Source: Microbulbifer sp. ALW1
GTDB lineage: Bacteria > Pseudomonadota > Gammaproteobacteria > Pseudomonadales > Cellvibrionaceae
Direction of reading: 5' to 3'
Assembly: GCF_009903625.1 (NCBI RefSeq)
Contig: NZ_CP047569.1
Coordinates: 20,001 to 84,000, forward strand
Length of the DNA stretch: 64,000 nt
Every line of letters starts with the position of its first letter. The first letter of the stretch is position 1. The position numbers were made by a program, and so were the translations under genes. Shown here piece after piece: positions 1 through 64,000 of this stretch. The notes under the pieces are model-generated. The model ran no database searches, was not told where the DNA came from, and saw only the letters and a list, made by a program, of their open reading frames with translations.

Positions 1-27
1 CTGTCAGCGCAACCCCTGTATAACACC

Positions 28-1410
28 ATGCAAGATCATCGCAAAAACCCCCGCCTGCTGGGCTCCATGGGTAAGCATTTCCCCCGCACACACGCCCTCG
101 CAGCGGGCGCCGCCAGCTTCGCGCTTGCTCTGACACTGTTTATTTCCCCGCCGGAAGTAGAGGCCAAGCGCACTGCGCTGCCGGTGTCGCTCAGCGCCCC
201 GGAAGAAGCCCCAGTCATCGCCGAAGCCGTCGCCGAGCCGGAAGTTAACGCCTCCGCGAGTGTTATGGAGGGACTGCGGGTCGTACAGGAAACTGTGCGC
301 AACGGTGACACCCTCTCTGACCTGTTCCAGCGTGCCGGCATCAGCAGTGCGGAAATGTACCAGCTGTTGGCCAGTGGCAAAGAAGCCAAGCAATTGGCGA
401 AGCTGGTACCCGGTGAGGAACTGACCTTCCAGATTAATGGCGAGGGCAGCCTGCAAACTCTAGAGCTGCATCGCGATCGCCTGAGCAAGGTGGAATTCAG
501 CCGCGACAGCTCCGACGAATACAAGTATGCGCTGCACCAGCGCCAGCCCGACAGTTACACCGCCTTCCGCCAGGCCGAGATCCAAAGCTCACTGTTTGTC
601 GATGGCAGCAAGGCAGGACTGAGCAACAACCTGATCATGGAAATGGCGGACATCTTTGGCTCCGATATCGACTTCGCCCTGGATATCCGCAAGGGCGACA
701 GCTTTAGCGTGGTATTCAACGAAGAGTTCCTGGACGGAGAGAAAATCGGTAACGGCGCCATCCAGGCGGTGACCTTTACCAACCAGGGCAAAACCTTCAG
801 CGCGGTGCGCTATACCGACAGCAACGGTGACACCAACTATTTCACCCCGGACGGCAAGAGTATGCGCAAGGCGTTTATCCGCACCCCGGTGGATATTGGT
901 CGCATCAGCTCCCACTTCAACCCGCGCCGCCTGCACCCGATCTTCAAAACGCGCCGCCCCCACAACGGCACGGATTACGCCGCCCCGCGGGGCACCCCAG
1001 TGTACTCCGCCGGTGATGGCCGCGTGATCAAGGCCGGTTACAGCAAAGCCAACGGCAACTATGTGTTCGTACAACACGGTGAGCGCTACATCACCCGCTA
1101 CCTGCACCTGAACAAGCGCAGCGTTAAACGTGGACAACGCGTCAAGCAGCGCCAGGTAATCGGAACCGTAGGATCCACCGGCTATGCCACAGGCCCCCAC
1201 CTGCACTATGAATTCCTGGTGGATGGCCACCACCGCAACCCGGCGACCATTGTGCGCCAGTTGCCGAAGGCGAAAGCCATTCCCTCTGCGGAAATGGCCC
1301 GTTTCCAGGCCCAGACCCAACCGCTGATCGCCCAGCTGGAGCGCTTCGGACAACCAGCACTGGCCCAGAACCAGGACGAGAGTGACGAAACAAAGGATTC
1401 CGTAAACTGA
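28..1410 (+). CDS. M23 family murein endopeptidase (MepM/LytM type)
   Basis: Predicted envelope zinc endopeptidase acting on peptidoglycan cross-links. A hydrophobic N-terminal segment (about residues 24-42) should export or anchor it. Residues about 88-160 look like the LysM/OapA-type region that precedes the catalytic domain (VRNGDTLSDLFQRAG). The M23 domain near residues 290-405 carries both metal-site motifs, HNGTD (His312, Asp316) and HLHYE (His391, His393), so it should be active. Its stop codon is immediately followed by the anmK start, the order seen in Pseudomonas, which joins wall cleavage to wall recycling. The substrate bond is inferred from the family. Confidence 0.93.
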   Translation: MQDHRKNPRLLGSMGKHFPRTHALAAGAASFALALTLFISPPEVEAKRTALPVSLSAPEEAPVIAEAVAEPEVNASASVMEGLRVVQETVRNGDTLSDLFQRAGISSAEMYQLLASGKEAKQLAKLVPGEELTFQINGEGSLQTLELHRDRLSKVEFSRDSSDEYKYALHQRQPDSYTAFRQAEIQSSLFVDGSKAGLSNNLIMEMADIFGSDIDFALDIRKGDSFSVVFNEEFLDGEKIGNGAIQAVTFTNQGKTFSAVRYTDSNGDTNYFTPDGKSMRKAFIRTPVDIGRISSHFNPRRLHPIFKTRRPHNGTDYAAPRGTPVYSAGDGRVIKAGYSKANGNYVFVQHGERYITRYLHLNKRSVKRGQRVKQRQVIGTVGSTGYATGPHLHYEFLVDGHHRNPATIVRQLPKAKAIPSAEMARFQAQTQPLIAQLERFGQPALAQNQDESDETKDSVN

Positions 1411-2523
1411 ATGACGGACCTCTACGTAGGCCTGATGTCCGGCACCAGCATCGACTGTATCGATGCGGTGCTGGTGGAGTTTTCGGATTCCGACGGCGCA
1501 CTCCACTGCAAGACCGTGGCAGCACTGGGACACCCCATCAACTCGGAAATGCGCGAGTCAATCCTGGCACTTTGCGCCCCGGGCCCATCGGAGCTTGATC
1601 GCGCGGGGCAACTGGATCGTCTGCTGGGGCAGGAATTTGCCGATGCCACCCTGGCGGTTCTGCGCGAGGCCGGCGTCCAGCCGACTGCGGTAACCGCCAT
1701 AGGTAGCCACGGCCAAACGGTGCGGCACCGCCCCCCGGGTTCAGTTTCCACCCCTTTCTCTCTCCAGCTCGGAGACCCCAACACCATTGCCGCAGTGACC
1801 GGCATTACCACCGTCGCCGACTTCCGCCGTCGGGATATGGCCCTGGGTGGCCAGGGCGCACCGCTGATGCCAGCGTTTCACAATGCCGTATTCCGCGCCG
1901 ACCGGGACAGAGCCGTAGTCAATATCGGTGGCATGGCAAACATTACGGAGCTGTCGGCCGACGGCGGTGTACGTGGCTACGATACAGGCCCGGGCAATGC
2001 CCTGCTGGATTACTGGGTCAAGCTGCACCGCGGCAAAGCTTACGATGCCGACGGTGGCTGGGCCGCCAGTGGCAGGCCGCATCCGGAGCTACTGAACCGC
2101 TTGATGGCCGATCCATTCTTCAGTGCGCCAGCGCCGAAAAGTACTGGCCGAGAGGCATTCAATCCCAGCTGGTTGGAGCGCGCCTGCGCCGGGTTGGAAC
2201 TGGCACCGGTCGATGTTCAGGCCACCCTGGCGGAAGTAACCGCAGCCTCCATTGCCGACGGGGTGCACGAATTTGCCCCCGGTGGCGAACTGCTGATTTG
2301 CGGTGGCGGTGCCCGCAACCAGGATCTGATGGAGAGACTGCGCCGACGATTGCCTACCTGGTCGGTCGCGGCAACGGATCAGTACGGTATCGATGCGGAT
2401 TGGGTGGAAGGCGCAGGATTCGCGTGGCTGGCACGACAGACGATAATGGGGCTTAGCGGAAACTGCCCCGCCGTAACCGGTGCGGAGAAGGAAACCATAC
2501 TGGGTGGTATCTTCCCGGCTTAG
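1411..2523 (+). CDS. anmK: anhydro-N-acetylmuramic acid kinase AnmK
   Basis: Converts 1,6-anhydro-MurNAc, released by lytic transglycosylases, to MurNAc-6-phosphate with ATP in the cytoplasm. The 370 aa length is normal. The N-terminal signature GLMSGTSIDCIDAV and the phosphate-binding stretch near residue 290 (LLICGGGARN) are present. The ATG directly abuts the TGA of the upstream M23 peptidase, so the two are almost certainly co-transcribed and translationally coupled. amgK and murU, which handle recycled MurNAc by a second route, lie 53 kb away in the same window. Confidence 0.96.
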   Translation: MTDLYVGLMSGTSIDCIDAVLVEFSDSDGALHCKTVAALGHPINSEMRESILALCAPGPSELDRAGQLDRLLGQEFADATLAVLREAGVQPTAVTAIGSHGQTVRHRPPGSVSTPFSLQLGDPNTIAAVTGITTVADFRRRDMALGGQGAPLMPAFHNAVFRADRDRAVVNIGGMANITELSADGGVRGYDTGPGNALLDYWVKLHRGKAYDADGGWAASGRPHPELLNRLMADPFFSAPAPKSTGREAFNPSWLERACAGLELAPVDVQATLAEVTAASIADGVHEFAPGGELLICGGGARNQDLMERLRRRLPTWSVAATDQYGIDADWVEGAGFAWLARQTIMGLSGNCPAVTGAEKETILGGIFPA

Positions 2524-2613
2524 GCACAGCCGGGATACGGCGAGAAGGGCAATTCAGGCGCGACACCCGGAACAGGCACAATGGCAACTTCCGGGTATCC
2601 AGCCAGGGCGGGC

Positions 2614-2967
2614 TCAGATAGAGAAGGACGAACCGCAACCGCAGGTCGATGAGGCATTGGGGTTCTGGATCACAAAACGGGAGCCGGAAAGCCCCTCTTC
2701 ATAATCCACGCTGGCGCCGACCAGATAGGGATAACTCATGGCATCGACCAACACCTGAATCCCGTCTTTCTCGACCACAGCGTCATCTTCGGCTACCAGC
2801 TCATCAAAGGTAAAACCGTACTGAAAACCAGAGCAGCCGCCACCGGTCACAAACACGCGCAGCTTCAGCTCAGGATTGCCTTCCTCTTCCAGCAACCCCT
2901 TCACCTTGGCAACAGCCTTTTCGGTCACCTGGACCGGATCGGGAGAAAAGGAAACAGCTTCAGACAT
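2614..2967 (-). CDS. erpA: iron-sulfur cluster insertion protein ErpA
   Basis: A-type carrier that delivers [4Fe-4S] or [2Fe-2S] clusters to apo-proteins such as isoprenoid enzymes. The protein is 117 aa, the normal size. The three cluster ligands are visible: Cys45 in [11 protein letters not shown] and Cys109/Cys111 in the C-terminal CGCGSSF. It converges on anmK with only 90 bp between them and no clear terminator in that gap. It is the most downstream gene of a minus-strand series (argC, DUF6776, bactofilin, erpA), but it has its own good promoter candidate at 3040-3069. Confidence 0.96.
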
Positions 2968-3039
2968 AGATCACTCTCGAGACAGGTTCGCAACCCGCAA
3001 GCAGGTTGCCCACTTCCGGATTGGCCGTGGTGCGGGCGC

Positions 3040-3069
3040 ATTATGGGTAAAACCCAGCAAACAGGTCAA
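3040..3069 (-). promoter_or_regulatory. candidate sigma-70 promoter of erpA
   Basis: On the minus strand, TTGACC (3064-3069) and CATAAT (3040-3045) each match the -35 and -10 consensus at five of six positions, with an 18 bp spacer. They lie about 75 bp upstream of the erpA start. I see no convincing IscR site, although erpA is IscR-controlled in E. coli. Confidence 0.5.
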
Positions 3070-3118
3070 GTATTGCCAAATTTGCCAGGTTTCACCAATT
3101 ACCCCCGATAAAAAGGCT

Positions 3119-3526
3119 TTACTCAGCCTCTACGGTCTCTTCAGAGTAGCCAAGCATACGGGGCTCGCCCGCAGTATCGACTTCTACGTTGGACACCAGA
3201 GAACCGTTGACCTGGGCACCCTTGACCATCTCGATCAGCTTGTAGTGCACATTGCCTTCCACGATCGCCTTGGAAGCCAGCTCCAAGTGGCCGCTGGCGT
3301 GTACATCACCTTTCACATTGCCGTTCACCACGACATTCGGCACACGAATTTCGCCCTCGATCACACCGCCGTCAACGATTTGCAGACGGGCGTCGCTGTC
3401 ACTGTGCGCGCAAACATTGCCGTTCACCCGACCTTCAACCACCAGGTTGCCGCGAAAGTGCAGGTCGCCGGTTACTTCGGTGTGACGGGCGATCAGGGTC
3501 GTATTGTTGCCACCAGTGTTAGCCAT
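3119..3526 (-). CDS. bactofilin (polymer-forming cytoskeletal protein)
   Basis: A small beta-helical protein that self-assembles into filaments or patches at the membrane and often recruits cell-wall enzymes. The body is a run of short repeats rich in glycine and valine (VVEGRVNGNVCAHSD, GVIEGEIRVPNVVVNGNVKGDVHASGHLEL), typical of the right-handed beta-helix bactofilin core. I prefer the ATG giving MANTGGNN (135 aa) because a purine-rich AAAAGAGA precedes it. An upstream ATG would add eight lysine-rich residues (MLKKKEKT), so the start is not settled. It sits between a DUF6776 membrane protein and erpA, as in Pseudomonas. Confidence 0.9.
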   Translation of the reverse strand: MANTGGNNTTLIARHTEVTGDLHFRGNLVVEGRVNGNVCAHSDSDARLQIVDGGVIEGEIRVPNVVVNGNVKGDVHASGHLELASKAIVEGNVHYKLIEMVKGAQVNGSLVSNVEVDTAGEPRMLGYSEETVEAE

Positions 3527-3641
3527 AGTTTTCTCTTTTTTCTTCAACATAATTCAACCAAAACCTCATGAATAGAGTGGAGCCTGGTAACTCCTGTGAA
3601 GCAATGCTGCGCTTCCTGTTGTCAGAAACCCAGTCAGAAAC

Positions 3642-4382
3642 TCAGCTCTGCTGCACCAGCCAGCCATAACGCTGGTCAATACTGAACCCATTGCGTTTGC
3701 TGGATTTGAGCGACAATTCCACACCTTCCGGCACAAAACCTTCCGGCAACTGCAGCTCTCCCTCGATATTCTGGAAATACTTGAACCGCAGGGGGATGGA
3801 TTCACTCTCCACCTGCTGCGACAGATCTGCCAGCGCATAGCGCCGCAGCTCGCCATCAACCTGACCAACGATAGTGAACTGTACCGCGCCGGTTACCACC
3901 TGATGGCGGGCCGCGGACTGCTGCACCAATAATTTGTACTGGTAACGACGCTCGCCGGCCTCGGAAATACTGAAGCGGCCGATGGATACCCCGTCGCTCC
4001 CTTCGGAGGGCGCCATAATGCCGCGATAGAAAGAAATCTCCTGGCGCAGCTCCGCGATCTGGTTTTCCTTGGCAACCAGCTCGCTGCGCACCGACTCACT
4101 GGCCTGCTCACCGATGGTCACCGATTGCTCGGCGGTCGCCGCCCTCACCCGTAATGCCTCTATTTCGGCCTTGAGGCGATCCACCTCATCCAGGGATTTG
4201 GCGTAGGCGCGGGTCTTTTCATCCAGGTTTTTGCTCAGCTGATACTGCCCGGCAAAGTAGGCGCCGGCACTGGTCGATAGCACCAGCAGGGTCACCCCCA
4301 GCACAGAAAAAACGCCGTGGAAGGGCCTGTGGGCCACCACCTTCATGCGGTACTGTTTGCTGCCTTTTACTTTGCGCGCCAT
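3642..4382 (-). CDS. DUF6776-like membrane protein with coiled coil
   Basis: Function unknown. The basic N-terminus (MARKVKGSKQYRMK) is followed by one transmembrane helix near residues 23-45 (VFSVLGVTLLVLSTSAGAYF). A predicted coiled coil spans about residues 52-115. A beta-rich C-terminal domain of about 125 residues should lie in the periplasm. Position between argC and a bactofilin gene is conserved in pseudomonads, and the topology would suit a membrane partner of the bactofilin. That partnership is inference. The family name rests on size, topology and neighbourhood, not on a search. Confidence 0.75.
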   Translation of the reverse strand: MARKVKGSKQYRMKVVAHRPFHGVFSVLGVTLLVLSTSAGAYFAGQYQLSKNLDEKTRAYAKSLDEVDRLKAEIEALRVRAATAEQSVTIGEQASESVRSELVAKENQIAELRQEISFYRGIMAPSEGSDGVSIGRFSISEAGERRYQYKLLVQQSAARHQVVTGAVQFTIVGQVDGELRRYALADLSQQVESESIPLRFKYFQNIEGELQLPEGFVPEGVELSLKSSKRNGFSIDQRYGWLVQQS

Positions 4383-4444
4383 GGGATCAGGAAAAGCTCT
4401 TTAATCGGTGTCGTGTATTTTGTTTTTTAGTGCTGTGCCAGATT

Positions 4445-5500
4445 CTAAGGCAGCAGTGCCGGGCTCTCCAGCCCCTGGTTCTCATTTAGGCCAAACATGA
4501 TGTTCATGTTCTGCACCGCTTGTGCGGATGCGCCTTTCGCCAGGTTATCGATGACCGAGAGAACCACAACGGTATCGCGCTCCTGGGGCCGCAAAACGGC
4601 GATTCGGCACACATTGGTTCCGCGCACACTGCGGGTCTGAGGATGGCTGCCCGCCGGCATCACATCGACAAAGGGCTCGGACTGATAACGCTGTTCAAAT
4701 AACTGCTGTAACGCCTCTTGGGTAGCCTTCGCATCGCCAGCGGACTTCAGTTTCGCGTAGAGCGTCGCGTGGATACCGCGCACCATGGGCAGCAAGTGTG
4801 GGACAAAGGTCAGCCCCACCTCGGCGCCCGCAGCCAAGCCCAGCCCCTGTTCGATTTCCGGCAAATGGCGGTGACCGGATGCGGCGTAGGCGCGGAAGCT
4901 GTCGTTGTTCTCGGCAAACAGCAGGTCCGTCTTGCCCTGGCGGCCGGCGCCACTGGCGCCGCTGGCCGCATTCGCGATCAACCCTTTCGGCTCAACCAGG
5001 CCCGCCTCCAGCAGGGGGATAAAACCCAATTGAATGGCCGTGGGGTAACAACCCGGGCAGGCGATCAGCTGCGCTTCTGCAATCTGCGCGCGGTTCACTT
5101 CCGGCAGACCGTACACCGCCTGCGCCGCCAGTTCCGGGCAGGCGTGCTGCTGGCCGTACCACTGCTCCCAAGCGGGGATGTCCTTCAGGCGGAAATCCGC
5201 GGACAGGTCGATCACGCGCACGCCGCGGGCAATCAACTCCGGCACCTGAGCCTGGGCAACGCCGTGGGGCGTGGCAAAAAACACCACATCGCACTGGGCC
5301 AGCTGATCCACATCCGGGGCACTGAATTTCAAGTCATAGTGACCGCGCAGGCTCGGGAAGAGTTCCACCACTGGGGTGCCAGCTTCGGCGCGGGAGGTGA
5401 TCGCAGCCACCTCTACCTGGGCATGGCCCGACAGCAGGCGCAGTAATTCCACGCCCGTGTACCCCGTTCCACCTACGATTGCCGCTTTGATGACGCTCAC
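4445..5500 (-). CDS. argC: N-acetyl-gamma-glutamyl-phosphate reductase ArgC
   Basis: NADPH-dependent third step of arginine synthesis in the cytoplasm. The N-terminal nucleotide-binding loop is [15 protein letters not shown]. The catalytic cysteine is in [14 protein letters not shown]. The chosen GTG start (GTG AGC GTC ATC) gives 351 aa, close to the usual 344, and has an AGCGAGGAG ribosome site 5-10 nt upstream. The frame stays open 35 codons further but without a better signal. It is divergent from the ClC channel gene, with their promoters in about 130 bp. Confidence 0.95.
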
Positions 5501-5631
5501 TGTGACTCCTCGCTGTCCTCTGTCCCTGCACTGCGGTTTGCGGACCATCGCCGGGATCTGTTGGCTGGCGACGGCCCCTGTATACTGAGCCGTGCACTCT
5601 ACCATAAGCTACCGAATTTAAAGGACTAACC

Positions 5632-7467
5632 GTGCGGTTTCGCCAGCAGCCAGACTCCCGATCATCCGCCTATGCACGCTTACGCCGCGGGGGATTGCTG
5701 GGGCTCCGCAGCGGTGTACTGAGCAGGGTGCAATTGCAGCTGTCTGCCCAGAACGCCCTGTCACTACTGATACTGCTGGCGTTGGTCATCGGTATCTGCG
5801 CAGGTCTGGTGGTGATCGGCTTTCGGCAAATCAGTGAAGGCCCCGCCATTCTCTACCTGCCACAGCTCGAAGATTTCGAATCCCTGCCGTCCCTCTGGCG
5901 TTTCCTGCTACCCGTCTGTGGCGCCCTGATGCTCGGCCTGATTTTCCACTGGGTAGCCCCCTCGGGCCGCCCTACCGGTGTGGTGCACGTGCTGGATCGC
6001 TTGCACAATCACCAGGGTCGAATGCCAATGAAAAACGCGGCATTGCAATTTCTTGCCGGCTCCCTGGCACTCCTCAGCGGCCAGTCCATCGGCCGCGAAG
6101 GCCCGTCGGTGCACCTGGGTGCGGCCAGCGGCAGCTGGGTTGCGCAGCGTTTGCGGCTACCGAACAATTCGGCGCGCACCATGCTGGCCTGCGGGGTTGC
6201 TGCGGCCATTGCCGCCTCCTTTAACACACCGTTGGCTGGCGTGATCTTCGCCATGGAAGTGGTGATGCTGGAGTACACGGTCAGTGGGTTCCTGCCGGTA
6301 ATGATTGCCGCCGTCAGCGGTAGTGCGGCCACGCGCCTGGCGTTCGGCCACCAGGCCGCCTTCAGTGTGCCCGCCACCCAACTGCAGTCCCTCGCAGAGC
6401 TTCCCATCCTGTTCTGTTGCGCACTGGTTATCGGCGCACTGGCATCAATATTTATTATCAGCCAGCGCCACCTGGTGCCGCTGCAACAGAAGCACTCACC
6501 GCTGATTCGATTGCCCGCCGCCGGTATCGCCACCGGTATCCTCGCGCTGTGGGTTCCGGAAATCCTCGGCGCCGGCTACGACACGCTGGAACTAACGATG
6601 CTCGGGCAGCTGGGTACCGTCGCTCTGATTGCGATCGCACTCGCGAAATTGACCGCCACCGCACTCGCGACCGGGCTGGGGATTCCCGGTGGCGTTATCG
6701 GACCCAGTCTCATTCTGGGCGCCTGTATTGGCGGGACTGCGGGGCACCTGGCGAACCTGTGGCTGGGTGCCGCTACCGCCAGCCCCGGGCTCTATGCCAT
6801 GGTGGGCATGGCGGCAATGATGGCGGCACTGCTGAATGCCCCCCTTGCGGCACTGCTCGCCATACTTGAGCTGACCTACAACCCCAACGTGCTGTTTCCG
6901 GGGATGATGACCATCGTCGTTGCCTGCCTGGTCAGCCGCCAGTTCTTTTCCACCGACGGTATTTATCAAGAGTCCCTGCGCGCCCTGGGGAAAAGCGGCA
7001 CGCCCAGCTGGCGCGCGCAAATGCTTAACCGGGTGGGCGTTGCCAGCGTGATGGAAAAAGCCGTAGTGGTTACGCCACAACTCCTGGACAAAGCGCAGGC
7101 AGAAAGACTGATTGAGCAACAGCCGGCCTGGCTGCTGGTGGGTGCAGAAGGGACACCCCAGGCGCTGCGCACCGCGGACCTGGCGAACTTTTTACAGCGC
7201 CCGAAAACCGAAGAGTCCGACGAACCGACCCAGGAAGAAGCGCCGGAAGAAAAGATCGACCTGCTACGCCTGCCCGGGGAGCGCCTGCAGCTGGCCCCAC
7301 TGAGCTGGCGCGCGACCCTGCTGGAGGCCCAGCAGCAATTGGACCAGCGAGGTGCCGACGCCCTCTATATCGGACGCGATTACGATCAGGGTAACCCCGG
7401 TGTACTGGACAGCGAAGTGGCGGGTATCATCCTGCCACAGCATATCGAACACTATTACCGGCAGTAG
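5632..7467 (+). CDS. ClC-family chloride channel/transporter with C-terminal regulatory domain
   Basis: Polytopic ClC protein of 611 aa. Three pore motifs can be placed: PSGRP in the position of GSGIP, GREGPSVHLGA with the external gating glutamate, and GIPGGVIGP in the place of the GxFxP motif. The residue matching the internal proton glutamate (E203 of E. coli ClcA) appears to be valine (FAMEVVMLEY), as in ClC channels rather than Cl-/H+ exchangers. The last 150 residues form a cytoplasmic tail that may be a degenerate CBS pair with an acidic insert (EESDEPTQEEAPEEK). The start is GTG, preceded by AAAGG. Confidence 0.9.
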   Translation: MRFRQQPDSRSSAYARLRRGGLLGLRSGVLSRVQLQLSAQNALSLLILLALVIGICAGLVVIGFRQISEGPAILYLPQLEDFESLPSLWRFLLPVCGALMLGLIFHWVAPSGRPTGVVHVLDRLHNHQGRMPMKNAALQFLAGSLALLSGQSIGREGPSVHLGAASGSWVAQRLRLPNNSARTMLACGVAAAIAASFNTPLAGVIFAMEVVMLEYTVSGFLPVMIAAVSGSAATRLAFGHQAAFSVPATQLQSLAELPILFCCALVIGALASIFIISQRHLVPLQQKHSPLIRLPAAGIATGILALWVPEILGAGYDTLELTMLGQLGTVALIAIALAKLTATALATGLGIPGGVIGPSLILGACIGGTAGHLANLWLGAATASPGLYAMVGMAAMMAALLNAPLAALLAILELTYNPNVLFPGMMTIVVACLVSRQFFSTDGIYQESLRALGKSGTPSWRAQMLNRVGVASVMEKAVVVTPQLLDKAQAERLIEQQPAWLLVGAEGTPQALRTADLANFLQRPKTEESDEPTQEEAPEEKIDLLRLPGERLQLAPLSWRATLLEAQQQLDQRGADALYIGRDYDQGNPGVLDSEVAGIILPQHIEHYYRQ

Positions 7468-7569
7468 TTGTCCGTAGATAGTTGCCCGAAACGGATGTTC
7501 GACACTGGCCAAGTGCGCAACACACGCAATCATTACATAACCGGATAGGTATCCGGATAAGGAGCTTCA

Positions 7570-8004
7570 ATGCTTTGGGTCAAAGCTTTCCACATTGTTT
7601 CCATGGTCTGCTGGTTTGCAGCGCTGTTCTATCTCCCCCGCCTGTTTGTCTACCACGTTGATGCCACCGATGCCCTGAGTAAAGACCGCTTCAATATCAT
7701 GGAGCGCCGGCTGTACCGGGGCATTGCCACCCCATCGATGATTGCCACCATCGTATTTGGTATCTGGCTGATTCATATCAATTACTCCTACAACCCGGAC
7801 TACTTCAAGACCTCGGGCTGGCTGCACGCCAAACTCACTCTGGTGGTGCTGCTGATCGGCTACCACCATATCTGCGGCAGCTATGTGAAAAAATTTGCGG
7901 CTGGTACCAACACCAAAAGCGGGCGCTATTTCCGTATCTTCAATGAGCTTCCGGTATTGGCACTGATCGCGATCGTGATTCTCGCGGTGGTGAAACCCTT
8001 CTGA
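7570..8004 (+). CDS. hemJ: protoporphyrinogen oxidase HemJ
   Basis: Membrane haem enzyme that oxidises protoporphyrinogen IX to protoporphyrin IX. The 144 aa, four-helix protein has the family N-terminus MLWVKAFHIVSMVCWFAALF with the conserved His8. A strong ribosome site (AAGGAG) lies seven bases before the ATG. Close to argC as in Pseudomonas. hemL and hemB, two early steps of the same pathway, lie within the next 5.5 kb. Confidence 0.93.
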   Translation: MLWVKAFHIVSMVCWFAALFYLPRLFVYHVDATDALSKDRFNIMERRLYRGIATPSMIATIVFGIWLIHINYSYNPDYFKTSGWLHAKLTLVVLLIGYHHICGSYVKKFAAGTNTKSGRYFRIFNELPVLALIAIVILAVVKPF

Positions 8005-8119
8005 CCTAACATTTGTTGCCGCGACAATTCGCATTTTTGCGAAGTGGGGCGCCTGCAGCAACCGAGGGGGCAGCGTCGCCCCCTTGATCAGAGCTAGAAT
8101 AAAACCACCGTTCAGGCAA

Positions 8120-8188
8120 AGTACCCACAGTCAGGGGAAGTGCCCACAGCCGGGAAAGAGCCCACAGTCAGGGAAGTGCACACAGCAT
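8120..8188 (+). repeat. short imperfect tandem repeat before the ThiD-like gene
   Basis: Three units and a partial fourth of about 17-19 bp, consensus AGTGCCCACAGTCAGGGGA, run from 8120 to just before the ATG at 8190. Units start at 8120, 8139, 8158 and 8175. Each full unit contains a GGGA or GGGAA purine tract that could act as a ribosome-binding sequence, so copy number might alter translation of the next gene. No coding function is seen in 8005-8119. Confidence 0.6.
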
Positions 8189-8189
8189 C

Positions 8190-8981
8190 ATGGATACGCG
8201 CCAGCCCATTGTTCTCACCGTTACCCACCACGACCCCAGTGGCAGCGCCGGCATTGCCGCCGATACCGAAACCGCCGCCAGCCTCGGCTGTCACTGCACC
8301 TCGGTGGTATCCGCCATCACGGTTGGCGACACCCGGGAACTGGCCGGGGTAGCTCCGGTAGACGAGAGCCTGCTGATTGAACAGGCGCGCGCGGTACTGG
8401 AAGATATGCCGGTTGCAGCGATTAAAATCGGCTATCTGGGTTCCGTGGAAAATGTGCACGCCCTGCACAGTGTGTTGCGCGACTACCCTGACATCCCCCT
8501 GATTATTGATCCCGACGCCACCCTGGCGGACAAAGAAAGCCTGCTGGCACCGCCGCTGTGGCGGGCCATGTGCGACCTGCTACTGCCCCTGGCCACACTG
8601 GTGGCCCCCAATCGACGGGAAGCCCGCGCCATGGCTGGGGAGGCCGATGTGCACGATGCCCAGGCCCAGGAACTGCTGGAAAGCGGCTGTAGCTACCTGC
8701 TACTCACCGGTGTCCCGGCCTGCGATCAGCAACTTGAAAACAGGCTCTACGACGTGCGCGGGCTGGTACGGGAATTCCGCTGGCAGCGCCTACCACCGGC
8801 AGCCTATGGTGCCTGTGGCACACTGACCACCGCCATTGCGTGTCACATTGCCCACGGTCTGACCATGCTGGAGGCCGTCAACCGCAGCCAGCAGTTCACC
8901 TGGAGCGCCATTGCCGACAGTCGCCGCCTGGGCATGGGCCGCCCGGTGCCCAATCGCCTCTTCTGGACCAAGAAGGACTGA
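8190..8981 (+). CDS. ThiD-like hydroxymethylpyrimidine/phosphomethylpyrimidine kinase
   Basis: Ribokinase-fold kinase of 263 aa, expected to phosphorylate HMP/HMP-P for thiamin synthesis. The N-terminal substrate loop (HHDPSGSAGIAADTETAASLG) and the APNRREARAMAG stretch align with ThiD. The anion-hole motif reads YGACGTLTTAIA where standard ThiD has HGTGCTLS, so the catalytic cysteine is displaced by one position. Position just upstream of hemL matches Pseudomonas thiD, but the thiE gene usually between them is absent. It could be a diverged ThiD or a related B6/pyrimidine kinase. I leave the symbol empty for that reason. Confidence 0.75.
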   Translation: MDTRQPIVLTVTHHDPSGSAGIAADTETAASLGCHCTSVVSAITVGDTRELAGVAPVDESLLIEQARAVLEDMPVAAIKIGYLGSVENVHALHSVLRDYPDIPLIIDPDATLADKESLLAPPLWRAMCDLLLPLATLVAPNRREARAMAGEADVHDAQAQELLESGCSYLLLTGVPACDQQLENRLYDVRGLVREFRWQRLPPAAYGACGTLTTAIACHIAHGLTMLEAVNRSQQFTWSAIADSRRLGMGRPVPNRLFWTKKD

Positions 8982-9122
8982 GCCGCAGCCACGACTGCGC
9001 CATAAAAATTCTGCGCAATCCACCGCGCCGTTTGCGACCGCAGGCGGCGGTGAAGATAATAGCGCGCAGTAATCAATCCTTTCGTTTCCCTTCCCTTAAT
9101 TTCAACCCAGTATCTGTACCCT

Positions 9123-10406
9123 ATGAGCAAATCCGAATCCCTTTTTGCCGAAGCCCAGAAGGTCATCCCCGGTGGCGTCAATTCACCCGTGCGCGCTTTC
9201 CGCGCGGTGGGTGGAACCCCGATATTTATCGAGCGCGCCGCCGGCGCCTATCTGTATGACGCCGACGAAAAGCAATACATCGACTATGTGCAGTCCTGGG
9301 GCCCGATGGTGCTGGGTCACGCGCACCCGGATGTGATCGACGCCGTGGTGGAACAAGCCCAGTCCGGCCTCAGCTTCGGCGCGCCCACCGAGCTGGAAAC
9401 CGAGCTGGCAGAAGAGCTGTGCCGCCTGTGGCCGAACATGGACCTGGTGCGCTTCGTCAACTCGGGCACCGAAGCCACCATGAGCGCCATCCGCCTGGCC
9501 CGCGGTCACACCGGCCGCGACAAGATCGTCAAATTTGAAGGCTGCTACCACGGCCACTCCGACTCCCTGCTGGTAAAAGCAGGCTCCGGCGCCCTGACCA
9601 TGGGCGTGCCCTCTTCCCCCGGCGTGCCGGCGGCCCTGGCCGATCACACCATTACCCTGACCTACAACGATATCGAGGGTGTGAAAAAGTGCTTTGCGGA
9701 GATCGGCGACCAGATTGCCTGCATCATCGTTGAGCCAGTTGCGGGCAATATGAACTGCATCCCGCCGGTAGCGGGCTTCCTGGAAACCCTGCGGCAAGTG
9801 TGTGATCAGTCCGGTGCGGTACTGATCCTGGACGAGGTAATGACAGGCTTCCGCGTGAGCCTGACTGGCGCCCAAGGCTACTACGGTATCGACGCAGACA
9901 TCACCACACTCGGCAAAGTGATCGGTGGCGGCATGCCGGTGGGTGCCTTCGGCGGCAAGCGCGAGATCATGGAAAAGATCGCGCCATTGGGCCCGGTGTA
10001 CCAGGCAGGCACCTTGTCGGGCAACCCCATGGCGATGGTCGCCGGCCTCGAAACCCTGCAACTGATCCAGGAGCCCGGCCTGTACGAGCAACTCACCGCC
10101 AAGACTGACCGTCTGGTGGAAGGCATTCTGAGCGCGGCAAAAGAAGCAGGTATTCCGCTGACCGCCAACAAGGTGGGCAGCATGTTCGGCTTCTTCTTTA
10201 CCGATGCGGAACAGGTGACCAACTACCAGCAGGTAATGGCCTGCGATACCGAGCGTTTCAACCGTTTCTTCCACGGCATGCTGGATGAGGGGGTCTACCT
10301 GGCGCCGGCCTCCTACGAAGCCGGCTTTATGTCCGCCGCCCACAGCGACGAGGACATCGACAACACCATCGCCGCCGCGCGCCGGGTGTTTGCCAAACTC
10401 TCCTGA
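9123..10406 (+). CDS. hemL: glutamate-1-semialdehyde 2,1-aminomutase
   Basis: PLP enzyme that moves the amino group of glutamate-1-semialdehyde to give 5-aminolevulinate, the first dedicated haem precursor in the C5 pathway. It is 427 aa, full length. The Schiff-base lysine is in [17 protein letters not shown], and the PLP-phosphate region ([15 protein letters not shown]) and aspartate ([11 protein letters not shown]) are intact. No strong Shine-Dalgarno precedes the ATG. The stop codon lies inside the first of three short direct repeats (10395-10457). Confidence 0.97.
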
Positions 10407-10457
10407 CGAGCCCTTCTGACAAACTCTTCTGACAACCCCCAGGGCAAACTCTACTGA
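10395..10457 (+). repeat. three direct repeats AAACTCTNCTGA at the hemL 3' end
   Basis: Copies at 10395-10406, 10421-10432 and 10446-10457, spaced 26 and 25 bp. The first contains the hemL stop codon, and the other two look like duplicated gene ends. The third copy forms the loop and part of the stem of the hairpin at 10436-10470. Confidence 0.55.
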
Positions 10458-10470
10458 TTTGCCCTGGGGG
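10436..10470 (+). terminator. 13 bp perfect hairpin between hemL and benE
   Basis: CCCCCAGGGCAAA (10436-10448) pairs perfectly with TTTGCCCTGGGGG (10458-10470) across a 9 nt loop. The stem is strong enough for termination of hemL transcripts, but no U-tract follows on either strand. The right arm also contains the putative -35 (TTGCCC) of the benE promoter. Confidence 0.45.
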
Positions 10471-10518
10471 GACTCGCCCCATAAAATGTATACATTTTTC
10501 TCAAGGTATACATTTTAT
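10459..10518 (+). promoter_or_regulatory. benE promoter with overlapping palindromic operator
   Basis: A promoter can be read as TTGCCC (10459-10464), a 17 bp spacer and TAAAAT (10482-10487). A perfect 13 bp inverted repeat, ATAAAATGTATAC (10481-10493) and GTATACATTTTAT (10506-10518), covers the -10 and runs into the benE ATG. The inner GTATAC cores resemble sites used by GntR-family regulators. The GntR gene two positions downstream is the obvious candidate repressor, which would make the operon self-regulated. The assignment is inference. Confidence 0.6.
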
Positions 10519-11713
10519 GGAGCAGATCGCCCAGCGCTCACTGTTAGCCGATACCACCCTGTCAGCGATCAGCGCCGGCTTTGCCGCGGTGCTGGTGGGT
10601 TTTGCCAGTTCCGTGGCAATCGTGTTGCAGGCTGCAGCCGCCGCTGGCGCCAGTGAGACACAGATGGTCTCCTGGATCGGCGCCCTCGGCCTGGGCATGG
10701 GACTCACCTGCATCGGTTTTTCCTGGTACTACCGGGCGCCGGTGGTTACGGCCTGGTCCACGCCCGGTGCGGCACTGCTGATCACCAGTTTGCACGGTGT
10801 TTCACTGGCCGAAGCGGTGGGGGCCTTTATGTTCTGTGCACTGCTGACCCTGATACTGGGAGTTTCCGGCGCCTTCGAGCGCATCATGCAGCGGGTACCC
10901 CTGCCTATTGCCAGCGCCATGCTGGCCGGCATCCTGATGCAGTTCGGCTTATCGATTTTCACCTCATTGCAGGCAAAGCCACTGCTGGTGGGCGCCATGT
11001 TCGCCACTTACCTGATCGGGCGTCGCTGGCTGCCACGCTACGGTATCCTGCTGGTACTGGCGGTGGGGTTTGCAGCCAGCTGGCTGCTGGGAGAAGTGCA
11101 CACAGAACAACTGGCGTGGTCCCTCGGGCGACTGCAGTGGATCGCGCCGGAATTCAACGTCCAGGTACTACTGGGTGTGGGCCTGCCGCTGTTCATTGTC
11201 ACCATGACGTCACAGAACATACCCGGGGTCGCCACTCTGCGCGCCAGTGGTTATTCGCAGGTGCCCGTTTCCCCAGTGATCGGCGGCACCGGGCTGATGT
11301 CTCTGCTGCTGGCCCCCTGCGGTGGCTTTGCCTTTAATCTCGCGGCCATCTCCGCGGCTATCTGTACCGGTCCCGAGGCACACCCGGATCCGTCGCGCCG
11401 CTATGCCGCAGGTATTGCGGCAGGTGTTTTCTATCTGCTGGCGGGATTGTTTGGCGCCAGCGTGGTGGCACTGTTTGCCGCACTGCCCCAGGCAATGATC
11501 GCCGGTGTCGCCGGACTCGCACTGATCGGTGTCATCGGCTCCAGCCTCGCCGGCGCCACTGCCGACCCGCACCACCGCGAAGCCGCGCTGGTTACCCTAC
11601 TGATTACCGCATCCGGGGTCAGTTTCTTCGGTATCGGCTCTGCCTTCTGGGGTCTTTTCTGTGGCCTCAGTTGCCACCTGCTTCTGACCAAGAATATGTT
11701 GCGGAGAGGTTAA
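10517..11713 (+). CDS. BenE/YdcO-family transporter
   Basis: Inner-membrane transporter of 398 aa with about 11-12 hydrophobic segments. It resembles the benzoate:H+ symporter family (SWYYRAPVVTAWSTPGAALL; GYSQVPVSPVIGGTGL; LLAPCGGFAFNLAAISAAI). No aromatic-degradation genes are nearby, so the substrate is unknown. The ATG lies at the edge of a palindromic operator, with AAGG about 10 nt upstream. A GntR regulator follows after 8 bp and is surely co-transcribed. Confidence 0.88.
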   Translation: MEQIAQRSLLADTTLSAISAGFAAVLVGFASSVAIVLQAAAAAGASETQMVSWIGALGLGMGLTCIGFSWYYRAPVVTAWSTPGAALLITSLHGVSLAEAVGAFMFCALLTLILGVSGAFERIMQRVPLPIASAMLAGILMQFGLSIFTSLQAKPLLVGAMFATYLIGRRWLPRYGILLVLAVGFAASWLLGEVHTEQLAWSLGRLQWIAPEFNVQVLLGVGLPLFIVTMTSQNIPGVATLRASGYSQVPVSPVIGGTGLMSLLLAPCGGFAFNLAAISAAICTGPEAHPDPSRRYAAGIAAGVFYLLAGLFGASVVALFAALPQAMIAGVAGLALIGVIGSSLAGATADPHHREAALVTLLITASGVSFFGIGSAFWGLFCGLSCHLLLTKNMLRRG

Positions 11714-11721
11714 GAGGCTAA

Positions 11722-12342
11722 ATGGATCTTTACCAACAATTAAAAGCGGACCTGCAACAGGGTCGCTTCGCCCCCGGTGCTGTACTGAAGCAGACGCTAC
11801 TGGCCGAGCTCTATGGTGTGAGCAGGATTCCGGTAAGGGACGCGCTCGCCCGCCTCAAAAGTGAAGGCTGGCTCACCGGGCACGGGAAGCGCGGCCTGGC
11901 CGTACCGCAGTTCGACCCGCAGGAAGCGGAAGATCTGTACCTGATGCGCATGCGCCTGGAACCATTGCTCCAAGAGCTGGCCGCGCCGAATCTAAACCGC
12001 GAAACCCTGGGTCGGGCGCGGGATATTCTGGATGCTATGGAGGCGTCACCAGCACTCGGGGCGGCAGAGATTGGCGCACTTAACTGGCAGTTCCACACCT
12101 GCCTCTACCGCGCGGCCGAGCGCCCTACCCTGTTTGCCGCGGTGGAGCAGCTGCACCGCCAGTGCGAGCGGTATATTGGCTTCCAATCCCGCAGCCTCGA
12201 CTATCAGTCCACCAGTCAGGGGGAACACTATCAGCTGCTCGAATTTCTGGAGCGGGGCGAGAGCGCAGCGGCGGTAGCCCTGCTTGAACAGCATATTGCC
12301 CGCGCCGGGCGCGCCCTGGTTGAACACCTGTCGCGCAGCTGA
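11722..12342 (+). CDS. GntR-family regulator, FCD (FadR) subfamily
   Basis: Residues 5-65 form the winged helix (LKQTLLAELYGVSRIPVRDALARLKSEGWL). Residues about 75-200 form an all-helical FCD ligand domain with candidate metal or ligand histidines (NWQFH, GEHYQLLE, EQHIARAG). It sits 8 bp behind benE and probably represses the benE operon through the palindrome at 10481-10518. The effector is likely the carboxylate moved by the transporter. That link is inference from position. Confidence 0.9.
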   Translation: MDLYQQLKADLQQGRFAPGAVLKQTLLAELYGVSRIPVRDALARLKSEGWLTGHGKRGLAVPQFDPQEAEDLYLMRMRLEPLLQELAAPNLNRETLGRARDILDAMEASPALGAAEIGALNWQFHTCLYRAAERPTLFAAVEQLHRQCERYIGFQSRSLDYQSTSQGEHYQLLEFLERGESAAAVALLEQHIARAGRALVEHLSRS

Positions 12343-12499
12343 CGAGCCCCCGTTCCCGCAGGAACCAGGAACAAGCGGTGATCAACAGGTGCGCGCGTTT
12401 TGCTATGATTGCCGCCAGCCAGGGGCCGGCCAGGTGCCAGCCTGTACATCCGCTGCCCCGCCAACGACCGAACCTAGTTTCTATTTCCAGCCGGAGTGA

Positions 12500-13519
<1,020 letters not shown>

Positions 13520-13569
13520 CCCCGCCCTCAATTACCGTCACACCAGACGCAGCACCAAGCGGCGGGACC

Positions 13570-15327
13570 TCAACCGCCCGCTCCGTCAGGCGCTGCGGGT
13601 ACCAGCTGCAGTGTCCCCAGCCGGGCACTGCCGGCAGCGGCCCGCACCACCAGCGTTTGCGGACCCGCTGCAAGGCGCACGACGGCCGAGTGGCGCGAGG
13701 GCGATTGCTCTGCCAACGGCGCCGGGTCGCCATCGTTTAACCAAAACTCCAGCGCCAGCGGACTGCCGGTCTCATCCAGCAGAGCCTCCAATACATAGCT
13801 CCCCGCGTGCTGCACTTCCAGGGTGTAACGCAGCCACTCCCCCGAATCCAGCTCTACCAGATTGTTGCCGGATGCTCCGGCACCGATATCCACTCCATCG
13901 TTGCGATAGCGGCGCCCGCGGTTCCACGGCGTGCGCTCGCCGCCGGTACTGACGTGGTAATTGGCAGTGTCATGATCGAGGTAGGCGATGCCGGGGCGCC
14001 CAAGGTCGTAGTCCACCGCGGCGATGACACCCCCGGCCTCGCGGTCGACACTGTGGGGGCGATATGCCCGCGGGCTGCGATCTCCGGGCTGGCGCAACAT
14101 GGCATCAACCACATCCCGGTGCACTTCGGCGTGCTCATAGCGAATATCCACCTCGGCCAGCTGCATCAGCGCCGCATAAGCTGCTTCCGCGGTCGGCCGC
14201 GGACCTTCCCCTTTCCAGTAGTTCACCAGGTCCTGAAAGCCGGGATTGGGGTGTACTTCCAGAGGGTTATTGAAGCCGATTTTTTTCAGCGGCCAGAACG
14301 CCCAGCCAATCCCCTCGGACTCCACCAGCTCGATGGCGTCGGCAAACCAGGCATTGGAGTTCTCGCCGGACTCCCCGAGCCACAGGGGCACCCGGTATTG
14401 GTCCCGCAGCGCCAGCATACTGGCGATGCTCTCCCGGTTATTGTCATTCCAGTACTTGTGGAAACTCACCACCAGGTTGTCGTCCCAGGGCGGCATCACG
14501 CCGGCGTAGTTATTGCCCCAGCAGTTGCCCTCGATGATGAGCATGTGCTCCCGGTCCACCTCGCGGATCGCCGCAGTGATCTCCATCATCAGCGTGCGCA
14601 ACGGCTCGTTGCCCTTCTCTGCACAGCCGTGCGGGTCATCGGTGCCGGCAAAGCCCCAGTTCGGTTCGTTAATCAGATCGTAAGCCGCGATGGCCGGCTC
14701 ATTTTTATACCGTGCCGCCAGCTTGCGCCACAGGGCGACGGTTTTGGCGCGATTGGCGGGGCTGTCCCACAGGGAGGGGAGCTCCGGGTTGCGGTCGGAA
14801 ATGGCGAAGTCATTGCCCTGGCCGCCAGGTGCGGCGTGCAAATCGAGGATCAGATAGAGATTGTATTTTTTACACCAGGCGAGCAGCTGGTCGGTGAGCG
14901 CGAAACCGGTTTCCAACCAGGTGTTCTGCCCGGGTACTGGCTCCTGTTCTACCGGCAGCGTGAACAGGTTGAAATGCATCGGCAGGCGCACGGAGTTATA
15001 GCCCCACGCCGCCATCGCCCGAATATCCTCTTCCCGCACCTGATTGGCTCGCCAGGCACGATAGAAATTCTCCGTTTTTTCCTCACCGATCAAGGCCCGG
15101 ATATGTTCACGGATCACATGCTGCTGGCCAAGGTTGCCCAGTCCCAGCATGTAGCCTTCCTGCAGCATCCAGCCCCCGAGCCCCATCCCCCGCAGCAGTA
15201 GCGGCTCGCCGTCGGCATCGACGATGGCAGTGCCCTCGGCGCGCACATAGCCGTCTGCCTGCACGTTACTGGCGAACAAAACCGCCAAAGCGATTGCGAA
15301 TAAAGTGTGTATTGCCTGTTTCGGCAT
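13570..15327 (-). CDS. secreted GH5 glycosidase with C-terminal CBM6-like module
   Basis: A Sec signal peptide (residues 1-24, cleavage near QADG) leads into a GH5 TIM-barrel of about 390 residues. The acid/base is Glu221 in YDLINEPNW and the nucleophile is Glu319 in PLWLGESGEN. Residues about 435-575 form a beta-sandwich resembling CBM6 (GVDIGAGASGNNLVELDSGEWLRYTLEV). Likely an extracellular endo-beta-glycanase; the GH5 subfamily and substrate cannot be told from the sequence alone. It is lodged between hemB and regulatory genes with no other carbohydrate gene nearby, as an accessory insertion would be. Confidence 0.9.
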   Translation of the reverse strand: MPKQAIHTLFAIALAVLFASNVQADGYVRAEGTAIVDADGEPLLLRGMGLGGWMLQEGYMLGLGNLGQQHVIREHIRALIGEEKTENFYRAWRANQVREEDIRAMAAWGYNSVRLPMHFNLFTLPVEQEPVPGQNTWLETGFALTDQLLAWCKKYNLYLILDLHAAPGGQGNDFAISDRNPELPSLWDSPANRAKTVALWRKLAARYKNEPAIAAYDLINEPNWGFAGTDDPHGCAEKGNEPLRTLMMEITAAIREVDREHMLIIEGNCWGNNYAGVMPPWDDNLVVSFHKYWNDNNRESIASMLALRDQYRVPLWLGESGENSNAWFADAIELVESEGIGWAFWPLKKIGFNNPLEVHPNPGFQDLVNYWKGEGPRPTAEAAYAALMQLAEVDIRYEHAEVHRDVVDAMLRQPGDRSPRAYRPHSVDREAGGVIAAVDYDLGRPGIAYLDHDTANYHVSTGGERTPWNRGRRYRNDGVDIGAGASGNNLVELDSGEWLRYTLEVQHAGSYVLEALLDETGSPLALEFWLNDGDPAPLAEQSPSRHSAVVRLAAGPQTLVVRAAAGSARLGTLQLVPAAPDGAGG

Positions 15328-15442
15328 CTGGGCCCCCTTTGATCGACCTTATTGGTCAGGGCCCATTGACGCACACTCCCCCGGAGCACTTCGTCCCACT
15401 TGCGGGCAGGGCGCAAGCTGACACGGAACCACAAACCGGGAC

Positions 15443-15468
15443 CACAAAAAAACCGGCAAAAGCCGGTT
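15443..15468 (-). terminator. intrinsic terminator of the luxR-type gene
   Basis: On the minus strand, stem AACCGGC/GCCGGTT with loop TTTT is followed by a run of T (forward positions 15443-15450 are mostly A). It lies about 90 bp beyond the stop of the small LuxR regulator. Confidence 0.8.
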
Positions 15469-15556
15469 AAGTTTTACGCACTCGCGATATCCAGTTCCTA
15501 GCCAGGGCTGCTTGCCTGTCTTCTCCAGCACTCGCTTGCCTGTTTCAGCGCGTGCT

Positions 15557-15883
15557 TCACACGATATTGCGCGCGACACACTTGGCGATCAACTGACCCG
15601 AGTTGCGGCACCCGGCCTTGCGCAGAATATTTTTGCGATGATTCTTCACCGTGTGCGTGGAGATACTCAGTCGATCGGCGATATCCCCGCTGGTCGCCCC
15701 CACGGCAATCAGTGCCAGAACTTCTTTTTCCCGACGGCTGAACAGGGTTGCCGGACTGGAGTCCGCAGCCTCCCTGACCGAGGGCAGTTCCCCCGGTAAA
15801 TCCCTGCTCACCTCTGGTCCCTCAAGGGTACCACTGGTCTCATTGTCCCCCACCAGCAGCACCCGAAAACCTGCCCCCAACAT
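15557..15883 (-). CDS. small LuxR-type (GerE) HTH regulator
   Basis: About 108 aa. The C-terminal 60 residues are a complete GerE helix-turn-helix (LFSRREKEVLALIAVGATSGDIADRLSISTHTVKNHRKNILRKAG). The first 45 residues are short and show no receiver or autoinducer domain. The second ATG (MLGAGFRVL) is preferred, since GGGGGGAG lies just before it; the first ATG would add five residues. It follows the membrane winged-helix/receiver gene on the same strand with a 202 bp gap and has its own terminator. Targets are unknown. Confidence 0.85.
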   Translation of the reverse strand: MLGAGFRVLLVGDNETSGTLEGPEVSRDLPGELPSVREAADSSPATLFSRREKEVLALIAVGATSGDIADRLSISTHTVKNHRKNILRKAGCRNSGQLIAKCVARNIV

Positions 15884-16025
15884 CGTATCTCCCCCCATTA
15901 AATTCCCAATTACCCCCAGCCGCAGTGGCTTTCCCCAGAACGGGACGCTTTAGAGCCAACTGCTGGCGGGAATTTAGCTAGGAAGAGGGGTTGCGGTCTT
16001 TGAAAGCTTTTGAAACCTTGTGAAA

Positions 16026-16042
16026 CCCCCGATTTACGGGGG
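16026..16042 (-). terminator. weak hairpin between two regulator genes
   Basis: CCCCCG (16026-16031), loop ATTTA and CGGGGG (16037-16042) form a 6 bp GC stem about 45 bp after the stop of the winged-helix/receiver gene. The following bases are not U-rich on the minus strand, so termination would be partial at best. Confidence 0.3.
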
Positions 16043-16085
16043 CTGCAGGGAACCGGGCAGCTCCAGGAAGAGACTAAGGAAGAGG

Positions 16086-17096
16086 CTAGGGAAGAGAGCT
16101 TTGCCCCTCGGGTTCGGCGCCCGATTGACGCTCGAGCAGAGGCAAAACCAGCTGGTAAAGTTCCTCGGAGGTCACCGCCACGCCGTTACCGCCCCGCTGA
16201 CGCACCAGCTGTCGCTGGGATTCCGACGGCATGATGGTATACAGAAAGTACGGAGTTTGATTCTGCTTGCTGCGGATACGCTCCATCAATTTAAAGCCGG
16301 CCAACGGCTCATCCCCGCGCCCCATGTCGGAGATCACCGCGTCGTAGCGGTACATGGACAATAGCACCAGTGCGTCTTCCGTATTGGTCGCAATATAGAC
16401 CGCAACTCCCTGAGATTCGAAGTAGCTGCGCTCGGCAATATTGTTGTCCGGGTTGTCGTCCACCCACAGGAGGCGACCGCGCACGTTGGGCGCCTCACCG
16501 ATCACCAGCGGCACGCCTTCGCTGGGAATCCTGCGCGCGGTAATCAGGTACACCGTCAGGGCGGTGATTAGCAACAATACCCCCAATCCAGCCAGAGTCC
16601 GCCAGTAGGAGAGACGGGGCGGCGCTGCCGCGGCACTGTCGGGGGCAGGCGCAGGGGCGGGAGAATGCTCCGAGAACTCGGTAGCGGCCCCGCCCTCCAT
16701 TGCCGGGAGCGGTTCCGGGATCATGGCCACGTCGGGCCTGTCAGGTAGGGGTAATTCCTCCGCCGCGGACTCTGCCAACGGCTGCATCCGTTCGGCCAGT
16801 TCCGGCGACAGCCGATAACCGCGGCCATGCAGTGTCTGGATCAGCGGCCCCTGATAACCCTGCTCGCGAAACCACTTGCGTGTGTCAGACACCAGGCGGC
16901 CCAGGGACCAGTGCGATACCACCGTATTTGGCCACAGCTGGTCGAGGAGAAACTGGCGCTCGCAACAGTCGGGATAGGCCCCGATCAGAAGGGAAAGTAG
17001 GTGTAACTGGCGCGCATCTGCGTCCAACGCAGCACCGCCAGCAGTGAGGTGCCACTGCCCGGTATCGAGTATGAATTTATCAAAGCCGTACTGCAT
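16086..17096 (-). CDS. membrane-bound winged-helix protein with C-terminal receiver-like domain
   Basis: Residues 1-96 form an OmpR/CadC-type winged helix (WSLGRLVSDTRKWFREQG; LIQTLHGRGYRL). A proline/alanine-rich linker spans 105-160. One hydrophobic helix lies at about 168-186. Residues 207-322 resemble a response-regulator receiver: acidic pair Asp213-Asp214 (LLWVDDNPDNN), phospho-acceptor Asp257 (DAVISDMGRG) and switch Thr287 (YFLYT). The usual lysine is not found. In a CadC/ToxR topology the receiver would lie in the periplasm, where no phosphodonor is known. This makes an unusual layout. It is downstream of mrcB on the same strand (81 bp gap), suggesting an envelope-sensing role (inference). 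Confidence 0.75.
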   Translation of the reverse strand: MQYGFDKFILDTGQWHLTAGGAALDADARQLHLLSLLIGAYPDCCERQFLLDQLWPNTVVSHWSLGRLVSDTRKWFREQGYQGPLIQTLHGRGYRLSPELAERMQPLAESAAEELPLPDRPDVAMIPEPLPAMEGGAATEFSEHSPAPAPAPDSAAAAPPRLSYWRTLAGLGVLLLITALTVYLITARRIPSEGVPLVIGEAPNVRGRLLWVDDNPDNNIAERSYFESQGVAVYIATNTEDALVLLSMYRYDAVISDMGRGDEPLAGFKLMERIRSKQNQTPYFLYTIMPSESQRQLVRQRGGNGVAVTSEELYQLVLPLLERQSGAEPEGQSSLP

Positions 17097-17177
17097 GAGT
17101 CACAGGTTTGTGAAATAAGAATCACTTTCGCCGTGAATTATGACCGATTCAGTACCAATGACGCCATAGTCTGTTGT

Positions 17178-19916
17178 TTACGGCCACTGGTCATCCTGCT
17201 GGGGCGGCCAGGGCTGCGCATCCTCAACCGGCGCTCCGCGGCGGCGATCATCCTCTCGCTGAAGCTCTTGTTCTCGCTGAAGCTCCTCCGTCCGCAGGCG
17301 CTCCTCAAGAACCCGGCGCTCTTCCTGGGCGCGGCGCTCCTCCTCGAGATAGCGCTGCTCCTGAATACGGCCGGACTCCTCCAGGCGCCGCAGGCGCTCC
17401 GCTTCCGTCTGTGGCACCGCCTCTTCCCGGATGCGGTCGTCGCGCTGTTGGGGAATCGACTGGGGCTGCTCCCGCTGCAACTGTTCGCGCAGCTCCTGCT
17501 CCCGCTGTCGCTGCAGTTGCTCGCGGCGTTGCTGCTCGGGGTCGATACCCCAGCCCGGGGTCATATCCTCCCGTGGCGCCACGTCCTTCTCTTCCTCGCG
17601 GTCAAACCAGTTGCGGAACCAGCCGCGGCTCTGGCAGCGGGGGTCGGTTTCCAGCCGGCTTTCCACCGACACCGGAATCTCGCGCCCGCCCTGGCAATTG
17701 CGCGGATCCATATACTCGCCTTTCTCATTGACCGGCTTCCATTCCACGCCGCGCGGCGCCTGGATGCGGCCATGGCGATGGGGCAGCTTGCGCATGATTT
17801 CGGTCCACACACTGAGGGCGCCGGTGGCACCGGTGAGACTGGTGCGCTCGTTGTCATCCCGGCCCAGCCATACCACCGCTGTCACTCCCGGGCTAAAACC
17901 GGCAAACCAGCTGTCGCGATAGTTGTTGGTAGTGCCGGTCTTACCGGCAAAGGGCACACTGTTGGGCAGGCGGCGATAGGCGCTCTTGCCGGTACCCTCG
18001 CGCATCACCTGTTCCATGCCGTAGCGCAGCAGGTAGATGGGCACTTCATCCACTCCTCGATTGGATTTGGGTCGAAAACGCTGCACCTGATTGCCATCGG
18101 CGTCGGATACTGCCAGCAGGGTGCGCGGTTCCACGTGTTCCCCCCCATTGGCAAAGGTCTGGTACATGCCCGCCACTTCAAACGGGGTCATCTCCACCGC
18201 CCCCAGAAACAGAGACGGCAACCGCGGCAGGCTGGCCTGGACCCCCAGGCGACGAATGGTCTGGCGCACATTTTCTATGCCCAGCTCCAGGCCCAGGCGC
18301 GCGGTGGCCTGATTGTAGGAACGCGACAGGGCGACATACAGCGGCACCTGGCCGTGACTGCGGTTATTGAAGTTGGCCGGCATCCACACCTGGCCATCCT
18401 GGGTCACTTCACGAATGGGCGCATCATCGATCAGGGTGCCAAGGTTGTATTCATGGGTGCGCTCCAGCGCAGTGAGGTAAACCGCCGGCTTGATCAGAGA
18501 ACCCACCTGGCGACGCGCCTCCAAAGCGCGGTTGAATCCCGGATAGTGGGGGCGGCGGTCCCCCACCATGGCCAGCACATTGCCGCTGACATTTTCCAGA
18601 ATCACCGTGGCCCCCTGCAGGGAATCCGCTTTGATACCGCGATCCTTTTCCAGCTTGTCCGCGCCCTGGCTGATGGCGTCTTCCGCCAGCTGCTGCACCG
18701 AGGGAGACAGTGTGGTGTATACCCGCAGGCCCGCGGTGCGCAATTCCTCAACGGAGTAATAGGGGCGCAACTCTTCCAGAAGACGCTCGGTAAAGGCGGG
18801 ATAGGGATTCTGTGCCGCCGCGCCGGCAGCCGCCACTTCCAGCGGTTTTTTGCGCAGGCGGTCGTACTGTTCCTGGGTGACCAGCTTCTGCTCCAGCATC
18901 ACATCCAGCACCGTATTGCGCCGCTCCAGCGCCCGCTCCGGATTGCGCCAGGGGTTGTAGTAGGAAGCGCCCTTGGCCAACCCCACCAGTAGTGCAATCT
19001 GGTGCGGTTCCAGCTGGGCGAGAGGCTTCTGGAAATAGAATTCCGACGCCAGGCCGAAGCCGTAAATGGCACGACTGCCCTGCTGCCCCAGCCAGACTTC
19101 GTTGATGTATTCCTGCAGGATGTACGCCTTGTCGTAATGGACCTCCATCAGGATGGCCATCAGGGCTTCATTGAATTTGCGCCACAGGCTGGGCTTGTGG
19201 TCAAAGAAGATGTTCTTCACCAGCTGCTGGGTGATGGTGGAGCCACCCTGTACCACGCCGCCGGCCTTGAAATTGGCGACCATGGCGCGGGCTATGCCCC
19301 GGGGTGACACCCCGAAGTGATGCACAAAGTCCTGGTCTTCCACCGCAATCAGGGTGGCCCCCAGCAACGGTGGTATCTCCTCTACGCGCACCGGCGTACG
19401 GTCGTCGCCACCGCCGAGCAGGGTGCCGATGGGTGCCGCGTCGAGACGGAACTCTTTGAGGCTGCCGCCAGCCTCGTCGCGCAGCCCGGTCAGCTCGTCA
19501 TTGCGCAGGCGGAAGCGAACCTTGGCGGCTGCTTCGCGCTTGTCGGCGTGGATAAAGTCGCGCCGCCACACCAGGTATTCCATGCCGTCGCGCTGCCACT
19601 GCCCCGGTTCTTCCACCGCCGGGACTTTCTTGTAATTGAGCGCAGCAAACTCCGACTCCAGCTCATCCGGGCGCATGACCATACCCGAGTGCAGGACCAG
19701 CGGGCGCGCGTAGACCCGCGCCGGCAGCTGGTACTGGCGGCTGTCGAGGCGCTCGCGCAGCTGCACGTCCAGCCACACCATATAGCCGGCGAGCAGCAGC
19801 ACTCCCAGCAGAGCCAGCAGACTGAGGCGCTTGATCCAGCGGCGCAGCCTTCCAGAGCTGTTTCTTCGGCCTTTTGTGTTACTACTTGTGTTATTACGGC
19901 GCTTGGTTGATGCCAT
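17178..19916 (-). CDS. mrcB: penicillin-binding protein 1B
   Basis: Bifunctional peptidoglycan synthase of 912 aa. A short basic cytoplasmic tail is followed by a TM helix (about 30-48) and a UB2H-like region (60-150). The GT51 glycosyltransferase has catalytic Glu193 (AVEDQDF) and GGSTITQQLVKN. The transpeptidase has Ser473 in GSLIKP, then SYN and KTGT. After about residue 775 there is a tail rich in Glu, Gln and Arg, roughly 135 residues of predicted charged helix or coiled coil, longer than the E. coli C-terminus. A minus-strand promoter candidate lies at 19996-20023. Confidence 0.95.
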   Translation of the reverse strand: MASTKRRNNTSSNTKGRRNSSGRLRRWIKRLSLLALLGVLLLAGYMVWLDVQLRERLDSRQYQLPARVYARPLVLHSGMVMRPDELESEFAALNYKKVPAVEEPGQWQRDGMEYLVWRRDFIHADKREAAAKVRFRLRNDELTGLRDEAGGSLKEFRLDAAPIGTLLGGGDDRTPVRVEEIPPLLGATLIAVEDQDFVHHFGVSPRGIARAMVANFKAGGVVQGGSTITQQLVKNIFFDHKPSLWRKFNEALMAILMEVHYDKAYILQEYINEVWLGQQGSRAIYGFGLASEFYFQKPLAQLEPHQIALLVGLAKGASYYNPWRNPERALERRNTVLDVMLEQKLVTQEQYDRLRKKPLEVAAAGAAAQNPYPAFTERLLEELRPYYSVEELRTAGLRVYTTLSPSVQQLAEDAISQGADKLEKDRGIKADSLQGATVILENVSGNVLAMVGDRRPHYPGFNRALEARRQVGSLIKPAVYLTALERTHEYNLGTLIDDAPIREVTQDGQVWMPANFNNRSHGQVPLYVALSRSYNQATARLGLELGIENVRQTIRRLGVQASLPRLPSLFLGAVEMTPFEVAGMYQTFANGGEHVEPRTLLAVSDADGNQVQRFRPKSNRGVDEVPIYLLRYGMEQVMREGTGKSAYRRLPNSVPFAGKTGTTNNYRDSWFAGFSPGVTAVVWLGRDDNERTSLTGATGALSVWTEIMRKLPHRHGRIQAPRGVEWKPVNEKGEYMDPRNCQGGREIPVSVESRLETDPRCQSRGWFRNWFDREEEKDVAPREDMTPGWGIDPEQQRREQLQRQREQELREQLQREQPQSIPQQRDDRIREEAVPQTEAERLRRLEESGRIQEQRYLEEERRAQEERRVLEERLRTEELQREQELQREDDRRRGAPVEDAQPWPPQQDDQWP

Positions 19917-20221
19917 ATCGCTTTAAATAAACTCTTTGCTCTAAAGGAAATCGGCCGGGTAGCACAGGCACACCCTCGCCTTTTTATAGCCAGCTTTTAT
20001 AAGGTCAGCTTGGCACAAGTCAAACCCGGCGGGTCATTTCCCGCCGCCGCTGCAAACTTGCACTTGACCGTCTGGCCGCCATAATGCCCCGGCGCCCGCC
20101 CGATGCGGGCCCGAGTTTGTAAACTACTTTTGCACACTCACCTGAATACAGACGCCCGAATACAGCGGCTAGCCGCAACGGAATCCTCAACCGAACCCTA
20201 AGGAACCCCACGGAAATCACT
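19917..20221. other. divergent intergenic region between mrcB and the PfkB kinase
   Basis: 305 bp with no gene. It holds the mrcB promoter candidate and presumably a plus-strand promoter for the kinase, which I could not place. No repeat or RNA structure stands out. Confidence 0.5.
19996..20023 (-). promoter_or_regulatory. candidate sigma-70 promoter of mrcB
   Basis: On the minus strand, TTGACT (20018-20023), a 16 bp spacer and TATAAA (19996-20001) match the consensus at five of six positions each. They lie about 80 bp upstream of the mrcB ATG. Confidence 0.5.
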
Positions 20222-21226
20222 ATGCACCAGTACGACCTCTACGGCATCGGCGCCGCTCTCCTCGATACCGAAATTGAAGTCACCGACAGTGACCTGCAAG
20301 ACCTGGGCGTCGACAAGGGGGTTATGACACTGGTGGACGACAGTCGTCAGCAACAGCTGGTGGACGACCTCAAAAACCACCTGGTCACAGCGAGCCACGC
20401 CTGTGGCGGTTCCGGCGCCAATACCGTGATCGCTGCCAGCTACTTTGGCCTCGATACCTTTTATTCCTGTAAGGTCGCCGCCGATGATAATGGCGATTTC
20501 TATCGCGACAACCTCGCCGCCGCCGGCGTCGCCTATCCCGCAGCGCTACAGAACGCCGATGCAGGTACCACCGGTAAATGCCTGGTACTGATTACCCCGG
20601 ATGCCGAGCGCAGTATGAATACCTTTCTCGGTATCAGCGCGGAGCTTTCCACCGCAGAACTGGACAGCAGTGCCCTGAGCCAGTCCCGCTGGGCCTATAT
20701 CGAAGGCTATCTGGTCTCCTCCCCCACCGGCCGCGCCGCGGCCATTGCCCTACGCGAACAGGCGGAAGCCAGCGGCGTAAAAACCGCCCTGAGCCTATCC
20801 GACCCCATGATGGTGCAACTGTTCCACGACGGCCTGAAAGAAATGCTCGGCAACGGCGTCGACCTGCTGTTCTGCAACCGCGACGAAGCCCTGCAGTTCT
20901 GCGGCACCCAGTCCCTGGAAGAGGCGGCTCAAACCCTACGCAATTACAGCAAAGCCTTCGCCATCACCCTGGGTGCGGACGGCGCGCTGCTGTGGGACGG
21001 CGAACAGGAAGTCCGCGTTGCGGCGCCAAGTATCAAGGCGATCGACACCAATGGCGCAGGCGATATGTTTGCCGGCGCCTTCCTGTACGGCATCAACCGC
21101 GACATGGGTTTTGCGGAGGCGGGAGAATTGGCCTGCAGGGCTGCGGCACAGGTAGTGAGCCAGTACGGCCCGAGACTGCGCGCGGAGCAGCATCAGGGAC
21201 TGCTGGCCCGGTCTGCCAAGGCATAA
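20222..21226 (+). CDS. PfkB-family kinase, adenosine kinase-like
   Basis: Ribokinase-fold sugar or nucleoside kinase of 334 aa. The N-terminal glycine motif is GGSGANTVIAASYFG, and the C-terminal PfkB signature is DTNGAGDMFAGAF with the catalytic Asp. The N-terminal layout (GIGAALLDTEIEV) is like bacterial proteins annotated adenosine kinase, so purine-nucleoside salvage is the best guess. Substrate is not proven. It ends at a strong bidirectional terminator shared with the convergent GGDEF-EAL gene. Confidence 0.85.
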   Translation: MHQYDLYGIGAALLDTEIEVTDSDLQDLGVDKGVMTLVDDSRQQQLVDDLKNHLVTASHACGGSGANTVIAASYFGLDTFYSCKVAADDNGDFYRDNLAAAGVAYPAALQNADAGTTGKCLVLITPDAERSMNTFLGISAELSTAELDSSALSQSRWAYIEGYLVSSPTGRAAAIALREQAEASGVKTALSLSDPMMVQLFHDGLKEMLGNGVDLLFCNRDEALQFCGTQSLEEAAQTLRNYSKAFAITLGADGALLWDGEQEVRVAAPSIKAIDTNGAGDMFAGAFLYGINRDMGFAEAGELACRAAAQVVSQYGPRLRAEQHQGLLARSAKA

Positions 21227-21232
21227 CGATAA

Positions 21233-21258
21233 GGGCCCGCGAAAGAGCGGGCCCGTTT
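21233..21258. terminator. bidirectional terminator between PfkB kinase and GGDEF-EAL gene
   Basis: GGGCCCGC (21233-21240) and GCGGGCCC (21247-21254) form an 8 bp stem with loop GAAAGA, followed by GTTT on the plus strand and TTAT on the minus strand. Confidence 0.75.
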
Positions 21259-21291
21259 CACCGAATCATTAACGATTCACCGCGTTTGCCG

Positions 21292-23103
21292 CTAATTTAC
21301 TGCCGTCGTCGGCCGCGGTCCGCTGATTTCTGGCAGGCAGGAAGCGGCGGCGATTCCGAAACCCTGGGCGTAATCCACCCCCATAATCCGCAGCTTTTCC
21401 AGCAGCTCCGGGGTTTCGGCAAATTCTGCAATGGTGCTGATGCCCATGCGCTTGGCCAGGTGATCCACGGTGCTGACCATGGCGCTGTCAATTTCGTCTT
21501 CCAGCATATTACGCACGAAAGAACCATCGATCTTCAGGTAGTCCACCGGTAACTGGCGCAGATACGCCAGTGACGAAGCGCCGCGGCCGAAATCGTCCAG
21601 GGCAAAACTGCAGCCCGCCGCGCGCAACTTGTGAATAAACACCAGCGCCCGATCCAGGTTGTTGATGGCGCAGGTTTCGGTGATCTCGAACTGTACCCGC
21701 GACGGCGCTACCCCGGCCTCGGTCAGCTCCCGCAGCACGAAATCTGCAAACAATTCATCCCCGAGACTGATGCCGGAAATATTGATGGCGTAGTGGAAGC
21801 CACCGGCGCCGCTGCTCTGCTCCAGCGCCATGTAGCGGAAAATATTGCGGATTACCCAGCGGTCCACCTCATCGATCATGCCGTAGCGCTCTGCGGCCGG
21901 CAGGAACAATCCGGGGGAGATCACATCGCCATCGCGCCCCTGCATGCGCACCAATACCTCGTAGTGGTGCACCCGATTTTTGTCTTGCAGGGCAACGACC
22001 GGCTGGCGGTAGAGCAGCAAGCGATCCTCGCGGATGGCCGCGTGAATCTCGGCCAGCCAGGTACTCTCGCGGCGCTTTTCCAGTGCCTTGCGGGAGTCAC
22101 CAAAAAACTTCACCCGGTTGCGCCCCTGGTCGCGCGCTGCGCTGCAGGCATCGTTGGCCGAGGCCAGCAATTGGCTGGCGGGGGGAGCATGGGTGTCCAC
22201 GCTCACCGCGCCAATGGAGAGTGCCGGGCGGGTTTCACTGTCGTCCCACTGGAATACATAACCACTGACCGCCTCGCGCAAGCGGGTAACAATGCGCTTG
22301 GCTTCCTCGAGGGTGCAGTCTTTCAACAGCAATGCAAACTCGTCACTGCCAACGCGGCCGAGCAGATCGCCGTTGCCCAGGCAACGGGTGAGAATCTTGG
22401 CCAGCGCAATCAGCAGGGCATCACCGGCACTGTAACCCAGGGTGTCGTTGACCACTTTGAACTGGTATACGTCGAGGTACAGCAGGATATGGCGCTGTTT
22501 GGGTCCGGTATCCTGGTTCAGCAACTGCTGTAACGCATACTCGAAGGTTTGCCGATTGGGGAGATGGGTCAGGGCGTCGTGGCTGCTTTGCCAGCTGAGG
22601 CGGGAAGAAATTCTGCGGGCTTCGGAGGTATGCCGCAGTATCAGCACATAACCTTCCAGGTTTACCCCGTCACGGAGGCTGTTGATCTGGACGCTGACCT
22701 CGACCAGCTCACCGGTGTCACGGCGAATATTGGCGCGCAATTCGCGCCGGCTGGGTATATCCCCTTCGGCGCTCTCATCCCCCACCAGATTCAGGTCAAG
22801 CCGGCTGCCCTGATCATCCACCAGCGGCAGGCCATCGGCGAGTAACTGCCCCGGTAACAGCCCCATCAAATTGCCGCAGAGCTCTCCCGCCAGAGGATTG
22901 CTGTAACGAATGCGGCCACTGCAATCGGTAACCACGACCCCATCGGCAACTTCTCCCAGCGCCAGTTCCGCAGCCGCTGCACTGAGGTGCCCTACAGACG
23001 ATGCGTCCGTATCAACCTCTTGCAGCTGGCCGTGGTATTCGGCGTTTTTCGGCGTGAACTCAGTCAATGGCATTCCATCTCGGCCGGCTCGGGGAGCCGG
23101 CAC
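21292..23103 (-). CDS. PAS-GGDEF-EAL cyclic-di-GMP protein
   Basis: 603 aa with no membrane segment. A PAS domain lies near 45-150 (VVVTDCSGRIRYSNPLAG), a GGDEF domain near 175-330 with the signature altered to GSDEF, and an EAL domain near 350-595. The EAL motif reads EVL, but the remaining metal and catalytic residues appear present (NISG, FEITET, DDFGRG, KIDGSF, AEFAET, QGFG). This favours a cytoplasmic phosphodiesterase with a weak or regulatory GGDEF half. The first codon is GTG; an ATG ten codons later (23073) is an equally plausible start. Confidence 0.92.
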   Translation of the reverse strand: MPAPRAGRDGMPLTEFTPKNAEYHGQLQEVDTDASSVGHLSAAAAELALGEVADGVVVTDCSGRIRYSNPLAGELCGNLMGLLPGQLLADGLPLVDDQGSRLDLNLVGDESAEGDIPSRRELRANIRRDTGELVEVSVQINSLRDGVNLEGYVLILRHTSEARRISSRLSWQSSHDALTHLPNRQTFEYALQQLLNQDTGPKQRHILLYLDVYQFKVVNDTLGYSAGDALLIALAKILTRCLGNGDLLGRVGSDEFALLLKDCTLEEAKRIVTRLREAVSGYVFQWDDSETRPALSIGAVSVDTHAPPASQLLASANDACSAARDQGRNRVKFFGDSRKALEKRRESTWLAEIHAAIREDRLLLYRQPVVALQDKNRVHHYEVLVRMQGRDGDVISPGLFLPAAERYGMIDEVDRWVIRNIFRYMALEQSSGAGGFHYAINISGISLGDELFADFVLRELTEAGVAPSRVQFEITETCAINNLDRALVFIHKLRAAGCSFALDDFGRGASSLAYLRQLPVDYLKIDGSFVRNMLEDEIDSAMVSTVDHLAKRMGISTIAEFAETPELLEKLRIMGVDYAQGFGIAAASCLPEISGPRPTTAVN

Positions 23104-23302
23104 TTCTCGGGCAGACTTCTGCAGGCTGCCATAAGTGGGCGTAAGGCGCTCGCGTCAGGGAAAATAATACCGGCTTCTTTGGCGGCGCGGAAACCACCAT
23201 TTGCGGTTCAGGGCTTAGCCCCCAACAACAATTGTGACCCGATTCACAGGTGCTGGTCTCATCTAAACCTGAAGCGCCTCTCTGGATAACAGGTTAACCG
23301 GA

Positions 23303-23881
23303 TCAAAGGTGCTGGCGCAGAAAGGATTTGAGTTTTTCATCTTCAAACGCCCGCTGCAAAGTCGCACTCAGCAACTGGTTGATGGTGACCTCCACTTCCT
23401 CCCGGCTCGGTTTGATCAAATTGCGATCCTTGCCGCTGGTGCTGTAGTTGCCATAGAAAGTTGCACCTTTCACCATGACCTGCAACTGGATCGAGGCACC
23501 GGAATCAACTTTGGTCGTATACAGCTTGTTGGGGCTGTCGTAGCTGAGGTCCGTCAAGTTAGCGACCACCTGGACATCCCCCCCGGTTTCCACCCCGCGG
23601 AAGGACCAGGCTTCAAACCCCTGGTACAGCGCTGTCGCCATGGACTGTTCAATATCGTTCGCCAGGGTCACGTTCGAGGAATCCGCATAGATACCGCCAA
23701 GGGAGCCAAGGCCACCTCCCTGCAGCTGGTTGGCACCGCGAACATAAATGCTGTAGCCGGAACCAATATTGTCGGGCGCCACCTGGACCTGGGGCTTTAC
23801 CACCACCTGTACCGGGCTGTGGGCGCACGCGGCCAGGATAACGGCAAGGCCGGTCACCAATATTGCGGTTAATTTCTTCAT
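23303..23881 (-). CDS. YajG-family lipoprotein
   Basis: 192 aa exported lipoprotein. MKKLTAILVTGLAVILAAC ends in a clear lipobox with Cys19. The ATG is preceded by AGGAGGGGG, a strong ribosome site, so the 17-codon upstream extension is rejected. The rest resembles the YajG lipoprotein domain (VYVRGANQLQGG-like start; VTINQLLSATLQRAFEDEKL near the end). Function of the family is poorly known; outer-membrane location is inferred. Confidence 0.85.
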   Translation of the reverse strand: MKKLTAILVTGLAVILAACAHSPVQVVVKPQVQVAPDNIGSGYSIYVRGANQLQGGGLGSLGGIYADSSNVTLANDIEQSMATALYQGFEAWSFRGVETGGDVQVVANLTDLSYDSPNKLYTTKVDSGASIQLQVMVKGATFYGNYSTSGKDRNLIKPSREEVEVTINQLLSATLQRAFEDEKLKSFLRQHL

Positions 23882-23997
23882 GATCCCCCTCCTGCATTGT
23901 TTGGGAAATGGGCGCAGACGCATCTCGCCCAACGGTTATTGGTTATCAAGCATCTCGAATTTTCGAGCACTCCTAGAGTGCATTTTGGCGCGAACGT

Positions 23998-24549
23998 TCA
24001 ACCCTCGTGGTGATGATGATGCGCGTGCCCCGCGGCATCCGGAGCCGCCCGCGTGCCTGCAGCGCTGTCGTTCAGGCCCAGCACCGGCAACGCCAGTTGG
24101 ATATTGGAGCCATCGGCAAACACCAGTTTCACCGGCAGTATTTCTCCCGCCCGCAGGGCCACGCCCTCAACCATCAGATGGGTAGCCCCGGGGCGCATTT
24201 CAACAGTGCCACTGCCCGGCAGGGTAATTTTTTCCAGTGCCCGCATCCGGCTTACCCCCGCGACGTCCAGCGTGTCGTGCATGGTCACGCGGCCCCGCGG
24301 ATGCCCGGGCAACTCCACCCCGGTCAATTCCCGCGCTTTGCCCGAAAGATTCCGCAGCGTCACATAGGCCGCCCCCATGGGCGCCCCCGGAGGCATCTCC
24401 CGGGCAAAGCCGTTGGCCTCGATTTCTGCGGTAGCGGTAGCGGCCGCGAAGCCGCTCGCCAGCGCAAGCATCCACGCCAGTACCGACGCCAGCGCCACAG
24501 GCAACCCCGCAGCTCGGCGGTCATTACAAACCGTTTTCTCTCGCTTCAT
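23998..24549 (-). CDS. periplasmic copper chaperone, PCuAC family
   Basis: 183 aa with an N-terminal signal peptide (hydrophobic 17-40). The PCuAC copper site H(M)-x10-M-x21-HxM is recognisable: MHD, then SRMRA, then THLMVEG. The C-terminus is a histidine-rich tail (HAHHHHHEG) that should bind extra Cu(I/II) or Zn. The family delivers copper to cytochrome oxidase CuA sites. No oxidase genes are in the window, though DsbD, which can supply reductant to such chaperones, is 1.1 kb away. GGGAG precedes the ATG. Confidence 0.9.
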   Translation of the reverse strand: MKREKTVCNDRRAAGLPVALASVLAWMLALASGFAAATATAEIEANGFAREMPPGAPMGAAYVTLRNLSGKARELTGVELPGHPRGRVTMHDTLDVAGVSRMRALEKITLPGSGTVEMRPGATHLMVEGVALRAGEILPVKLVFADGSNIQLALPVLGLNDSAAGTRAAPDAAGHAHHHHHEG

Positions 24550-24596
24550 ACATTCGCTCCCGCGGTGTCTTTACGACACCTGGCCCGGTGACAAGG

Positions 24597-25376
24597 TTAT
24601 TGCATCTTTTGTAACAGTAATCGCGGAGGATTGCCGAGCTTTATATCACCCCGCACCCGGTAGCCGGGTACCGCCTGACGCAACTGGCCGTAAATCCAGC
24701 GGCCCTCGGCATCGGTGCGCGCCACAATCACCACCCGCAGCTGGTGTTGGCGGATGCGCTCGGCCGTGGCCGCCAGCATCTGCACCATGGATGCCGATTG
24801 TGCCGACAATTCAGCCGGAGGCAGCGCGACTGTCTGTGCCGCCGGACCATCGAGAGTGACATCCTCTCTGGCGCGACGCTGCTCCCGCTGCACCTGCGTG
24901 CGCACTTCTTTCGATAGCGGGTTCCCCGGCGCAATCTCATCCGCGGTATTCAGTAAACTGTTGGCCTGCCCAAAAGCGCGCTGGCGCAGGGCATCGCGCG
25001 CTCTGCCAACCAGATCCATCACCAGGGTCTGAACGCCCGCGGTCGCCTGAGTATTCCCCGGATCCAGCTGCAACACCTGCAGATAAAAGTCGTAGGCGCT
25101 CGCGCCTGCGGGCATGGTGATAAAGCCCTCGCGCTGGGCCACCTCGGCCCGCTGTAAAAAGTGCTGCACGGTACGACGCTTGATTTCCTCCGGGCTGGGA
25201 CCCACCGGTTGCGGCGGGGGTGGGGGCGGTTGTGGCGACGCCGGTGGTGGCGTTGTTGATGCACAGCCTGCAAACAGCGTGAGCAGCAAGGCGCCGGCAA
25301 CCAGCTTGGCAGTGCGCGCTGCCTGCAAAAAATGTCCGGAGCTGCTATCGGCGTTCGAATTTGCAATGGAGTTCAC
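24597..25376 (-). CDS. proline-rich lipoprotein with TPR-like region, unknown function
   Basis: A hydrophobic segment ending in LFAGC is a lipobox, followed by a proline-rich spacer (PPPASPQPPPPPPQPVGP). Residues about 75-180 are helical and TPR-like (AYDFYLQVLQLDPGNTQATAG; QANSLLNTADEIAPGNPLSKEV). The last 50 residues (LRVVIVARTDAEGRWIYGQLRQAV) vaguely recall part of an OmpA-like fold but are too short for it. I prefer the GTG at 25376 (about 259 aa). The frame stays open to a TTG at 25454. Likely an inner-face outer-membrane lipoprotein; no function can be assigned. Confidence 0.65.
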   Translation of the reverse strand: MNSIANSNADSSSGHFLQAARTAKLVAGALLLTLFAGCASTTPPPASPQPPPPPPQPVGPSPEEIKRRTVQHFLQRAEVAQREGFITMPAGASAYDFYLQVLQLDPGNTQATAGVQTLVMDLVGRARDALRQRAFGQANSLLNTADEIAPGNPLSKEVRTQVQREQRRAREDVTLDGPAAQTVALPPAELSAQSASMVQMLAATAERIRQHQLRVVIVARTDAEGRWIYGQLRQAVPGYRVRGDIKLGNPPRLLLQKMQ

Positions 25377-25667
25377 GTTTCTGATATCCGTCCTGATCGC
25401 TGTCTGATACCTGTCACCCTTGTGCCGAGTACCTATCAACGTAGTCCCGAGCAAGTGCCCTTCGACTGTTGTTTTTTTGTACCGCCACCACCGCTATACT
25501 GCCCGTTCACTGCAGGGGTGCCCCATCAAGGCCAAGCCGGCGGATCAATGCCGCCCCTTTTTGGAACGACCACTGACACAACCATTGGAAAGACCGCTGG
25601 ATAAACCGGGAACAGCAGCCTGCAATTTCAGTCCAAGTGATCCCGACTATAAAGAATTTTGTTACCC
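25377..25667. other. divergent region between the lipoprotein gene and dsbD
   Basis: About 290 bp. The only signal is a TATACT -10-like box at 25495-25500 on the plus strand with a poly-T tract upstream, a weak dsbD promoter candidate. Nothing else is evident. Confidence 0.3.
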
Positions 25668-27563
25668 ATGACTGTGAAGACTTCTGGCCTGCGAGAAAAA
25701 AAATCACTGCCATTCCGGACGATTCTGGCGGCACAGCTCGCCGCGCTGTTTGCGCTGCTGCTGACCAGTTCAGCCCTGCTTGCGGCAGAAAAATCGCCTG
25801 TAGCCAGCGGCGGCTTCTCTGTTGCCAGCGCACAGTCTTCAGGCTTTGGCGCACTTGGCGGCGCCCAGGATGAATTCCTACCGGTCGACCAGGCCTACCA
25901 ACTGGATTTCCTGTTTACTGACAGCGGCGCCAGCGCGCTGTTCCAAATTGCGCCCGAGTACTACCTGTATCGCGACAAGCTGCGCCTCTACAAGGTGGAT
26001 GGCGAGCAGAAAACCGAGCTGCCGCTGACACTGGAAAAAGGCGAGGTTATCTGGGACGACTACTTCGAAAAAGACACCGAGGTCTACCGCTGGCAGCTGG
26101 AAGTTCCACTGCAACTGGATAGCGACAAACCGCTGCAAATTCAGGTGCACTACCAGGGCTGTGCGGATGCCGGCCTCTGCTACCCGCCACAGGTGCGGAA
26201 TTTCCAGATTGATCCGGCAGGCCAGACCGCGGTGCCCCACGACGGCACCGGTCCGGGTGGGGCTAACAAGGTCCCGCTCAGCCAGGGCCCGCTCAGCCAG
26301 GCCCTGGAACGCAACGCACCCAATGGGGCTAGCAGTAGTCTGCTGCTGGCCATCCTATTGGCGTTTGGCGGCGGCCTTTTGTTGAACCTGATGCCCTGTG
26401 TCTTCCCGGTTTTGTCGATCAAGGCGCTGGCGATCACCCACGGCGGTGACCGCCAGCATCTGCACGGCTGGGCCTATACCGCCGGCACCGTCAGTACTTT
26501 TGTCCTGATCGCCGCCATCATGCTGCTGTTGCGCGCGGCCGGCGAGGCGGTGGGCTGGGGCTTCCAGCTGCAGTCCCCCGCGGTGGTTGCCGTGCTGGTC
26601 TACCTGTTTTTTGCCATGGGCCTCAGCCTGTCCGGCGTCACTGAGTTTGGTGGACGCTTGATGGGTCTCGGCGCTGGCAGCCAGGGCAAAGGCCTGGGCA
26701 GTTCCTTCAGCACCGGCGCTCTGGCCACGGTGGTGGCCAGCCCCTGCACTGCGCCCTTAATGGGCTCAGCTTTGGGCTTTGCCGTCACCCAGTCTGCACC
26801 TGTCGCCCTGTCCGTGTTCGCCGCACTCGGCGCCGGTATGGCGGCCCCCTTCCTGCTACTGACGTACCTGCCGACGCTGGCCCAGCGCCTGCCGCGCCCC
26901 GGTCCCTGGATGGAAAACCTCAAACAGCTGCTGGCCTTCCCCATGTATCTCACCGCTGTTTGGCTGCTGTGGGTGCTCGGGCGCCAAACCGGCAGCGACG
27001 GGGTAGCACTGGTACTCGCCGGCGCCGTCGCCATCGCCTTTGCCCTATGGCTGTGGCCAGGCCCACAGACCGCCAGCAACAAACCCTGGCTGCGCAGCGC
27101 CTTTGCCATCGCCGCCGTCGCCGGGGCGGCCTGGGTATTGCCGAACCTGGGTGCCAGCGGCACGCAAATGGCACAGACGCAAAAGAGCGGCTACTGGCAA
27201 CCCTATTCACCGGAAGCCTTGCAGGCCGCCCGCAACGAGGGCCGCCCGGTACTCATCAACATGACCGCCGCCTGGTGCATTACCTGCCTGGCCAATGAAA
27301 AAGTGGTGCTCTCCAGCGACGCCGTGGTCGACGCCGTCGGCAACCTTGGCTTTACCGCGCTGAAGGGTGACTGGACCAACCAGGACCCGCAAATTACAGA
27401 ATTGCTGTCCCGTTACGGGCGCTCCAGTGTGCCGCTCTATCTGCTTTACCCCGCCGGTGGCGGCGAAGCCCAGATACTGCCGCAGATTCTCACGCGTGAC
27501 GGTCTTCTCGCCGCCATGCGCGATGCCAGCGGCAGCGAAGCCGTGGCCGGGGACAACGGGTAA
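25668..27563 (+). CDS. dsbD: thiol:disulfide interchange protein DsbD
   Basis: Carries electrons from cytoplasmic thioredoxin to periplasmic DsbC, DsbG and cytochrome-c maturation. A signal peptide is followed by the periplasmic immunoglobulin-like domain with the Cys pair CADAGLC. The eight-helix membrane domain has cysteines in LMPCVFPVLSIKAL and ASPCTAPLMGSA. The C-terminal thioredoxin domain has WCITC. All three redox pairs are present, so the protein should be active (631 aa). The ATG at 25668 is chosen; the frame stays open three codons upstream. Same position relative to aroQ-accBC as Pseudomonas dipZ. Confidence 0.95.
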   Translation: MTVKTSGLREKKSLPFRTILAAQLAALFALLLTSSALLAAEKSPVASGGFSVASAQSSGFGALGGAQDEFLPVDQAYQLDFLFTDSGASALFQIAPEYYLYRDKLRLYKVDGEQKTELPLTLEKGEVIWDDYFEKDTEVYRWQLEVPLQLDSDKPLQIQVHYQGCADAGLCYPPQVRNFQIDPAGQTAVPHDGTGPGGANKVPLSQGPLSQALERNAPNGASSSLLLAILLAFGGGLLLNLMPCVFPVLSIKALAITHGGDRQHLHGWAYTAGTVSTFVLIAAIMLLLRAAGEAVGWGFQLQSPAVVAVLVYLFFAMGLSLSGVTEFGGRLMGLGAGSQGKGLGSSFSTGALATVVASPCTAPLMGSALGFAVTQSAPVALSVFAALGAGMAAPFLLLTYLPTLAQRLPRPGPWMENLKQLLAFPMYLTAVWLLWVLGRQTGSDGVALVLAGAVAIAFALWLWPGPQTASNKPWLRSAFAIAAVAGAAWVLPNLGASGTQMAQTQKSGYWQPYSPEALQAARNEGRPVLINMTAAWCITCLANEKVVLSSDAVVDAVGNLGFTALKGDWTNQDPQITELLSRYGRSSVPLYLLYPAGGGEAQILPQILTRDGLLAAMRDASGSEAVAGDNG

Positions 27564-27902
27564 CGCCAGTTACCCGCACGGCCACCCGGCCCGGCCATCC
27601 AGGCCTGCATCCAACCAAGATCCCGACCCAGCCTTTGTAGCCAATCCATCAGGCGAATAAGCCAGCGCTTATAAAACTTTGCAGTAATATGGGCGGGAAA
27701 TTCGCCGAACTGCGCGCAACTTCTCGATTTCCCACTTTGGGGCATGGACAGAGGGTCACTTTTGCGGCAAACTCGCGTCCAATTTCGGCAAATCAGCTGA
27801 TTGACGCTGTTTTCCGGCAAGTTGAATGACTTTTCCCGGATTTTAGTCACATTTTCTTGCGCCCCTCCAATACGAAGAGTGAAGCATCGAGCGAGGCACC
27901 GA
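27564..27902. other. intergenic region upstream of aroQ
   Basis: 339 bp without a gene, noticeably more AT-rich than its surroundings in the last 200 bp. This suits a promoter region for the aroQ-accBC operon. I could not place a convincing -35/-10 pair and see no stable hairpin. Confidence 0.4.
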
Positions 27903-28337
27903 ATGGCTAAACTGCTTTTGCTGCATGGGCCCAACCTGAACCTGCTGGGCACCCGCGAGCCGCAGATTTACGGCTCCACTACTCTGGAGCAGATTAATGA
28001 AGCCGCCCGCGCCCAGTGCGCCGAGGCCGGCTGCGAGTTTGACTGCCTGCAAAGCAACAGCGAAGCAGGGCTGGTAGAACGCATTCACCAGGCTTTTGCC
28101 GACAAAGTGGACTTTATTGTCATCAATCCGGCAGCTTACACCCATACCAGTGTCGCCCTGCGCGACGCCCTGGCGGGGGTGGCAATTCCCTTTATTGAAG
28201 TCCACCTCTCCAATCCCCACGCCCGCGAAAGCTTCCGCCACCATTCCTATTTATCGGATCTGGCCCTGGGCGTTGTCTGCGGATTTGGAGCAGATAGCTA
28301 CACTTTGGCGCTACAGGCGGCCCTGAAGCGGCTTTAA
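27903..28337 (+). CDS. aroQ: type II 3-dehydroquinate dehydratase AroQ
   Basis: Third step of the shikimate pathway. 144 aa, the standard type II length. Motifs: [20 protein letters not shown] with the catalytic Tyr, [16 protein letters not shown] and [17 protein letters not shown] with the catalytic His. The internal ATG at 27903 with GCGAGG upstream is the start; the longer open frame beginning at 27801 is not supported. It leads the aroQ-accB-accC cluster found in pseudomonads. Confidence 0.96.
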
Positions 28338-28453
28338 ACGCGACTTTAAAAGCGACGTTGAATCGATTTCGAAAGAATTTCATTTATGGGGGCCGTCCAC
28401 GCCAAGCGCCGGCACCCTGACCACAAAATCACAAGATCAAGAGTGACACTGTT

Positions 28454-28930
28454 ATGGATATCCGCAAGATCAAAAAACTGATTGAACTGCTCGAAGAGTC
28501 CGACATCGGCGAGCTGGAAATCAAAGAGGGCGAAGAGTCCGTGCGCATCAGCCGCGGCGTCAGCGGCGCTGCCGCCATGCAGGCACAACAAATGGCGATG
28601 CCGATGATGGCACCTGCGGCACCGGCCGCCGCACCTGTCGCTCCGGCAGCCCCCGCCGCCGCAGAAAGCAGTGCAGAATCTGTACCGGCCCTGACCGGCC
28701 ACCCGGTGAAATCACCAATGGTGGGCACCTTCTACGCTGCCGCCAGCCCGGGCGCCGATCCTTTTGTGAAAGTTGGCCAACAGGTAAAAGTGGGCGACGT
28801 CATCTGCATCGTCGAAGCCATGAAGATGATGAACCAGATCGAAGCCGACAAAGCGGGCACCATCGCATCCATCCTGGTGGAAGACGGACAACCGGTAGAG
28901 TTCGACCAGCCGCTCGTGACCATTTCCTGA
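28454..28930 (+). CDS. accB: biotin carboxyl carrier protein of acetyl-CoA carboxylase
   Basis: 158 aa. Biotin is attached to Lys124 in [11 protein letters not shown]. The N-terminal 35 residues bind AccC, a flexible Ala/Pro-rich linker covers about 50-80, and the biotinyl barrel covers the last 80 residues. 17 bp ahead of accC in the usual accBC pair, which together activate bicarbonate for malonyl-CoA synthesis. Confidence 0.97.
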
Positions 28931-28946
28931 GCGGGGGCACCATTAC

Positions 28947-30290
28947 ATGTTTGAAAAAATCCTGATCGCCAACCGCGGCGAAATCGCGTTGCGCATCCTG
29001 CGCGCCTGTAAAGAGATGGGCATCGGCACCGTTGCCGTCCACTCGCAGATCGACCGCGATCTCAAGCACGTGCGTCTGGCAGACGAGGCCGTTTGTATCG
29101 GCCCCAACCCTTCGCCCCAGAGCTACCTGAACATTCCCGCCATTATTTCGGCGATGGAAATCACCGACTCGGTAGCGGTACACCCGGGTTACGGTTTCCT
29201 GGCGGAAAACGCTGACTTTGCCGAGCAGGTACAGAAAAGCGGCTTCACCTTCATCGGCCCCGACGCCGATACCATTCGCCTGATGGGCGACAAGGTATCC
29301 GCCATCGCCGCGATGAAAAAAGCAGGCGTGCCGACAGTACCCGGTTCAGACGGCCCACTGCCCGCCGACGGCGAAAAGTGCCTGGAGATTGCCCGCCGAA
29401 TCGGCCTGCCGGTGATCATCAAGGCCGCCGCCGGTGGTGGTGGTCGCGGCATGCGCGTGGTGCACAGTGAAGGCGCCCTGCTGAACGCCATCTCGGTGAC
29501 CAAATCCGAAGCCGGTGCCGCCTTCGGCGACAGCACCGTGTATATGGAAAAATTCCTGCAGAACCCACGCCACGTGGAAATCCAGGTGATGTCCGACGGC
29601 CAGGGTAATGCGGTGCACTTCGGTGACCGCGACTGCTCCCTGCAGCGTCGACACCAGAAGGTCCTGGAAGAGGCCCCGGCCCCGGGCATTCCGGACGACG
29701 TACGCAAAGGTGTGCAGGATGCCTGTGTTCAGGCCTGTATCGATATCGGCTACCGCGGTGCCGGCACTTTCGAATTCCTGTATGAAGACGAGCGTTTCTA
29801 TTTCATTGAAATGAACACCCGTATTCAGGTGGAGCACCCGGTATCCGAAATGGTGACCGGCGTGGACCTGATCAAGGAACAGATCCGCGTGTGCGCGGGT
29901 GAGAAGCTGTCGTTCAAGCAGGAAGACATCAAGATCACCGGCCACGCGTTCGAGTGCCGTATCAACGCCGAAGACCCGAAGAACTTTTTCCCCAGCCCCG
30001 GCAAGGTAGAAAACTACCACGCCCCTGGCGGCCTCGGTGTACGCGTGGACTCTCACCTCTACTCCGGCTACACCGTCCCGGCGAACTACGACTCGATGAT
30101 TGCCAAGATCATCACTTACGCCGAAGACCGCGAAACCGCGCTGGCGCGGATGCGAGTGGCGCTGAGCGAAACCATCATCACCGGTATCAAGACCAATATT
30201 CCGCTACAGGAAGAACTGGTCCGCGATGCGGAATTCGCTAAAGGTGGGGTGAATATCCACTATCTCGAGAAGAAGCTGGGTCTCGAATAA
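28947..30290 (+). CDS. accC: biotin carboxylase subunit of acetyl-CoA carboxylase
   Basis: 447 aa ATP-grasp enzyme that carboxylates AccB-bound biotin. N-terminal [20 protein letters not shown], the glycine-rich ATP loop [14 protein letters not shown], and the catalytic region [20 protein letters not shown] are all intact. Cotranscribed with accB. The 418 bp gap that follows contains two copies of the structured palindromic repeat, so transcription into prmA may be modulated there. Confidence 0.97.
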
Positions 30291-30350
30291 GCCCTCGGCA
30301 CTGTGTATCCCAACCTGAAGGTATGCAGTTCTGTCCCACCACCGTGGCGG

Positions 30351-30472
30351 GGCAGCACCGGGTATCGGTTTTCAAAACCGAGCTGGGCGCCCCCCAGTGA
30401 ATACATCCCTGTACGCTGCGTCGGCGACGTCCCTGTCGCCGACGCTTTTGAAAACCGATACCCGGCACTTCC
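30351..30472 (-). repeat. structured palindromic repeat, copy A
   Basis: Perfect 20 bp arms at 30358-30377 and 30446-30465, extended outward to 30351/30472 by weaker pairing. The core is 68 nt, longer than in other copies. On the minus strand it contains an 11 bp hairpin (30418-30428 with 30435-30445) around an AGGGAC loop. A short hairpin TACA-GGGA-TGTA (30402-30413) follows, with TTCAC after it. The GGGA loops are on the minus strand, opposite to accC and prmA transcription. Confidence 0.85.
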
Positions 30473-30545
30473 CCTTTAGCCCGACCTTTCTTACCCTGTA
30501 AGCCAATTTCCGCACTACCCAAGTAGCACCGCAGTCCGAATCGAA

Positions 30546-30661
30546 GGTGCTGCCCCCGGTAAGGCTTTGCGGGACCGTCTGCGGCCAGGACGGCCGCAGT
30601 CGAGCCCCCATGGATGGGTTCACGGCGTGTCCCGCAAAGCCTTACCGGGGGCAGCAGCGCC
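30546..30661 (+). repeat. structured palindromic repeat, copy B
   Basis: Perfect 27 bp arms at 30549-30575 and 30629-30655 enclose a 53 nt core. Hairpin 1 is CTGCGGCC/GGCCGCAG with loop AGGAC (30579-30599). Hairpin 2 is CCCA-TGGA-TGGG, followed by the conserved GTTCACGGCG. The core is almost identical to copies C and D, while the arm middle is different. It lies 73 bp after copy A in opposite orientation, in the accC-prmA gap. Confidence 0.9.
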
Positions 30662-30708
30662 TCAGGACTTCGGGAAAACTTAAACCACCGAACTTCGGAT
30701 TACACTCA

Positions 30709-31599
30709 ATGCCCTGGCTCCAACTCCGCGTAAACACCAATCGAGAACAGGCAGGCAAAATCGAAGATGCCCTGCTGTTCGCCGGTGCCGTCTCCGTCAC
30801 CCTGCAAGACAATGCCGACCAGCCCATTCTAGAGCCGGGCCTCGGCGAAACGCCTCTGTGGGACGAGACCCTCGTCACCGGCCTCTTCGACGCCGAAGTT
30901 GACACCAACATCGCCGAAGCCAAAGCCGCCTCCCACCTCTGCGAACTGCTCCCCAACGCCCGCTGGGAACAGCTTGAAGACAAAGACTGGGAGCGGGAAT
31001 GGATGAGCCACTACAAACCCATCCAGTGCGCCGACAACCTCTGGATCTGCCCCAGCTGGTGCGAACCGCCGGAACCCAACGCCGTCAACCTGCTGCTGGA
31101 CCCCGGCCTCGCCTTCGGCACCGGCACCCACCCCACCACCTTTCTGTGCCTGCAATGGCTCGCCAGCGAACCCGTCAGCGGCAAAACCGCCATCGACTAC
31201 GGCTGCGGCTCCGGCATCCTCGGCATCGCCGCCCTACTACTCGGCGCTGAAAGTGCCCTCGGCACCGACATCGACCCCCAGGCCCTGATCGCCAGTCGCG
31301 ACAATGCCAAACGCAACGGCATAGACCCGGATCGCTTCCCGGTATACCTTCCGGAGAAAACACCGCCCGCCAGTGAAGCCAGCGCCGATCTGATGCTGGC
31401 CAATATCCTCGCCGGCCCCCTGGTAGAACTCGCACCGCAACTGATAGAACGCACCCGGGTCGGCGGCCGCATCTGCCTGTCCGGCATCCTCTCCAGCCAG
31501 GCAGACAAAGTGAAGGCGGCTTACAGCCAGTGGATTGATTTTGAATCGGACGGTATGAAAGAAGACTGGGTTCGCCTCAGCGGTACACGAATCAGATAA
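30709..31599 (+). CDS. prmA: ribosomal protein L11 methyltransferase PrmA
   Basis: Trimethylates ribosomal protein L11 using SAM. 296 aa from the ATG at 30709 (MPWLQLRVNTNREQ). The frame is open far upstream only because it runs through repeat B. Motifs: substrate/SAM loop DPGLAFGTGTHPTT, SAM motif I IDYGCGSGILGIAAL, acidic D at LGTDIDPQAL, and LANILAGPL. Flanked on both sides by palindromic repeats. Confidence 0.95.
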   Translation: MPWLQLRVNTNREQAGKIEDALLFAGAVSVTLQDNADQPILEPGLGETPLWDETLVTGLFDAEVDTNIAEAKAASHLCELLPNARWEQLEDKDWEREWMSHYKPIQCADNLWICPSWCEPPEPNAVNLLLDPGLAFGTGTHPTTFLCLQWLASEPVSGKTAIDYGCGSGILGIAALLLGAESALGTDIDPQALIASRDNAKRNGIDPDRFPVYLPEKTPPASEASADLMLANILAGPLVELAPQLIERTRVGGRICLSGILSSQADKVKAAYSQWIDFESDGMKEDWVRLSGTRIR

Positions 31600-31620
31600 C
31601 CCCCTGAAGCCAAATGCTAA

Positions 31621-31736
31621 GGCGCTGATGCCGATGGTCCTTTGCGGGACCGTCTGCGGCCAGGACGGCCGCAGCCGAGCCCCCATGGATGGGTTTACGG
31701 CGTGTCCCGCAAAGGACCATCGGCATCAGCGACGCC
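31621..31736 (+). repeat. structured palindromic repeat, copy C
   Basis: Perfect 27 bp arms at 31624-31650 and 31704-31730 around a 53 nt core nearly identical to copy B (GGCC hairpin, CCCA-TGGA-TGGG hairpin, TTTACGGCG). The block between CCG and CTTT in the arm differs from B (ATGGTC against GTAAGG), and the partner arm carries the matching change. It is 21 bp downstream of prmA. Confidence 0.9.
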
Positions 31737-31830
31737 ACTGTGCTCACCCTTAAGCTCCCAAACGTAGGCACTACGCCAAACTCCACCAGACTGATAAACT
31801 TCCCCGCCAAAGCAATAATCGTCGAAATCC

Positions 31831-33153
31831 ATGTCGCAACTGGTCACCCGCTGCCCCCACTGCAGCACCTCATTCCACGTCAGTGAAGATCAGCTTCGCG
31901 CCGCTCGCGGTGCCGTGCGCTGTGGCTCCTGCCTGCAAGTCTTTCGCGCCGATGAAAACATCGTATTCAACGAGGATGACCCGCAGCCAGCGAGCAAGAA
32001 AGCCATTGAAGAACTGCTGGAAGACGACGACTTTCTGATCCACGACGATATTGACCTGGAAGGTGACGACTCCGCCGAAAGTATTTCCGACGAAATCGCC
32101 CCCGCCCGCAAGGCCAGTGGCGACAAAGCGCAGGGAGCGCCGGCCACGGAGAACCGCGCCCGCCAGAGCCCGCTGATCGATGACGCTTTTGGCGAGCAGC
32201 AGTGGCAGGAGCTGGATAACAAAGACGCCCAGCAAGACCTGGACCTGGGTATCGGCGAAGACCTGGAAGCTGCCAGCGAGGATCCCTGGGCTGAAGAGAT
32301 CGCCCGGGAGGAATCCAGTGGTGTAGACAGCTGGGACCAGTCCCCCAGTACCCAGACGGACTTTGATGAGCCCGCAGCAGCCCGCGACGAATTTAGCTTC
32401 ACCGACGACCTGGGACTACCCCAGGCACCAGAAGATGACCCTTTTATCCTGCCGGACGATATCGACGCGCACGAGGACCTCGAGCGCTTTTCCGACAACG
32501 GCCCCCTAACCGGGGCAAGTGCGACGCACCAGAAGCCGCGCAGCCTGCCGGACGATCACGACGATCATATCGACCCCCGGCAACGCGACCAGGCCCCACT
32601 GCTCCCCAGAGACCAGCTGATTTCCGCCATAGGTCCGGCGCCCATCGAAGTGAACTGGCAGCCCCGGCGACACAACCGGGTGCCAGCCTGGCTGTGGACA
32701 CTCGGCAGCGTACTTTTAATGCTGACACTGGCAGCCCAGGTCGCCTACTTCCGTTTCGACACCCTGAGCAAGCGCGACCCCTGGCGCGGTATCTATGCGC
32801 AACTGTGTCCGCTACTGGGGTGCAAACTGCCGGCACAGGTGGACATCAATGCCATTCATACCGCCAACCTGGTGGTGCGCAGCCACCCCTCCATTCCCGG
32901 CGCGCTGGCGGTGGAGGCGGTACTACTGAACCGGGCACCCTTTGACCAGCCTTTCCCGGCACTACAGCTGCGCTTTACCGACCTGAAGAACGCCCCTGTC
33001 GCCAGCCGTCGTTTCCAGCCTCAGGAATACCTCAAGGGCGAGCTTTCCGGGCGCCAGCTGATGCCCAGCGGCAACCCGGTACATATCGCCCTCGATATTG
33101 TCGACCCGGGCGAGGACGCCGTGAACTATGAGCTGCGCATCGCGAAGCAGTAG
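31831..33153 (+). CDS. zinc-ribbon and DUF3426 membrane protein
   Basis: 440 aa. The N-terminal MJ0042-type zinc ribbon has CPHC (residues 8-11) and CGSC (32-35). A long acidic, low-complexity region covers about 45-260. One TM helix lies near 285-307 (LWTLGSVLLMLTLAAQVAYF), and the C-terminal 120 residues are a DUF3426-like domain that should be periplasmic. Conserved between prmA and dusB in pseudomonads; function unknown. The acidic middle may bind a cationic partner, but this is speculation. Confidence 0.85.
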   Translation: MSQLVTRCPHCSTSFHVSEDQLRAARGAVRCGSCLQVFRADENIVFNEDDPQPASKKAIEELLEDDDFLIHDDIDLEGDDSAESISDEIAPARKASGDKAQGAPATENRARQSPLIDDAFGEQQWQELDNKDAQQDLDLGIGEDLEAASEDPWAEEIAREESSGVDSWDQSPSTQTDFDEPAAARDEFSFTDDLGLPQAPEDDPFILPDDIDAHEDLERFSDNGPLTGASATHQKPRSLPDDHDDHIDPRQRDQAPLLPRDQLISAIGPAPIEVNWQPRRHNRVPAWLWTLGSVLLMLTLAAQVAYFRFDTLSKRDPWRGIYAQLCPLLGCKLPAQVDINAIHTANLVVRSHPSIPGALAVEAVLLNRAPFDQPFPALQLRFTDLKNAPVASRRFQPQEYLKGELSGRQLMPSGNPVHIALDIVDPGEDAVNYELRIAKQ

Positions 33154-33311
33154 GCAGTAAAGAACCCTGCGCGGCGTAATAATCTTCGTGTTACTGCACA
33201 AACTTCGCCCTAAACGGCCAGCCATCGAACAATTTGCGCGCTTTTTCGCTTTTCCAGCGGCCGACCAGCCGCTATTATAGGCCGCTCTTCAGACACCCTA
33301 TTTGCCCTCGC

Positions 33312-33333
33312 GGGGATCGAAAGCAAGATCCCC
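33312..33333 (+). promoter_or_regulatory. leader hairpin before dusB-fis
   Basis: GGGGATC (33312-33318) and GATCCCC (33327-33333) form a 7 bp stem with loop GAAAGCAA, 30 bp before the dusB start. A TATTAT box at 33273-33278 with a poor -35 is a possible promoter. In E. coli the dusB-fis promoter is growth-rate controlled; no equivalent site can be shown here. Confidence 0.35.
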
Positions 33334-33362
33334 GGCAGGAATTAACCCGCGGGAGGGCGCAG

Positions 33363-34373
33363 TTGCCCACGGAATTGCCAAGCAGCTTCGCCATAGGCCC
33401 CTATAACATCGGTGCGCCAGTCATACTGGCGCCCATGGCCGGCGTTACTGATCGCCCCTTCCGCCAACTGTGCCGCGAACTCGGTGCAGGCCTGGTGGTG
33501 TCGGAAATGGTTACCTCTGACACCAGCCTGTGGGACAGCCGCAAATCGCGAATGCGCCTGGATCATAGCGGAGAAGCCGGCCCCATCTCCGTTCAGATTG
33601 CCGGTGGCGATCCACAGATGATGGCCGAAGCTGCACAGGCAAATGTTGAGCGCGGCGCCCAGATCATAGACATCAATATGGGCTGCCCGGCAAAGAAGGT
33701 GTGCAAAAAAGCGGCGGGCTCTGCCCTGCTGCGCGACGAAAAACTGGTCGCCGACATTCTGGAATCGGTGGTGCAATCCGTCTCAGTACCGGTAACGCTG
33801 AAAATTCGTACCGGCTGGTGTCCGGATTCCCGCAACGGAGTGACGGTGGCCAAAATGGCCGAAGATCTCGGGATCACTGCCCTGGCGGTTCACGGACGCA
33901 CCCGCGCCTGTGGCTACCATGGTCAGGCCGAATTCGATACCATTGCCGAGATTGTGTCTGCGGTAAAGATTCCGGTCTTTGCCAACGGCGATATCACCGG
34001 CGCGGAAAAGGCCCGCAAGGTGTTGGACTACACCGGCGCCAGGGCGGTCATGATTGGCCGTGCGGCTCAGGGACGTCCATGGATTTTCCGGGAGATTGCT
34101 CACTTCCTCGCAACGGGAGAGCAGCTACCGGAGCCATCACTGGAAGAAGTCAGGGACATATTGCTTACTCACTTGAGTGAGCTACATCGTTTTTATGGTG
34201 AGGTTATGGGGGTACGCATCGCCCGCAAACACGTGGGTTGGTACGTAAAAACACTCGCCGACAGCGAGTCCTTTCGCAAGACCTTTAACCAAATTGATAG
34301 CGCAGAAGCACAACATGCCAGCGTTCGTGAGTGGTTTGAACGCCGAATAACTAGAGGGGCAAAAGCGGCATGA
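33363..34373 (+). CDS. dusB: tRNA-dihydrouridine synthase DusB
   Basis: FMN-dependent enzyme that reduces uridines in the tRNA D-loop. The best start is a TTG giving [17 protein letters not shown] (336 aa), preceded at normal spacing by GGGAGG; the upstream frame is open but unsupported. Motifs: [15 protein letters not shown], the catalytic Cys in [20 protein letters not shown], and [15 protein letters not shown]. It overlaps fis by 4 bp (ATGA), the ancient dusB-fis operon. Confidence 0.95.
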
Positions 34374-34675
34374 ATAATGAAGCACTGATTCCGGATGCCA
34401 GTGATGTGGCATCCACCGGGGGCCAGACACAACTACAACAACCGCAGCAGCAGTCACTGCGCGATGCGGTTGAGCAGGCGATGGAAAACTACTTCCGTCA
34501 CCTGGACGGCCAGATGGTGACTGAAGTCTACGACATGGTTCTGTCCGAGATTGAAGCACCGATGCTGGAAGTGGTAATGAAACACACCCGCCACAACCAG
34601 ACACGCGCCGCGCAAATGCTGGGCCTCAACCGGGGAACCCTGCGTAAAAAGCTCAAGCGCTACGGTCTGCTGTAA
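34370..34675 (+). CDS. fis: nucleoid protein and global regulator Fis
   Basis: 101 aa DNA-bending protein. The C-terminal helix-turn-helix is complete ([36 protein letters not shown]). The N-terminus is longer and glutamine-rich compared with E. coli Fis (98 aa). Translation is coupled to dusB by a 4 bp overlap. A strong intrinsic terminator follows 50 bp later. Confidence 0.97.
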
Positions 34676-34725
34676 GGCAGCCCACCGCTACCGGCAGACA
34701 TAAGCCGGAGCGGTAAAAATTCGAT

Positions 34726-34770
34726 GAGGGGGGATGGGTTTTACCCATCCCCCCTCGCTATTTTCTGTTT
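34726..34770 (+). terminator. intrinsic terminator of dusB-fis
   Basis: 14 bp perfect stem, GAGGGGGGATGGGT (34726-34739) with ACCCATCCCCCCTC (34743-34756), loop TTT, followed by GCTATTTTCTGTTT. Confidence 0.88.
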
Positions 34771-34772
34771 AT

Positions 34773-34949
34773 GATGAATTGGATCGGTCCGGCCGCTTCA
34801 ACGCGGCGCCTTCGGCCCATGCCCAATTCATCGTCGCCCCCAAAATGCTGGCGCAGATGTGTGAATCTACTGACATTTTGGGGGCTCGCGCCGGCCTCCG
34901 GCCGCGGCGGCACCTGTTTGTCATGCATGTGCCGCAAATGCTCTTTTTT
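34773..34949 (+). promoter_or_regulatory. structured purH leader (candidate attenuator or riboswitch)
   Basis: The 200 bp before purH contain four nested or serial perfect stems. They are GATGAATTGG/CCAATTCATC (34773-34782 with 34823-34832), with an inner GCCGC/GCGGC (34792-34807). Next is GCCCCCAAAATG/CATTTTGGGGGC (34836-34847 with 34874-34885). Last is GCGGCAC/GTGCCGC (34907-34913 with 34929-34935). A run of six T follows at 34944-34949, 9 nt beyond the last stem. No small coding gene is convincing here. The fold suggests cis control of purine synthesis, but it matches no RNA family I can name. Confidence 0.5.
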
Positions 34950-34971
34950 AACTTCAGATGGATGATGCAAT

Positions 34972-36546
34972 ATGACTGACAAGGTGGCCGTTCGCCGCGC
35001 GCTGATCAGCGTTTCTGACAAAACCGGCATTGTGGAATTTGCCCGCGAGCTCTCTGAAATGGGTGTGGAGATCCTCTCCACCGGCGGCACCTACCGCCAG
35101 CTGGGCGAAGCCGGTATCCCGGTAGTGGAAGTTTCCGACTACACAGGCTTCCCGGAAATGATGGACGGCCGCGTCAAAACCCTGCATCCGAAAGTGCACG
35201 GCGGCATCCTTGGCCGTCGCGGCAAAGACGACGCGGTAATGAGTGAACACGGCATCAAGCCCATCGACATGGTCGTGGTCAATCTCTACCCCTTCAAGGC
35301 CACCGTCGCCGACCCTAACTGCGACCTGCCCACCGCCATCGAAAACATCGACATCGGCGGCCCCACCATGGTCCGCTCCGCCGCCAAGAATCACAAAGAC
35401 GTCGCCATCGTGGTCAACGCCCACAGCTACGACACCGTGATCGAGGAAATGAAAGCCAACGACGGCCAGCTGGGTTACGAAACCCGCTACGACCTGATGG
35501 TGCAGGCATTCGAACATACCGCGCAGTACGACGGCATGATCGCCAACCACTTCGGCGCGCGTAACACCAGCAACGAAGCCCGCGAGTTCCCCAACACCTT
35601 CAACGTGCAGTTCGAAAAAGCCCAGGACATGCGCTACGGTGAGAACCCGCATCAAAAGGCGGCCTTCTACGTGGAAGCTGACGCGGAAGAAGCCTCCGTC
35701 TCCACCGCCAGCCAGCTGCAGGGCAAGGAACTCTCCTTCAACAACGTCGCCGACACCGACGCCGCGCTGGAAACCGTCAAACTGTTCGACGAACCCGCCT
35801 GCGTCATCGTCAAACACGCCAACCCCTGCGGTGTCGCCGTAGCCGCGGACATCAAGACCGCCTACGAACTGGCCTTCGCCACCGACCCGGAATCCGCCTT
35901 CGGCGGCATCATCGCCTTCAACCGTGAACTGGACGCCGAAACCGCCCAGCTGATCGTCGACAAGCAGTTCTCCGAAGTCATCATCGCCCCCAAAGTCTCC
36001 GAAGGTGCGGCAAAAGCGGTCTCCGCCAAACAGAACGTGCGCCTGCTGGAATGTGGCGAATGGGGCAGCGAAAGCCCGACAGCGTTCGACTTCAAACGCG
36101 TCACTGGTGGCCTGCTGATCCAGGAAAAAGACAACGGCATGGTCGCCAAGGAAGACCTCAAAGTGGTCACCAAGGTGCAACCGTCTGACGAGCAAATGGA
36201 CGAACTGCTGTTCGCCTGGAAAGTGGCCAAGATGGTCAAATCCAACGCCATCATCTACGCCAAAGACGGCCGCACCATCGGCGTCGGCGCCGGCCAGATG
36301 AGCCGCGTCAACTCCGCGCGTATCGCCGCCATCAAGGCCGAACACGCAGGCCTCGAAGTCAAAGGCGCCGTCATGGCATCAGACGCCTTCTTCCCCTTCC
36401 GCGACGGCATCGACAACGCCGCCAAGGTCGGCATCAGCGCCGTGATCCAGCCCGGCGGCTCCGTGCGCGACGAGGAAGTGATCGCCGCTGCCGACGAGCA
36501 CGGTATGGCGATGGTGTTTACCGGCATGCGCCACTTCCGTCACTAA
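34972..36546 (+). CDS. purH: bifunctional AICAR formyltransferase / IMP cyclohydrolase
   Basis: Last two steps of de novo IMP synthesis. 524 aa. The N-terminal MGS-like cyclohydrolase domain (about 1-195) has [22 protein letters not shown] and [15 protein letters not shown]. The AICAR transformylase domain (about 200-524) has KHANPCGVA and the C-terminal [25 protein letters not shown]. Intact. It is preceded by the structured leader and followed by repeat copy D before purD. Confidence 0.97.
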
Positions 36547-36603
36547 GCGCAAATTAATACGACTACCGACACGGGTACGTAATATTCCCGCGTTATACGG
36601 GAA

Positions 36604-36716
36604 GGTTCTGGAGCTGGTGCCCCTTTCCGAGACCGTCTGCGGCCAGGACGGCCGCAGCCGAGCCCCCATGGATGGGTTCACGGCGTGTCTCGGAAAGGGG
36701 CACCAGCTTCAGAACC
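36604..36716 (+). repeat. structured palindromic repeat, copy D
   Basis: 30 bp arms at 36604-36633 and 36687-36716 with a single G-T (G-U in RNA) mismatch. The 53 nt core is nearly identical to B and C. The arm middle (GTGCCCC) is unlike any other copy and is matched in the partner arm. It sits in the 287 bp purH-purD gap; the rest of that gap shows nothing. Confidence 0.9.
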
Positions 36717-36833
36717 GCCACAGGACTGGCAACGAAGCGCTCTTAACTACCTCCCAAACCAGTCTCTACCCGGCAACCCAGCGCAAAATGCTAAACTAGC
36801 CCACCTAAATAACAGGCACGGGGAAACTCAAGA

Positions 36834-38129
36834 ATGAATATCCTGGTAATCGGCTCTGGTGGCCGCGAACACGCACTGGCCTGGAAGGCCGCCCAAAACC
36901 CCGCCGTAGACACCGTCTTCGTCGCACCGGGCAACGCCGGCACCGCCCGCGAACCCAAACTCCAGAACGTCAACATCGGCGTCGACAACTTCTCCGCCCT
37001 GTCTGACCTGGTCGAAGAAAAAGGCATCAACCTCACCATCGTCGGCCCCGAAGTCCCCCTCGTTGCCGGCATCGTCGACTTCTTCAACGCCCGCGGCCAC
37101 AACATCTTCGGCCCAGAAAAAGCCGCCGCCCAGCTCGAAGGCTCCAAAGCCTTCACCAAAGACTTCCTCGAGCGTCACGCCATCCCCACCGCCGCCTACC
37201 AGAACTTCACCGAAGTCGAACCGGCCATCGAATACGTGCGTGCACAGGGCGCCCCCATCGTCGTCAAAGCTGACGGCCTTGCCGCCGGTAAAGGCGTCAT
37301 CGTCGCCGAAACTGTGGAACAGGCCGAGTTGGCCGTGCGCGATATGCTCAGCGGCAATGCCTTCGGCGACGCCGGCTGCCGCGTGGTCATCGAAGAATTC
37401 CTCACCGGCGAAGAAGCCAGTTTCATCGTCATGGTCGACGGCGAAAACATCCTGCCCATGGCCACCAGCCAGGACCACAAGCGCGTTGGCGACGGCGACA
37501 CCGGTCCCAACACCGGCGGTATGGGCGCCTACTCCCCGGCACCCGTAGTCACCCCGGATGTCCACGCCCGTGTGATGAAAGAAGTCATCGAGCCCACCGT
37601 GAAAGGCCTGGCTTCCGAAGGCATGCCCTACACCGGCTTCCTCTACGCCGGCCTGATGATCAACGAAGAAGGCGCACCCAAGGTTATCGAGTACAACTGC
37701 CGCTTCGGTGACCCGGAAACCCAGCCGATCATGATGCGCCTCAAGTCCGACCTGGTAGAGCTGTGTATGGCCGCCATCGAAAAGCGCCTGGACAAGGTGG
37801 AAGTGGAGTGGGACACGCGCCCGGCCCTGGGTGTGGTATTGGCCGCAAACGGTTACCCGGGCAGCTATCGCAAAGGCGATGCCATTAACGGACTCGACAA
37901 GGCCGACAGCGAAAATGCCAAGATTTTCCACGCCGGCACCGCCCTGGACGGCGAGCGTGTTGTGACCAGCGGCGGCCGTGTGCTCTGCGCCACTGCACTG
38001 GGAGACACCGTGGCGGAAGCCAAAGAAAACGCCTACCAGTGCGCCCGCAATATCCACTGGGAAGGCGTTTTTTACCGCAAGGATATCGGCTACCGCGCGG
38101 TCGAGCGCGAGCAGTCTGAAGAGGCCTGA
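36834..38129 (+). CDS. purD: phosphoribosylamine-glycine ligase
   Basis: ATP-grasp enzyme making GAR in de novo purine synthesis. 431 aa. [18 protein letters not shown] start, [30 protein letters not shown], and the catalytic region [21 protein letters not shown]. Separated from purH by repeat D. The third codon positions are strongly C-biased in this gene and purH, giving long spurious antisense frames. Confidence 0.97.
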
Positions 38130-38154
38130 TGGCCTCATCGGTGGGAGAATTGCC

Positions 38155-38799
38155 ATGAGCCAACGCCAACTGACCGGACTGGACCGCCTGCTGCTGCAGG
38201 CGGATCGCGCCCTGCGCACCCTGAGCCCGGGATCGCCCTGCCACGAGCGCCCGTCACCAGCCAAATCCGCAGACGAGGCCGAGCTGTCGGACGCCGAGCG
38301 CCGCCATGCGGCGGGGCTGATGCGGGTCAATCACAGCGGTGAAGTCTGCGCCCAGGCGCTGTATCAGGGCCAGGCGCTGACGGCCAAGCTGCCGCAGGTA
38401 CGGGCGGAAATGGAACATGCGGCAGATGAGGAGATCGACCACCTGGCCTGGTGTGAGCAGCGTTTGCAGGAGCTCGACAGCCGCCCCAGCCTGCTGAATC
38501 CGCTGTGGTACGGCCTTTCCTTCGGGATTGGTGCGACCGCCGGCAAGATCAGTGACAAGGTCAGCCTAGGGTTTGTGGCCGCGACCGAAGAGCAGGTGTG
38601 CAAGCACCTGGAAGATCACCTCCAGCGTTTACCCGCTCAGGATCAACGCAGTCGCGCGGTGGTCGAGCAGATGCTGGTGGACGAAGCCAAGCACCAGCAC
38701 GCGGCGCTGGATGCCGGTGGCGCGCGCTTTCCCGGCCCGGTCAAGGGACTGATGACGATGGTGTCCAAGGCGATGACGTCTGTCACTTACCGGGTCTAG
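38155..38799 (+). CDS. coq7: 2-polyprenyl-3-methyl-6-methoxy-1,4-benzoquinol hydroxylase Coq7
   Basis: Di-iron hydroxylase of ubiquinone synthesis. 214 aa from the ATG at 38155, which has GTGGGAG upstream. Iron ligands can be placed in [29 protein letters not shown] and [12 protein letters not shown]. 25 bp after purD, so possibly partly cotranscribed; ends at a strong bidirectional terminator facing the OsmC gene. Confidence 0.95.
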
Positions 38800-38824
38800 T
38801 CGCAGCCCCTGGGTATTTCTCGCC

Positions 38825-38870
38825 AATAAAAAACCCCGGTTCTCGACGAGACCCGGGGTTTTTTATTTTT
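38825..38870. terminator. bidirectional terminator between coq7 and the OsmC gene
   Basis: Long stem: AATAAAAAACCCCGG on the left pairs with CCGGGGTTTTTTATT on the right, with an inner TCTC/GAGA stem and loop GAC. U-tracts occur on both strands. Confidence 0.9.
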
Positions 38871-38897
38871 CCGGCTGAACCAGCTAACAAGTCCGAT

Positions 38898-39317
38898 TCA
38901 CACCTCTTCAATCCGGTAGCTGTGGACGATTTCCACCCCGGATTTGCCCAGCATGATGGATGCCGAGCAGTACTTCTCCGCGGACAGTTCCACCGCGCGC
39001 GCCACCTGCGCCTCTTTGATATTCCGCCCACGCACCACAAATTCCATCTCGATCTTTTCAAACGGTGCCGGAACCGCATCGGGGCGGTGACCCTTGAGTT
39101 CAACGTGACAGCTGACCAGATCCTGGCGCGCCTTCTGCAGAATGCCTACCACGTCGTAGGAAGCGCAGCCGCCCACCCCCAGCAGAATCATTTCCATCGG
39201 GCGGATACCGTTGTTCTTTTGGCCACCTTCCATGACCACCGAATTGCCACTGCCGGACTCACCGACAAAAGTGACACCGTTCACCCAGGTCACCTGACCC
39301 TGCATAACACCCGCCAT
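38898..39317 (-). CDS. OsmC family protein (YhfA-like)
   Basis: 139 aa. The two redox cysteines of the OsmC/Ohr fold are present: Cys51 in GVGGCASYDVV and Cys117 in AEKYCSASIML. The ATG at 39317 follows a strong AAGGAGAT; a 49-codon extension is rejected. It is divergent from crp, as yhfA is next to crp in E. coli and next to vfr in Pseudomonas. Organic hydroperoxide reduction is the family activity, but the YhfA branch is not well characterised. Confidence 0.9.
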   Translation of the reverse strand: MAGVMQGQVTWVNGVTFVGESGSGNSVVMEGGQKNNGIRPMEMILLGVGGCASYDVVGILQKARQDLVSCHVELKGHRPDAVPAPFEKIEMEFVVRGRNIKEAQVARAVELSAEKYCSASIMLGKSGVEIVHSYRIEEV

Positions 39318-39625
39318 GGAATAATCTCCTTCAAAATGGATGGGGGCCGGGAGCTTATCACATGGGAACCCCAGTTCCGCAGCACCCCGGTATGGAATTA
39401 CTCTGTAGCGGCTCACAAACCAAAGTAAGCCTTTACTCACGGCGGTTGTCAGCACAGTCCACAACCGCTATAAACAACACCCAGTCCCAGCCCTTTGCAA
39501 ATAGTGGCCCAGATCACATTGCGAAGCATTGCCGCGCCCTGCCCCTGTCGGCACCGGTCTTTTAGCGGGATAATCGTCCTCTTACCCGGGATCAGGCACA
39601 AAAATTCAAGAAAAGGAGTAGATCC
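39318..39625. other. divergent OsmC-crp intergenic region
   Basis: 308 bp, no gene. It should contain both promoters. One Crp-like half-palindrome is listed separately; no other structure is convincing. Confidence 0.45.
39503..39518 (+). promoter_or_regulatory. possible Crp/Vfr binding site upstream of crp
   Basis: AGTGGCCCAGATCACA fits the TGTGA-N6-TCACA pattern with a perfect right half and a 3/5 left half. It is 107 bp before the crp start, so auto-regulation is possible. Confidence 0.35.
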
Positions 39626-40261
39626 GTGACGGTCGCTACCGAAGAAACTCTGACTACTGGCAATATCGAAGACTTCCTCGCTCACTGCCACCGCCGCCGT
39701 TACCCGGCCAAGAGCACCATCATTTATGCCGGTGACCGCTGCGAGTCCCTCTACTTCATTATGCGCGGCTCGGTAACCGTACTGATCGAAGATGACGAAG
39801 GCCGCGAGATGATCGTTGCCTACCTGAACGACGGCGACTTCTTCGGCGAGATGGGCCTGTTTGACCAGGACACCCGCAGCGCCTGGGTGCGCACCAAGAC
39901 CGAGTGTGAAGTCGCAGAAATTTCCTACAGCAAATTCCAGGAACTGACCCGTCAACACCCGGAATTCCTGTTCAACCTGGCCACCCAGATGGCCCTGCGT
40001 CTGCGCAACACTACCCGCAAGGTGGGAGACTTGGCGTTCCTCGACGTGACCGGCCGTGTGGCCCGCACCCTGCTGGACCTGTGTAACGAGCCGGACGCAA
40101 TGACCCATCCGGAAGGTATGCAGATCAAGATCACCCGCCAGGAAATCGGTCGTATTGTCGGCTGCTCCCGGGAGATGGTGGGCCGGGTTCTGAAAACCCT
40201 GGAAGAACAGGGCCTGGTCTCGGTGAAGGGAAAAACCATGGTGGTATTCGGCACTCGCTGA
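39626..40261 (+). CDS. crp: cAMP receptor protein (Crp/Vfr)
   Basis: 211 aa global regulator. The cAMP-binding barrel carries [28 protein letters not shown], close to the E. coli Crp binding loop. The long C-helix is followed by the DNA-binding domain with the recognition helix in [30 protein letters not shown]. The start is GTG with a strong AAAAGGAG site. The Pseudomonas order coq7-speD-osmC-vfr is kept except that speD is absent here. Confidence 0.96.
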
Positions 40262-40474
40262 TTCCACGGTTGAGCGGGGCCGCTTCACGCGCCCTGCTCG
40301 CCCCCCTCTTTCCATCCCTGCAGTACCCTTTGCTCCCCTACCCCAGTCCCGACCCAAGCAATCACAACTGCGCACTTTGCCGCGAGTACCACACGGCCCC
40401 GGCGCTAATTCCACTGCACTGATTCATCCACTGCGACACTAATATTTCGCTATATAAATGCGAGGTATCGGCCT

Positions 40475-42688
40475 ATGCGCAGTTGTTGCCGGATAACTCA
40501 GCGATGCAACAGACTATCTTTTAGCGCGATCATTTTTTTGATCGTTACTGTGTTGTTAGTGATCGCCTGTGGAAAACAGGATCCACAAAACGCGACCAGA
40601 AACTCGAGCACAGTCCCACCTGCCAGCTCACCGGCACCGATTCCGGCCACCTATATCGAAACAGGTGATCTGGAGGCGATAAAGAAGCGCGGCATTATTC
40701 GCTTCGTCAACCTGTCCGGCCCTGCTGGTGAAAACCTGCTGCCCAGAGACAGCATCGTCACCCTGAGAAGCGTTGAGCTCGCCAACAAGCTGGCCACAAA
40801 GCTCAAGCTGGAGCCGCTGTGGATCAAAGCAGAAACACCACAGCAGGCGCTTGAGATGGTGAAATCCGGCAAAGCCGATATCGCGGCCTACTCCTTCACG
40901 GATAACGAGGCCCGGCGAAAGCTGGTCGACTTTACCGTGCCCCTGATGCAATCCCGACAAAAGCTGATGACCAGCACAAATGGGCCAGACATCAGTGACC
41001 CGAAGTTACTGCGCAATGTGGAGCTGATCGCCCAAGCGGAATCCGCCTACGTCGACACGGCGCGCCGCCTGGTGGCGGAGTATCCGCAAGCCAACCTGAG
41101 CATCATCCAACCTATCGTGTACGAAGACCGGGATGCGCTCGTGGATCTGCTGAATGAAAAGAGCAACCGGGTCGCGATTCTCGATGACTACATCACCGAT
41201 AACATGGACAGCTACCGGAAGGATGTGCGTATCGGCGCTGCCGTCACCGAGCCGGACAACATAGCCTGGGCAGTACGCAAGGATTCAAAGCACCTGCTAA
41301 CGCGGGTGAATAACTTCCTGACCAGAAACCTGGCTCAGCCGCCGGACGACCGGATTGCAGACTGGAAAGAAATCAAGAAGTCCGGTGTTGTCCGCTTTCT
41401 GACCTACAACCGCCCCTCAGTCTATTACCTTTGGAAAGGCGTGCTGATGGGGTTTGACTATGACCTGGCCAAGGCCTTTGCCGAACAGCACAATTTGCAA
41501 TTGCAGATCATTGTGGTGCCCTACGACGAAACCCTGATCGACTGGCTGAAAGCCGGGCGCGGGGATTTTGCCGGTGCGGTGAAAAACATTACCCAGGAGC
41601 GCATCGACCAGGGCATCGTTTTTACCACTTCTTACCGGGAAACCCCGGAGCAGGTGGTCAGCAGCCAGAAGAGACCGGCCATTGAAAAGGTACAGGACCT
41701 TGCGGGCCGCACCCTGACCTTACGTGCGTTTTCCCCGTTCATCGCCACAGCGCGCGCCCTCCAACGAAGCGGTATTGATGTTGCCGTGGAAATTGCTCCA
41801 CCGCAGGTATCCATCGCGGAAATTGTCAGTGAGATATCCGAAGGAAAACTCGATGCGACCATCGTCGACAACGATGATGTGGTGATGGCCGCGTCTTTGC
41901 GACCTGACCTGAGACCCGGCACGCTGGTAAGCGACCCGCGTCCGCAAGGCTGGATGCTGATGCCCCAGAACCAGGAACTGCTCAAGCAACTCAATAAATT
42001 CCTCACCAAGTACCGCAAGAGCGATCAGTACCAACAGAAGATTGCCGCCTACTTCCAGCCCAACAAACGCTTCACCCAGCGGGTCGCTGCGCGCGTTATT
42101 CCGGGTGAGGACCTGTCCCCCTTCGACACCCTGGTCAAGGGGCAGTCACTGGAATACAACTTCGACTGGCGCCTGGTAGTGGCGCAGATGTGGCAGGAGA
42201 GCAACTTCAACCCCAATGCGGTGTCACCGGTTGGCGCCCAGGGCCTGCTGCAGGTGATGCCGCTGACGGCGGAAGACATGGGCTTCCCTCCGCCGCTGTT
42301 CGACCCGGATCGCAATATTCAGGCAGGTATCAAGTATCTGAATTGGGTGCGCGACCGCTTTGAACCCAACCTGCCGGCCATCGAGAAGCTCTGGTTCACC
42401 CTCGCCTCCTACAACGCCGGCTACGGCCACTTGCTGGATGCCCGCCGGCTGGCAAAAGAGCTCGAGCTGGACCCCAATGTCTGGTTTGGCAATGTCGAAG
42501 AGGCCATGCTGAAGCTGTCCGAGCCCAAATACTTCCAGAATGCTCGCTACGGCTATGTACGAGGCGCTGAGCCGGCACAATATGTGCGCAACATCAGCCA
42601 GCTGTACAAGGCCTATACCGGCGTCGCCACCGGTGATACAGGTATGCCGGCACCGCTGCTCAGCCCCATACGCTCACAGCCCCCATAA
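40475..42688 (+). CDS. MltF-like lipoprotein: two solute-binding domains plus lytic transglycosylase
   Basis: 737 aa. The N-terminal hydrophobic segment ends in VIACG, a lipobox. Two SBP_bac_3-type domains lie in tandem (about 60-300 and 315-545), each beginning with a similar IKKxGxxRF motif (IKKRGIIRF; IKKSGVVRF). The C-terminal SLT domain (about 555-715) has catalytic Glu575 in QMWQESNFNPNAVSPVGAQGLLQVMP. E. coli MltF has one binding domain and 518 aa, so this is a domain-duplicated relative. It should cleave peptidoglycan glycan strands to anhydro-MurNAc, the AnmK substrate, under control of bound ligands. Confidence 0.88.
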   Translation: MRSCCRITQRCNRLSFSAIIFLIVTVLLVIACGKQDPQNATRNSSTVPPASSPAPIPATYIETGDLEAIKKRGIIRFVNLSGPAGENLLPRDSIVTLRSVELANKLATKLKLEPLWIKAETPQQALEMVKSGKADIAAYSFTDNEARRKLVDFTVPLMQSRQKLMTSTNGPDISDPKLLRNVELIAQAESAYVDTARRLVAEYPQANLSIIQPIVYEDRDALVDLLNEKSNRVAILDDYITDNMDSYRKDVRIGAAVTEPDNIAWAVRKDSKHLLTRVNNFLTRNLAQPPDDRIADWKEIKKSGVVRFLTYNRPSVYYLWKGVLMGFDYDLAKAFAEQHNLQLQIIVVPYDETLIDWLKAGRGDFAGAVKNITQERIDQGIVFTTSYRETPEQVVSSQKRPAIEKVQDLAGRTLTLRAFSPFIATARALQRSGIDVAVEIAPPQVSIAEIVSEISEGKLDATIVDNDDVVMAASLRPDLRPGTLVSDPRPQGWMLMPQNQELLKQLNKFLTKYRKSDQYQQKIAAYFQPNKRFTQRVAARVIPGEDLSPFDTLVKGQSLEYNFDWRLVVAQMWQESNFNPNAVSPVGAQGLLQVMPLTAEDMGFPPPLFDPDRNIQAGIKYLNWVRDRFEPNLPAIEKLWFTLASYNAGYGHLLDARRLAKELELDPNVWFGNVEEAMLKLSEPKYFQNARYGYVRGAEPAQYVRNISQLYKAYTGVATGDTGMPAPLLSPIRSQPP

Positions 42689-42689
42689 A

Positions 42690-42713
42690 AAAACCGGGCG
42701 CAAGCCCGGTTTT
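42690..42713. terminator. bidirectional terminator between the MltF-like and M3 peptidase genes
   Basis: Perfect 10 bp stem AAAACCGGGC/GCCCGGTTTT with a GCAA tetraloop; T-runs on both strands. Confidence 0.88.
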
Positions 42714-42751
42714 CAGTTATTACGTGCGCCTCCCTGCGCAGCCCTTGAGAC

Positions 42752-44938
42752 TTACCCTTTTTCCGGGTTGAGACCGCGACGGATCAGCAGGGCATCGGTG
42801 GTAGGTTCCTTGCCCCGGAACTTCACGTAGGACTCCATGGGCGCGCGGGAGTTACCCACCTCCAGAATGTTCTTGCGGTACAGGTCGCCATTCTTGCGGG
42901 TCAGGCCACCGCGTTCGCGCAGATAGGCAAAGGCATCCGCAGCCAGAATCTCACTCCACATATAGGCGTAGTAGCCGGCAGAGTAGCCACCACCGATGGA
43001 GTGGGCAAAGTAGGTGGACTTATAGCGCGGCGGTACCGCCGCCAGGTCAACACCGTGCTTGGCCAGCGCTTCGGCTTCAAACTTCTCCACGTCCTGTTGC
43101 TCCGCGTCGGCGGGCAGTGAGTGCCACTCCATATCCAGCAGCGCCGCAGACATATATTCCAGGGTGTCGAAGCCCATATTGAAGTTTTTCGCCTTCAGCA
43201 CTTTTGCCAGCAGTTCCTCGGGAATCGCTTCACCGGTTTTGTAGTGGTAGGCGTAGTTCGCCAGCACTTCCGGATGGCTCGCCCAATCCTCTTCGAAGGT
43301 GGAAGGGAACTCGACGAAGTCACGGGATACCGCGGTGCCCGCCAGGCTGGGGTAATGCACCTTGGACAACATGCCGTGCAGGCCGTGGCCCAGTTCATGG
43401 AACATGGTGGTCACGTGGTCGAAGCTCACCAGGGTGGCCTCGCCTTCCGGGCCTTTGGGAATGTTCATGACATTCACCACCACCGGCTTCTGCTCCAGCA
43501 GCTCGGACTGCCCCACGAAGGAGCTCATCCAGGCGCCACCGCGTTTGCCGTCGCGCGCGAAGTAATCCGCGTAGAAAATCGCCAGGCTCTCGCCGTCGTG
43601 ATCGAACAGTTCAAACGCCTGTACGTCCGGGTGGTACACCGGCAGATCCGGGCGCGGCTTGAAGGTGATGCCGTACAAACGGTTCATGGTGTAGAAGAGA
43701 CCATCGTTCAGCACCCGGTTGAACTCGAAGTACTCGCGTACTTCGCTTTCATCCAGCTGGTATTTTTCCTGACGCACTTTTTCCGCGTAGTAGGCCCAGT
43801 CCCAGGGCTGCACCTCGAAGTCACCACCTTCGCGCTCGATCATGGCCTGGATATCGGCCTGCTCGGCCTTGGTGTTGTTGACCACCGCCGGCGCCATGGA
43901 ATTGAGCATGTTCAGCACGTTTTCCGGCTTTTCCGCCATGGTGCCGGTCAGCTGATACTCGGCCCAGTTGCCGTAACCCAGCAGGCCGGCTTTCTGTGCA
44001 CGGATCTGCACCAGGCGTTTGACCAGCGGACGGTTATCCAGCTCGCCGGACGTGCCGCGGTGAGCCGAGGCTTCCCAGATACGCTGGCGCAGCTCGCGGT
44101 TTTTCAGGGAGGTGAGTACCGGCTGGCGAGTGGTATTGGTAATACTGATCAGGTATTTGCCTTCGTGGCCGGCAGCGGTTGCAGCCTCAGCGGCGGCTTT
44201 GATCTGGCTGTCCGACAGGCCATCCAATTCGCCCTTCTCCTCGACAATCACCGCAATGTCTTTGCTGAGCTTCAGCAGATTCTGGCTGAACTGGGTGGTA
44301 AGTTTGGAGTGCTCTTCGTTCAGCGCACGCAGGGTTACTTTCTGCTCCGCGGAAAGCTTGGCACCGGCCTTCACGAAGTTGTCGTAGTAGTCTTCCAGCA
44401 GGCGCGCGGATTCCGCGTCCAGCTCTTTCTCGACGCGCTGGTTGTACAGCGCTTCGACACGGGCAAACAGCGCCGGGTTCAGGTAAATACTATCGGAGTG
44501 TGCCGCCAGTTTCGGCGCCAGCTTGCTTTGCAGGGTACGGCGGGCTTCGTTGCTGTCGCTGCCCACCAGGTTGAAGAAGATACGGGATACCCGGGTCAGC
44601 AGAGAGCCTGCTTCTTCCATCGCCACAATCGTATTGTTGAAGCTGGCCGGCTCCGGGTTGTTGGCAATCGCCTGGATTTCCTGCAGATGCTCACTCATGC
44701 CTTGCTCGAAGGCGGGCTCAAAGTGAGCGTCCTCAATCTTGCCGAAGTCCGGCGCCTGGTATTGCAGAGTACTGGCGCTGAGCAGGGGGTTATCTCCGGC
44801 TACCGGCGTCACCTGATCTCCAGACACCTGGCTCTTTTCAACTTCAGATGCCTGCACGGACTTTTCTGAATCCGGCTTGGGAGCCTCGGAACAGGCAGCG
44901 ATCGCCACGATAGCGACCGCGAGCAGGGATTTGCGCAT
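42752..44938 (-). CDS. M3 family oligopeptidase lipoprotein (Dcp-like)
   Basis: 728 aa zinc metallopeptidase. The thermolysin-like HELGH motif (His514, Glu515, His518) is in TTMFHELGHGLHGML. Unlike the cytoplasmic E. coli Dcp, this has an export signal ending in AIAAC, so it is a lipid-anchored envelope enzyme. The start ATG at 44938 has GGAG upstream. It is expected to remove C-terminal dipeptides from oligopeptides, perhaps as a scavenger. Converges on the MltF-like gene. Confidence 0.92.
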   Translation of the reverse strand: MRKSLLAVAIVAIAACSEAPKPDSEKSVQASEVEKSQVSGDQVTPVAGDNPLLSASTLQYQAPDFGKIEDAHFEPAFEQGMSEHLQEIQAIANNPEPASFNNTIVAMEEAGSLLTRVSRIFFNLVGSDSNEARRTLQSKLAPKLAAHSDSIYLNPALFARVEALYNQRVEKELDAESARLLEDYYDNFVKAGAKLSAEQKVTLRALNEEHSKLTTQFSQNLLKLSKDIAVIVEEKGELDGLSDSQIKAAAEAATAAGHEGKYLISITNTTRQPVLTSLKNRELRQRIWEASAHRGTSGELDNRPLVKRLVQIRAQKAGLLGYGNWAEYQLTGTMAEKPENVLNMLNSMAPAVVNNTKAEQADIQAMIEREGGDFEVQPWDWAYYAEKVRQEKYQLDESEVREYFEFNRVLNDGLFYTMNRLYGITFKPRPDLPVYHPDVQAFELFDHDGESLAIFYADYFARDGKRGGAWMSSFVGQSELLEQKPVVVNVMNIPKGPEGEATLVSFDHVTTMFHELGHGLHGMLSKVHYPSLAGTAVSRDFVEFPSTFEEDWASHPEVLANYAYHYKTGEAIPEELLAKVLKAKNFNMGFDTLEYMSAALLDMEWHSLPADAEQQDVEKFEAEALAKHGVDLAAVPPRYKSTYFAHSIGGGYSAGYYAYMWSEILAADAFAYLRERGGLTRKNGDLYRKNILEVGNSRAPMESYVKFRGKEPTTDALLIRRGLNPEKG

Positions 44939-45172
44939 TTCATTCTCCGCTATGTCATCAGGGGGTATTTGGGGTTGTGATTCAGGTATCGACTCCAACG
45001 GCCTCCGGAAAAGGCCGTTGCCGAACCCACTCAAAATGTCTAACGCGCCAATATAGCATTTCATGAATGACTGGGAATTCACCTCAATGTCGTTCACCCC
45101 GACAGCCCAACCATTCATCCCGTCGCTCGGCTCGACACTTACGTAACTCCCTTACGCAACACCCTTACGACA

Positions 45173-46084
45173 CTAACCAGTCACGGAGCCGATAGCTTCC
45201 CCCAGGAAGTCCAGCAACATACTGACCTTGGGCGACAGATGGCGGTTGTGGGGATAGATCCCCCAGATACCGTCATCCTCCTCGCGGTAGGGCTCCAGCA
45301 GCGACACCAGCCGCCCCTCCTGCAAATCCTGATCCACGTAGTAATCCGGCAACTGCACAATGCCGATGCCCTTCAGTGCCGCGTCCACCAGTGCACGGCC
45401 GCTGTTGCAGCGGAAGCTGCCGCTCACCCTGATATTCCTCGAACGCCCCTGCTCGCGAAAACGCCAGTAATCCAGAGTGCCCGGCAGGCAGCTATGTCGC
45501 GCCAGCTCGGACAGGCTGTGTGGTTCGCCGTGGGAAGACAGGTAGTGTGGGGAGGCGCAGACATACAGGGTGCGCGACCCCAGCCGTCGCGCCATCATGC
45601 TGGAGTCTGTCAGCTTGCCGAGGCGAATGGCGAGGTCATAGCCTTCCGCTACCAGGTCGAGCTTCTGGTTTGTGAGTTCCATTTCTACCTGCAACTCGGG
45701 ATAACGCAGGACAAAATCGTTGACCAGTGGTGCCAGCGTGGTCTCGCCGTAGGTCACCGGCGCCGTCAGCCGCAATCGGCCCCGAGGCACCTGTTGCAGG
45801 TCCGTCACCGCGCGCTCGGCCTCCGCCAGCCCATCCAGCACCTGGCGGCAGTGCTGGTAGTAGACCTGCCCCACTTCCGTCATCGATACCTTGCGGGTGG
45901 TACGATAAAGCAATCGGGTGGATAGCCGCCCCTCCAGTGCGCTCACCTGCCGACTGACCTGGGCCGTGGAAATCCCCAGCTTGCGCGCAGCGCCGGTAAA
46001 GCTGCCGGACTCGGCCACGGCCACAAATTCACTCACCCCCTCCCAGTTACCTGCGCTCACTGATCTGTCACCTCTCGTAATCAC
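45173..46084 (-). CDS. LysR-family transcriptional regulator
   Basis: About 303 aa. N-terminal winged helix (FVAVAESGSFTGAARKLGISTAQVSRQVSALEGRLSTRLL) and a C-terminal periplasmic-binding-like effector domain of the CrgA/YhcS type. The first codon is GTG; a second GTG at 46060 with AGAGGTG upstream is also possible. It is divergent from the formaldehyde dehydrogenase gene across about 140 bp and is the natural candidate to control it. Confidence 0.92.
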   Translation of the reverse strand: MITRGDRSVSAGNWEGVSEFVAVAESGSFTGAARKLGISTAQVSRQVSALEGRLSTRLLYRTTRKVSMTEVGQVYYQHCRQVLDGLAEAERAVTDLQQVPRGRLRLTAPVTYGETTLAPLVNDFVLRYPELQVEMELTNQKLDLVAEGYDLAIRLGKLTDSSMMARRLGSRTLYVCASPHYLSSHGEPHSLSELARHSCLPGTLDYWRFREQGRSRNIRVSGSFRCNSGRALVDAALKGIGIVQLPDYYVDQDLQEGRLVSLLEPYREEDDGIWGIYPHNRHLSPKVSMLLDFLGEAIGSVTG

Positions 46085-46158
46085 GGGACTGGATTGTTAC
46101 CAGATGGAAAAAATGTTTTGCAATTGGTACGGATTATACGCAAATCAGAAAAAGATAG

Positions 46159-47349
<1,191 letters not shown>

Positions 47350-47417
47350 GCGCAAAACTGGGGCTGAAAATTAGGGCTGAAATTAAGGCTAGGTCTCAGC
47401 CCTATCCCACAGGCATA

Positions 47418-47444
47418 AAAAAACCGGGCGCTGCCCGGTTTTTT
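47418..47444. terminator. bidirectional terminator between adhC and trpC
   Basis: 12 bp perfect stem AAAAAACCGGGC/GCCCGGTTTTTT with loop GCT, serving both convergent genes. Confidence 0.92.
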
Positions 47445-47475
47445 ATCGGCGAACGCCGTTCCTGAACGGCACAAC

Positions 47476-48270
47476 TTAATTGAACAATTCCAGCAAACGA
47501 CGGCCCGGCTCTTCTTCCCGCATAAACGCTTCCCCCACCAGGAAGGTATCCACATTGTGGCCGCGCATTGCCGCCACATCGTCAGTGGTGTGGATGCCGC
47601 TTTCGGTCACCACGATACGATCTTCCGGAATCAGGTCCAGCAGCTTGAAAGTAGTTTCCAGCTGTACTTCGAAGTTGTGCAGGTTGCGGTTGTTGATACC
47701 GATGAGTCGGTTGGGCAGCTTCAGGGCCCGCTCCAGTTCCTGGCGGTCGTGCACTTCCACCAGCACATCCAGGCCCAGCTCCAGCGCCAGGTCATTCAGG
47801 CTGGTGAGCTGTGCGTCGTCCAGACAGGCGGCAATCAGCAGGATACAGTCGGCACCGATAGCGCGGGCTTCATACACCTGGTAAGGATCGACAATAAAAT
47901 CTTTGCGGATCACTGGCAGGCGCACGGCATTGCGGGCCTGCTGCAGATACTCGTCGGCACCCTGGAAAAAGTCCACATCGGTCAGCACCGACAGACAGGC
48001 GGCACCGCCTTTCTCGTAGCTGGTGGCGATCTCCGCGGGGATAAAGTCTTCCCGGATCACACCCTTGCTCGGCGAGGCCTTCTTGATCTCGGCGATGACC
48101 GCCGCTTCACCGGCATTGCGCTTGGTCTCAATGGCATTCACAAAACCACGGCAGGGAGGCTGCTGCAGGGCGCGCTGCTGCATTTCATCCTGACTGACCA
48201 GCTTCTTGCGTTCGGCCACTTCTTCCCATTTGCGCTCGACAATGGTTTTCAGAATTGTTGGCGTATTCAT
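47476..48270 (-). CDS. trpC: indole-3-glycerol phosphate synthase
   Basis: Fourth step of tryptophan synthesis. 264 aa TIM barrel with [45 protein letters not shown] and VTESGI. Monofunctional, with no trpF fusion. Four bases separate it from the trpD stop; it is the last gene of the minus-strand trp series. Confidence 0.97.
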
Positions 48271-48274
48271 TACT

Positions 48275-49312
48275 TCACTCTCTGAATGCGCTGGTAAAGG
48301 CGGCCAGCTCGTTTATCTTCTCTCCGGCGAGGCCGCTGTAGATGGCGTCCTGCGCCATGCTCACCCCTTCCGCCCGGCTTGCAGCCACGCCACTGACGTA
48401 GATGGCCATGCCGGCATTCATGGCAATGATATCAGCTGCCTTGTCCCCTGCGGGGGTTTCACGCTTGCCGAGGGCATCGCGGATCAGGGCCAGGGACGCT
48501 TCGGAACCGTCCACACACAGCCCGTCCAGATTCTGGCGCTCGATACCGAAATCTTCCGGCGCGATGGTGACCTTTTTCAATTCACCGTTCTTCAGCTCCC
48601 AACCGCGGGTATCTGCGGCCAGACTGACTTCATCCAGGCCGTCATCACTGTGCAGCACCAGCACATGCTCGGCACCCAGGGTCTGCAGCACCTCCGCCAG
48701 CATGCGGCAGTAGTGGTAATCAAACACGCCGATGACCTGGCGCTTGACGCCGGCGGGATTGGTCAGCGGCCCCAGCAGATTGAAAATGGTGCGCAGTCCC
48801 AATGCCTTGCGCGGGCCTATGGCGTGACGCATGGCGCTGTGATAGCTGGGAGCGAACATAAACCCCACCCCCACACCGTCGATGCAGCGGGCAACCTGTT
48901 CGGGAGTCAAAGGTAGATAGATACCCGCTTTTTCCAGCAGGTCTGCTGCACCGGAAGAAGAGGAAACGGAACGATTACCATGCTTGGCCACCCGCGCACC
49001 GGCTGCGGCGGCGACAAAACTGGAAGCACTGGAGACGTTAAACAGGTTGGCACCATCACCGCCGGTACCAACGATATCCACCGCGTTGGTCTGATCGATC
49101 TCGACCTTGGTGCACAACTCGCGCATCACTTCTACCGCACCGGTGATTTCCTCCACGGATTCACCGGCCATACGCAACGCCACAAGAAACGCACCAATCT
49201 GCGCGTCTTCCGCTTCCCCACGCATAATCTGGCCCATGGCCTCGCGCATTTCTCCGCGGGTGAGATGCTCACCCTCGACCAGTTTTCCGATGGCCTGTTG
49301 GATATTCATCAT
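48275..49312 (-). CDS. trpD: anthranilate phosphoribosyltransferase
   Basis: Second step of tryptophan synthesis. 345 aa. PRPP-binding [19 protein letters not shown] and [18 protein letters not shown] are intact. AGGGGAAG precedes the ATG-ATG start. The 213 bp between trpG and trpD contains palindromic repeat E, so the operon is interrupted by the element. Confidence 0.97.
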
Positions 49313-49376
49313 TCTTCCCCTTCCCTAAGATTTTCGTTTCCCGGGGGTTCGCTATGTCTCCGGCATCCAAAGCTAA

Positions 49377-49488
49377 GGTGCTGATACCGGGATCCGTTTG
49401 CGAGACCTTCTAAAACAGGGATGTTTTAGAAAAGCCCCCAGGGATGGGTTCACGGCGTGTCTCGCAAACGGATACCGGTAGCAGCGCC
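49377..49488 (+). repeat. structured palindromic repeat, copy E
   Basis: 30 nt arms at 49377-49406 and 49459-49488 with one T-G wobble and two mismatches; 52 nt core. Hairpin 1 has a completely different stem from other copies, TTCTAAAACA/TGTTTTAGAA (49408-49431), around a GGGA tetraloop. Hairpin 2 is CCCA-GGGA-TGGG followed by TTCACGGCG. Orientation is opposite to trp transcription. Confidence 0.88.
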
Positions 49489-49525
49489 GCCACCAGACCA
49501 TTTGCGAAGCACCGAACCAAATACC

Positions 49526-50104
49526 TCAAGACTCCAAAAAATTCCGAAGCATATCGTGACCGTGCTGAGTCAGGATCGACTCTGGATGGAACTGCACCCC
49601 TTCGATCGGCAACTCGCGATGGCGAATTCCCATAATCTCATCGATCTCGCCGTCTGCGGTCTCGGTCCAAGCGGTAACTTCCAGACAATCCGGCAGACTG
49701 CCCTTCTCCACCACCAGCGAATGGTAGCGGGTCGCCTCAAACGGATTGGACAGGCCGTGAAACACGCCGAGGTTGTTGTGAATGATCGGCGAGGTCTTGC
49801 CGTGCATCACCTCTCCGGCGCGCACCACGCGACCGCCAAACACCTGGCCGATACTCTGGTGACCGAGGCAGATACCGAGAATCGGCAATTTGCCCGCATA
49901 AGCGCGAATGGTCTCCATGGAGATACCCGCTTCGTTCGGCGTGCAGGGGCCCGGGGATATCACGATTTTCTCCGGGTTCAGTTTCTCGATATCCGCAACG
50001 GTAATTTCGTCGTTGCGTTTCACTACGACGTCAGCCCCCAACTCCGCCAGATACTGCACGATGTTGAAGGTGAAGGAGTCGTAGTTGTCGATCATCAGGA
50101 TCAT
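49526..50104 (-). CDS. trpG: anthranilate synthase glutamine amidotransferase component
   Basis: 192 aa class I amidotransferase giving ammonia to TrpE. Nucleophile Cys79 in [11 protein letters not shown]; oxyanion [10 protein letters not shown]; the catalytic His/Glu region [10 protein letters not shown]. Its ATG overlaps the stop of the ion-channel gene by 4 bp (ATGA), so its translation is probably coupled to the channel. Confidence 0.97.
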
Positions 50105-50958
50105 GATTCGCTTCCTTTCTCATCTCCCATGTCTCCCAAGCGCTTCTGCAAGCGGGCGAGGGATTCCTGGGTTGCGCGGAGCTCGCGCAGAATTTCGGTT
50201 TGACTCGGCGGCATCGCCAGCTCGTCCAGGCGGCGCAACTTGGCCTCTTCCAGGTTGTTCAGAACCACCCCGATAAACAGGTTGATCATCACAAACGCGC
50301 CCATCACCACAAAGCTGATGAAGTAAATCCACGCATAGGGCATGGCCTCCATCGCGGTGTACATGATGTCCGTCCAGTCCTCAAAGGTGACGATACGGAA
50401 CAGACTCAACAAAGCAATCGGCAGGGTACGCCAGTGGGTGGGGTCGATTTCGTGAAACAGGAAATAACCGGCCACCCCGTAAATGTAAAAAATGATCCCC
50501 ATCAGCAAGCTGATATGGAACATGCTCGGCAGACTGCGCAGCAGCGTATCCACCAGCAGTCGCAGTTCCGGAAACGCCGATACCAGTCGTAAAACCCGTA
50601 GTACGCGCACCAGCCGCGCCAGTGTGGCCATGGGGCCCGCGGCCGGAATCAGACTCAGCACGATGATACTGAAATCAAAACAGTTCCAGCCGTTAGCGAA
50701 GTAGCGCCAGGGGCGGTTGCCGTGCGCGGCTATTTTGATCGCGGCCTCCACCATAAACGCCAGCAGGATCAGCTGGTTGATACCGTGCAGGGTGCTGCTG
50801 AATCGCTCAAGCACCCAGGTGGAGGTTTCCAGTCCCACCACCACGGCATTCACCGAGATCAGGGCGATAATCACCTGATTGAAAATCGGTGCGTCGACCC
50901 AGCGGCGGCACTGTTCAGCAAAACTGCTGTTCTGCCCTACTGATACTTCACTACTCAT
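50101..50958 (-). CDS. voltage-gated-type ion channel subunit (BacNaV-like ion transporter)
   Basis: About 285 aa, six TM segments. S4 has arginines every third residue ([17 protein letters not shown]). The pore loop between S5 and S6 has the filter TFEDWTD, more acidic than the TLESW of NaChBac. S6 ([20 protein letters not shown]) and a C-terminal coiled-coil region ([19 protein letters not shown]) follow. Expected tetrameric Na+ or Ca2+ channel. It lies between trpE and trpG, 36 bp after trpE and overlapping trpG by 4 bp, an unexpected place. The ATG at 50958 is preferred to a TTG six codons upstream. Confidence 0.88.
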
Positions 50959-50994
50959 CGGTTCTACAGCTTCCAATGGATCAAGAAAATAAGG

Positions 50995-52476
50995 TTATTG
51001 CCCGGTAGCGATGGCCACAGCGCGAAACAGTGCCCGCGCCTTGTTCATGGTTTCATCCCACTCGGATTGCGGATCGGAATCCGCGACCAGGCCGGCACCG
51101 GCCTGCACGTACACTTTTTCGTCCTTGATCACCGCGGTGCGAATCGCGATGGCGGTATCCATATTGCCATTCCACGCCAGATAACCCACGGCACCGCCGT
51201 AGATACCGCGCTTTTCCGGCTCCAGCTCGTCGATAATTTCCATCGCGCGAATCTTGGGCGCGCCGGACAGGGTTCCTGCCGGGTGGGCCGCACGCAGGGC
51301 GTCGATGGCGTGCAGCTCCGGTTTGATCTTGCCGGTCACGTTGGAGACGATGTGCATTACGTGGGAGTAACGCTCCACCACCATCTTTTCGGTCACCTGC
51401 ACTGTGCCAGTTTGCGCAACCCGACCCACGTCGTTGCGACCCAGGTCGATCAGCATCAGGTGCTCGGCAATCTCTTTCGGGTCCGCCAGCAGGTCTTTTT
51501 CCAGCGCCAGATCCTGCTCCTCGGTGGCGCCGCGGCGGCGGGTGCCGGCGATCGGGCGCACGGTCATATCACCATCTTCCAGGTGCACCAGGATCTCAGG
51601 GCTCGAACCCACTACCTGATGATCCCCCAGGTCGAGGAAGTACATATATGGAGACGGATTGAGGCTGCGCAAGGCGCGATACAAGTTCAGCGGCGGAACC
51701 GTAAACGGTGCCGACAGGCGCTGAGACGGAACTACCTGCATGACATCGCCGGCCAGGATGTACTCTTTGACCTTGTGCACGCCCTGCTTGAAGGCTTCTT
51801 CGCCGAAATGGGAAGTAAAAATGTCTTCCGCGGTGTGTTCGCCGTCGATGCCCAATGGCTCGACGCTGGCCAGCGGCTGCGACAGCTGGCCCACCAGCTG
51901 GTCCAGGCGACGCTGGGCGGACTCGAAGGCGTCTTCCTGTTGCGGGTCCGCGTGCACGATAAACAGCACCGCGCCGGCCAAATTGTCGAACACCACCAGC
52001 TCGTCGCTGACCATCAGCAGGATATCCGGATTACCCAGGGTGTCGGGCGGGCAGCTGTCGGCGAGTTTGGGCTCGATATAGCGCACCACGTCATAGCCGA
52101 AATAGCCCACAAGGCCGCCGTTGAAGCGCGGCAGGCCCTCGATTTCCGGCACCTTGTAACGACCGCGGAACTCCTCGACGAAGGCCAGCGGGTCTGCAAC
52201 GGTTTTCTGCTCGACGATTTTGCCATCGCGCTCGACTACCACATCGTGACCGGCCACTCTCAGTACGGTGCGCGCGGGCAGGCCGATAATGGAGTAACGC
52301 CCCCACTTTTCCCCGCCCTGTACGGACTCAAACAGGTAGCTGTAGCGGCCGCCATCGCGGGCGGCGAGCTTCATATAAGTCGTCAGCGGGGTTTCTATGT
52401 CGGCCAGTACGCGGCGGACAAGAGGTATGCGGTTGTATCCTGCAGACGCAAGTTGGGCGTATTCGCTGGGGGTCAT
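50995..52476 (-). CDS. trpE: anthranilate synthase component I
   Basis: Chorismate to anthranilate with TrpG. 493 aa. C-terminal chorismate-binding motifs include [31 protein letters not shown] and [24 protein letters not shown] precedes the ATG. No Trp-rich leader peptide is visible upstream on the minus strand, so classic attenuation is not supported. Between trpE and rpe the Pseudomonas gene gph is missing; two palindromic repeats lie there instead. Confidence 0.97.
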
Positions 52477-52817
52477 GGCGACTCCGGTCTGTGCAATGCT
52501 TCGTATTTTGTATTCGGGCCTGGATTGCGCATCTTTGGTGGAATCCTACCCGCGAGAAAGGCGCCCGTCGGACCAGTTCTGGTCTTCAGGCTTCAGCGGA
52601 TCAGTGGCGCCATCGCCAGCTGTTGATGTGGGGGGCAGTGCAGTTCAATGTTCGCTTTCTCACAGCGTTGACGTCGCAGCGTCGAGTTGCTTCCCTGTAT
52701 TCCGGCGAGCAAGTGTACAAATCTCTGGTAAAGGCGGCAAGCTTGGGATTTCGTGACTTGAAATTGGCCGTTTTAGACCATTTGTGGTCCTTGGTGGTTC
52801 TTTTCAGTCGCGGAGGC
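52477..52817. other. region upstream of trpE
   Basis: About 340 bp that should hold the trpE promoter. I find no tandem Trp codons, no convincing coding frame and no stable hairpin before repeat F begins. Confidence 0.4.
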
Positions 52818-52928
52818 GCCGAGGCACCGGGTAAAGGTTTTTGAAAACGCGGTGAACCCATCCCTGGGCGCTGCGGCGCAAACATCCTGTTTGCGACGCT
52901 TTCAAAAACCTTTACCCGGTACTCCGGC
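52818..52928 (-). repeat. structured palindromic repeat, copy F
   Basis: Perfect 21 bp arms at 52826-52846 and 52900-52920, with weaker outer pairing to 52818/52928; 53 nt core. On the minus strand hairpin 1 is CGCAAACA/TGTTTGCG around GGA, and hairpin 2 is CCCA-GGGA-TGGG followed by TTCAC. The arm resembles copy A (CCGGGTA shared), while the core resembles H. Confidence 0.88.
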
Positions 52929-52967
52929 TTCAATTCGGACTAATGAAGCTCTGAACTCAGATGCGAA

Positions 52968-53079
52968 GGCTGGGTGCCGGGGGCTGCCTTTCGAAAGCGT
53001 GAGCGACAGGGACGTCGCTCACGCAGCGTACAGGGATGTATTCACAGCGGTTTCGAAAGGCAGCACCCGGTGCCCAGCC
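52968..53079 (+). repeat. structured palindromic repeat, copy G
   Basis: 29 nt arms at 52968-52996 and 53051-53079 with a T-G and a G-T wobble and one mismatch; 54 nt core. Hairpin 1 is GTGAGCGAC/GTCGCTCAC around AGGGAC. Hairpin 2 is TACA-GGGA-TGTA, then TTCACAGCGG. 39 bp after copy F, in opposite orientation, in the trpE-rpe gap. Confidence 0.88.
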
Positions 53080-53118
53080 GCTACGGAGCCCACTACGAAG
53101 CCTCCAAGGCTACGAAGC

Positions 53119-53787
53119 TCAAGCCTGAGCCAACTCCGAACGCATCACCTTGATCACTTCCGCATAGTCATCCGCATTGAAGATGGCGGAGCCTGCGACG
53201 AAGCTGTCGGCACCGGCCTGGGCGATTTCGCGGATGTTGTCTTTGGTTACGCCGCCGTCGATCTCGAGGCGGATGTCGAGGCCGGAATCGTCGATCAGTT
53301 TGCGTGCTTCCTTCAGCTTATCGAGGGTGGCGGGGATGAACTTCTGGCCACCGAAGCCGGGGTTTACGGACATGAGCAGGATCATGTCGAGCTTGTCCAT
53401 GACATATTTGGCGGCGTCGAGGCTGGAGGCGGGGTTGAACACCAAGCCTGATTTACAGCCGAGGGACTGGATCAGTTGCAGGGAGCGGTCGACATGCTTG
53501 CTGGCTTCCGGGTGGAAGGTGATATAGGTGGCCCCGGCGTCCGCGAACATGCGGATCATGTCGTCGACGGGTTCGACCATTAGGTGGACGTCGATGGGGG
53601 CAGTTACACCGTGGTTGCGGAGCGCCTTGCAGACCATGGGGCCGATGGTGAGGTTGGGGACATAGTGGTTGTCCATTACGTCGAAGTGCACCCAGTCGGC
53701 GCCGGCGGCGAGGACGTTATCGACTTCTTCACCCAAGCGGGCGAAGTTGGCGGAGAGGATGGAGGGTGCAATTTTGTAGTCTGGCAT
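53119..53787 (-). CDS. rpe: ribulose-phosphate 3-epimerase
   Basis: Interconverts ribulose-5-P and xylulose-5-P in the pentose phosphate and Calvin-type routes. 222 aa TIM barrel: [61 protein letters not shown] and GSAIF. The ATG at 53787 (GACGAGAAA upstream) gives the normal length; a 40-codon extension would run into repeat H. Upstream of trpE on the same strand as in Pseudomonas. Confidence 0.96.
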
Positions 53788-53843
53788 TTTCTCGTCTCGA
53801 TGCTTGGAGGTTTCGCCCCGGAGCTTTGTTTCAGCTCGGTGGC

Positions 53844-53954
53844 GGCCGGGCGCCGGGAGGAGCTTTTCGGGACCGCTGTGAACCCATCCCTGGGCGCTTC
53901 GGCGCAAACATCCTGTTTGCGACGATCCCGAAAAGCTCCTCCCGGCACCCGGCC
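53844..53954 (-). repeat. structured palindromic repeat, copy H
   Basis: 29 nt arms at 53844-53872 and 53926-53954 with one mismatch that is G-U on the minus strand; 53 nt core. Hairpin 1 (CGCAAACA/TGTTTGCG) and hairpin 2 (CCCA-GGGA-TGGG, then TTCACAGCGG) are on the minus strand. It sits between murU and rpe, all transcribed on the minus strand. Confidence 0.88.
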
Positions 53955-54008
53955 TTCAATTCTGGTTTTCGTACTTAGTAAGCCCATACATTTCTTCAGG
54001 CTTAGCCA

Positions 54009-54701
54009 TTATTCAGCTCGCAATCGTTCTTCCAGGTTGTTCAATCTTTCCGGGGTGCCCACATCGCACCAGTCGCCTTCATAGACTTCCGCCTGCATTT
54101 TGTCTTCGTTGTGGGCGAATACTTCGCCCAGGCCGTAGCGTTCGCGGGCATTGGGGTAGCCGGTGAGAATCTCGGGGCGCAGGTAGCTGATTCCGGCGAA
54201 AGTGAATCTGGGCTTGGTGGTGCCGGAAAGCAGGCCGTTTTCGATTCCGAAATCCCCCTCCGGGTTGTGGGGCGGGTTGGGCACCATCAGCAGGCGTCCG
54301 GGGACGTTCGCAGGGAGTGGATTGGCGATCCAACCGGAGAAGTCAAAGTCGCACCAGACATCGCCGTTGACCACCAGAAATGGCTCGCTACCAAGTAAAG
54401 GAAGGGCTTTGGTGATACCACCAGCGGTTTCCAGGGGATCGTGCTCTTCCGAGTACTGGATTTCCACACCCCAATCCTCGCCACTACCCAGGTGGTCGCG
54501 AATCTGGCTGCCGAGATGGGCGAGGTTGATGACCACTTTTTTCACACCGGCGCCGGCGAGACGCTCGATGGCGTATTCGATCAACGGCTTGCCCAGTACC
54601 GGAATCAGCGGTTTGGGTGTGTAGTCGGTGAGCGGGCGCATGCGCTTGCCGAATCCGGCGGCGAGGAGCATGGCGACGGGCGGCTGTTGGTTGCTAGTCA
54701 T
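54009..54701 (-). CDS. murU: N-acetylmuramate alpha-1-phosphate uridylyltransferase MurU
   Basis: Makes UDP-MurNAc from MurNAc-1-P, bypassing MurA/MurB and so giving fosfomycin tolerance in Pseudomonas. 230 aa nucleotidyltransferase with AMLLAAGFGKRMRPLTDYTPKPL, catalytic VNGDVWCDF and GDWCDVGTPERL. 7 bp after amgK, forming the amgK-murU pair of the cell-wall recycling shunt. The assignment rests on this pairing and the family motifs. Confidence 0.92.
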   Translation of the reverse strand: MTSNQQPPVAMLLAAGFGKRMRPLTDYTPKPLIPVLGKPLIEYAIERLAGAGVKKVVINLAHLGSQIRDHLGSGEDWGVEIQYSEEHDPLETAGGITKALPLLGSEPFLVVNGDVWCDFDFSGWIANPLPANVPGRLLMVPNPPHNPEGDFGIENGLLSGTTKPRFTFAGISYLRPEILTGYPNARERYGLGEVFAHNEDKMQAEVYEGDWCDVGTPERLNNLEERLRAE

Positions 54702-54708
54702 TGTGCAA

Positions 54709-55818
54709 TCACTGAGGCAGTTCCGTTTCGACAGCGCTCCGCTCGCCGGCGGTGCGGTAGTCGCGATACCAGTCCTGTTGCTCGATCAGCGGCAGGATTT
54801 CAGCGCGGAACCACTGGCCGAAGGGCTGCATTTCGTCATATCGATCACACACTTCCAGGGTATAGCGGATCACCAGTGGCAGGTCCGGCAGGTAACCGTG
54901 TTTGCCGTCGCGCAGGTAGAGGCGTGGGAAGAGGCCGAGCACTTTGAAGTGGCGCTGCAGGCCGATCCAGTCGAACCAGCGCAGAAAGGTCGCCGGGGCA
55001 ACTTCGGGGATGACGCCGGCGTCCATGGCGCTGGAGGCGTAGGCCAGGGTCCAGTTTTCTACCTGTTCGCGGGGCCAGCGGATGTAGCAGTCTTTCAGGA
55101 GGGATGCGAGGTCGTAGGTGACAGGCCCCCAGACAGCGTCCTGGAAGTCCACCACACCGGGGCGTTCGCCGTCGCGAATCATCAGATTGCGACTGTGGTA
55201 GTCGCGGTGCACCAGTACCTGAGGCTGGGCGCAGGCGCTGTCCAGCAGGTGCGCAAAGGTACGCTCCAGTAAATGGTTTTCCTGCTCGCTCAGTTCACGC
55301 CCCAGCAGTTTGCCGATCAGCCACTCCGGCAGCAGGCGCATTTCCATGTGCAGCAATTCGCGGTTGTATGGAGGGAACATGCCCTCGGCGCGCTGGATCT
55401 GCTGCAGGCACAGCAATTCATTCATGACTTCGGCGTAGAGGCCGGAGACGCTGTCGGGGTTCAGCTCCCGCAGCAGCTGGGTATCCCCCAGATCTTCGAG
55501 CAGCATATAGCCGTGTTCGATATCCGCGGCGATGACCAGTGGCGTATGAATGCCATTGCGGCGCAGGTAGTCGGCAAGCGCTACGAAGCGGTTGACGTTG
55601 GTTTTACTCGGCGGCGAATCCACCGCGATCAGCGAGGGGCTGGTATCGGTGCGGAAGTAACGGCGGAAGCCGGCATCTCCGGACAGCGGCTTCAGCCCGA
55701 GGGTGCTCTCAAGCGGCGCGACTTGCAGGCCTTCGTGGCCAGACTGCAGGGCACGGGCGGCCCACTGGCGCAGCTGCTCGCGGCGCTCATCGGGAACCGG
55801 GTTTACACATTCATTCAT
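54709..55818 (-). CDS. amgK: anomeric MurNAc/GlcNAc kinase AmgK
   Basis: Phosphorylates MurNAc at C1 to feed MurU. 369 aa aminoglycoside-phosphotransferase fold with the Brenner motif VLVHRDYHSRNLMIRD and DFG-like VVDFQDAVWGPVTYDLASLL. The N-lobe starts after a 35-residue extension. Divergent from lptD, as in Pseudomonas. A set of short phased repeats lies directly upstream of its start. Confidence 0.93.
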   Translation of the reverse strand: MNECVNPVPDERREQLRQWAARALQSGHEGLQVAPLESTLGLKPLSGDAGFRRYFRTDTSPSLIAVDSPPSKTNVNRFVALADYLRRNGIHTPLVIAADIEHGYMLLEDLGDTQLLRELNPDSVSGLYAEVMNELLCLQQIQRAEGMFPPYNRELLHMEMRLLPEWLIGKLLGRELSEQENHLLERTFAHLLDSACAQPQVLVHRDYHSRNLMIRDGERPGVVDFQDAVWGPVTYDLASLLKDCYIRWPREQVENWTLAYASSAMDAGVIPEVAPATFLRWFDWIGLQRHFKVLGLFPRLYLRDGKHGYLPDLPLVIRYTLEVCDRYDEMQPFGQWFRAEILPLIEQQDWYRDYRTAGERSAVETELPQ

Positions 55819-56193
55819 CCGTTACCTGCTTTCACTCGACAACTTTTTTCGACAACTTTCGATAACTTACGACAACTTTCCGGCGCGGTTGCTCGCTGAC
55901 CGCCTAAAAACTGCGCATTGTAACTGCGCTGGCGGCGCGGTTCACCCGCTATTGTTTCCATGGTCACGGCCATTCAAGTAGAATCGACCGCTGATTTTTG
56001 CGCATCAGCCCTGCCGGCGCTGCCTGAAATTCCAGTCATTGTCACAATTGATGGCACAATCAATGCCACAAACGTTGCATAAACGTTGTCACATGAACTG
56101 GATACCCGGGCGTTCAGGCTGCGCAATCGCGATATGGATCGCGCAATCTCGCCAACGGAACAGACTCTAAAGATAGCCGGAACAAATCACTCG
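55819..56193. other. divergent amgK-lptD regulatory region
   Basis: About 375 bp holding both promoters. It contains the phased CGACAACTT repeats (55836-55880) and, near 56040-56090, several overlapping CACAA and AACGTTG repeats. No clear sigma-E type lptD promoter could be placed. Confidence 0.45.
55836..55880 (-). repeat. four phased AAGTTGTCG repeats upstream of amgK
   Basis: On the minus strand the motif AAGTTGTCG (once AAGTTATCG) occurs four times. Starts are spaced 10, 10 and 13 bp apart, about one helical turn, ending 18 bp before the amgK ATG. Spacing suggests a repeated protein-binding site on one DNA face or a translation-control tract. Confidence 0.55.
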
Positions 56194-58809
56194 ATGCTGG
56201 AAGCTTCCCGCTGGCGCCGTCTCGCGCTGGCCATTGGACAATTATCACGCCCGCGCACTCTCGCTTTCGGCCTGCTCGCCGCCCAGCCCCTGTGGGCTCA
56301 GGCAACCACTGCGGCGGAAGCCGAAGATACTGTGCCGCAACCGGAAGACAATCCCTACCTGTATCTCGACTGGTTCCCCAAGAGCCAGCTGGATCCACTG
56401 ACACGCGAGCAACTGGGGCCGGTTTGCGGCGGCATGTTTATCGAGCCGACACGCAACTACCCCAATGCCGACATGCTGCCGGAAGAAGCGCCACTGCGCG
56501 CCACCGCCGACAGCTCCGACTGGCTGGAAGACGGCACCGCCCAGTTGCGCGGCAAGGTCCACATTACCCAGGGTAACCGCCAGCTCTTCGCGGATCAGGT
56601 GGATGTCAACCGCGAAGAAAGTACGGCCTATCTGAGCGGCGCCATCGAAATGCGCGAGCCCAGCCTGCTGGTGCGCGGCAAGGCGGCAGAGATACACACC
56701 GACAGTAAAGCGGCCTCTATCGAAGACGCCACCTATGTAGTCCACGACGAATTTGTCCACGGCTCTGCCCGCCACGCATCCCGCGAGGCCAGCGGGGAGC
56801 TGATTCTGACGGAAGGCAACTACACCCGCTGTGAACCGGACAACGTTTTCTGGCGAATGACCGGCGGCGAGATCACCATCGACAATGTGGAGCGCCAGGG
56901 CACCGCGCGCAATGTGCGCCTGGAAATTGCCGACGTGCCGGTTTTTTACTTCCCCTACCTGCGTTTTCCGGTGGGTACCGATCGCATGTCGGGCTTCCTC
57001 TTCCCCAGTATCAGCAACGACGAAGACAACGGCTGGGATATCGCCGTGCCCTACTACTGGAACATTGCGCCGCAGATGGATGCCACCATCACCCCGCGCT
57101 ATATCCAGTATCGCGGCACTGGTCTGGAGCTGGAAACCCGCCACCTGAGCTCCTGGTTCAATACCGAAATACGCCTCGCCGGCCTGCCTGACGACAAGGG
57201 CGGCAATGACGATGAGGCCAAGAAGCTGATCAATGACGGCTTTCCGGAAGACCTGGTACTGCCCGCCAAGGGCGAGGACCGCTGGCTGGTCAACCTGGAA
57301 CAGCAGGGCGGCAATGGCGGTATCTGGCGAACCAATATCGACTACACCAAGGTCAGCGACGCCGACTATTTCCGCGACCTGGACACCGCCAATATCAAGG
57401 TGCGGGACAATGTGCGCGCTTCTGCAGAGACCGCGCTCAGCCAGAAGGCCGAAGCACGCCTGAACACCGAGCACTGGAGCGCCAGCCTGCGGGCCCAGGA
57501 GTACCAGCAGCTGGTGAAGGACCGCTTTGACACCTTCAGCCAGCTGCCTCGCCTGAATGTGGACGGCAACTACAAATGGGGCGACTGGCAACTGCTGATG
57601 CAGAACGAGGTCACCAGCTTCGACCACGCGGAAACCCAGACCATCGAATTCATTGCCGACGTTGATGATCCCACCAGCGTCCGCACCAGAACGGCCAATT
57701 TCATCAATGCGCGCCGCGCGCATATGGAATACAGCTTCGGCTGGGACAAGCAGTGGCTGTGGGGCTTTTTCACCCCTCGGGTCACCGGTATTTACCTGGG
57801 CTACGATCTCGACAAGACCTTTCTGACGGATCCCACCCAGAACACGCCCGAGACCTCTGCCGGCCAGGTTTCGTTAGACACCGGCCTGTTCTTCGAGCGC
57901 GACAGCCAGCTGTTTGGCTTCGACTATGTGCAGACCCTGGAGCCGCACCTGTTCCTGCTGGCCAGCAGCGATGCCGACCAGGAGCAGTTTCTCAACGTCA
58001 GCGACGTGCGCGGAACTGACGCCAAGAGCGATAACCTGCTGTTCGATACCTCGCTGTTTACCTTCAGCTACGACCAGCTGTTCCGCAGCAGCCGCTTCAA
58101 TGGCAACGACCGTATCGACGACGCCGACCGCGCCGCCTTCGGCCTGACCACCCGCTTTGTGGACCCCGCCAGTGGCCGGGATCTGTTCACCGCCAGCGCG
58201 GGCCAGGTGTTTTATTCGGAAAGCGACCGCGTTGAACTGCGGGATTTTATCGAAGACGCGCCTCGCTCCGAGCTCGCCGCGCGCCTGGAAAGCCGCCCCA
58301 CCAATGACCTGCGCATCAGCAGCGAGGTTATTTACGACGACTCCGACCACGTGGTCGACCGCGGCAGCGTCACCCTGCGCTACCTGGATGAAGATTTTCG
58401 TCTGTTTAACGTCAGCTATCGCTACCTGCGCAATGAGGAAGTATTTGACGAAACCAACAGCTTCCTGATCCGCGGGCCGGTGAAACAGGGCGACATTTCC
58501 GCCGCCTGGCCGATCAATGCGCGCCTTTCCCTTCTGGCCCGGGCCAACTACGATTTCACCTTTGATCGGGAACTGGAGTACCTCGCAGGACTCGAATACG
58601 ACACATGCTGCTACCGCACCCGGGTGCTGTGGCGCCGCGAACTGGACAATGACCTGGCCGATGTCGTTCCTCCCGAAGAGCTGGAATTTGACGAAGGCAT
58701 CTATATTGAACTGCAGTTGAAAGGCCTGGCCGGCCTCGGCGGTTCCGTCACCCGTATGCTCAGCCAGGGCATTGCCAACTTTGAACAGAGAGAAGTACTG
58801 AAACAGTGA
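56194..58809 (+). CDS. lptD: LPS-assembly outer membrane protein LptD
   Basis: Outer-membrane beta-barrel that inserts lipopolysaccharide with LptE. 871 aa from the ATG at 56194, which is followed by a signal peptide ending near LWAQA. The frame is open 36 codons upstream to a TTG, and another ATG occurs at 56134, so the start is uncertain. The OstA-type jellyroll occupies about 110-240. The disulphide cysteines of LptD are recognisable: one near residue 80 (GPVCGG), one in YTRCEPDN, and the adjacent pair in DTCCYRTR. Its stop overlaps the surA start. Confidence 0.94.
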   Translation: MLEASRWRRLALAIGQLSRPRTLAFGLLAAQPLWAQATTAAEAEDTVPQPEDNPYLYLDWFPKSQLDPLTREQLGPVCGGMFIEPTRNYPNADMLPEEAPLRATADSSDWLEDGTAQLRGKVHITQGNRQLFADQVDVNREESTAYLSGAIEMREPSLLVRGKAAEIHTDSKAASIEDATYVVHDEFVHGSARHASREASGELILTEGNYTRCEPDNVFWRMTGGEITIDNVERQGTARNVRLEIADVPVFYFPYLRFPVGTDRMSGFLFPSISNDEDNGWDIAVPYYWNIAPQMDATITPRYIQYRGTGLELETRHLSSWFNTEIRLAGLPDDKGGNDDEAKKLINDGFPEDLVLPAKGEDRWLVNLEQQGGNGGIWRTNIDYTKVSDADYFRDLDTANIKVRDNVRASAETALSQKAEARLNTEHWSASLRAQEYQQLVKDRFDTFSQLPRLNVDGNYKWGDWQLLMQNEVTSFDHAETQTIEFIADVDDPTSVRTRTANFINARRAHMEYSFGWDKQWLWGFFTPRVTGIYLGYDLDKTFLTDPTQNTPETSAGQVSLDTGLFFERDSQLFGFDYVQTLEPHLFLLASSDADQEQFLNVSDVRGTDAKSDNLLFDTSLFTFSYDQLFRSSRFNGNDRIDDADRAAFGLTTRFVDPASGRDLFTASAGQVFYSESDRVELRDFIEDAPRSELAARLESRPTNDLRISSEVIYDDSDHVVDRGSVTLRYLDEDFRLFNVSYRYLRNEEVFDETNSFLIRGPVKQGDISAAWPINARLSLLARANYDFTFDRELEYLAGLEYDTCCYRTRVLWRRELDNDLADVVPPEELEFDEGIYIELQLKGLAGLGGSVTRMLSQGIANFEQREVLKQ

Positions 58810-60176
58810 TGACAATAATGCAAATGTTCAACGCCCCCCGCCGCGGCCTGCTGGCCCTGGCTGCCCTTGCCTGTTGCGCCCTGGCCATGCCCGCCCTGGC
58901 CCAGGTACAGAAGCTCGACCGCGTTGTCGCGGTGGTCGACGACGACGTGGTCATGGCCAGCGAGCTGCAGCAGCGCATGAACACCATCACCGCGCAGATC
59001 GCCGCGCAGAATGTACAGGCGCCACCGATCGACATCCTGCGCCGCCAGGTCCTGGAGCAGTTGATCGTCGAGCGCCTGCAACTGCAGATGGGCGCCCGCG
59101 CCGGTGTCACCATTTCCGACGAAGAACTGGATCAGGCCATTGCCCGGGTACAGCAAAACATGGGGGCCAGTCCGGAGCAGTTTCAGCGCAAGCTGGAGGC
59201 CGACGGCATCTCCAACAATGCCTTCCGCCAGCAGATTCGTCAGGAGCTGATCATCCGCCGGGTGGAACAGGGCAGCGTCAGCCGCCGGATCCAGATCACC
59301 GACCAGGACATCAACAATTTCCTGCGCTCCAAAGAGGGGGAGTTCTGGAAGTCGCCCCAGTACCAGCTTGGGCATATCCTGATCGCGGTGGGCTCCAGTG
59401 CGCCGGCGGAAGAAGTGGCCGCAGCCCGCACCAAGGCGGAATCCATTTATGAAAAGTCCAACGGTGGCGAAGACTTCCGCGCCCTGGCCATCTCCAATTC
59501 CTCCGGCCAGAACGCCCTGCAGGGCGGTGACCTGGGCTGGCGCAAGACCGTGGAACTGCCCACCCTGTTCGCCGATGCGCTCGAGGGCCTCAAGGTAGGC
59601 GACACCACCAAGCCCTTCCGCAGCGACGCCGGTTTCCACTTGCTCAAGATCCACGAGCAGCGCGGAGCTACCGAGCAGGTGGTAGAGCAGACCAAGGTAC
59701 GCCACATCCTGGTGAAAACCTCCGCCATCCGCGACGACGATGCCGCCTACAAACTGCTGATGGACCTGCGTGGCAAAATCGAAGCCGGCGACCTCAAGTT
59801 TGAAGATGCCGCCAGAGACAACTCCGAAGACATCGGCACCATGCTGCAGGGCGGTGATCTGGGCTGGTCCAACCCCGGCCAGTTTGTGCCCGAATTCACC
59901 CAGGCGATGAACAACACCCCCGCCGGTGAAATGAGCATGCCCTTCCGCAGCCAGTTCGGCTGGCACCTGCTGCAGGTAGAAGGCCGCCGTCAGCAGGATA
60001 TGACCGACCAGTACATCCGCAACCAGGCCGCCAACCTGCTGCGCAACCGCCGCTATGAGGAAGAGTTGCAGAACTGGCGCCAGGAAATCCGCGACCAGGC
60101 TTTTGTGGAAATCAAACTGCCGGAGCTAAAAGACCCCGCCGCGGCCGACAGTGCTGAAAAAACCGAAGAACAGTAA
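58809..60176 (+). CDS. surA: periplasmic chaperone and peptidyl-prolyl isomerase SurA
   Basis: Escorts outer-membrane proteins, including LptD, across the periplasm. 455 aa. Signal peptide to about residue 30 (ALAMPALAQ), the N-terminal chaperone domain, then two parvulin domains beginning near YQLGHILIAV and KVRHILVKTS, each with QGGDLGW. The C-terminal helix is present. The ATG shares one base with the lptD TGA (TGATG), so the genes are translationally coupled. Confidence 0.96.
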   Translation: MTIMQMFNAPRRGLLALAALACCALAMPALAQVQKLDRVVAVVDDDVVMASELQQRMNTITAQIAAQNVQAPPIDILRRQVLEQLIVERLQLQMGARAGVTISDEELDQAIARVQQNMGASPEQFQRKLEADGISNNAFRQQIRQELIIRRVEQGSVSRRIQITDQDINNFLRSKEGEFWKSPQYQLGHILIAVGSSAPAEEVAAARTKAESIYEKSNGGEDFRALAISNSSGQNALQGGDLGWRKTVELPTLFADALEGLKVGDTTKPFRSDAGFHLLKIHEQRGATEQVVEQTKVRHILVKTSAIRDDDAAYKLLMDLRGKIEAGDLKFEDAARDNSEDIGTMLQGGDLGWSNPGQFVPEFTQAMNNTPAGEMSMPFRSQFGWHLLQVEGRRQQDMTDQYIRNQAANLLRNRRYEEELQNWRQEIRDQAFVEIKLPELKDPAAADSAEKTEEQ

Positions 60177-60182
60177 CGGTCA

Positions 60183-61184
60183 ATGATTCCTCGCATTGCC
60201 TTCACCCCCGGCGAACCCGCCGGGATAGGCCCGGAGCTGGCGGTCAAACTGGCCTGCTCCGCGCGCACCCCCGACATTGCCGCTGCGCAACTTGTCGCCA
60301 TTGCTGACCCGGATCTACTGCAGCAGGAAGCCGCCCGCCAGGGCAAGACTCTGCAACTGCTGCCCTTCCAGCCTGACCTCGCGGCAGAAGCCACCCCGGC
60401 CGACAGCCTGCACCTTCTTCCGGTATCTCTGGCGGAAACCGCCGCACCCGGGCAACTCAATGCGGCCAACGGGCCCTATGTGCTGGAAACCCTGCGCCGC
60501 GCCGCGGATGGCTGTATAAACCGCACCTTCGATGCCATTGTCACAGGCCCGGTACACAAGGGTGTGATCAACGATGCCGGCGTGCCCTTCAGCGGTCACA
60601 CCGAGTTTTTTGCGGAGCAGGCCGGGGTAGACAAGGTGGTAATGATGCTCGCCGCCGACGACCTGCGGGTAGCACTGGCCACTACCCATTTGCCGCTAAA
60701 GGATGTCAGCGATGCGATCCAGGGGGAATCCCTGCAACAGGTCCTGACCATCCTGCACCGCAGCCTGCAACAGCAGTTCCGCATCGAGCAGCCACGTATC
60801 GGTGTTTGCGGGCTCAATCCCCACGCCGGCGAAGGCGGACATCTGGGCCGGGAAGAGATCGACGTGATCGAGCCCGCCCTGAACACCCTGCGCGCGCTCG
60901 GCGTCAACCTGATCGGCCCGCTGCCCGCCGACACCCTGTTCACGCCGCCGCAACTGGCGCGCTGTGACGCCGTATTGGCCATGTACCACGATCAGGGCCT
61001 GCCGGTGTTAAAATTCAAGGGATTTGGCCGCGCGATCAATATCACCCTGGGACTGCCTTTTATCCGCACCTCCGTGGATCACGGCACCGCACTCAATATT
61101 GCAGGCACAGGCATTGCCGACAGCGGCAGCCTTATTGCCGCCCTGAGCCAGGCCATCGAGCTGGTGAAGCTGCGCCACATTTAA
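60183..61184 (+). CDS. pdxA: 4-hydroxythreonine-4-phosphate dehydrogenase
   Basis: NAD- and metal-dependent step of the DXP-dependent pyridoxal phosphate pathway. 333 aa: [62 protein letters not shown] and [18 protein letters not shown]. Six bp after surA in the conserved lptD-surA-pdxA-rsmA-apaH operon. Confidence 0.97.
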
Positions 61185-61235
61185 ACGTTCAGGCGCACTA
61201 TCACCCGACTTACCCAAACAATCGAACACGAATTC

Positions 61236-62057
61236 ATGGACAATTTTTTCCAGCACAAAGCCCGCAAGCGCTTCGGCCAGAACTTTCTTGTAGACGAGAA
61301 CATCATCGAGCGCATAGTGCGCGCCATAGGCCCCAAAGAGACCGACAAGCTGGTCGAGATTGGCCCAGGCCAGGGCGCCATCACCGCGCTGCTGCTGGCC
61401 CGCTGCCCGTCGCTGACGGCGGTGGAGCTGGATCGCGACCTGATCCCGATGCTGGAATTCAAATTCCGCGATTACCCGGACTTCACCATCATCGAAAAAG
61501 ATGCCCTGAAGTTTGATTTTGGCAGCCTGGCCTCCGGCGAAGGAGAGCAGCTGCGGATCGTCGGCAACCTGCCCTACAACATCTCCACCCCGCTGCTGTT
61601 CCACCTGCTGAGCTTCCGCGGCAAGGTGCAGGACATGCACTTTATGCTGCAAAAAGAGGTGGTGGATCGCCTCAGCGCAGTACCGGGCGTGAAGTCCTAC
61701 GGGCGCCTCAGCGTCATGACCCAGTACTACTGCCGGGTGCAGGGGCTCTTTCCGGTACCACCGCAGTCTTTCCGGCCGGCCCCAAAGGTGGACTCCGCCA
61801 TCGTGCGCCTGGTGCCGCACCAGGCGCTGCCGTACCCGGCGAAGGATGAACAGCTGCTGGAGCGCATCGTCAGCGTCGCCTTCCAGCAGCGCCGCAAGAC
61901 CCTGCGCAACGCACTCAAACCACTGTTCCCGGACCTGGATCCGGACCAGCTGCCGGTGGATACCAGCCGTCGCCCGGAAACGCTGAGTGTGAAGGAGTAT
62001 GTAGAGCTGGCAGATTTTTGCAGCAACCTGAATACGACCCAGAAGCCAGAGCAGTAA
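61236..62057 (+). CDS. rsmA: 16S rRNA m6-2A1518/A1519 dimethyltransferase RsmA (KsgA)
   Basis: SAM-dependent dimethylation of two adenines in the 16S 3' hairpin. 273 aa. KRFGQNFLVDENII, motif I VEIGPGQGAITALLL, motif IV NLPYNISTPLLFHLL and the C-terminal QQRRKTLRNALKPL are standard. Downstream, apaG, which usually separates rsmA and apaH, is missing. Confidence 0.97.
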   Translation: MDNFFQHKARKRFGQNFLVDENIIERIVRAIGPKETDKLVEIGPGQGAITALLLARCPSLTAVELDRDLIPMLEFKFRDYPDFTIIEKDALKFDFGSLASGEGEQLRIVGNLPYNISTPLLFHLLSFRGKVQDMHFMLQKEVVDRLSAVPGVKSYGRLSVMTQYYCRVQGLFPVPPQSFRPAPKVDSAIVRLVPHQALPYPAKDEQLLERIVSVAFQQRRKTLRNALKPLFPDLDPDQLPVDTSRRPETLSVKEYVELADFCSNLNTTQKPEQ

Positions 62058-62069
62058 CGGGGCAGAGCA

Positions 62070-62894
62070 TTGGCAACTTACGCAATCGGCGATATCCAGG
62101 GCTGCCTCGAGCCATTACAGCAACTGCTGAAAAAGGTCCACTTCAACCCGGACAAGGACAAACTGTGGCTCGCCGGCGATATGGTGCACCGGGGGCCGGA
62201 CAGCCTCGGCACCCTGCGTTTCCTGTACGAACACCGCAAGCAGATTACCGCGGTACTCGGCAATCACGACCTGCACCTGCTGGCCATTGCCCACGGCGCC
62301 AAACGGCTGACGGATAAAGAACACGACCTCGCTGAAGTCCTGCGAGCCAAGGATGCAGACAAACTGCTGAGCTGGCTGCAAAAGCAGCCGCTGATGGTGC
62401 ACAAGAAAGTCAACGACAAGTACTTCTCCATGGTGCACGCAGGCATTCCCCCAATGTGGAGCATGAGCAAGGCACTGGAATTGGCGGGGGAGGTGCATCA
62501 GGCACTGCAGGATCCCGCCATGGCGGAGGCCTTTTTCTTTGGCATGTACGGCAACGAACCACACCTGTGGAACGATCACCTGATCGGTGTCGAACGGCTG
62601 CGCTCCATCACCAATTACTTTACCCGCATGCGCTTCTGCAAAGCGGACGGCACCCTGGACCTGATCACCAAGCAGGGGCCACTGGCGGCGCACCACGACT
62701 ACAAGCCCTGGTTCAGCTATGCAAACCGCAAAACCAAAAACGACCGGGTAATCTTTGGGCACTGGGCGGCCCTGGAGGGGGAGGCACACACCAAAAATGT
62801 GTATGCCCTGGATACCGGCTGCGTGTGGGGCGGCTATCTCACCGCCCTACGACTGGAAGACGAGGCATTCTTCTGTGCGGACTGCACTTTTTAA
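62070..62894 (+). CDS. apaH: symmetrical bis(5'-nucleosyl)-tetraphosphatase ApaH
   Basis: Hydrolyses Ap4A and de-caps Np4-RNA. 274 aa metallophosphatase with GDIQG, GDMVHRGPDSL, GNHD and FGHWAAL metal motifs. Starts with TTG 12 bp after rsmA, with GGGGCAG as a weak ribosome site. In place of the usual GDLVxRGP, residue four is His (GDMVHRGP), a mild change. Confidence 0.95.
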   Translation: MATYAIGDIQGCLEPLQQLLKKVHFNPDKDKLWLAGDMVHRGPDSLGTLRFLYEHRKQITAVLGNHDLHLLAIAHGAKRLTDKEHDLAEVLRAKDADKLLSWLQKQPLMVHKKVNDKYFSMVHAGIPPMWSMSKALELAGEVHQALQDPAMAEAFFFGMYGNEPHLWNDHLIGVERLRSITNYFTRMRFCKADGTLDLITKQGPLAAHHDYKPWFSYANRKTKNDRVIFGHWAALEGEAHTKNVYALDTGCVWGGYLTALRLEDEAFFCADCTF

Positions 62895-62927
62895 CCCCGC
62901 GCGACACTTATCTCGGTATCAGCAAAA

Positions 62928-63728
62928 TCACAAAATACCGAGATAGACGACCACCACCGCCGCCACCAGGTTATTGCACAGGTGCAGTAACATCGGCAGC
63001 AACACCGAGCCGCTTTTCTCGCGGGCGATGCCTAGAAGCAGTGCCAGGGCGAAGATGAAACTCAACTGAATCACGTTGTACTGCCCCCAGTGCAACAGGG
63101 TAAACAGCGTCGAGGTCAGCAGCAGGGTGCCGCTGAACCCGAGGCGGGTATTTCTCCAGGCACGAAACAGATATCCGCGGAACACCAGCTCCTCCAGCAG
63201 CGGTGCTGCAAACACCAGCACCAGTGCCAGCAACAGATGCTTGCTGCCCGCGAGCATATGCATGAACTCGCCCTGCTCGACATCGAACACCTGAACCACG
63301 ACCGCCTGCACCGCAAGAAATACCACCAGCAGGCCCACCCAGGGCAACGCCAGTTTTTGCGGAAATGAGCGAATCCCCAGCGTCTGTCCCGCGGTCTGGG
63401 TTTTGAAGCGAGCGACCAGCAACAATACCGGCAAAATCAGCGCAATCTGGGCCAGATACATGCCCGCCATACCCGACGGCGTGCCCATATGCTCCATCAC
63501 CTGAGCCTGTATCGCCACCGGGTCAACCACCTCGCCCTGAGCCCCCAGCTGCGCACCAAGGTATCCGCCGTAGCCACCAACATACAGAAACACAGATACC
63601 AGATTCAGCAGCACAAAAACCAGCAACCAGCCGGCCGCTCGCCAGGGGTTTGGTCCGGCCACGGGCTCAGGCGATGACGGGGTTTCGTCCAGTAGCCCGG
63701 CAGCGGGCGGTACAGCAGTGGGTTCCAT
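62928..63728 (-). CDS. CPBP-family intramembrane metalloprotease
   Basis: 266 aa with about six to seven TM helices. The Abi/CAAX-protease motifs are present: EELVFRGYLFRAW (EExxxR), TLLHWGQYN with conserved His, and MLLHLCNNLVAAV with the third-motif His/Asn. Substrate unknown; bacterial members have been linked to peptide maturation or self-immunity, but none of those neighbours is present. Good AAGGAAG ribosome site. Convergent with apaH, with no obvious terminator in 33 bp. Confidence 0.9.
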   Translation of the reverse strand: MEPTAVPPAAGLLDETPSSPEPVAGPNPWRAAGWLLVFVLLNLVSVFLYVGGYGGYLGAQLGAQGEVVDPVAIQAQVMEHMGTPSGMAGMYLAQIALILPVLLLVARFKTQTAGQTLGIRSFPQKLALPWVGLLVVFLAVQAVVVQVFDVEQGEFMHMLAGSKHLLLALVLVFAAPLLEELVFRGYLFRAWRNTRLGFSGTLLLTSTLFTLLHWGQYNVIQLSFIFALALLLGIAREKSGSVLLPMLLHLCNNLVAAVVVVYLGIL

Positions 63729-63978
63729 AAGGCTTCCTTTCCATGTCGATTTGCGATTCTATCTATGAATTCGCTATCTATTCGCTTGCTGCGGACCGAT
63801 TACCCAAGCCGGCAAAGATACTGGCGCATAGATATACGAACTAGTTGTACGAAATAGTTATGCGAATCGCCTTCCAAATCAAGAGTCCGACATTACAGGC
63901 TATTACACCGCGATCCCGGAAAGGCCTGTCAATTCCTGACCTATCCCCAAGGGTATACCCAACGGTGACACACATAAA
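63729..63978. other. AT-rich intergenic region at the right edge
   Basis: 250 bp, clearly lower in GC than the genes around it. It contains two near-copies of TACGAANTAGTTNT (63836-63864) but no coding frame. It presumably holds the CPBP gene promoter. Confidence 0.4.
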
Positions 63979-64000
63979 AAACGGGCTCGAAGGCCCGTTT
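63979..64000. terminator. terminator hairpin at the window edge
   Basis: AAACGGGC (63979-63986) pairs with GCCCGTTT (63993-64000) around TCGAAG; A-run on the left, T-run continuing off the window. Probably ends the next gene to the right, read on the minus strand. Confidence 0.65.

Follow-up and report, generated by a model that had tools for sequence, protein, structure and literature searches.

Intergenic palindromic repeats of Microbulbifer sp. ALW1 as probable YPAL-type elements with a candidate dual CsrA site

The bacterial repeats known as YPAL or RU-2 lie close to stop codons and, as far as published extracts describe them, they are intergenic, occur in many copies and are mobile, as seen from filled and empty sites, with a unit of approximately 168 bp and target duplications of 3–26 bp. 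Part of one source lists YPAL for Yersinia and Erwinia carotovora and suggests that it might influence the stability of upstream transcripts (PMC2229807). TwoAYGGAY (Rfam RF01731), which consists of an outer stem and two hairpins with GGA loops of the form AYGGAY, appears in a table of PMC2864571 and is proposed, in a passage of PMC4333381, to bind CsrA. According to excerpts of PMC7652899, the SELEX consensus for CsrA is RUACARGGAUGU, with short stems being preferred, the sites in CsrB read CAGGA(U/A/C)G, RsmE binds an ANGGAN hexaloop, and a CsrA dimer bridges two sites that are 10–63 nt apart. Our literature search found no paper linking YPAL to CsrA.

Other described systems resemble the repeats reported here in part. 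Small RNAs of the CsrB/RsmZ type, which sequester CsrA, present GGA-loop hairpins in RNA, as here, but they are sRNA genes with many sites, whereas the present family is a two-site element in many intergenic copies. REP/BIME and REPIN sequences are intergenic palindromes that occur in inverted pairs; our elements, however, are longer, have two inner hairpins and are not linked to counts of Y1 transposase. ERIC (RU-1) is an enterobacterial intergenic repeat of approximately 127 bp whose sequence is, by eye, unlike that of the family. Part of PMC2718517 describes other repeats, from Pseudomonas, and a literature search with ACAGGGATGT gave no title on bacterial repeats among the matches listed.

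The repeats in the window and their relation to YPAL

We analysed a stretch of 64,000 nucleotides (the window), in which eight structured palindromic repeats, copies A to H, had been predicted. All eight were found at the places given and are real beyond chance, and a genome-wide covariance model search recovered exactly the same eight copies within the 64-kb window, at 121–136 nt each including flanks. The palindrome proper is 111–122 nt, with arms of 28–32 nt that are 88–100% complementary and predicted folding energies of -67.4 to -95.5 kcal/mol. As had also been predicted, all eight are intergenic and the core is 52–54 nt in seven of them, the exception being copy A with approximately 14 extra nt after hairpin 2; this long variant recurs in other copies of the same genome (rows of 133–137 nt) and in other species.

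When hairpin 2 is taken as forward, copies A, F and H are on the minus strand. The accC–prmA gap holds copy A (30344–30479, minus strand; hairpin 1 loop AGGGAC at 30429–30434, hairpin 2 loop AGGGAT at 30405–30410) and copy B (30541–30663, plus strand; hairpin 1 loop AGGAC at 30587–30591, hairpin 2 loop ATGGAT at 30610–30615), for which orthologs were found in relatives. Copy C (31616–31738, plus strand; loops at 31662–31666 and 31685–31690) sits after prmA and is missing at the orthologous site of several genomes of the same genus. Between purH and purD lies copy D (36599–36721, plus strand; loops at 36645–36649 and 36668–36673), and between trpD and trpG copy E (49372–49493, plus strand; loops AGGGAT at 49417–49422 and AGGGAT at 49440–49445), which is antisense relative to its neighbouring genes. 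Copy F (52813–52933, minus strand; loops at 52884–52888 and 52860–52865), upstream of trpE, forms an inverted pair at trpE–rpe with copy G (52963–53084, plus strand; loops AGGGAC at 53008–53013 and AGGGAT at 53032–53037, hairpin 2 being GUACAGGGAUGU), and copy H (53839–53959, minus strand; loops at 53910–53914 and 53886–53891) is in the rpe–murU gap. The listed open reading frames that overlap copies B and H begin within the repeats themselves, and the starts that are likely to be real lie downstream.

The family has at least 122 copies in the 4.68 Mb genome, found by a core pattern and a covariance model; this number is a lower bound, 150 of 2363 candidates having been scored in a first look, and 22 of the 144 model rows were dropped, 21 as echoes from the opposite strand and one as a fragment of 60 nt. 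A genome scan with the 21-nt core pattern gave 86 exact matches, and its reversed-pattern control gave none. Copy density falls from the origin to the terminus (KS p 2.4e-6; dnaA at 638 kb), and replication strand was rejected as an explanation, as there is no bias (57 copies co-directional, 65 head-on).

The original prediction had called the repeat unrecognised. A comparison with Rfam agrees in so far as the window has no match at cut-off, but the description is not supported, because the core is homologous to Yersinia YPAL/RU-2 and a relative of the repeats passes RF01731. A profile of the cores of this genome matches RU-2, as printed in PMC2759123, over 54 positions (nhmmer, 37.1 bits, E 8.7e-10), whereas the best of 2000 shuffles gave E 0.13. 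RU-2 likewise has two GGA loops, 24 nt apart, and the intergenic location, many copies and mobility described in part for YPAL are common to the window family. The stem of the window copies is longer and more perfect than that of the printed RU-2, and the YPAL unit compares with a palindrome of 111–122 nt here and with a whole insertion of approximately 166 nt at the site of copy C, downstream of prmA, which is filled in genome G000 (231-nt spacer) and empty in G001, G002 and G040 (65 nt). The relative that matches TwoAYGGAY comes from another genus (L294, 399–525; 47.9 bits against a cut-off of 43); nothing was found for TwoAYGGAY at E up to 10 in 49000–54500, nor at the cut-off in 20 loci with relatives. 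In place of AYGGAY throughout, the hairpin 2 loop of the window is ATGGAT in copies B, C and D but AGGGAT in A and E to H. RsmW, of the same Rfam clan, matches the window at chance level (19.9 bits against a cut-off of 52). Matches to miRNA-type families and to Ysr224 were set aside as below cut-off; in the comparisons made, those to Ysr224 were also on the strand opposite to the element.

A forked fold with GGA loops

The element consists of an outer stem (median 29 bp) and two inner hairpins; on the plus strand, defined by hairpin 2 reading forward, the fold is a long stem leading to a junction from which the two hairpins branch. That this forked fold is conserved, with compensatory changes in the arms, had been predicted, and is supported by 86 copies of the genome and by orthologs, with 12 and 11 distinct sequences in alignments A3 and A4 (which exclude long or broken variants, including copy A of the window): two-sided changes keep pairing both among copies and across species at a fixed locus. 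With a structure of 44 pairs, 37 show two-sided change in the 86 copies, against a mean of 29.5 for shuffles and 19–29 for slid versions, and the covariation score is 0.517, against 0.188 for shuffles and at most 0.183 for slid versions. One of five measures, further pair types, was no better than shuffles, either in the 86 copies (62 of 500 shuffles reach the value) or in the orthologous alignments (43 of 500 and 339 of 500).

Mispairs in the arms number 192 G.T against 9 A.C in the 122 copies, 19 against 3 in a class sample (34 of 36 aligned matches, kept if the hairpin 2 loop was present) and 94 against 23 at named loci (97 of 120 matches kept by the same rule, 77 with measurable arms). When consensus wobble positions are excluded, 17 G.T stand against 2 A.C (arm positions 0–17, summed over the 86 pattern-found copies). 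This excess of G.T over A.C implies that one strand must fold, as RNA or as single-stranded DNA.

Judged by sequence, the terminal loop of hairpin 2, and mostly that of hairpin 1 as well, is of the CsrA/RsmA type (CANGGAYG or CAGGAYG). The hairpin 2 loop is ANGGAN in all 122 copies (119 by rule and three by eye), while the hairpin 1 loops of 119 copies comprise 70 with ANGGA, 42 with AGGA, five with GGA only and two without GGA, so that a CsrA-type loop (ANGGA or AGGA) is found in 112. Both hairpins have ANGGAN, usually closed by a C-G pair and with N being any base, in 28 of the 34 class-sample copies and 70 of the 97 named-locus matches, the model that found these distant copies having already been trained on the loops. 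The exact SELEX consensus is present in 38 of the 122 copies. The two GGA motifs are 23–24 nt apart in the 72 copies of this genome that were measured, which is within the bridging range, and a single CsrA dimer could span this distance. The original prediction recorded loops of the form CAGGGA(T/C)G and overlooked that they are of the CsrA/RsmA recognition type.

Several observations count against a CsrA reading. The hairpin 1 stem has approximately 7–11 pairs, although SELEX preferred short stems; 49 of the 119 copies are without a hairpin 1 loop of the six-base type, including the two without GGA; and other bases of the core, AGC before and TT-AC-GCG after hairpin 2, are as fixed as the loops and are unexplained by CsrA. 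Moreover, copies antisense to their genes would yield a transcript without the GGA loops, and among the copies in tandem settings sense (50) and antisense (37) orientations show no significant bias (p 0.20). Co-occurrence with csrA is uninformative, this gene being seen in 41 of 45 genomes with the element (by tally) and in 193 of 228 other genomes of the class. Neither csrA nor lysC was seen in the sequence of this genome that was searched; lysC precedes csrA in G052, and as masking covers the neighbourhood of csrA or lysC in G052, G008 and G041, we read the missing csrA as masking rather than absence.

Mobility, function and alternative explanations

Genes were called with a simple coding model trained on the open reading frames of the window, and 11 of the 122 copies, without a called neighbour, were excluded. 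Of the 111 settings that remain, 87 are tandem, 21 convergent and three divergent, and the 3' end of a facing gene is within 150 bp in 99. Related elements occur in many genera of the class Gammaproteobacteria. We consider it probable that the repeats are YPAL-type, non-autonomous mobile intergenic elements carrying a candidate dual CsrA site. Copies just past stop codons would be transcribed along with the upstream gene, the stem would hold both loops so that each can meet one face of a single CsrA dimer, occupancy by CsrA could alter mRNA decay or readthrough, and a hundred or more copies might jointly buffer free CsrA. The matching of the arms would come partly from selection on the fold and partly from copying at the DNA level from arm to arm.

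It is possible, though somewhat improbable, that the element acts instead as a plain hairpin at the 3' end of the mRNA, whose strong stem stabilises the upstream transcript without CsrA; this is the role put forward for YPAL in part of PMC2229807, and the folding energies and the nearness of 99 copies to the 3' end of a facing gene are consistent with it, but it leaves unexplained why the loops and their spacing are fixed when the sequence of the stem can vary freely. An element that is purely selfish DNA, whose folded strand or ends serve a transposase as substrate, whose loops this enzyme recognises and whose RNA is idle, would account for the dispersal of the copies, their variable number among related genomes, the filled and empty sites, the lack of significant gene orientation bias and the inversion of all 21 neighbouring pairs less than 520 bp apart (14 with gaps of 47–80 bp), and folded single-stranded DNA fits the tolerance of G.T equally well. 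On the plasmid pDCA, two related inverted elements are found between 17-bp terminal inverted repeats and an ISAs1-family transposase gene. However, four relatives of this transposase (44–46% identical), on other plasmids, have no adjoining element, and the end repeat of pDCA is absent from the stretches of our genome that were examined; the ISAs1 transposase, a single case, was thus rejected as the mobiliser. So was a RAYT/Y1 transposase, as PF01797 counts do not track copy numbers: at E 0.001 there is no match in G012 (55 copies) or G022 (50 copies), drafts of approximately 30 and 9 contigs, whereas matches are present in G003, G004, G009, G010 and G014, which have 1–11 copies. In two separate hairpins, moreover, an invariant A and GGA flank a free N, which is the pattern that CsrA reads, and we regard the purely selfish explanation as unlikely.

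The covariation could also be mainly the product of a DNA process, either hairpin-templated copying of the arms or gene conversion between copies. At the innermost 12 arm positions the Watson-Crick types are varied, yet 11 G.U pairs and 4 mismatches occur in 1032 cells, a rarity of G.U which suggests that the covariation may be due in part to one arm being copied from the other. Two-sided contrasts at fixed loci, transversion- versus transition-linked, number 11:10 and 9:11, and core types vary between species at a single locus. In G291, of another genus, nine of ten copies have mispair-free arms of 32–34 nt (measurement ended at 34) with a median inner identity of 0.27; these arm figures come from a separate analysis of G291, the loop measurement having covered eight of its ten loci, with L414 probably on the wrong strand. 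Copying alone, however, predicts neither the conserved tandem G.U pairs that persist in the outer arms nor the far greater rarity of A.C than of G.T, and a mainly DNA-level origin seems to us rather doubtful. That the arms are fresh inverted copies of the target is not favoured, as the outer arms in G291 and in our genome share recognisable sequence. The folded strand and variable arms might also recall an integron attC-like recombination site or a CRISPR-like array, but the copies are scattered between genes of core operons and form no array, which makes this extremely improbable.

Extending the reading of a YPAL-type element with a candidate dual CsrA site, we think it conceivable, if a little short of an even chance, that YPAL, TwoAYGGAY and the window repeats are one mobile family in many lineages of Gammaproteobacteria, whose cargo would be a dual CsrA site, whose insertions after genes, at least a hundred in number, would rewire the Csr network and soak up CsrA, and whose arms would be renewed by copying. 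The relatives themselves were already known; the link between YPAL, TwoAYGGAY and the window repeats, together with the spread through many bacteria, looks new. If true, this would supply YPAL and TwoAYGGAY with a protein partner, and would make it possible to test whether selection or copying keeps the arms of bacterial palindromes matched. A mobile family would then have sown high-affinity CsrA sites by the hundreds, and in many environmental bacteria the make-up of the Csr regulon would be partly determined by a parasite.

Copies, core types and conserved fold

The original prediction placed eight palindromic repeats, copies A to H, at 30351..53954 of the window, each with a long outer stem whose two arms open into a junction carrying hairpins 1 and 2, and we confirm both the places and the plan. 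When oriented by hairpin 2, copies A, F and H lie on the minus strand, and copy A belongs to a variant lengthened by about 14 nucleotides 3' of hairpin 2. The pattern YMCANGGATGKRTTYACNGCG has 86 exact places in the 4.68 Mb, single-contig genome (48 forward, 38 reverse), against none for the reversed pattern used as a control. A covariance model built from these 86 copies (R1) returned 144 rows in the same genome, which reduced to 122 copies (64 plus, 58 minus), with exactly eight inside the window. Judged by eye, the copies show at least three core types, namely TACAGGGATGTA with TTCACAGCG, CCCAGGGATGGG with TTCACAGCG, and CCCA(T/G)GGATGGG with TT(C/T)ACGGCG.

The further claim, that compensatory change argues for a conserved fold, is supported. 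Across the 86 copies, a 44-pair structure has standard pairs in 86.2% of cells, compared with 67.6% in shuffled and at most 48.9% in slid versions, and 37 of its pairs show two-sided change. Many same-genus relatives (30 loci examined) retain copy A (minus) and copy B (plus) between accC and prmA, and here both-sided change occurs at 15 pairs among 12 distinct sequences of copy A (0-4 in slid controls) and at 20 pairs among 11 distinct sequences of copy B (2-6 in slid controls). A measure of further pair types was not above shuffles in any of the three counts (the 86 copies, the A set and the B set). Compensatory change is thus seen within a single locus, unless gene conversion swaps copies there, and since core types differ between species at accC-prmA, some swapping is likely.

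The arms of the 122 copies, counted with equal scoring for G.T and A.C, contain 3305 Watson-Crick, 192 G.T, 9 A.C, 70 G.A and 29 other cells, with G.T often at consensus positions. For the 86 copies identified from the core pattern alone, G.T to A.C is 17 to 2 over arm positions 0-17, in a count where register choice scored A.C slightly below G.T. As mutation of double-stranded DNA should yield both equally, the plus strand appears to be under selection to pair. The innermost 12 arm positions are varied, yet G.U occupies only 11 of 1032 cells, which suggests that one arm is additionally copied from the other.

Placement, mobility and spread

In this genome, 111 copies have both neighbours called, in 87 tandem, 21 convergent and 3 divergent settings, and a facing gene 3' end lies within 150 bp in 99 of them (median 36 nt, n=108). 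Element density is highest near the origin, and the element is rare near the terminus. Throughout the genome, neighbouring pairs less than 520 bp apart number 21, and every one is inverted; in 14 of them the two copies are separated by 47-80 bp, often about 60 bp. The site after prmA is filled in compared genome G000 (231 nt), empty in G001, G002 and G040 (65-nt spacer), and holds seeming remnants in G018 and G039; the element is therefore mobile or readily lost. In two species (copy C of locus L265, copy B of L277), the loop of hairpin 1 contains a similar GC-rich segment, as if these loops were insertion spots.

As to the mobiliser, a Y1 transposase was considered and rejected, its gene counts not following element counts. 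On plasmid pDCA (L031:1067-2640), an ISAs1-family transposase gene (1248-2396) has a related element on either side (1103-1217, minus; 2488-2604, plus), the two being mutually inverted, and 17-bp inverted repeats bound the whole. Four other ISAs1 relatives of this transposase have no element nearby, and we regard an ISAs1-family mobiliser as a lead, not a result.

Matches occur in 28 of 38 genomes of the relatives set, own included, and in 5 of 14 genera, the highest copy counts there to be taken as at least 94. In Gammaproteobacteria, 46 of 274 sampled genomes match at E 1e-5. At E 1e-6, 27 of 398 genomes match in a phylum sample of unspecified class make-up, and all 27 are listed as same class or nearer. 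A scan of named genomes, which required the hairpin 2 loop (and so is uninformative on it) and left hairpin 1 free, gave at least 118 matching stretches, 80 of them taken as loci. The R1 matches listed include Microbulbifer, Marinobacter, Halomonas, Stenotrophomonas, Xanthomonas, Alteromonas, Shewanella and Rheinheimera, the top scores among them being Microbulbifer, which makes that genus the probable source of the window. By eye, arms of different genera look unrelated. In genome G291, arm length runs from 31 to 34 nt over ten copies, nine of which have no mispair, and the median inner arm identity is 0.27 alongside near-identical cores; in G238 this median is 0.55.

Kinship with YPAL and the CsrA reading

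Rfam at its cut-offs gives no match in the window. One copy in another genome passes for TwoAYGGAY (RF01731; 47.9 bits, cut-off 43), and none does in a set of 20 loci; PMC4333381 gives this RNA as proposed to bind CsrA. Six core 14-mers searched in paper texts led to a single paper, PMC2759123; its Table 1b gives the sequence of RU-2, a Yersinia repeat that is the YPAL of De Gregorio 2006. The RU-2 core fits the profile of our copies end to end (E 8.7e-10), and the element is kin to YPAL, which is described in PMC2229807 as mobile, with target duplications of 3-26 bp, and as possibly influencing upstream transcript stability. The best explanation so far is a YPAL-type mobile intergenic element with a putative dual CsrA site. 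YPAL-bearing transcripts were reportedly found at higher levels by De Gregorio in 2006.

An ANGGAN loop caps hairpin 2 in all 122 copies (119 by rule, 3 by eye), while the hairpin 1 loops (n=119) comprise 70 ANGGA, 42 AGGA, 5 with GGA only and 2 with no GGA. Where both hairpins bear such a loop (72 copies), the spacing is 23 nt in 20 copies and 24 nt in 52. Matches of the class sample carry the hairpin 2 loop in 34 of 36, and both hexaloops in 28 of 34, with any of A, C, G and T at N, a distance of 23 or 24, and C-G closure in 28 and 27 of the 28, counts that are not fully independent because the model had seen such loops. According to section 4 of PMC7652899, the CsrA SELEX consensus is RUACARGGAUGU, CsrB repeats read CAGGA(U/A/C)G, the ANGGAN hexaloop is the RsmE contact, and sites 10-63 nt apart (optimum >18 nt) are bridged by one CsrA dimer. 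The exact SELEX consensus is present in 38 of the 122 copies.

Neither csrA nor lysC, which precedes csrA in G052, was found in the own genome sequence searched; masked stretches start beside csrA/lysC in G052, G008 and G041, and csrA is taken as hidden by masking rather than absent. A class-wide csrA tally did not discriminate between element-bearing and other genomes. Eight same-genus genomes (G003, G004, G006, G009, G010, G014, G043, G050) have 5-21 csrA matches each, some of them fragments, and 32 others mostly one; R1 finds 1-11 repeats in G003, G004, G009, G010 and G014 and 72 in G006, the six tested. In a majority consensus of 19 csrA paralogs (L369-L386, L388), conservation covers a leader some 300 nt long and little downstream of it, and in two of them the minus strand of the leader gives weak, sub-cut-off matches to SymR antitoxin RNA (L379:313-383, L388:311-381). 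Four genomes of the multi-csrA group (L289, L290, L291, L293) have, in the accC-prmA spacer ahead of prmA, a single short hairpin whose loop reads CANGGAYG.

The open-licence literature searched yielded no YPAL-CsrA link, nothing relevant by title on CsrA and REP and, in the portions of papers available, no link of CsrA with miniature transposable elements. The chief points against the CsrA reading are the fixed AGC and TT-AC-GCG bases, which it leaves unexplained, and the lack of a significant orientation bias in tandem settings of this genome (50 sense, 37 antisense, p 0.20). Under the dual-site reading, element copies would be transcribed, CsrA would bind the transcribed element and thereby affect the mRNA, and the many copies together would act as a CsrA sponge.
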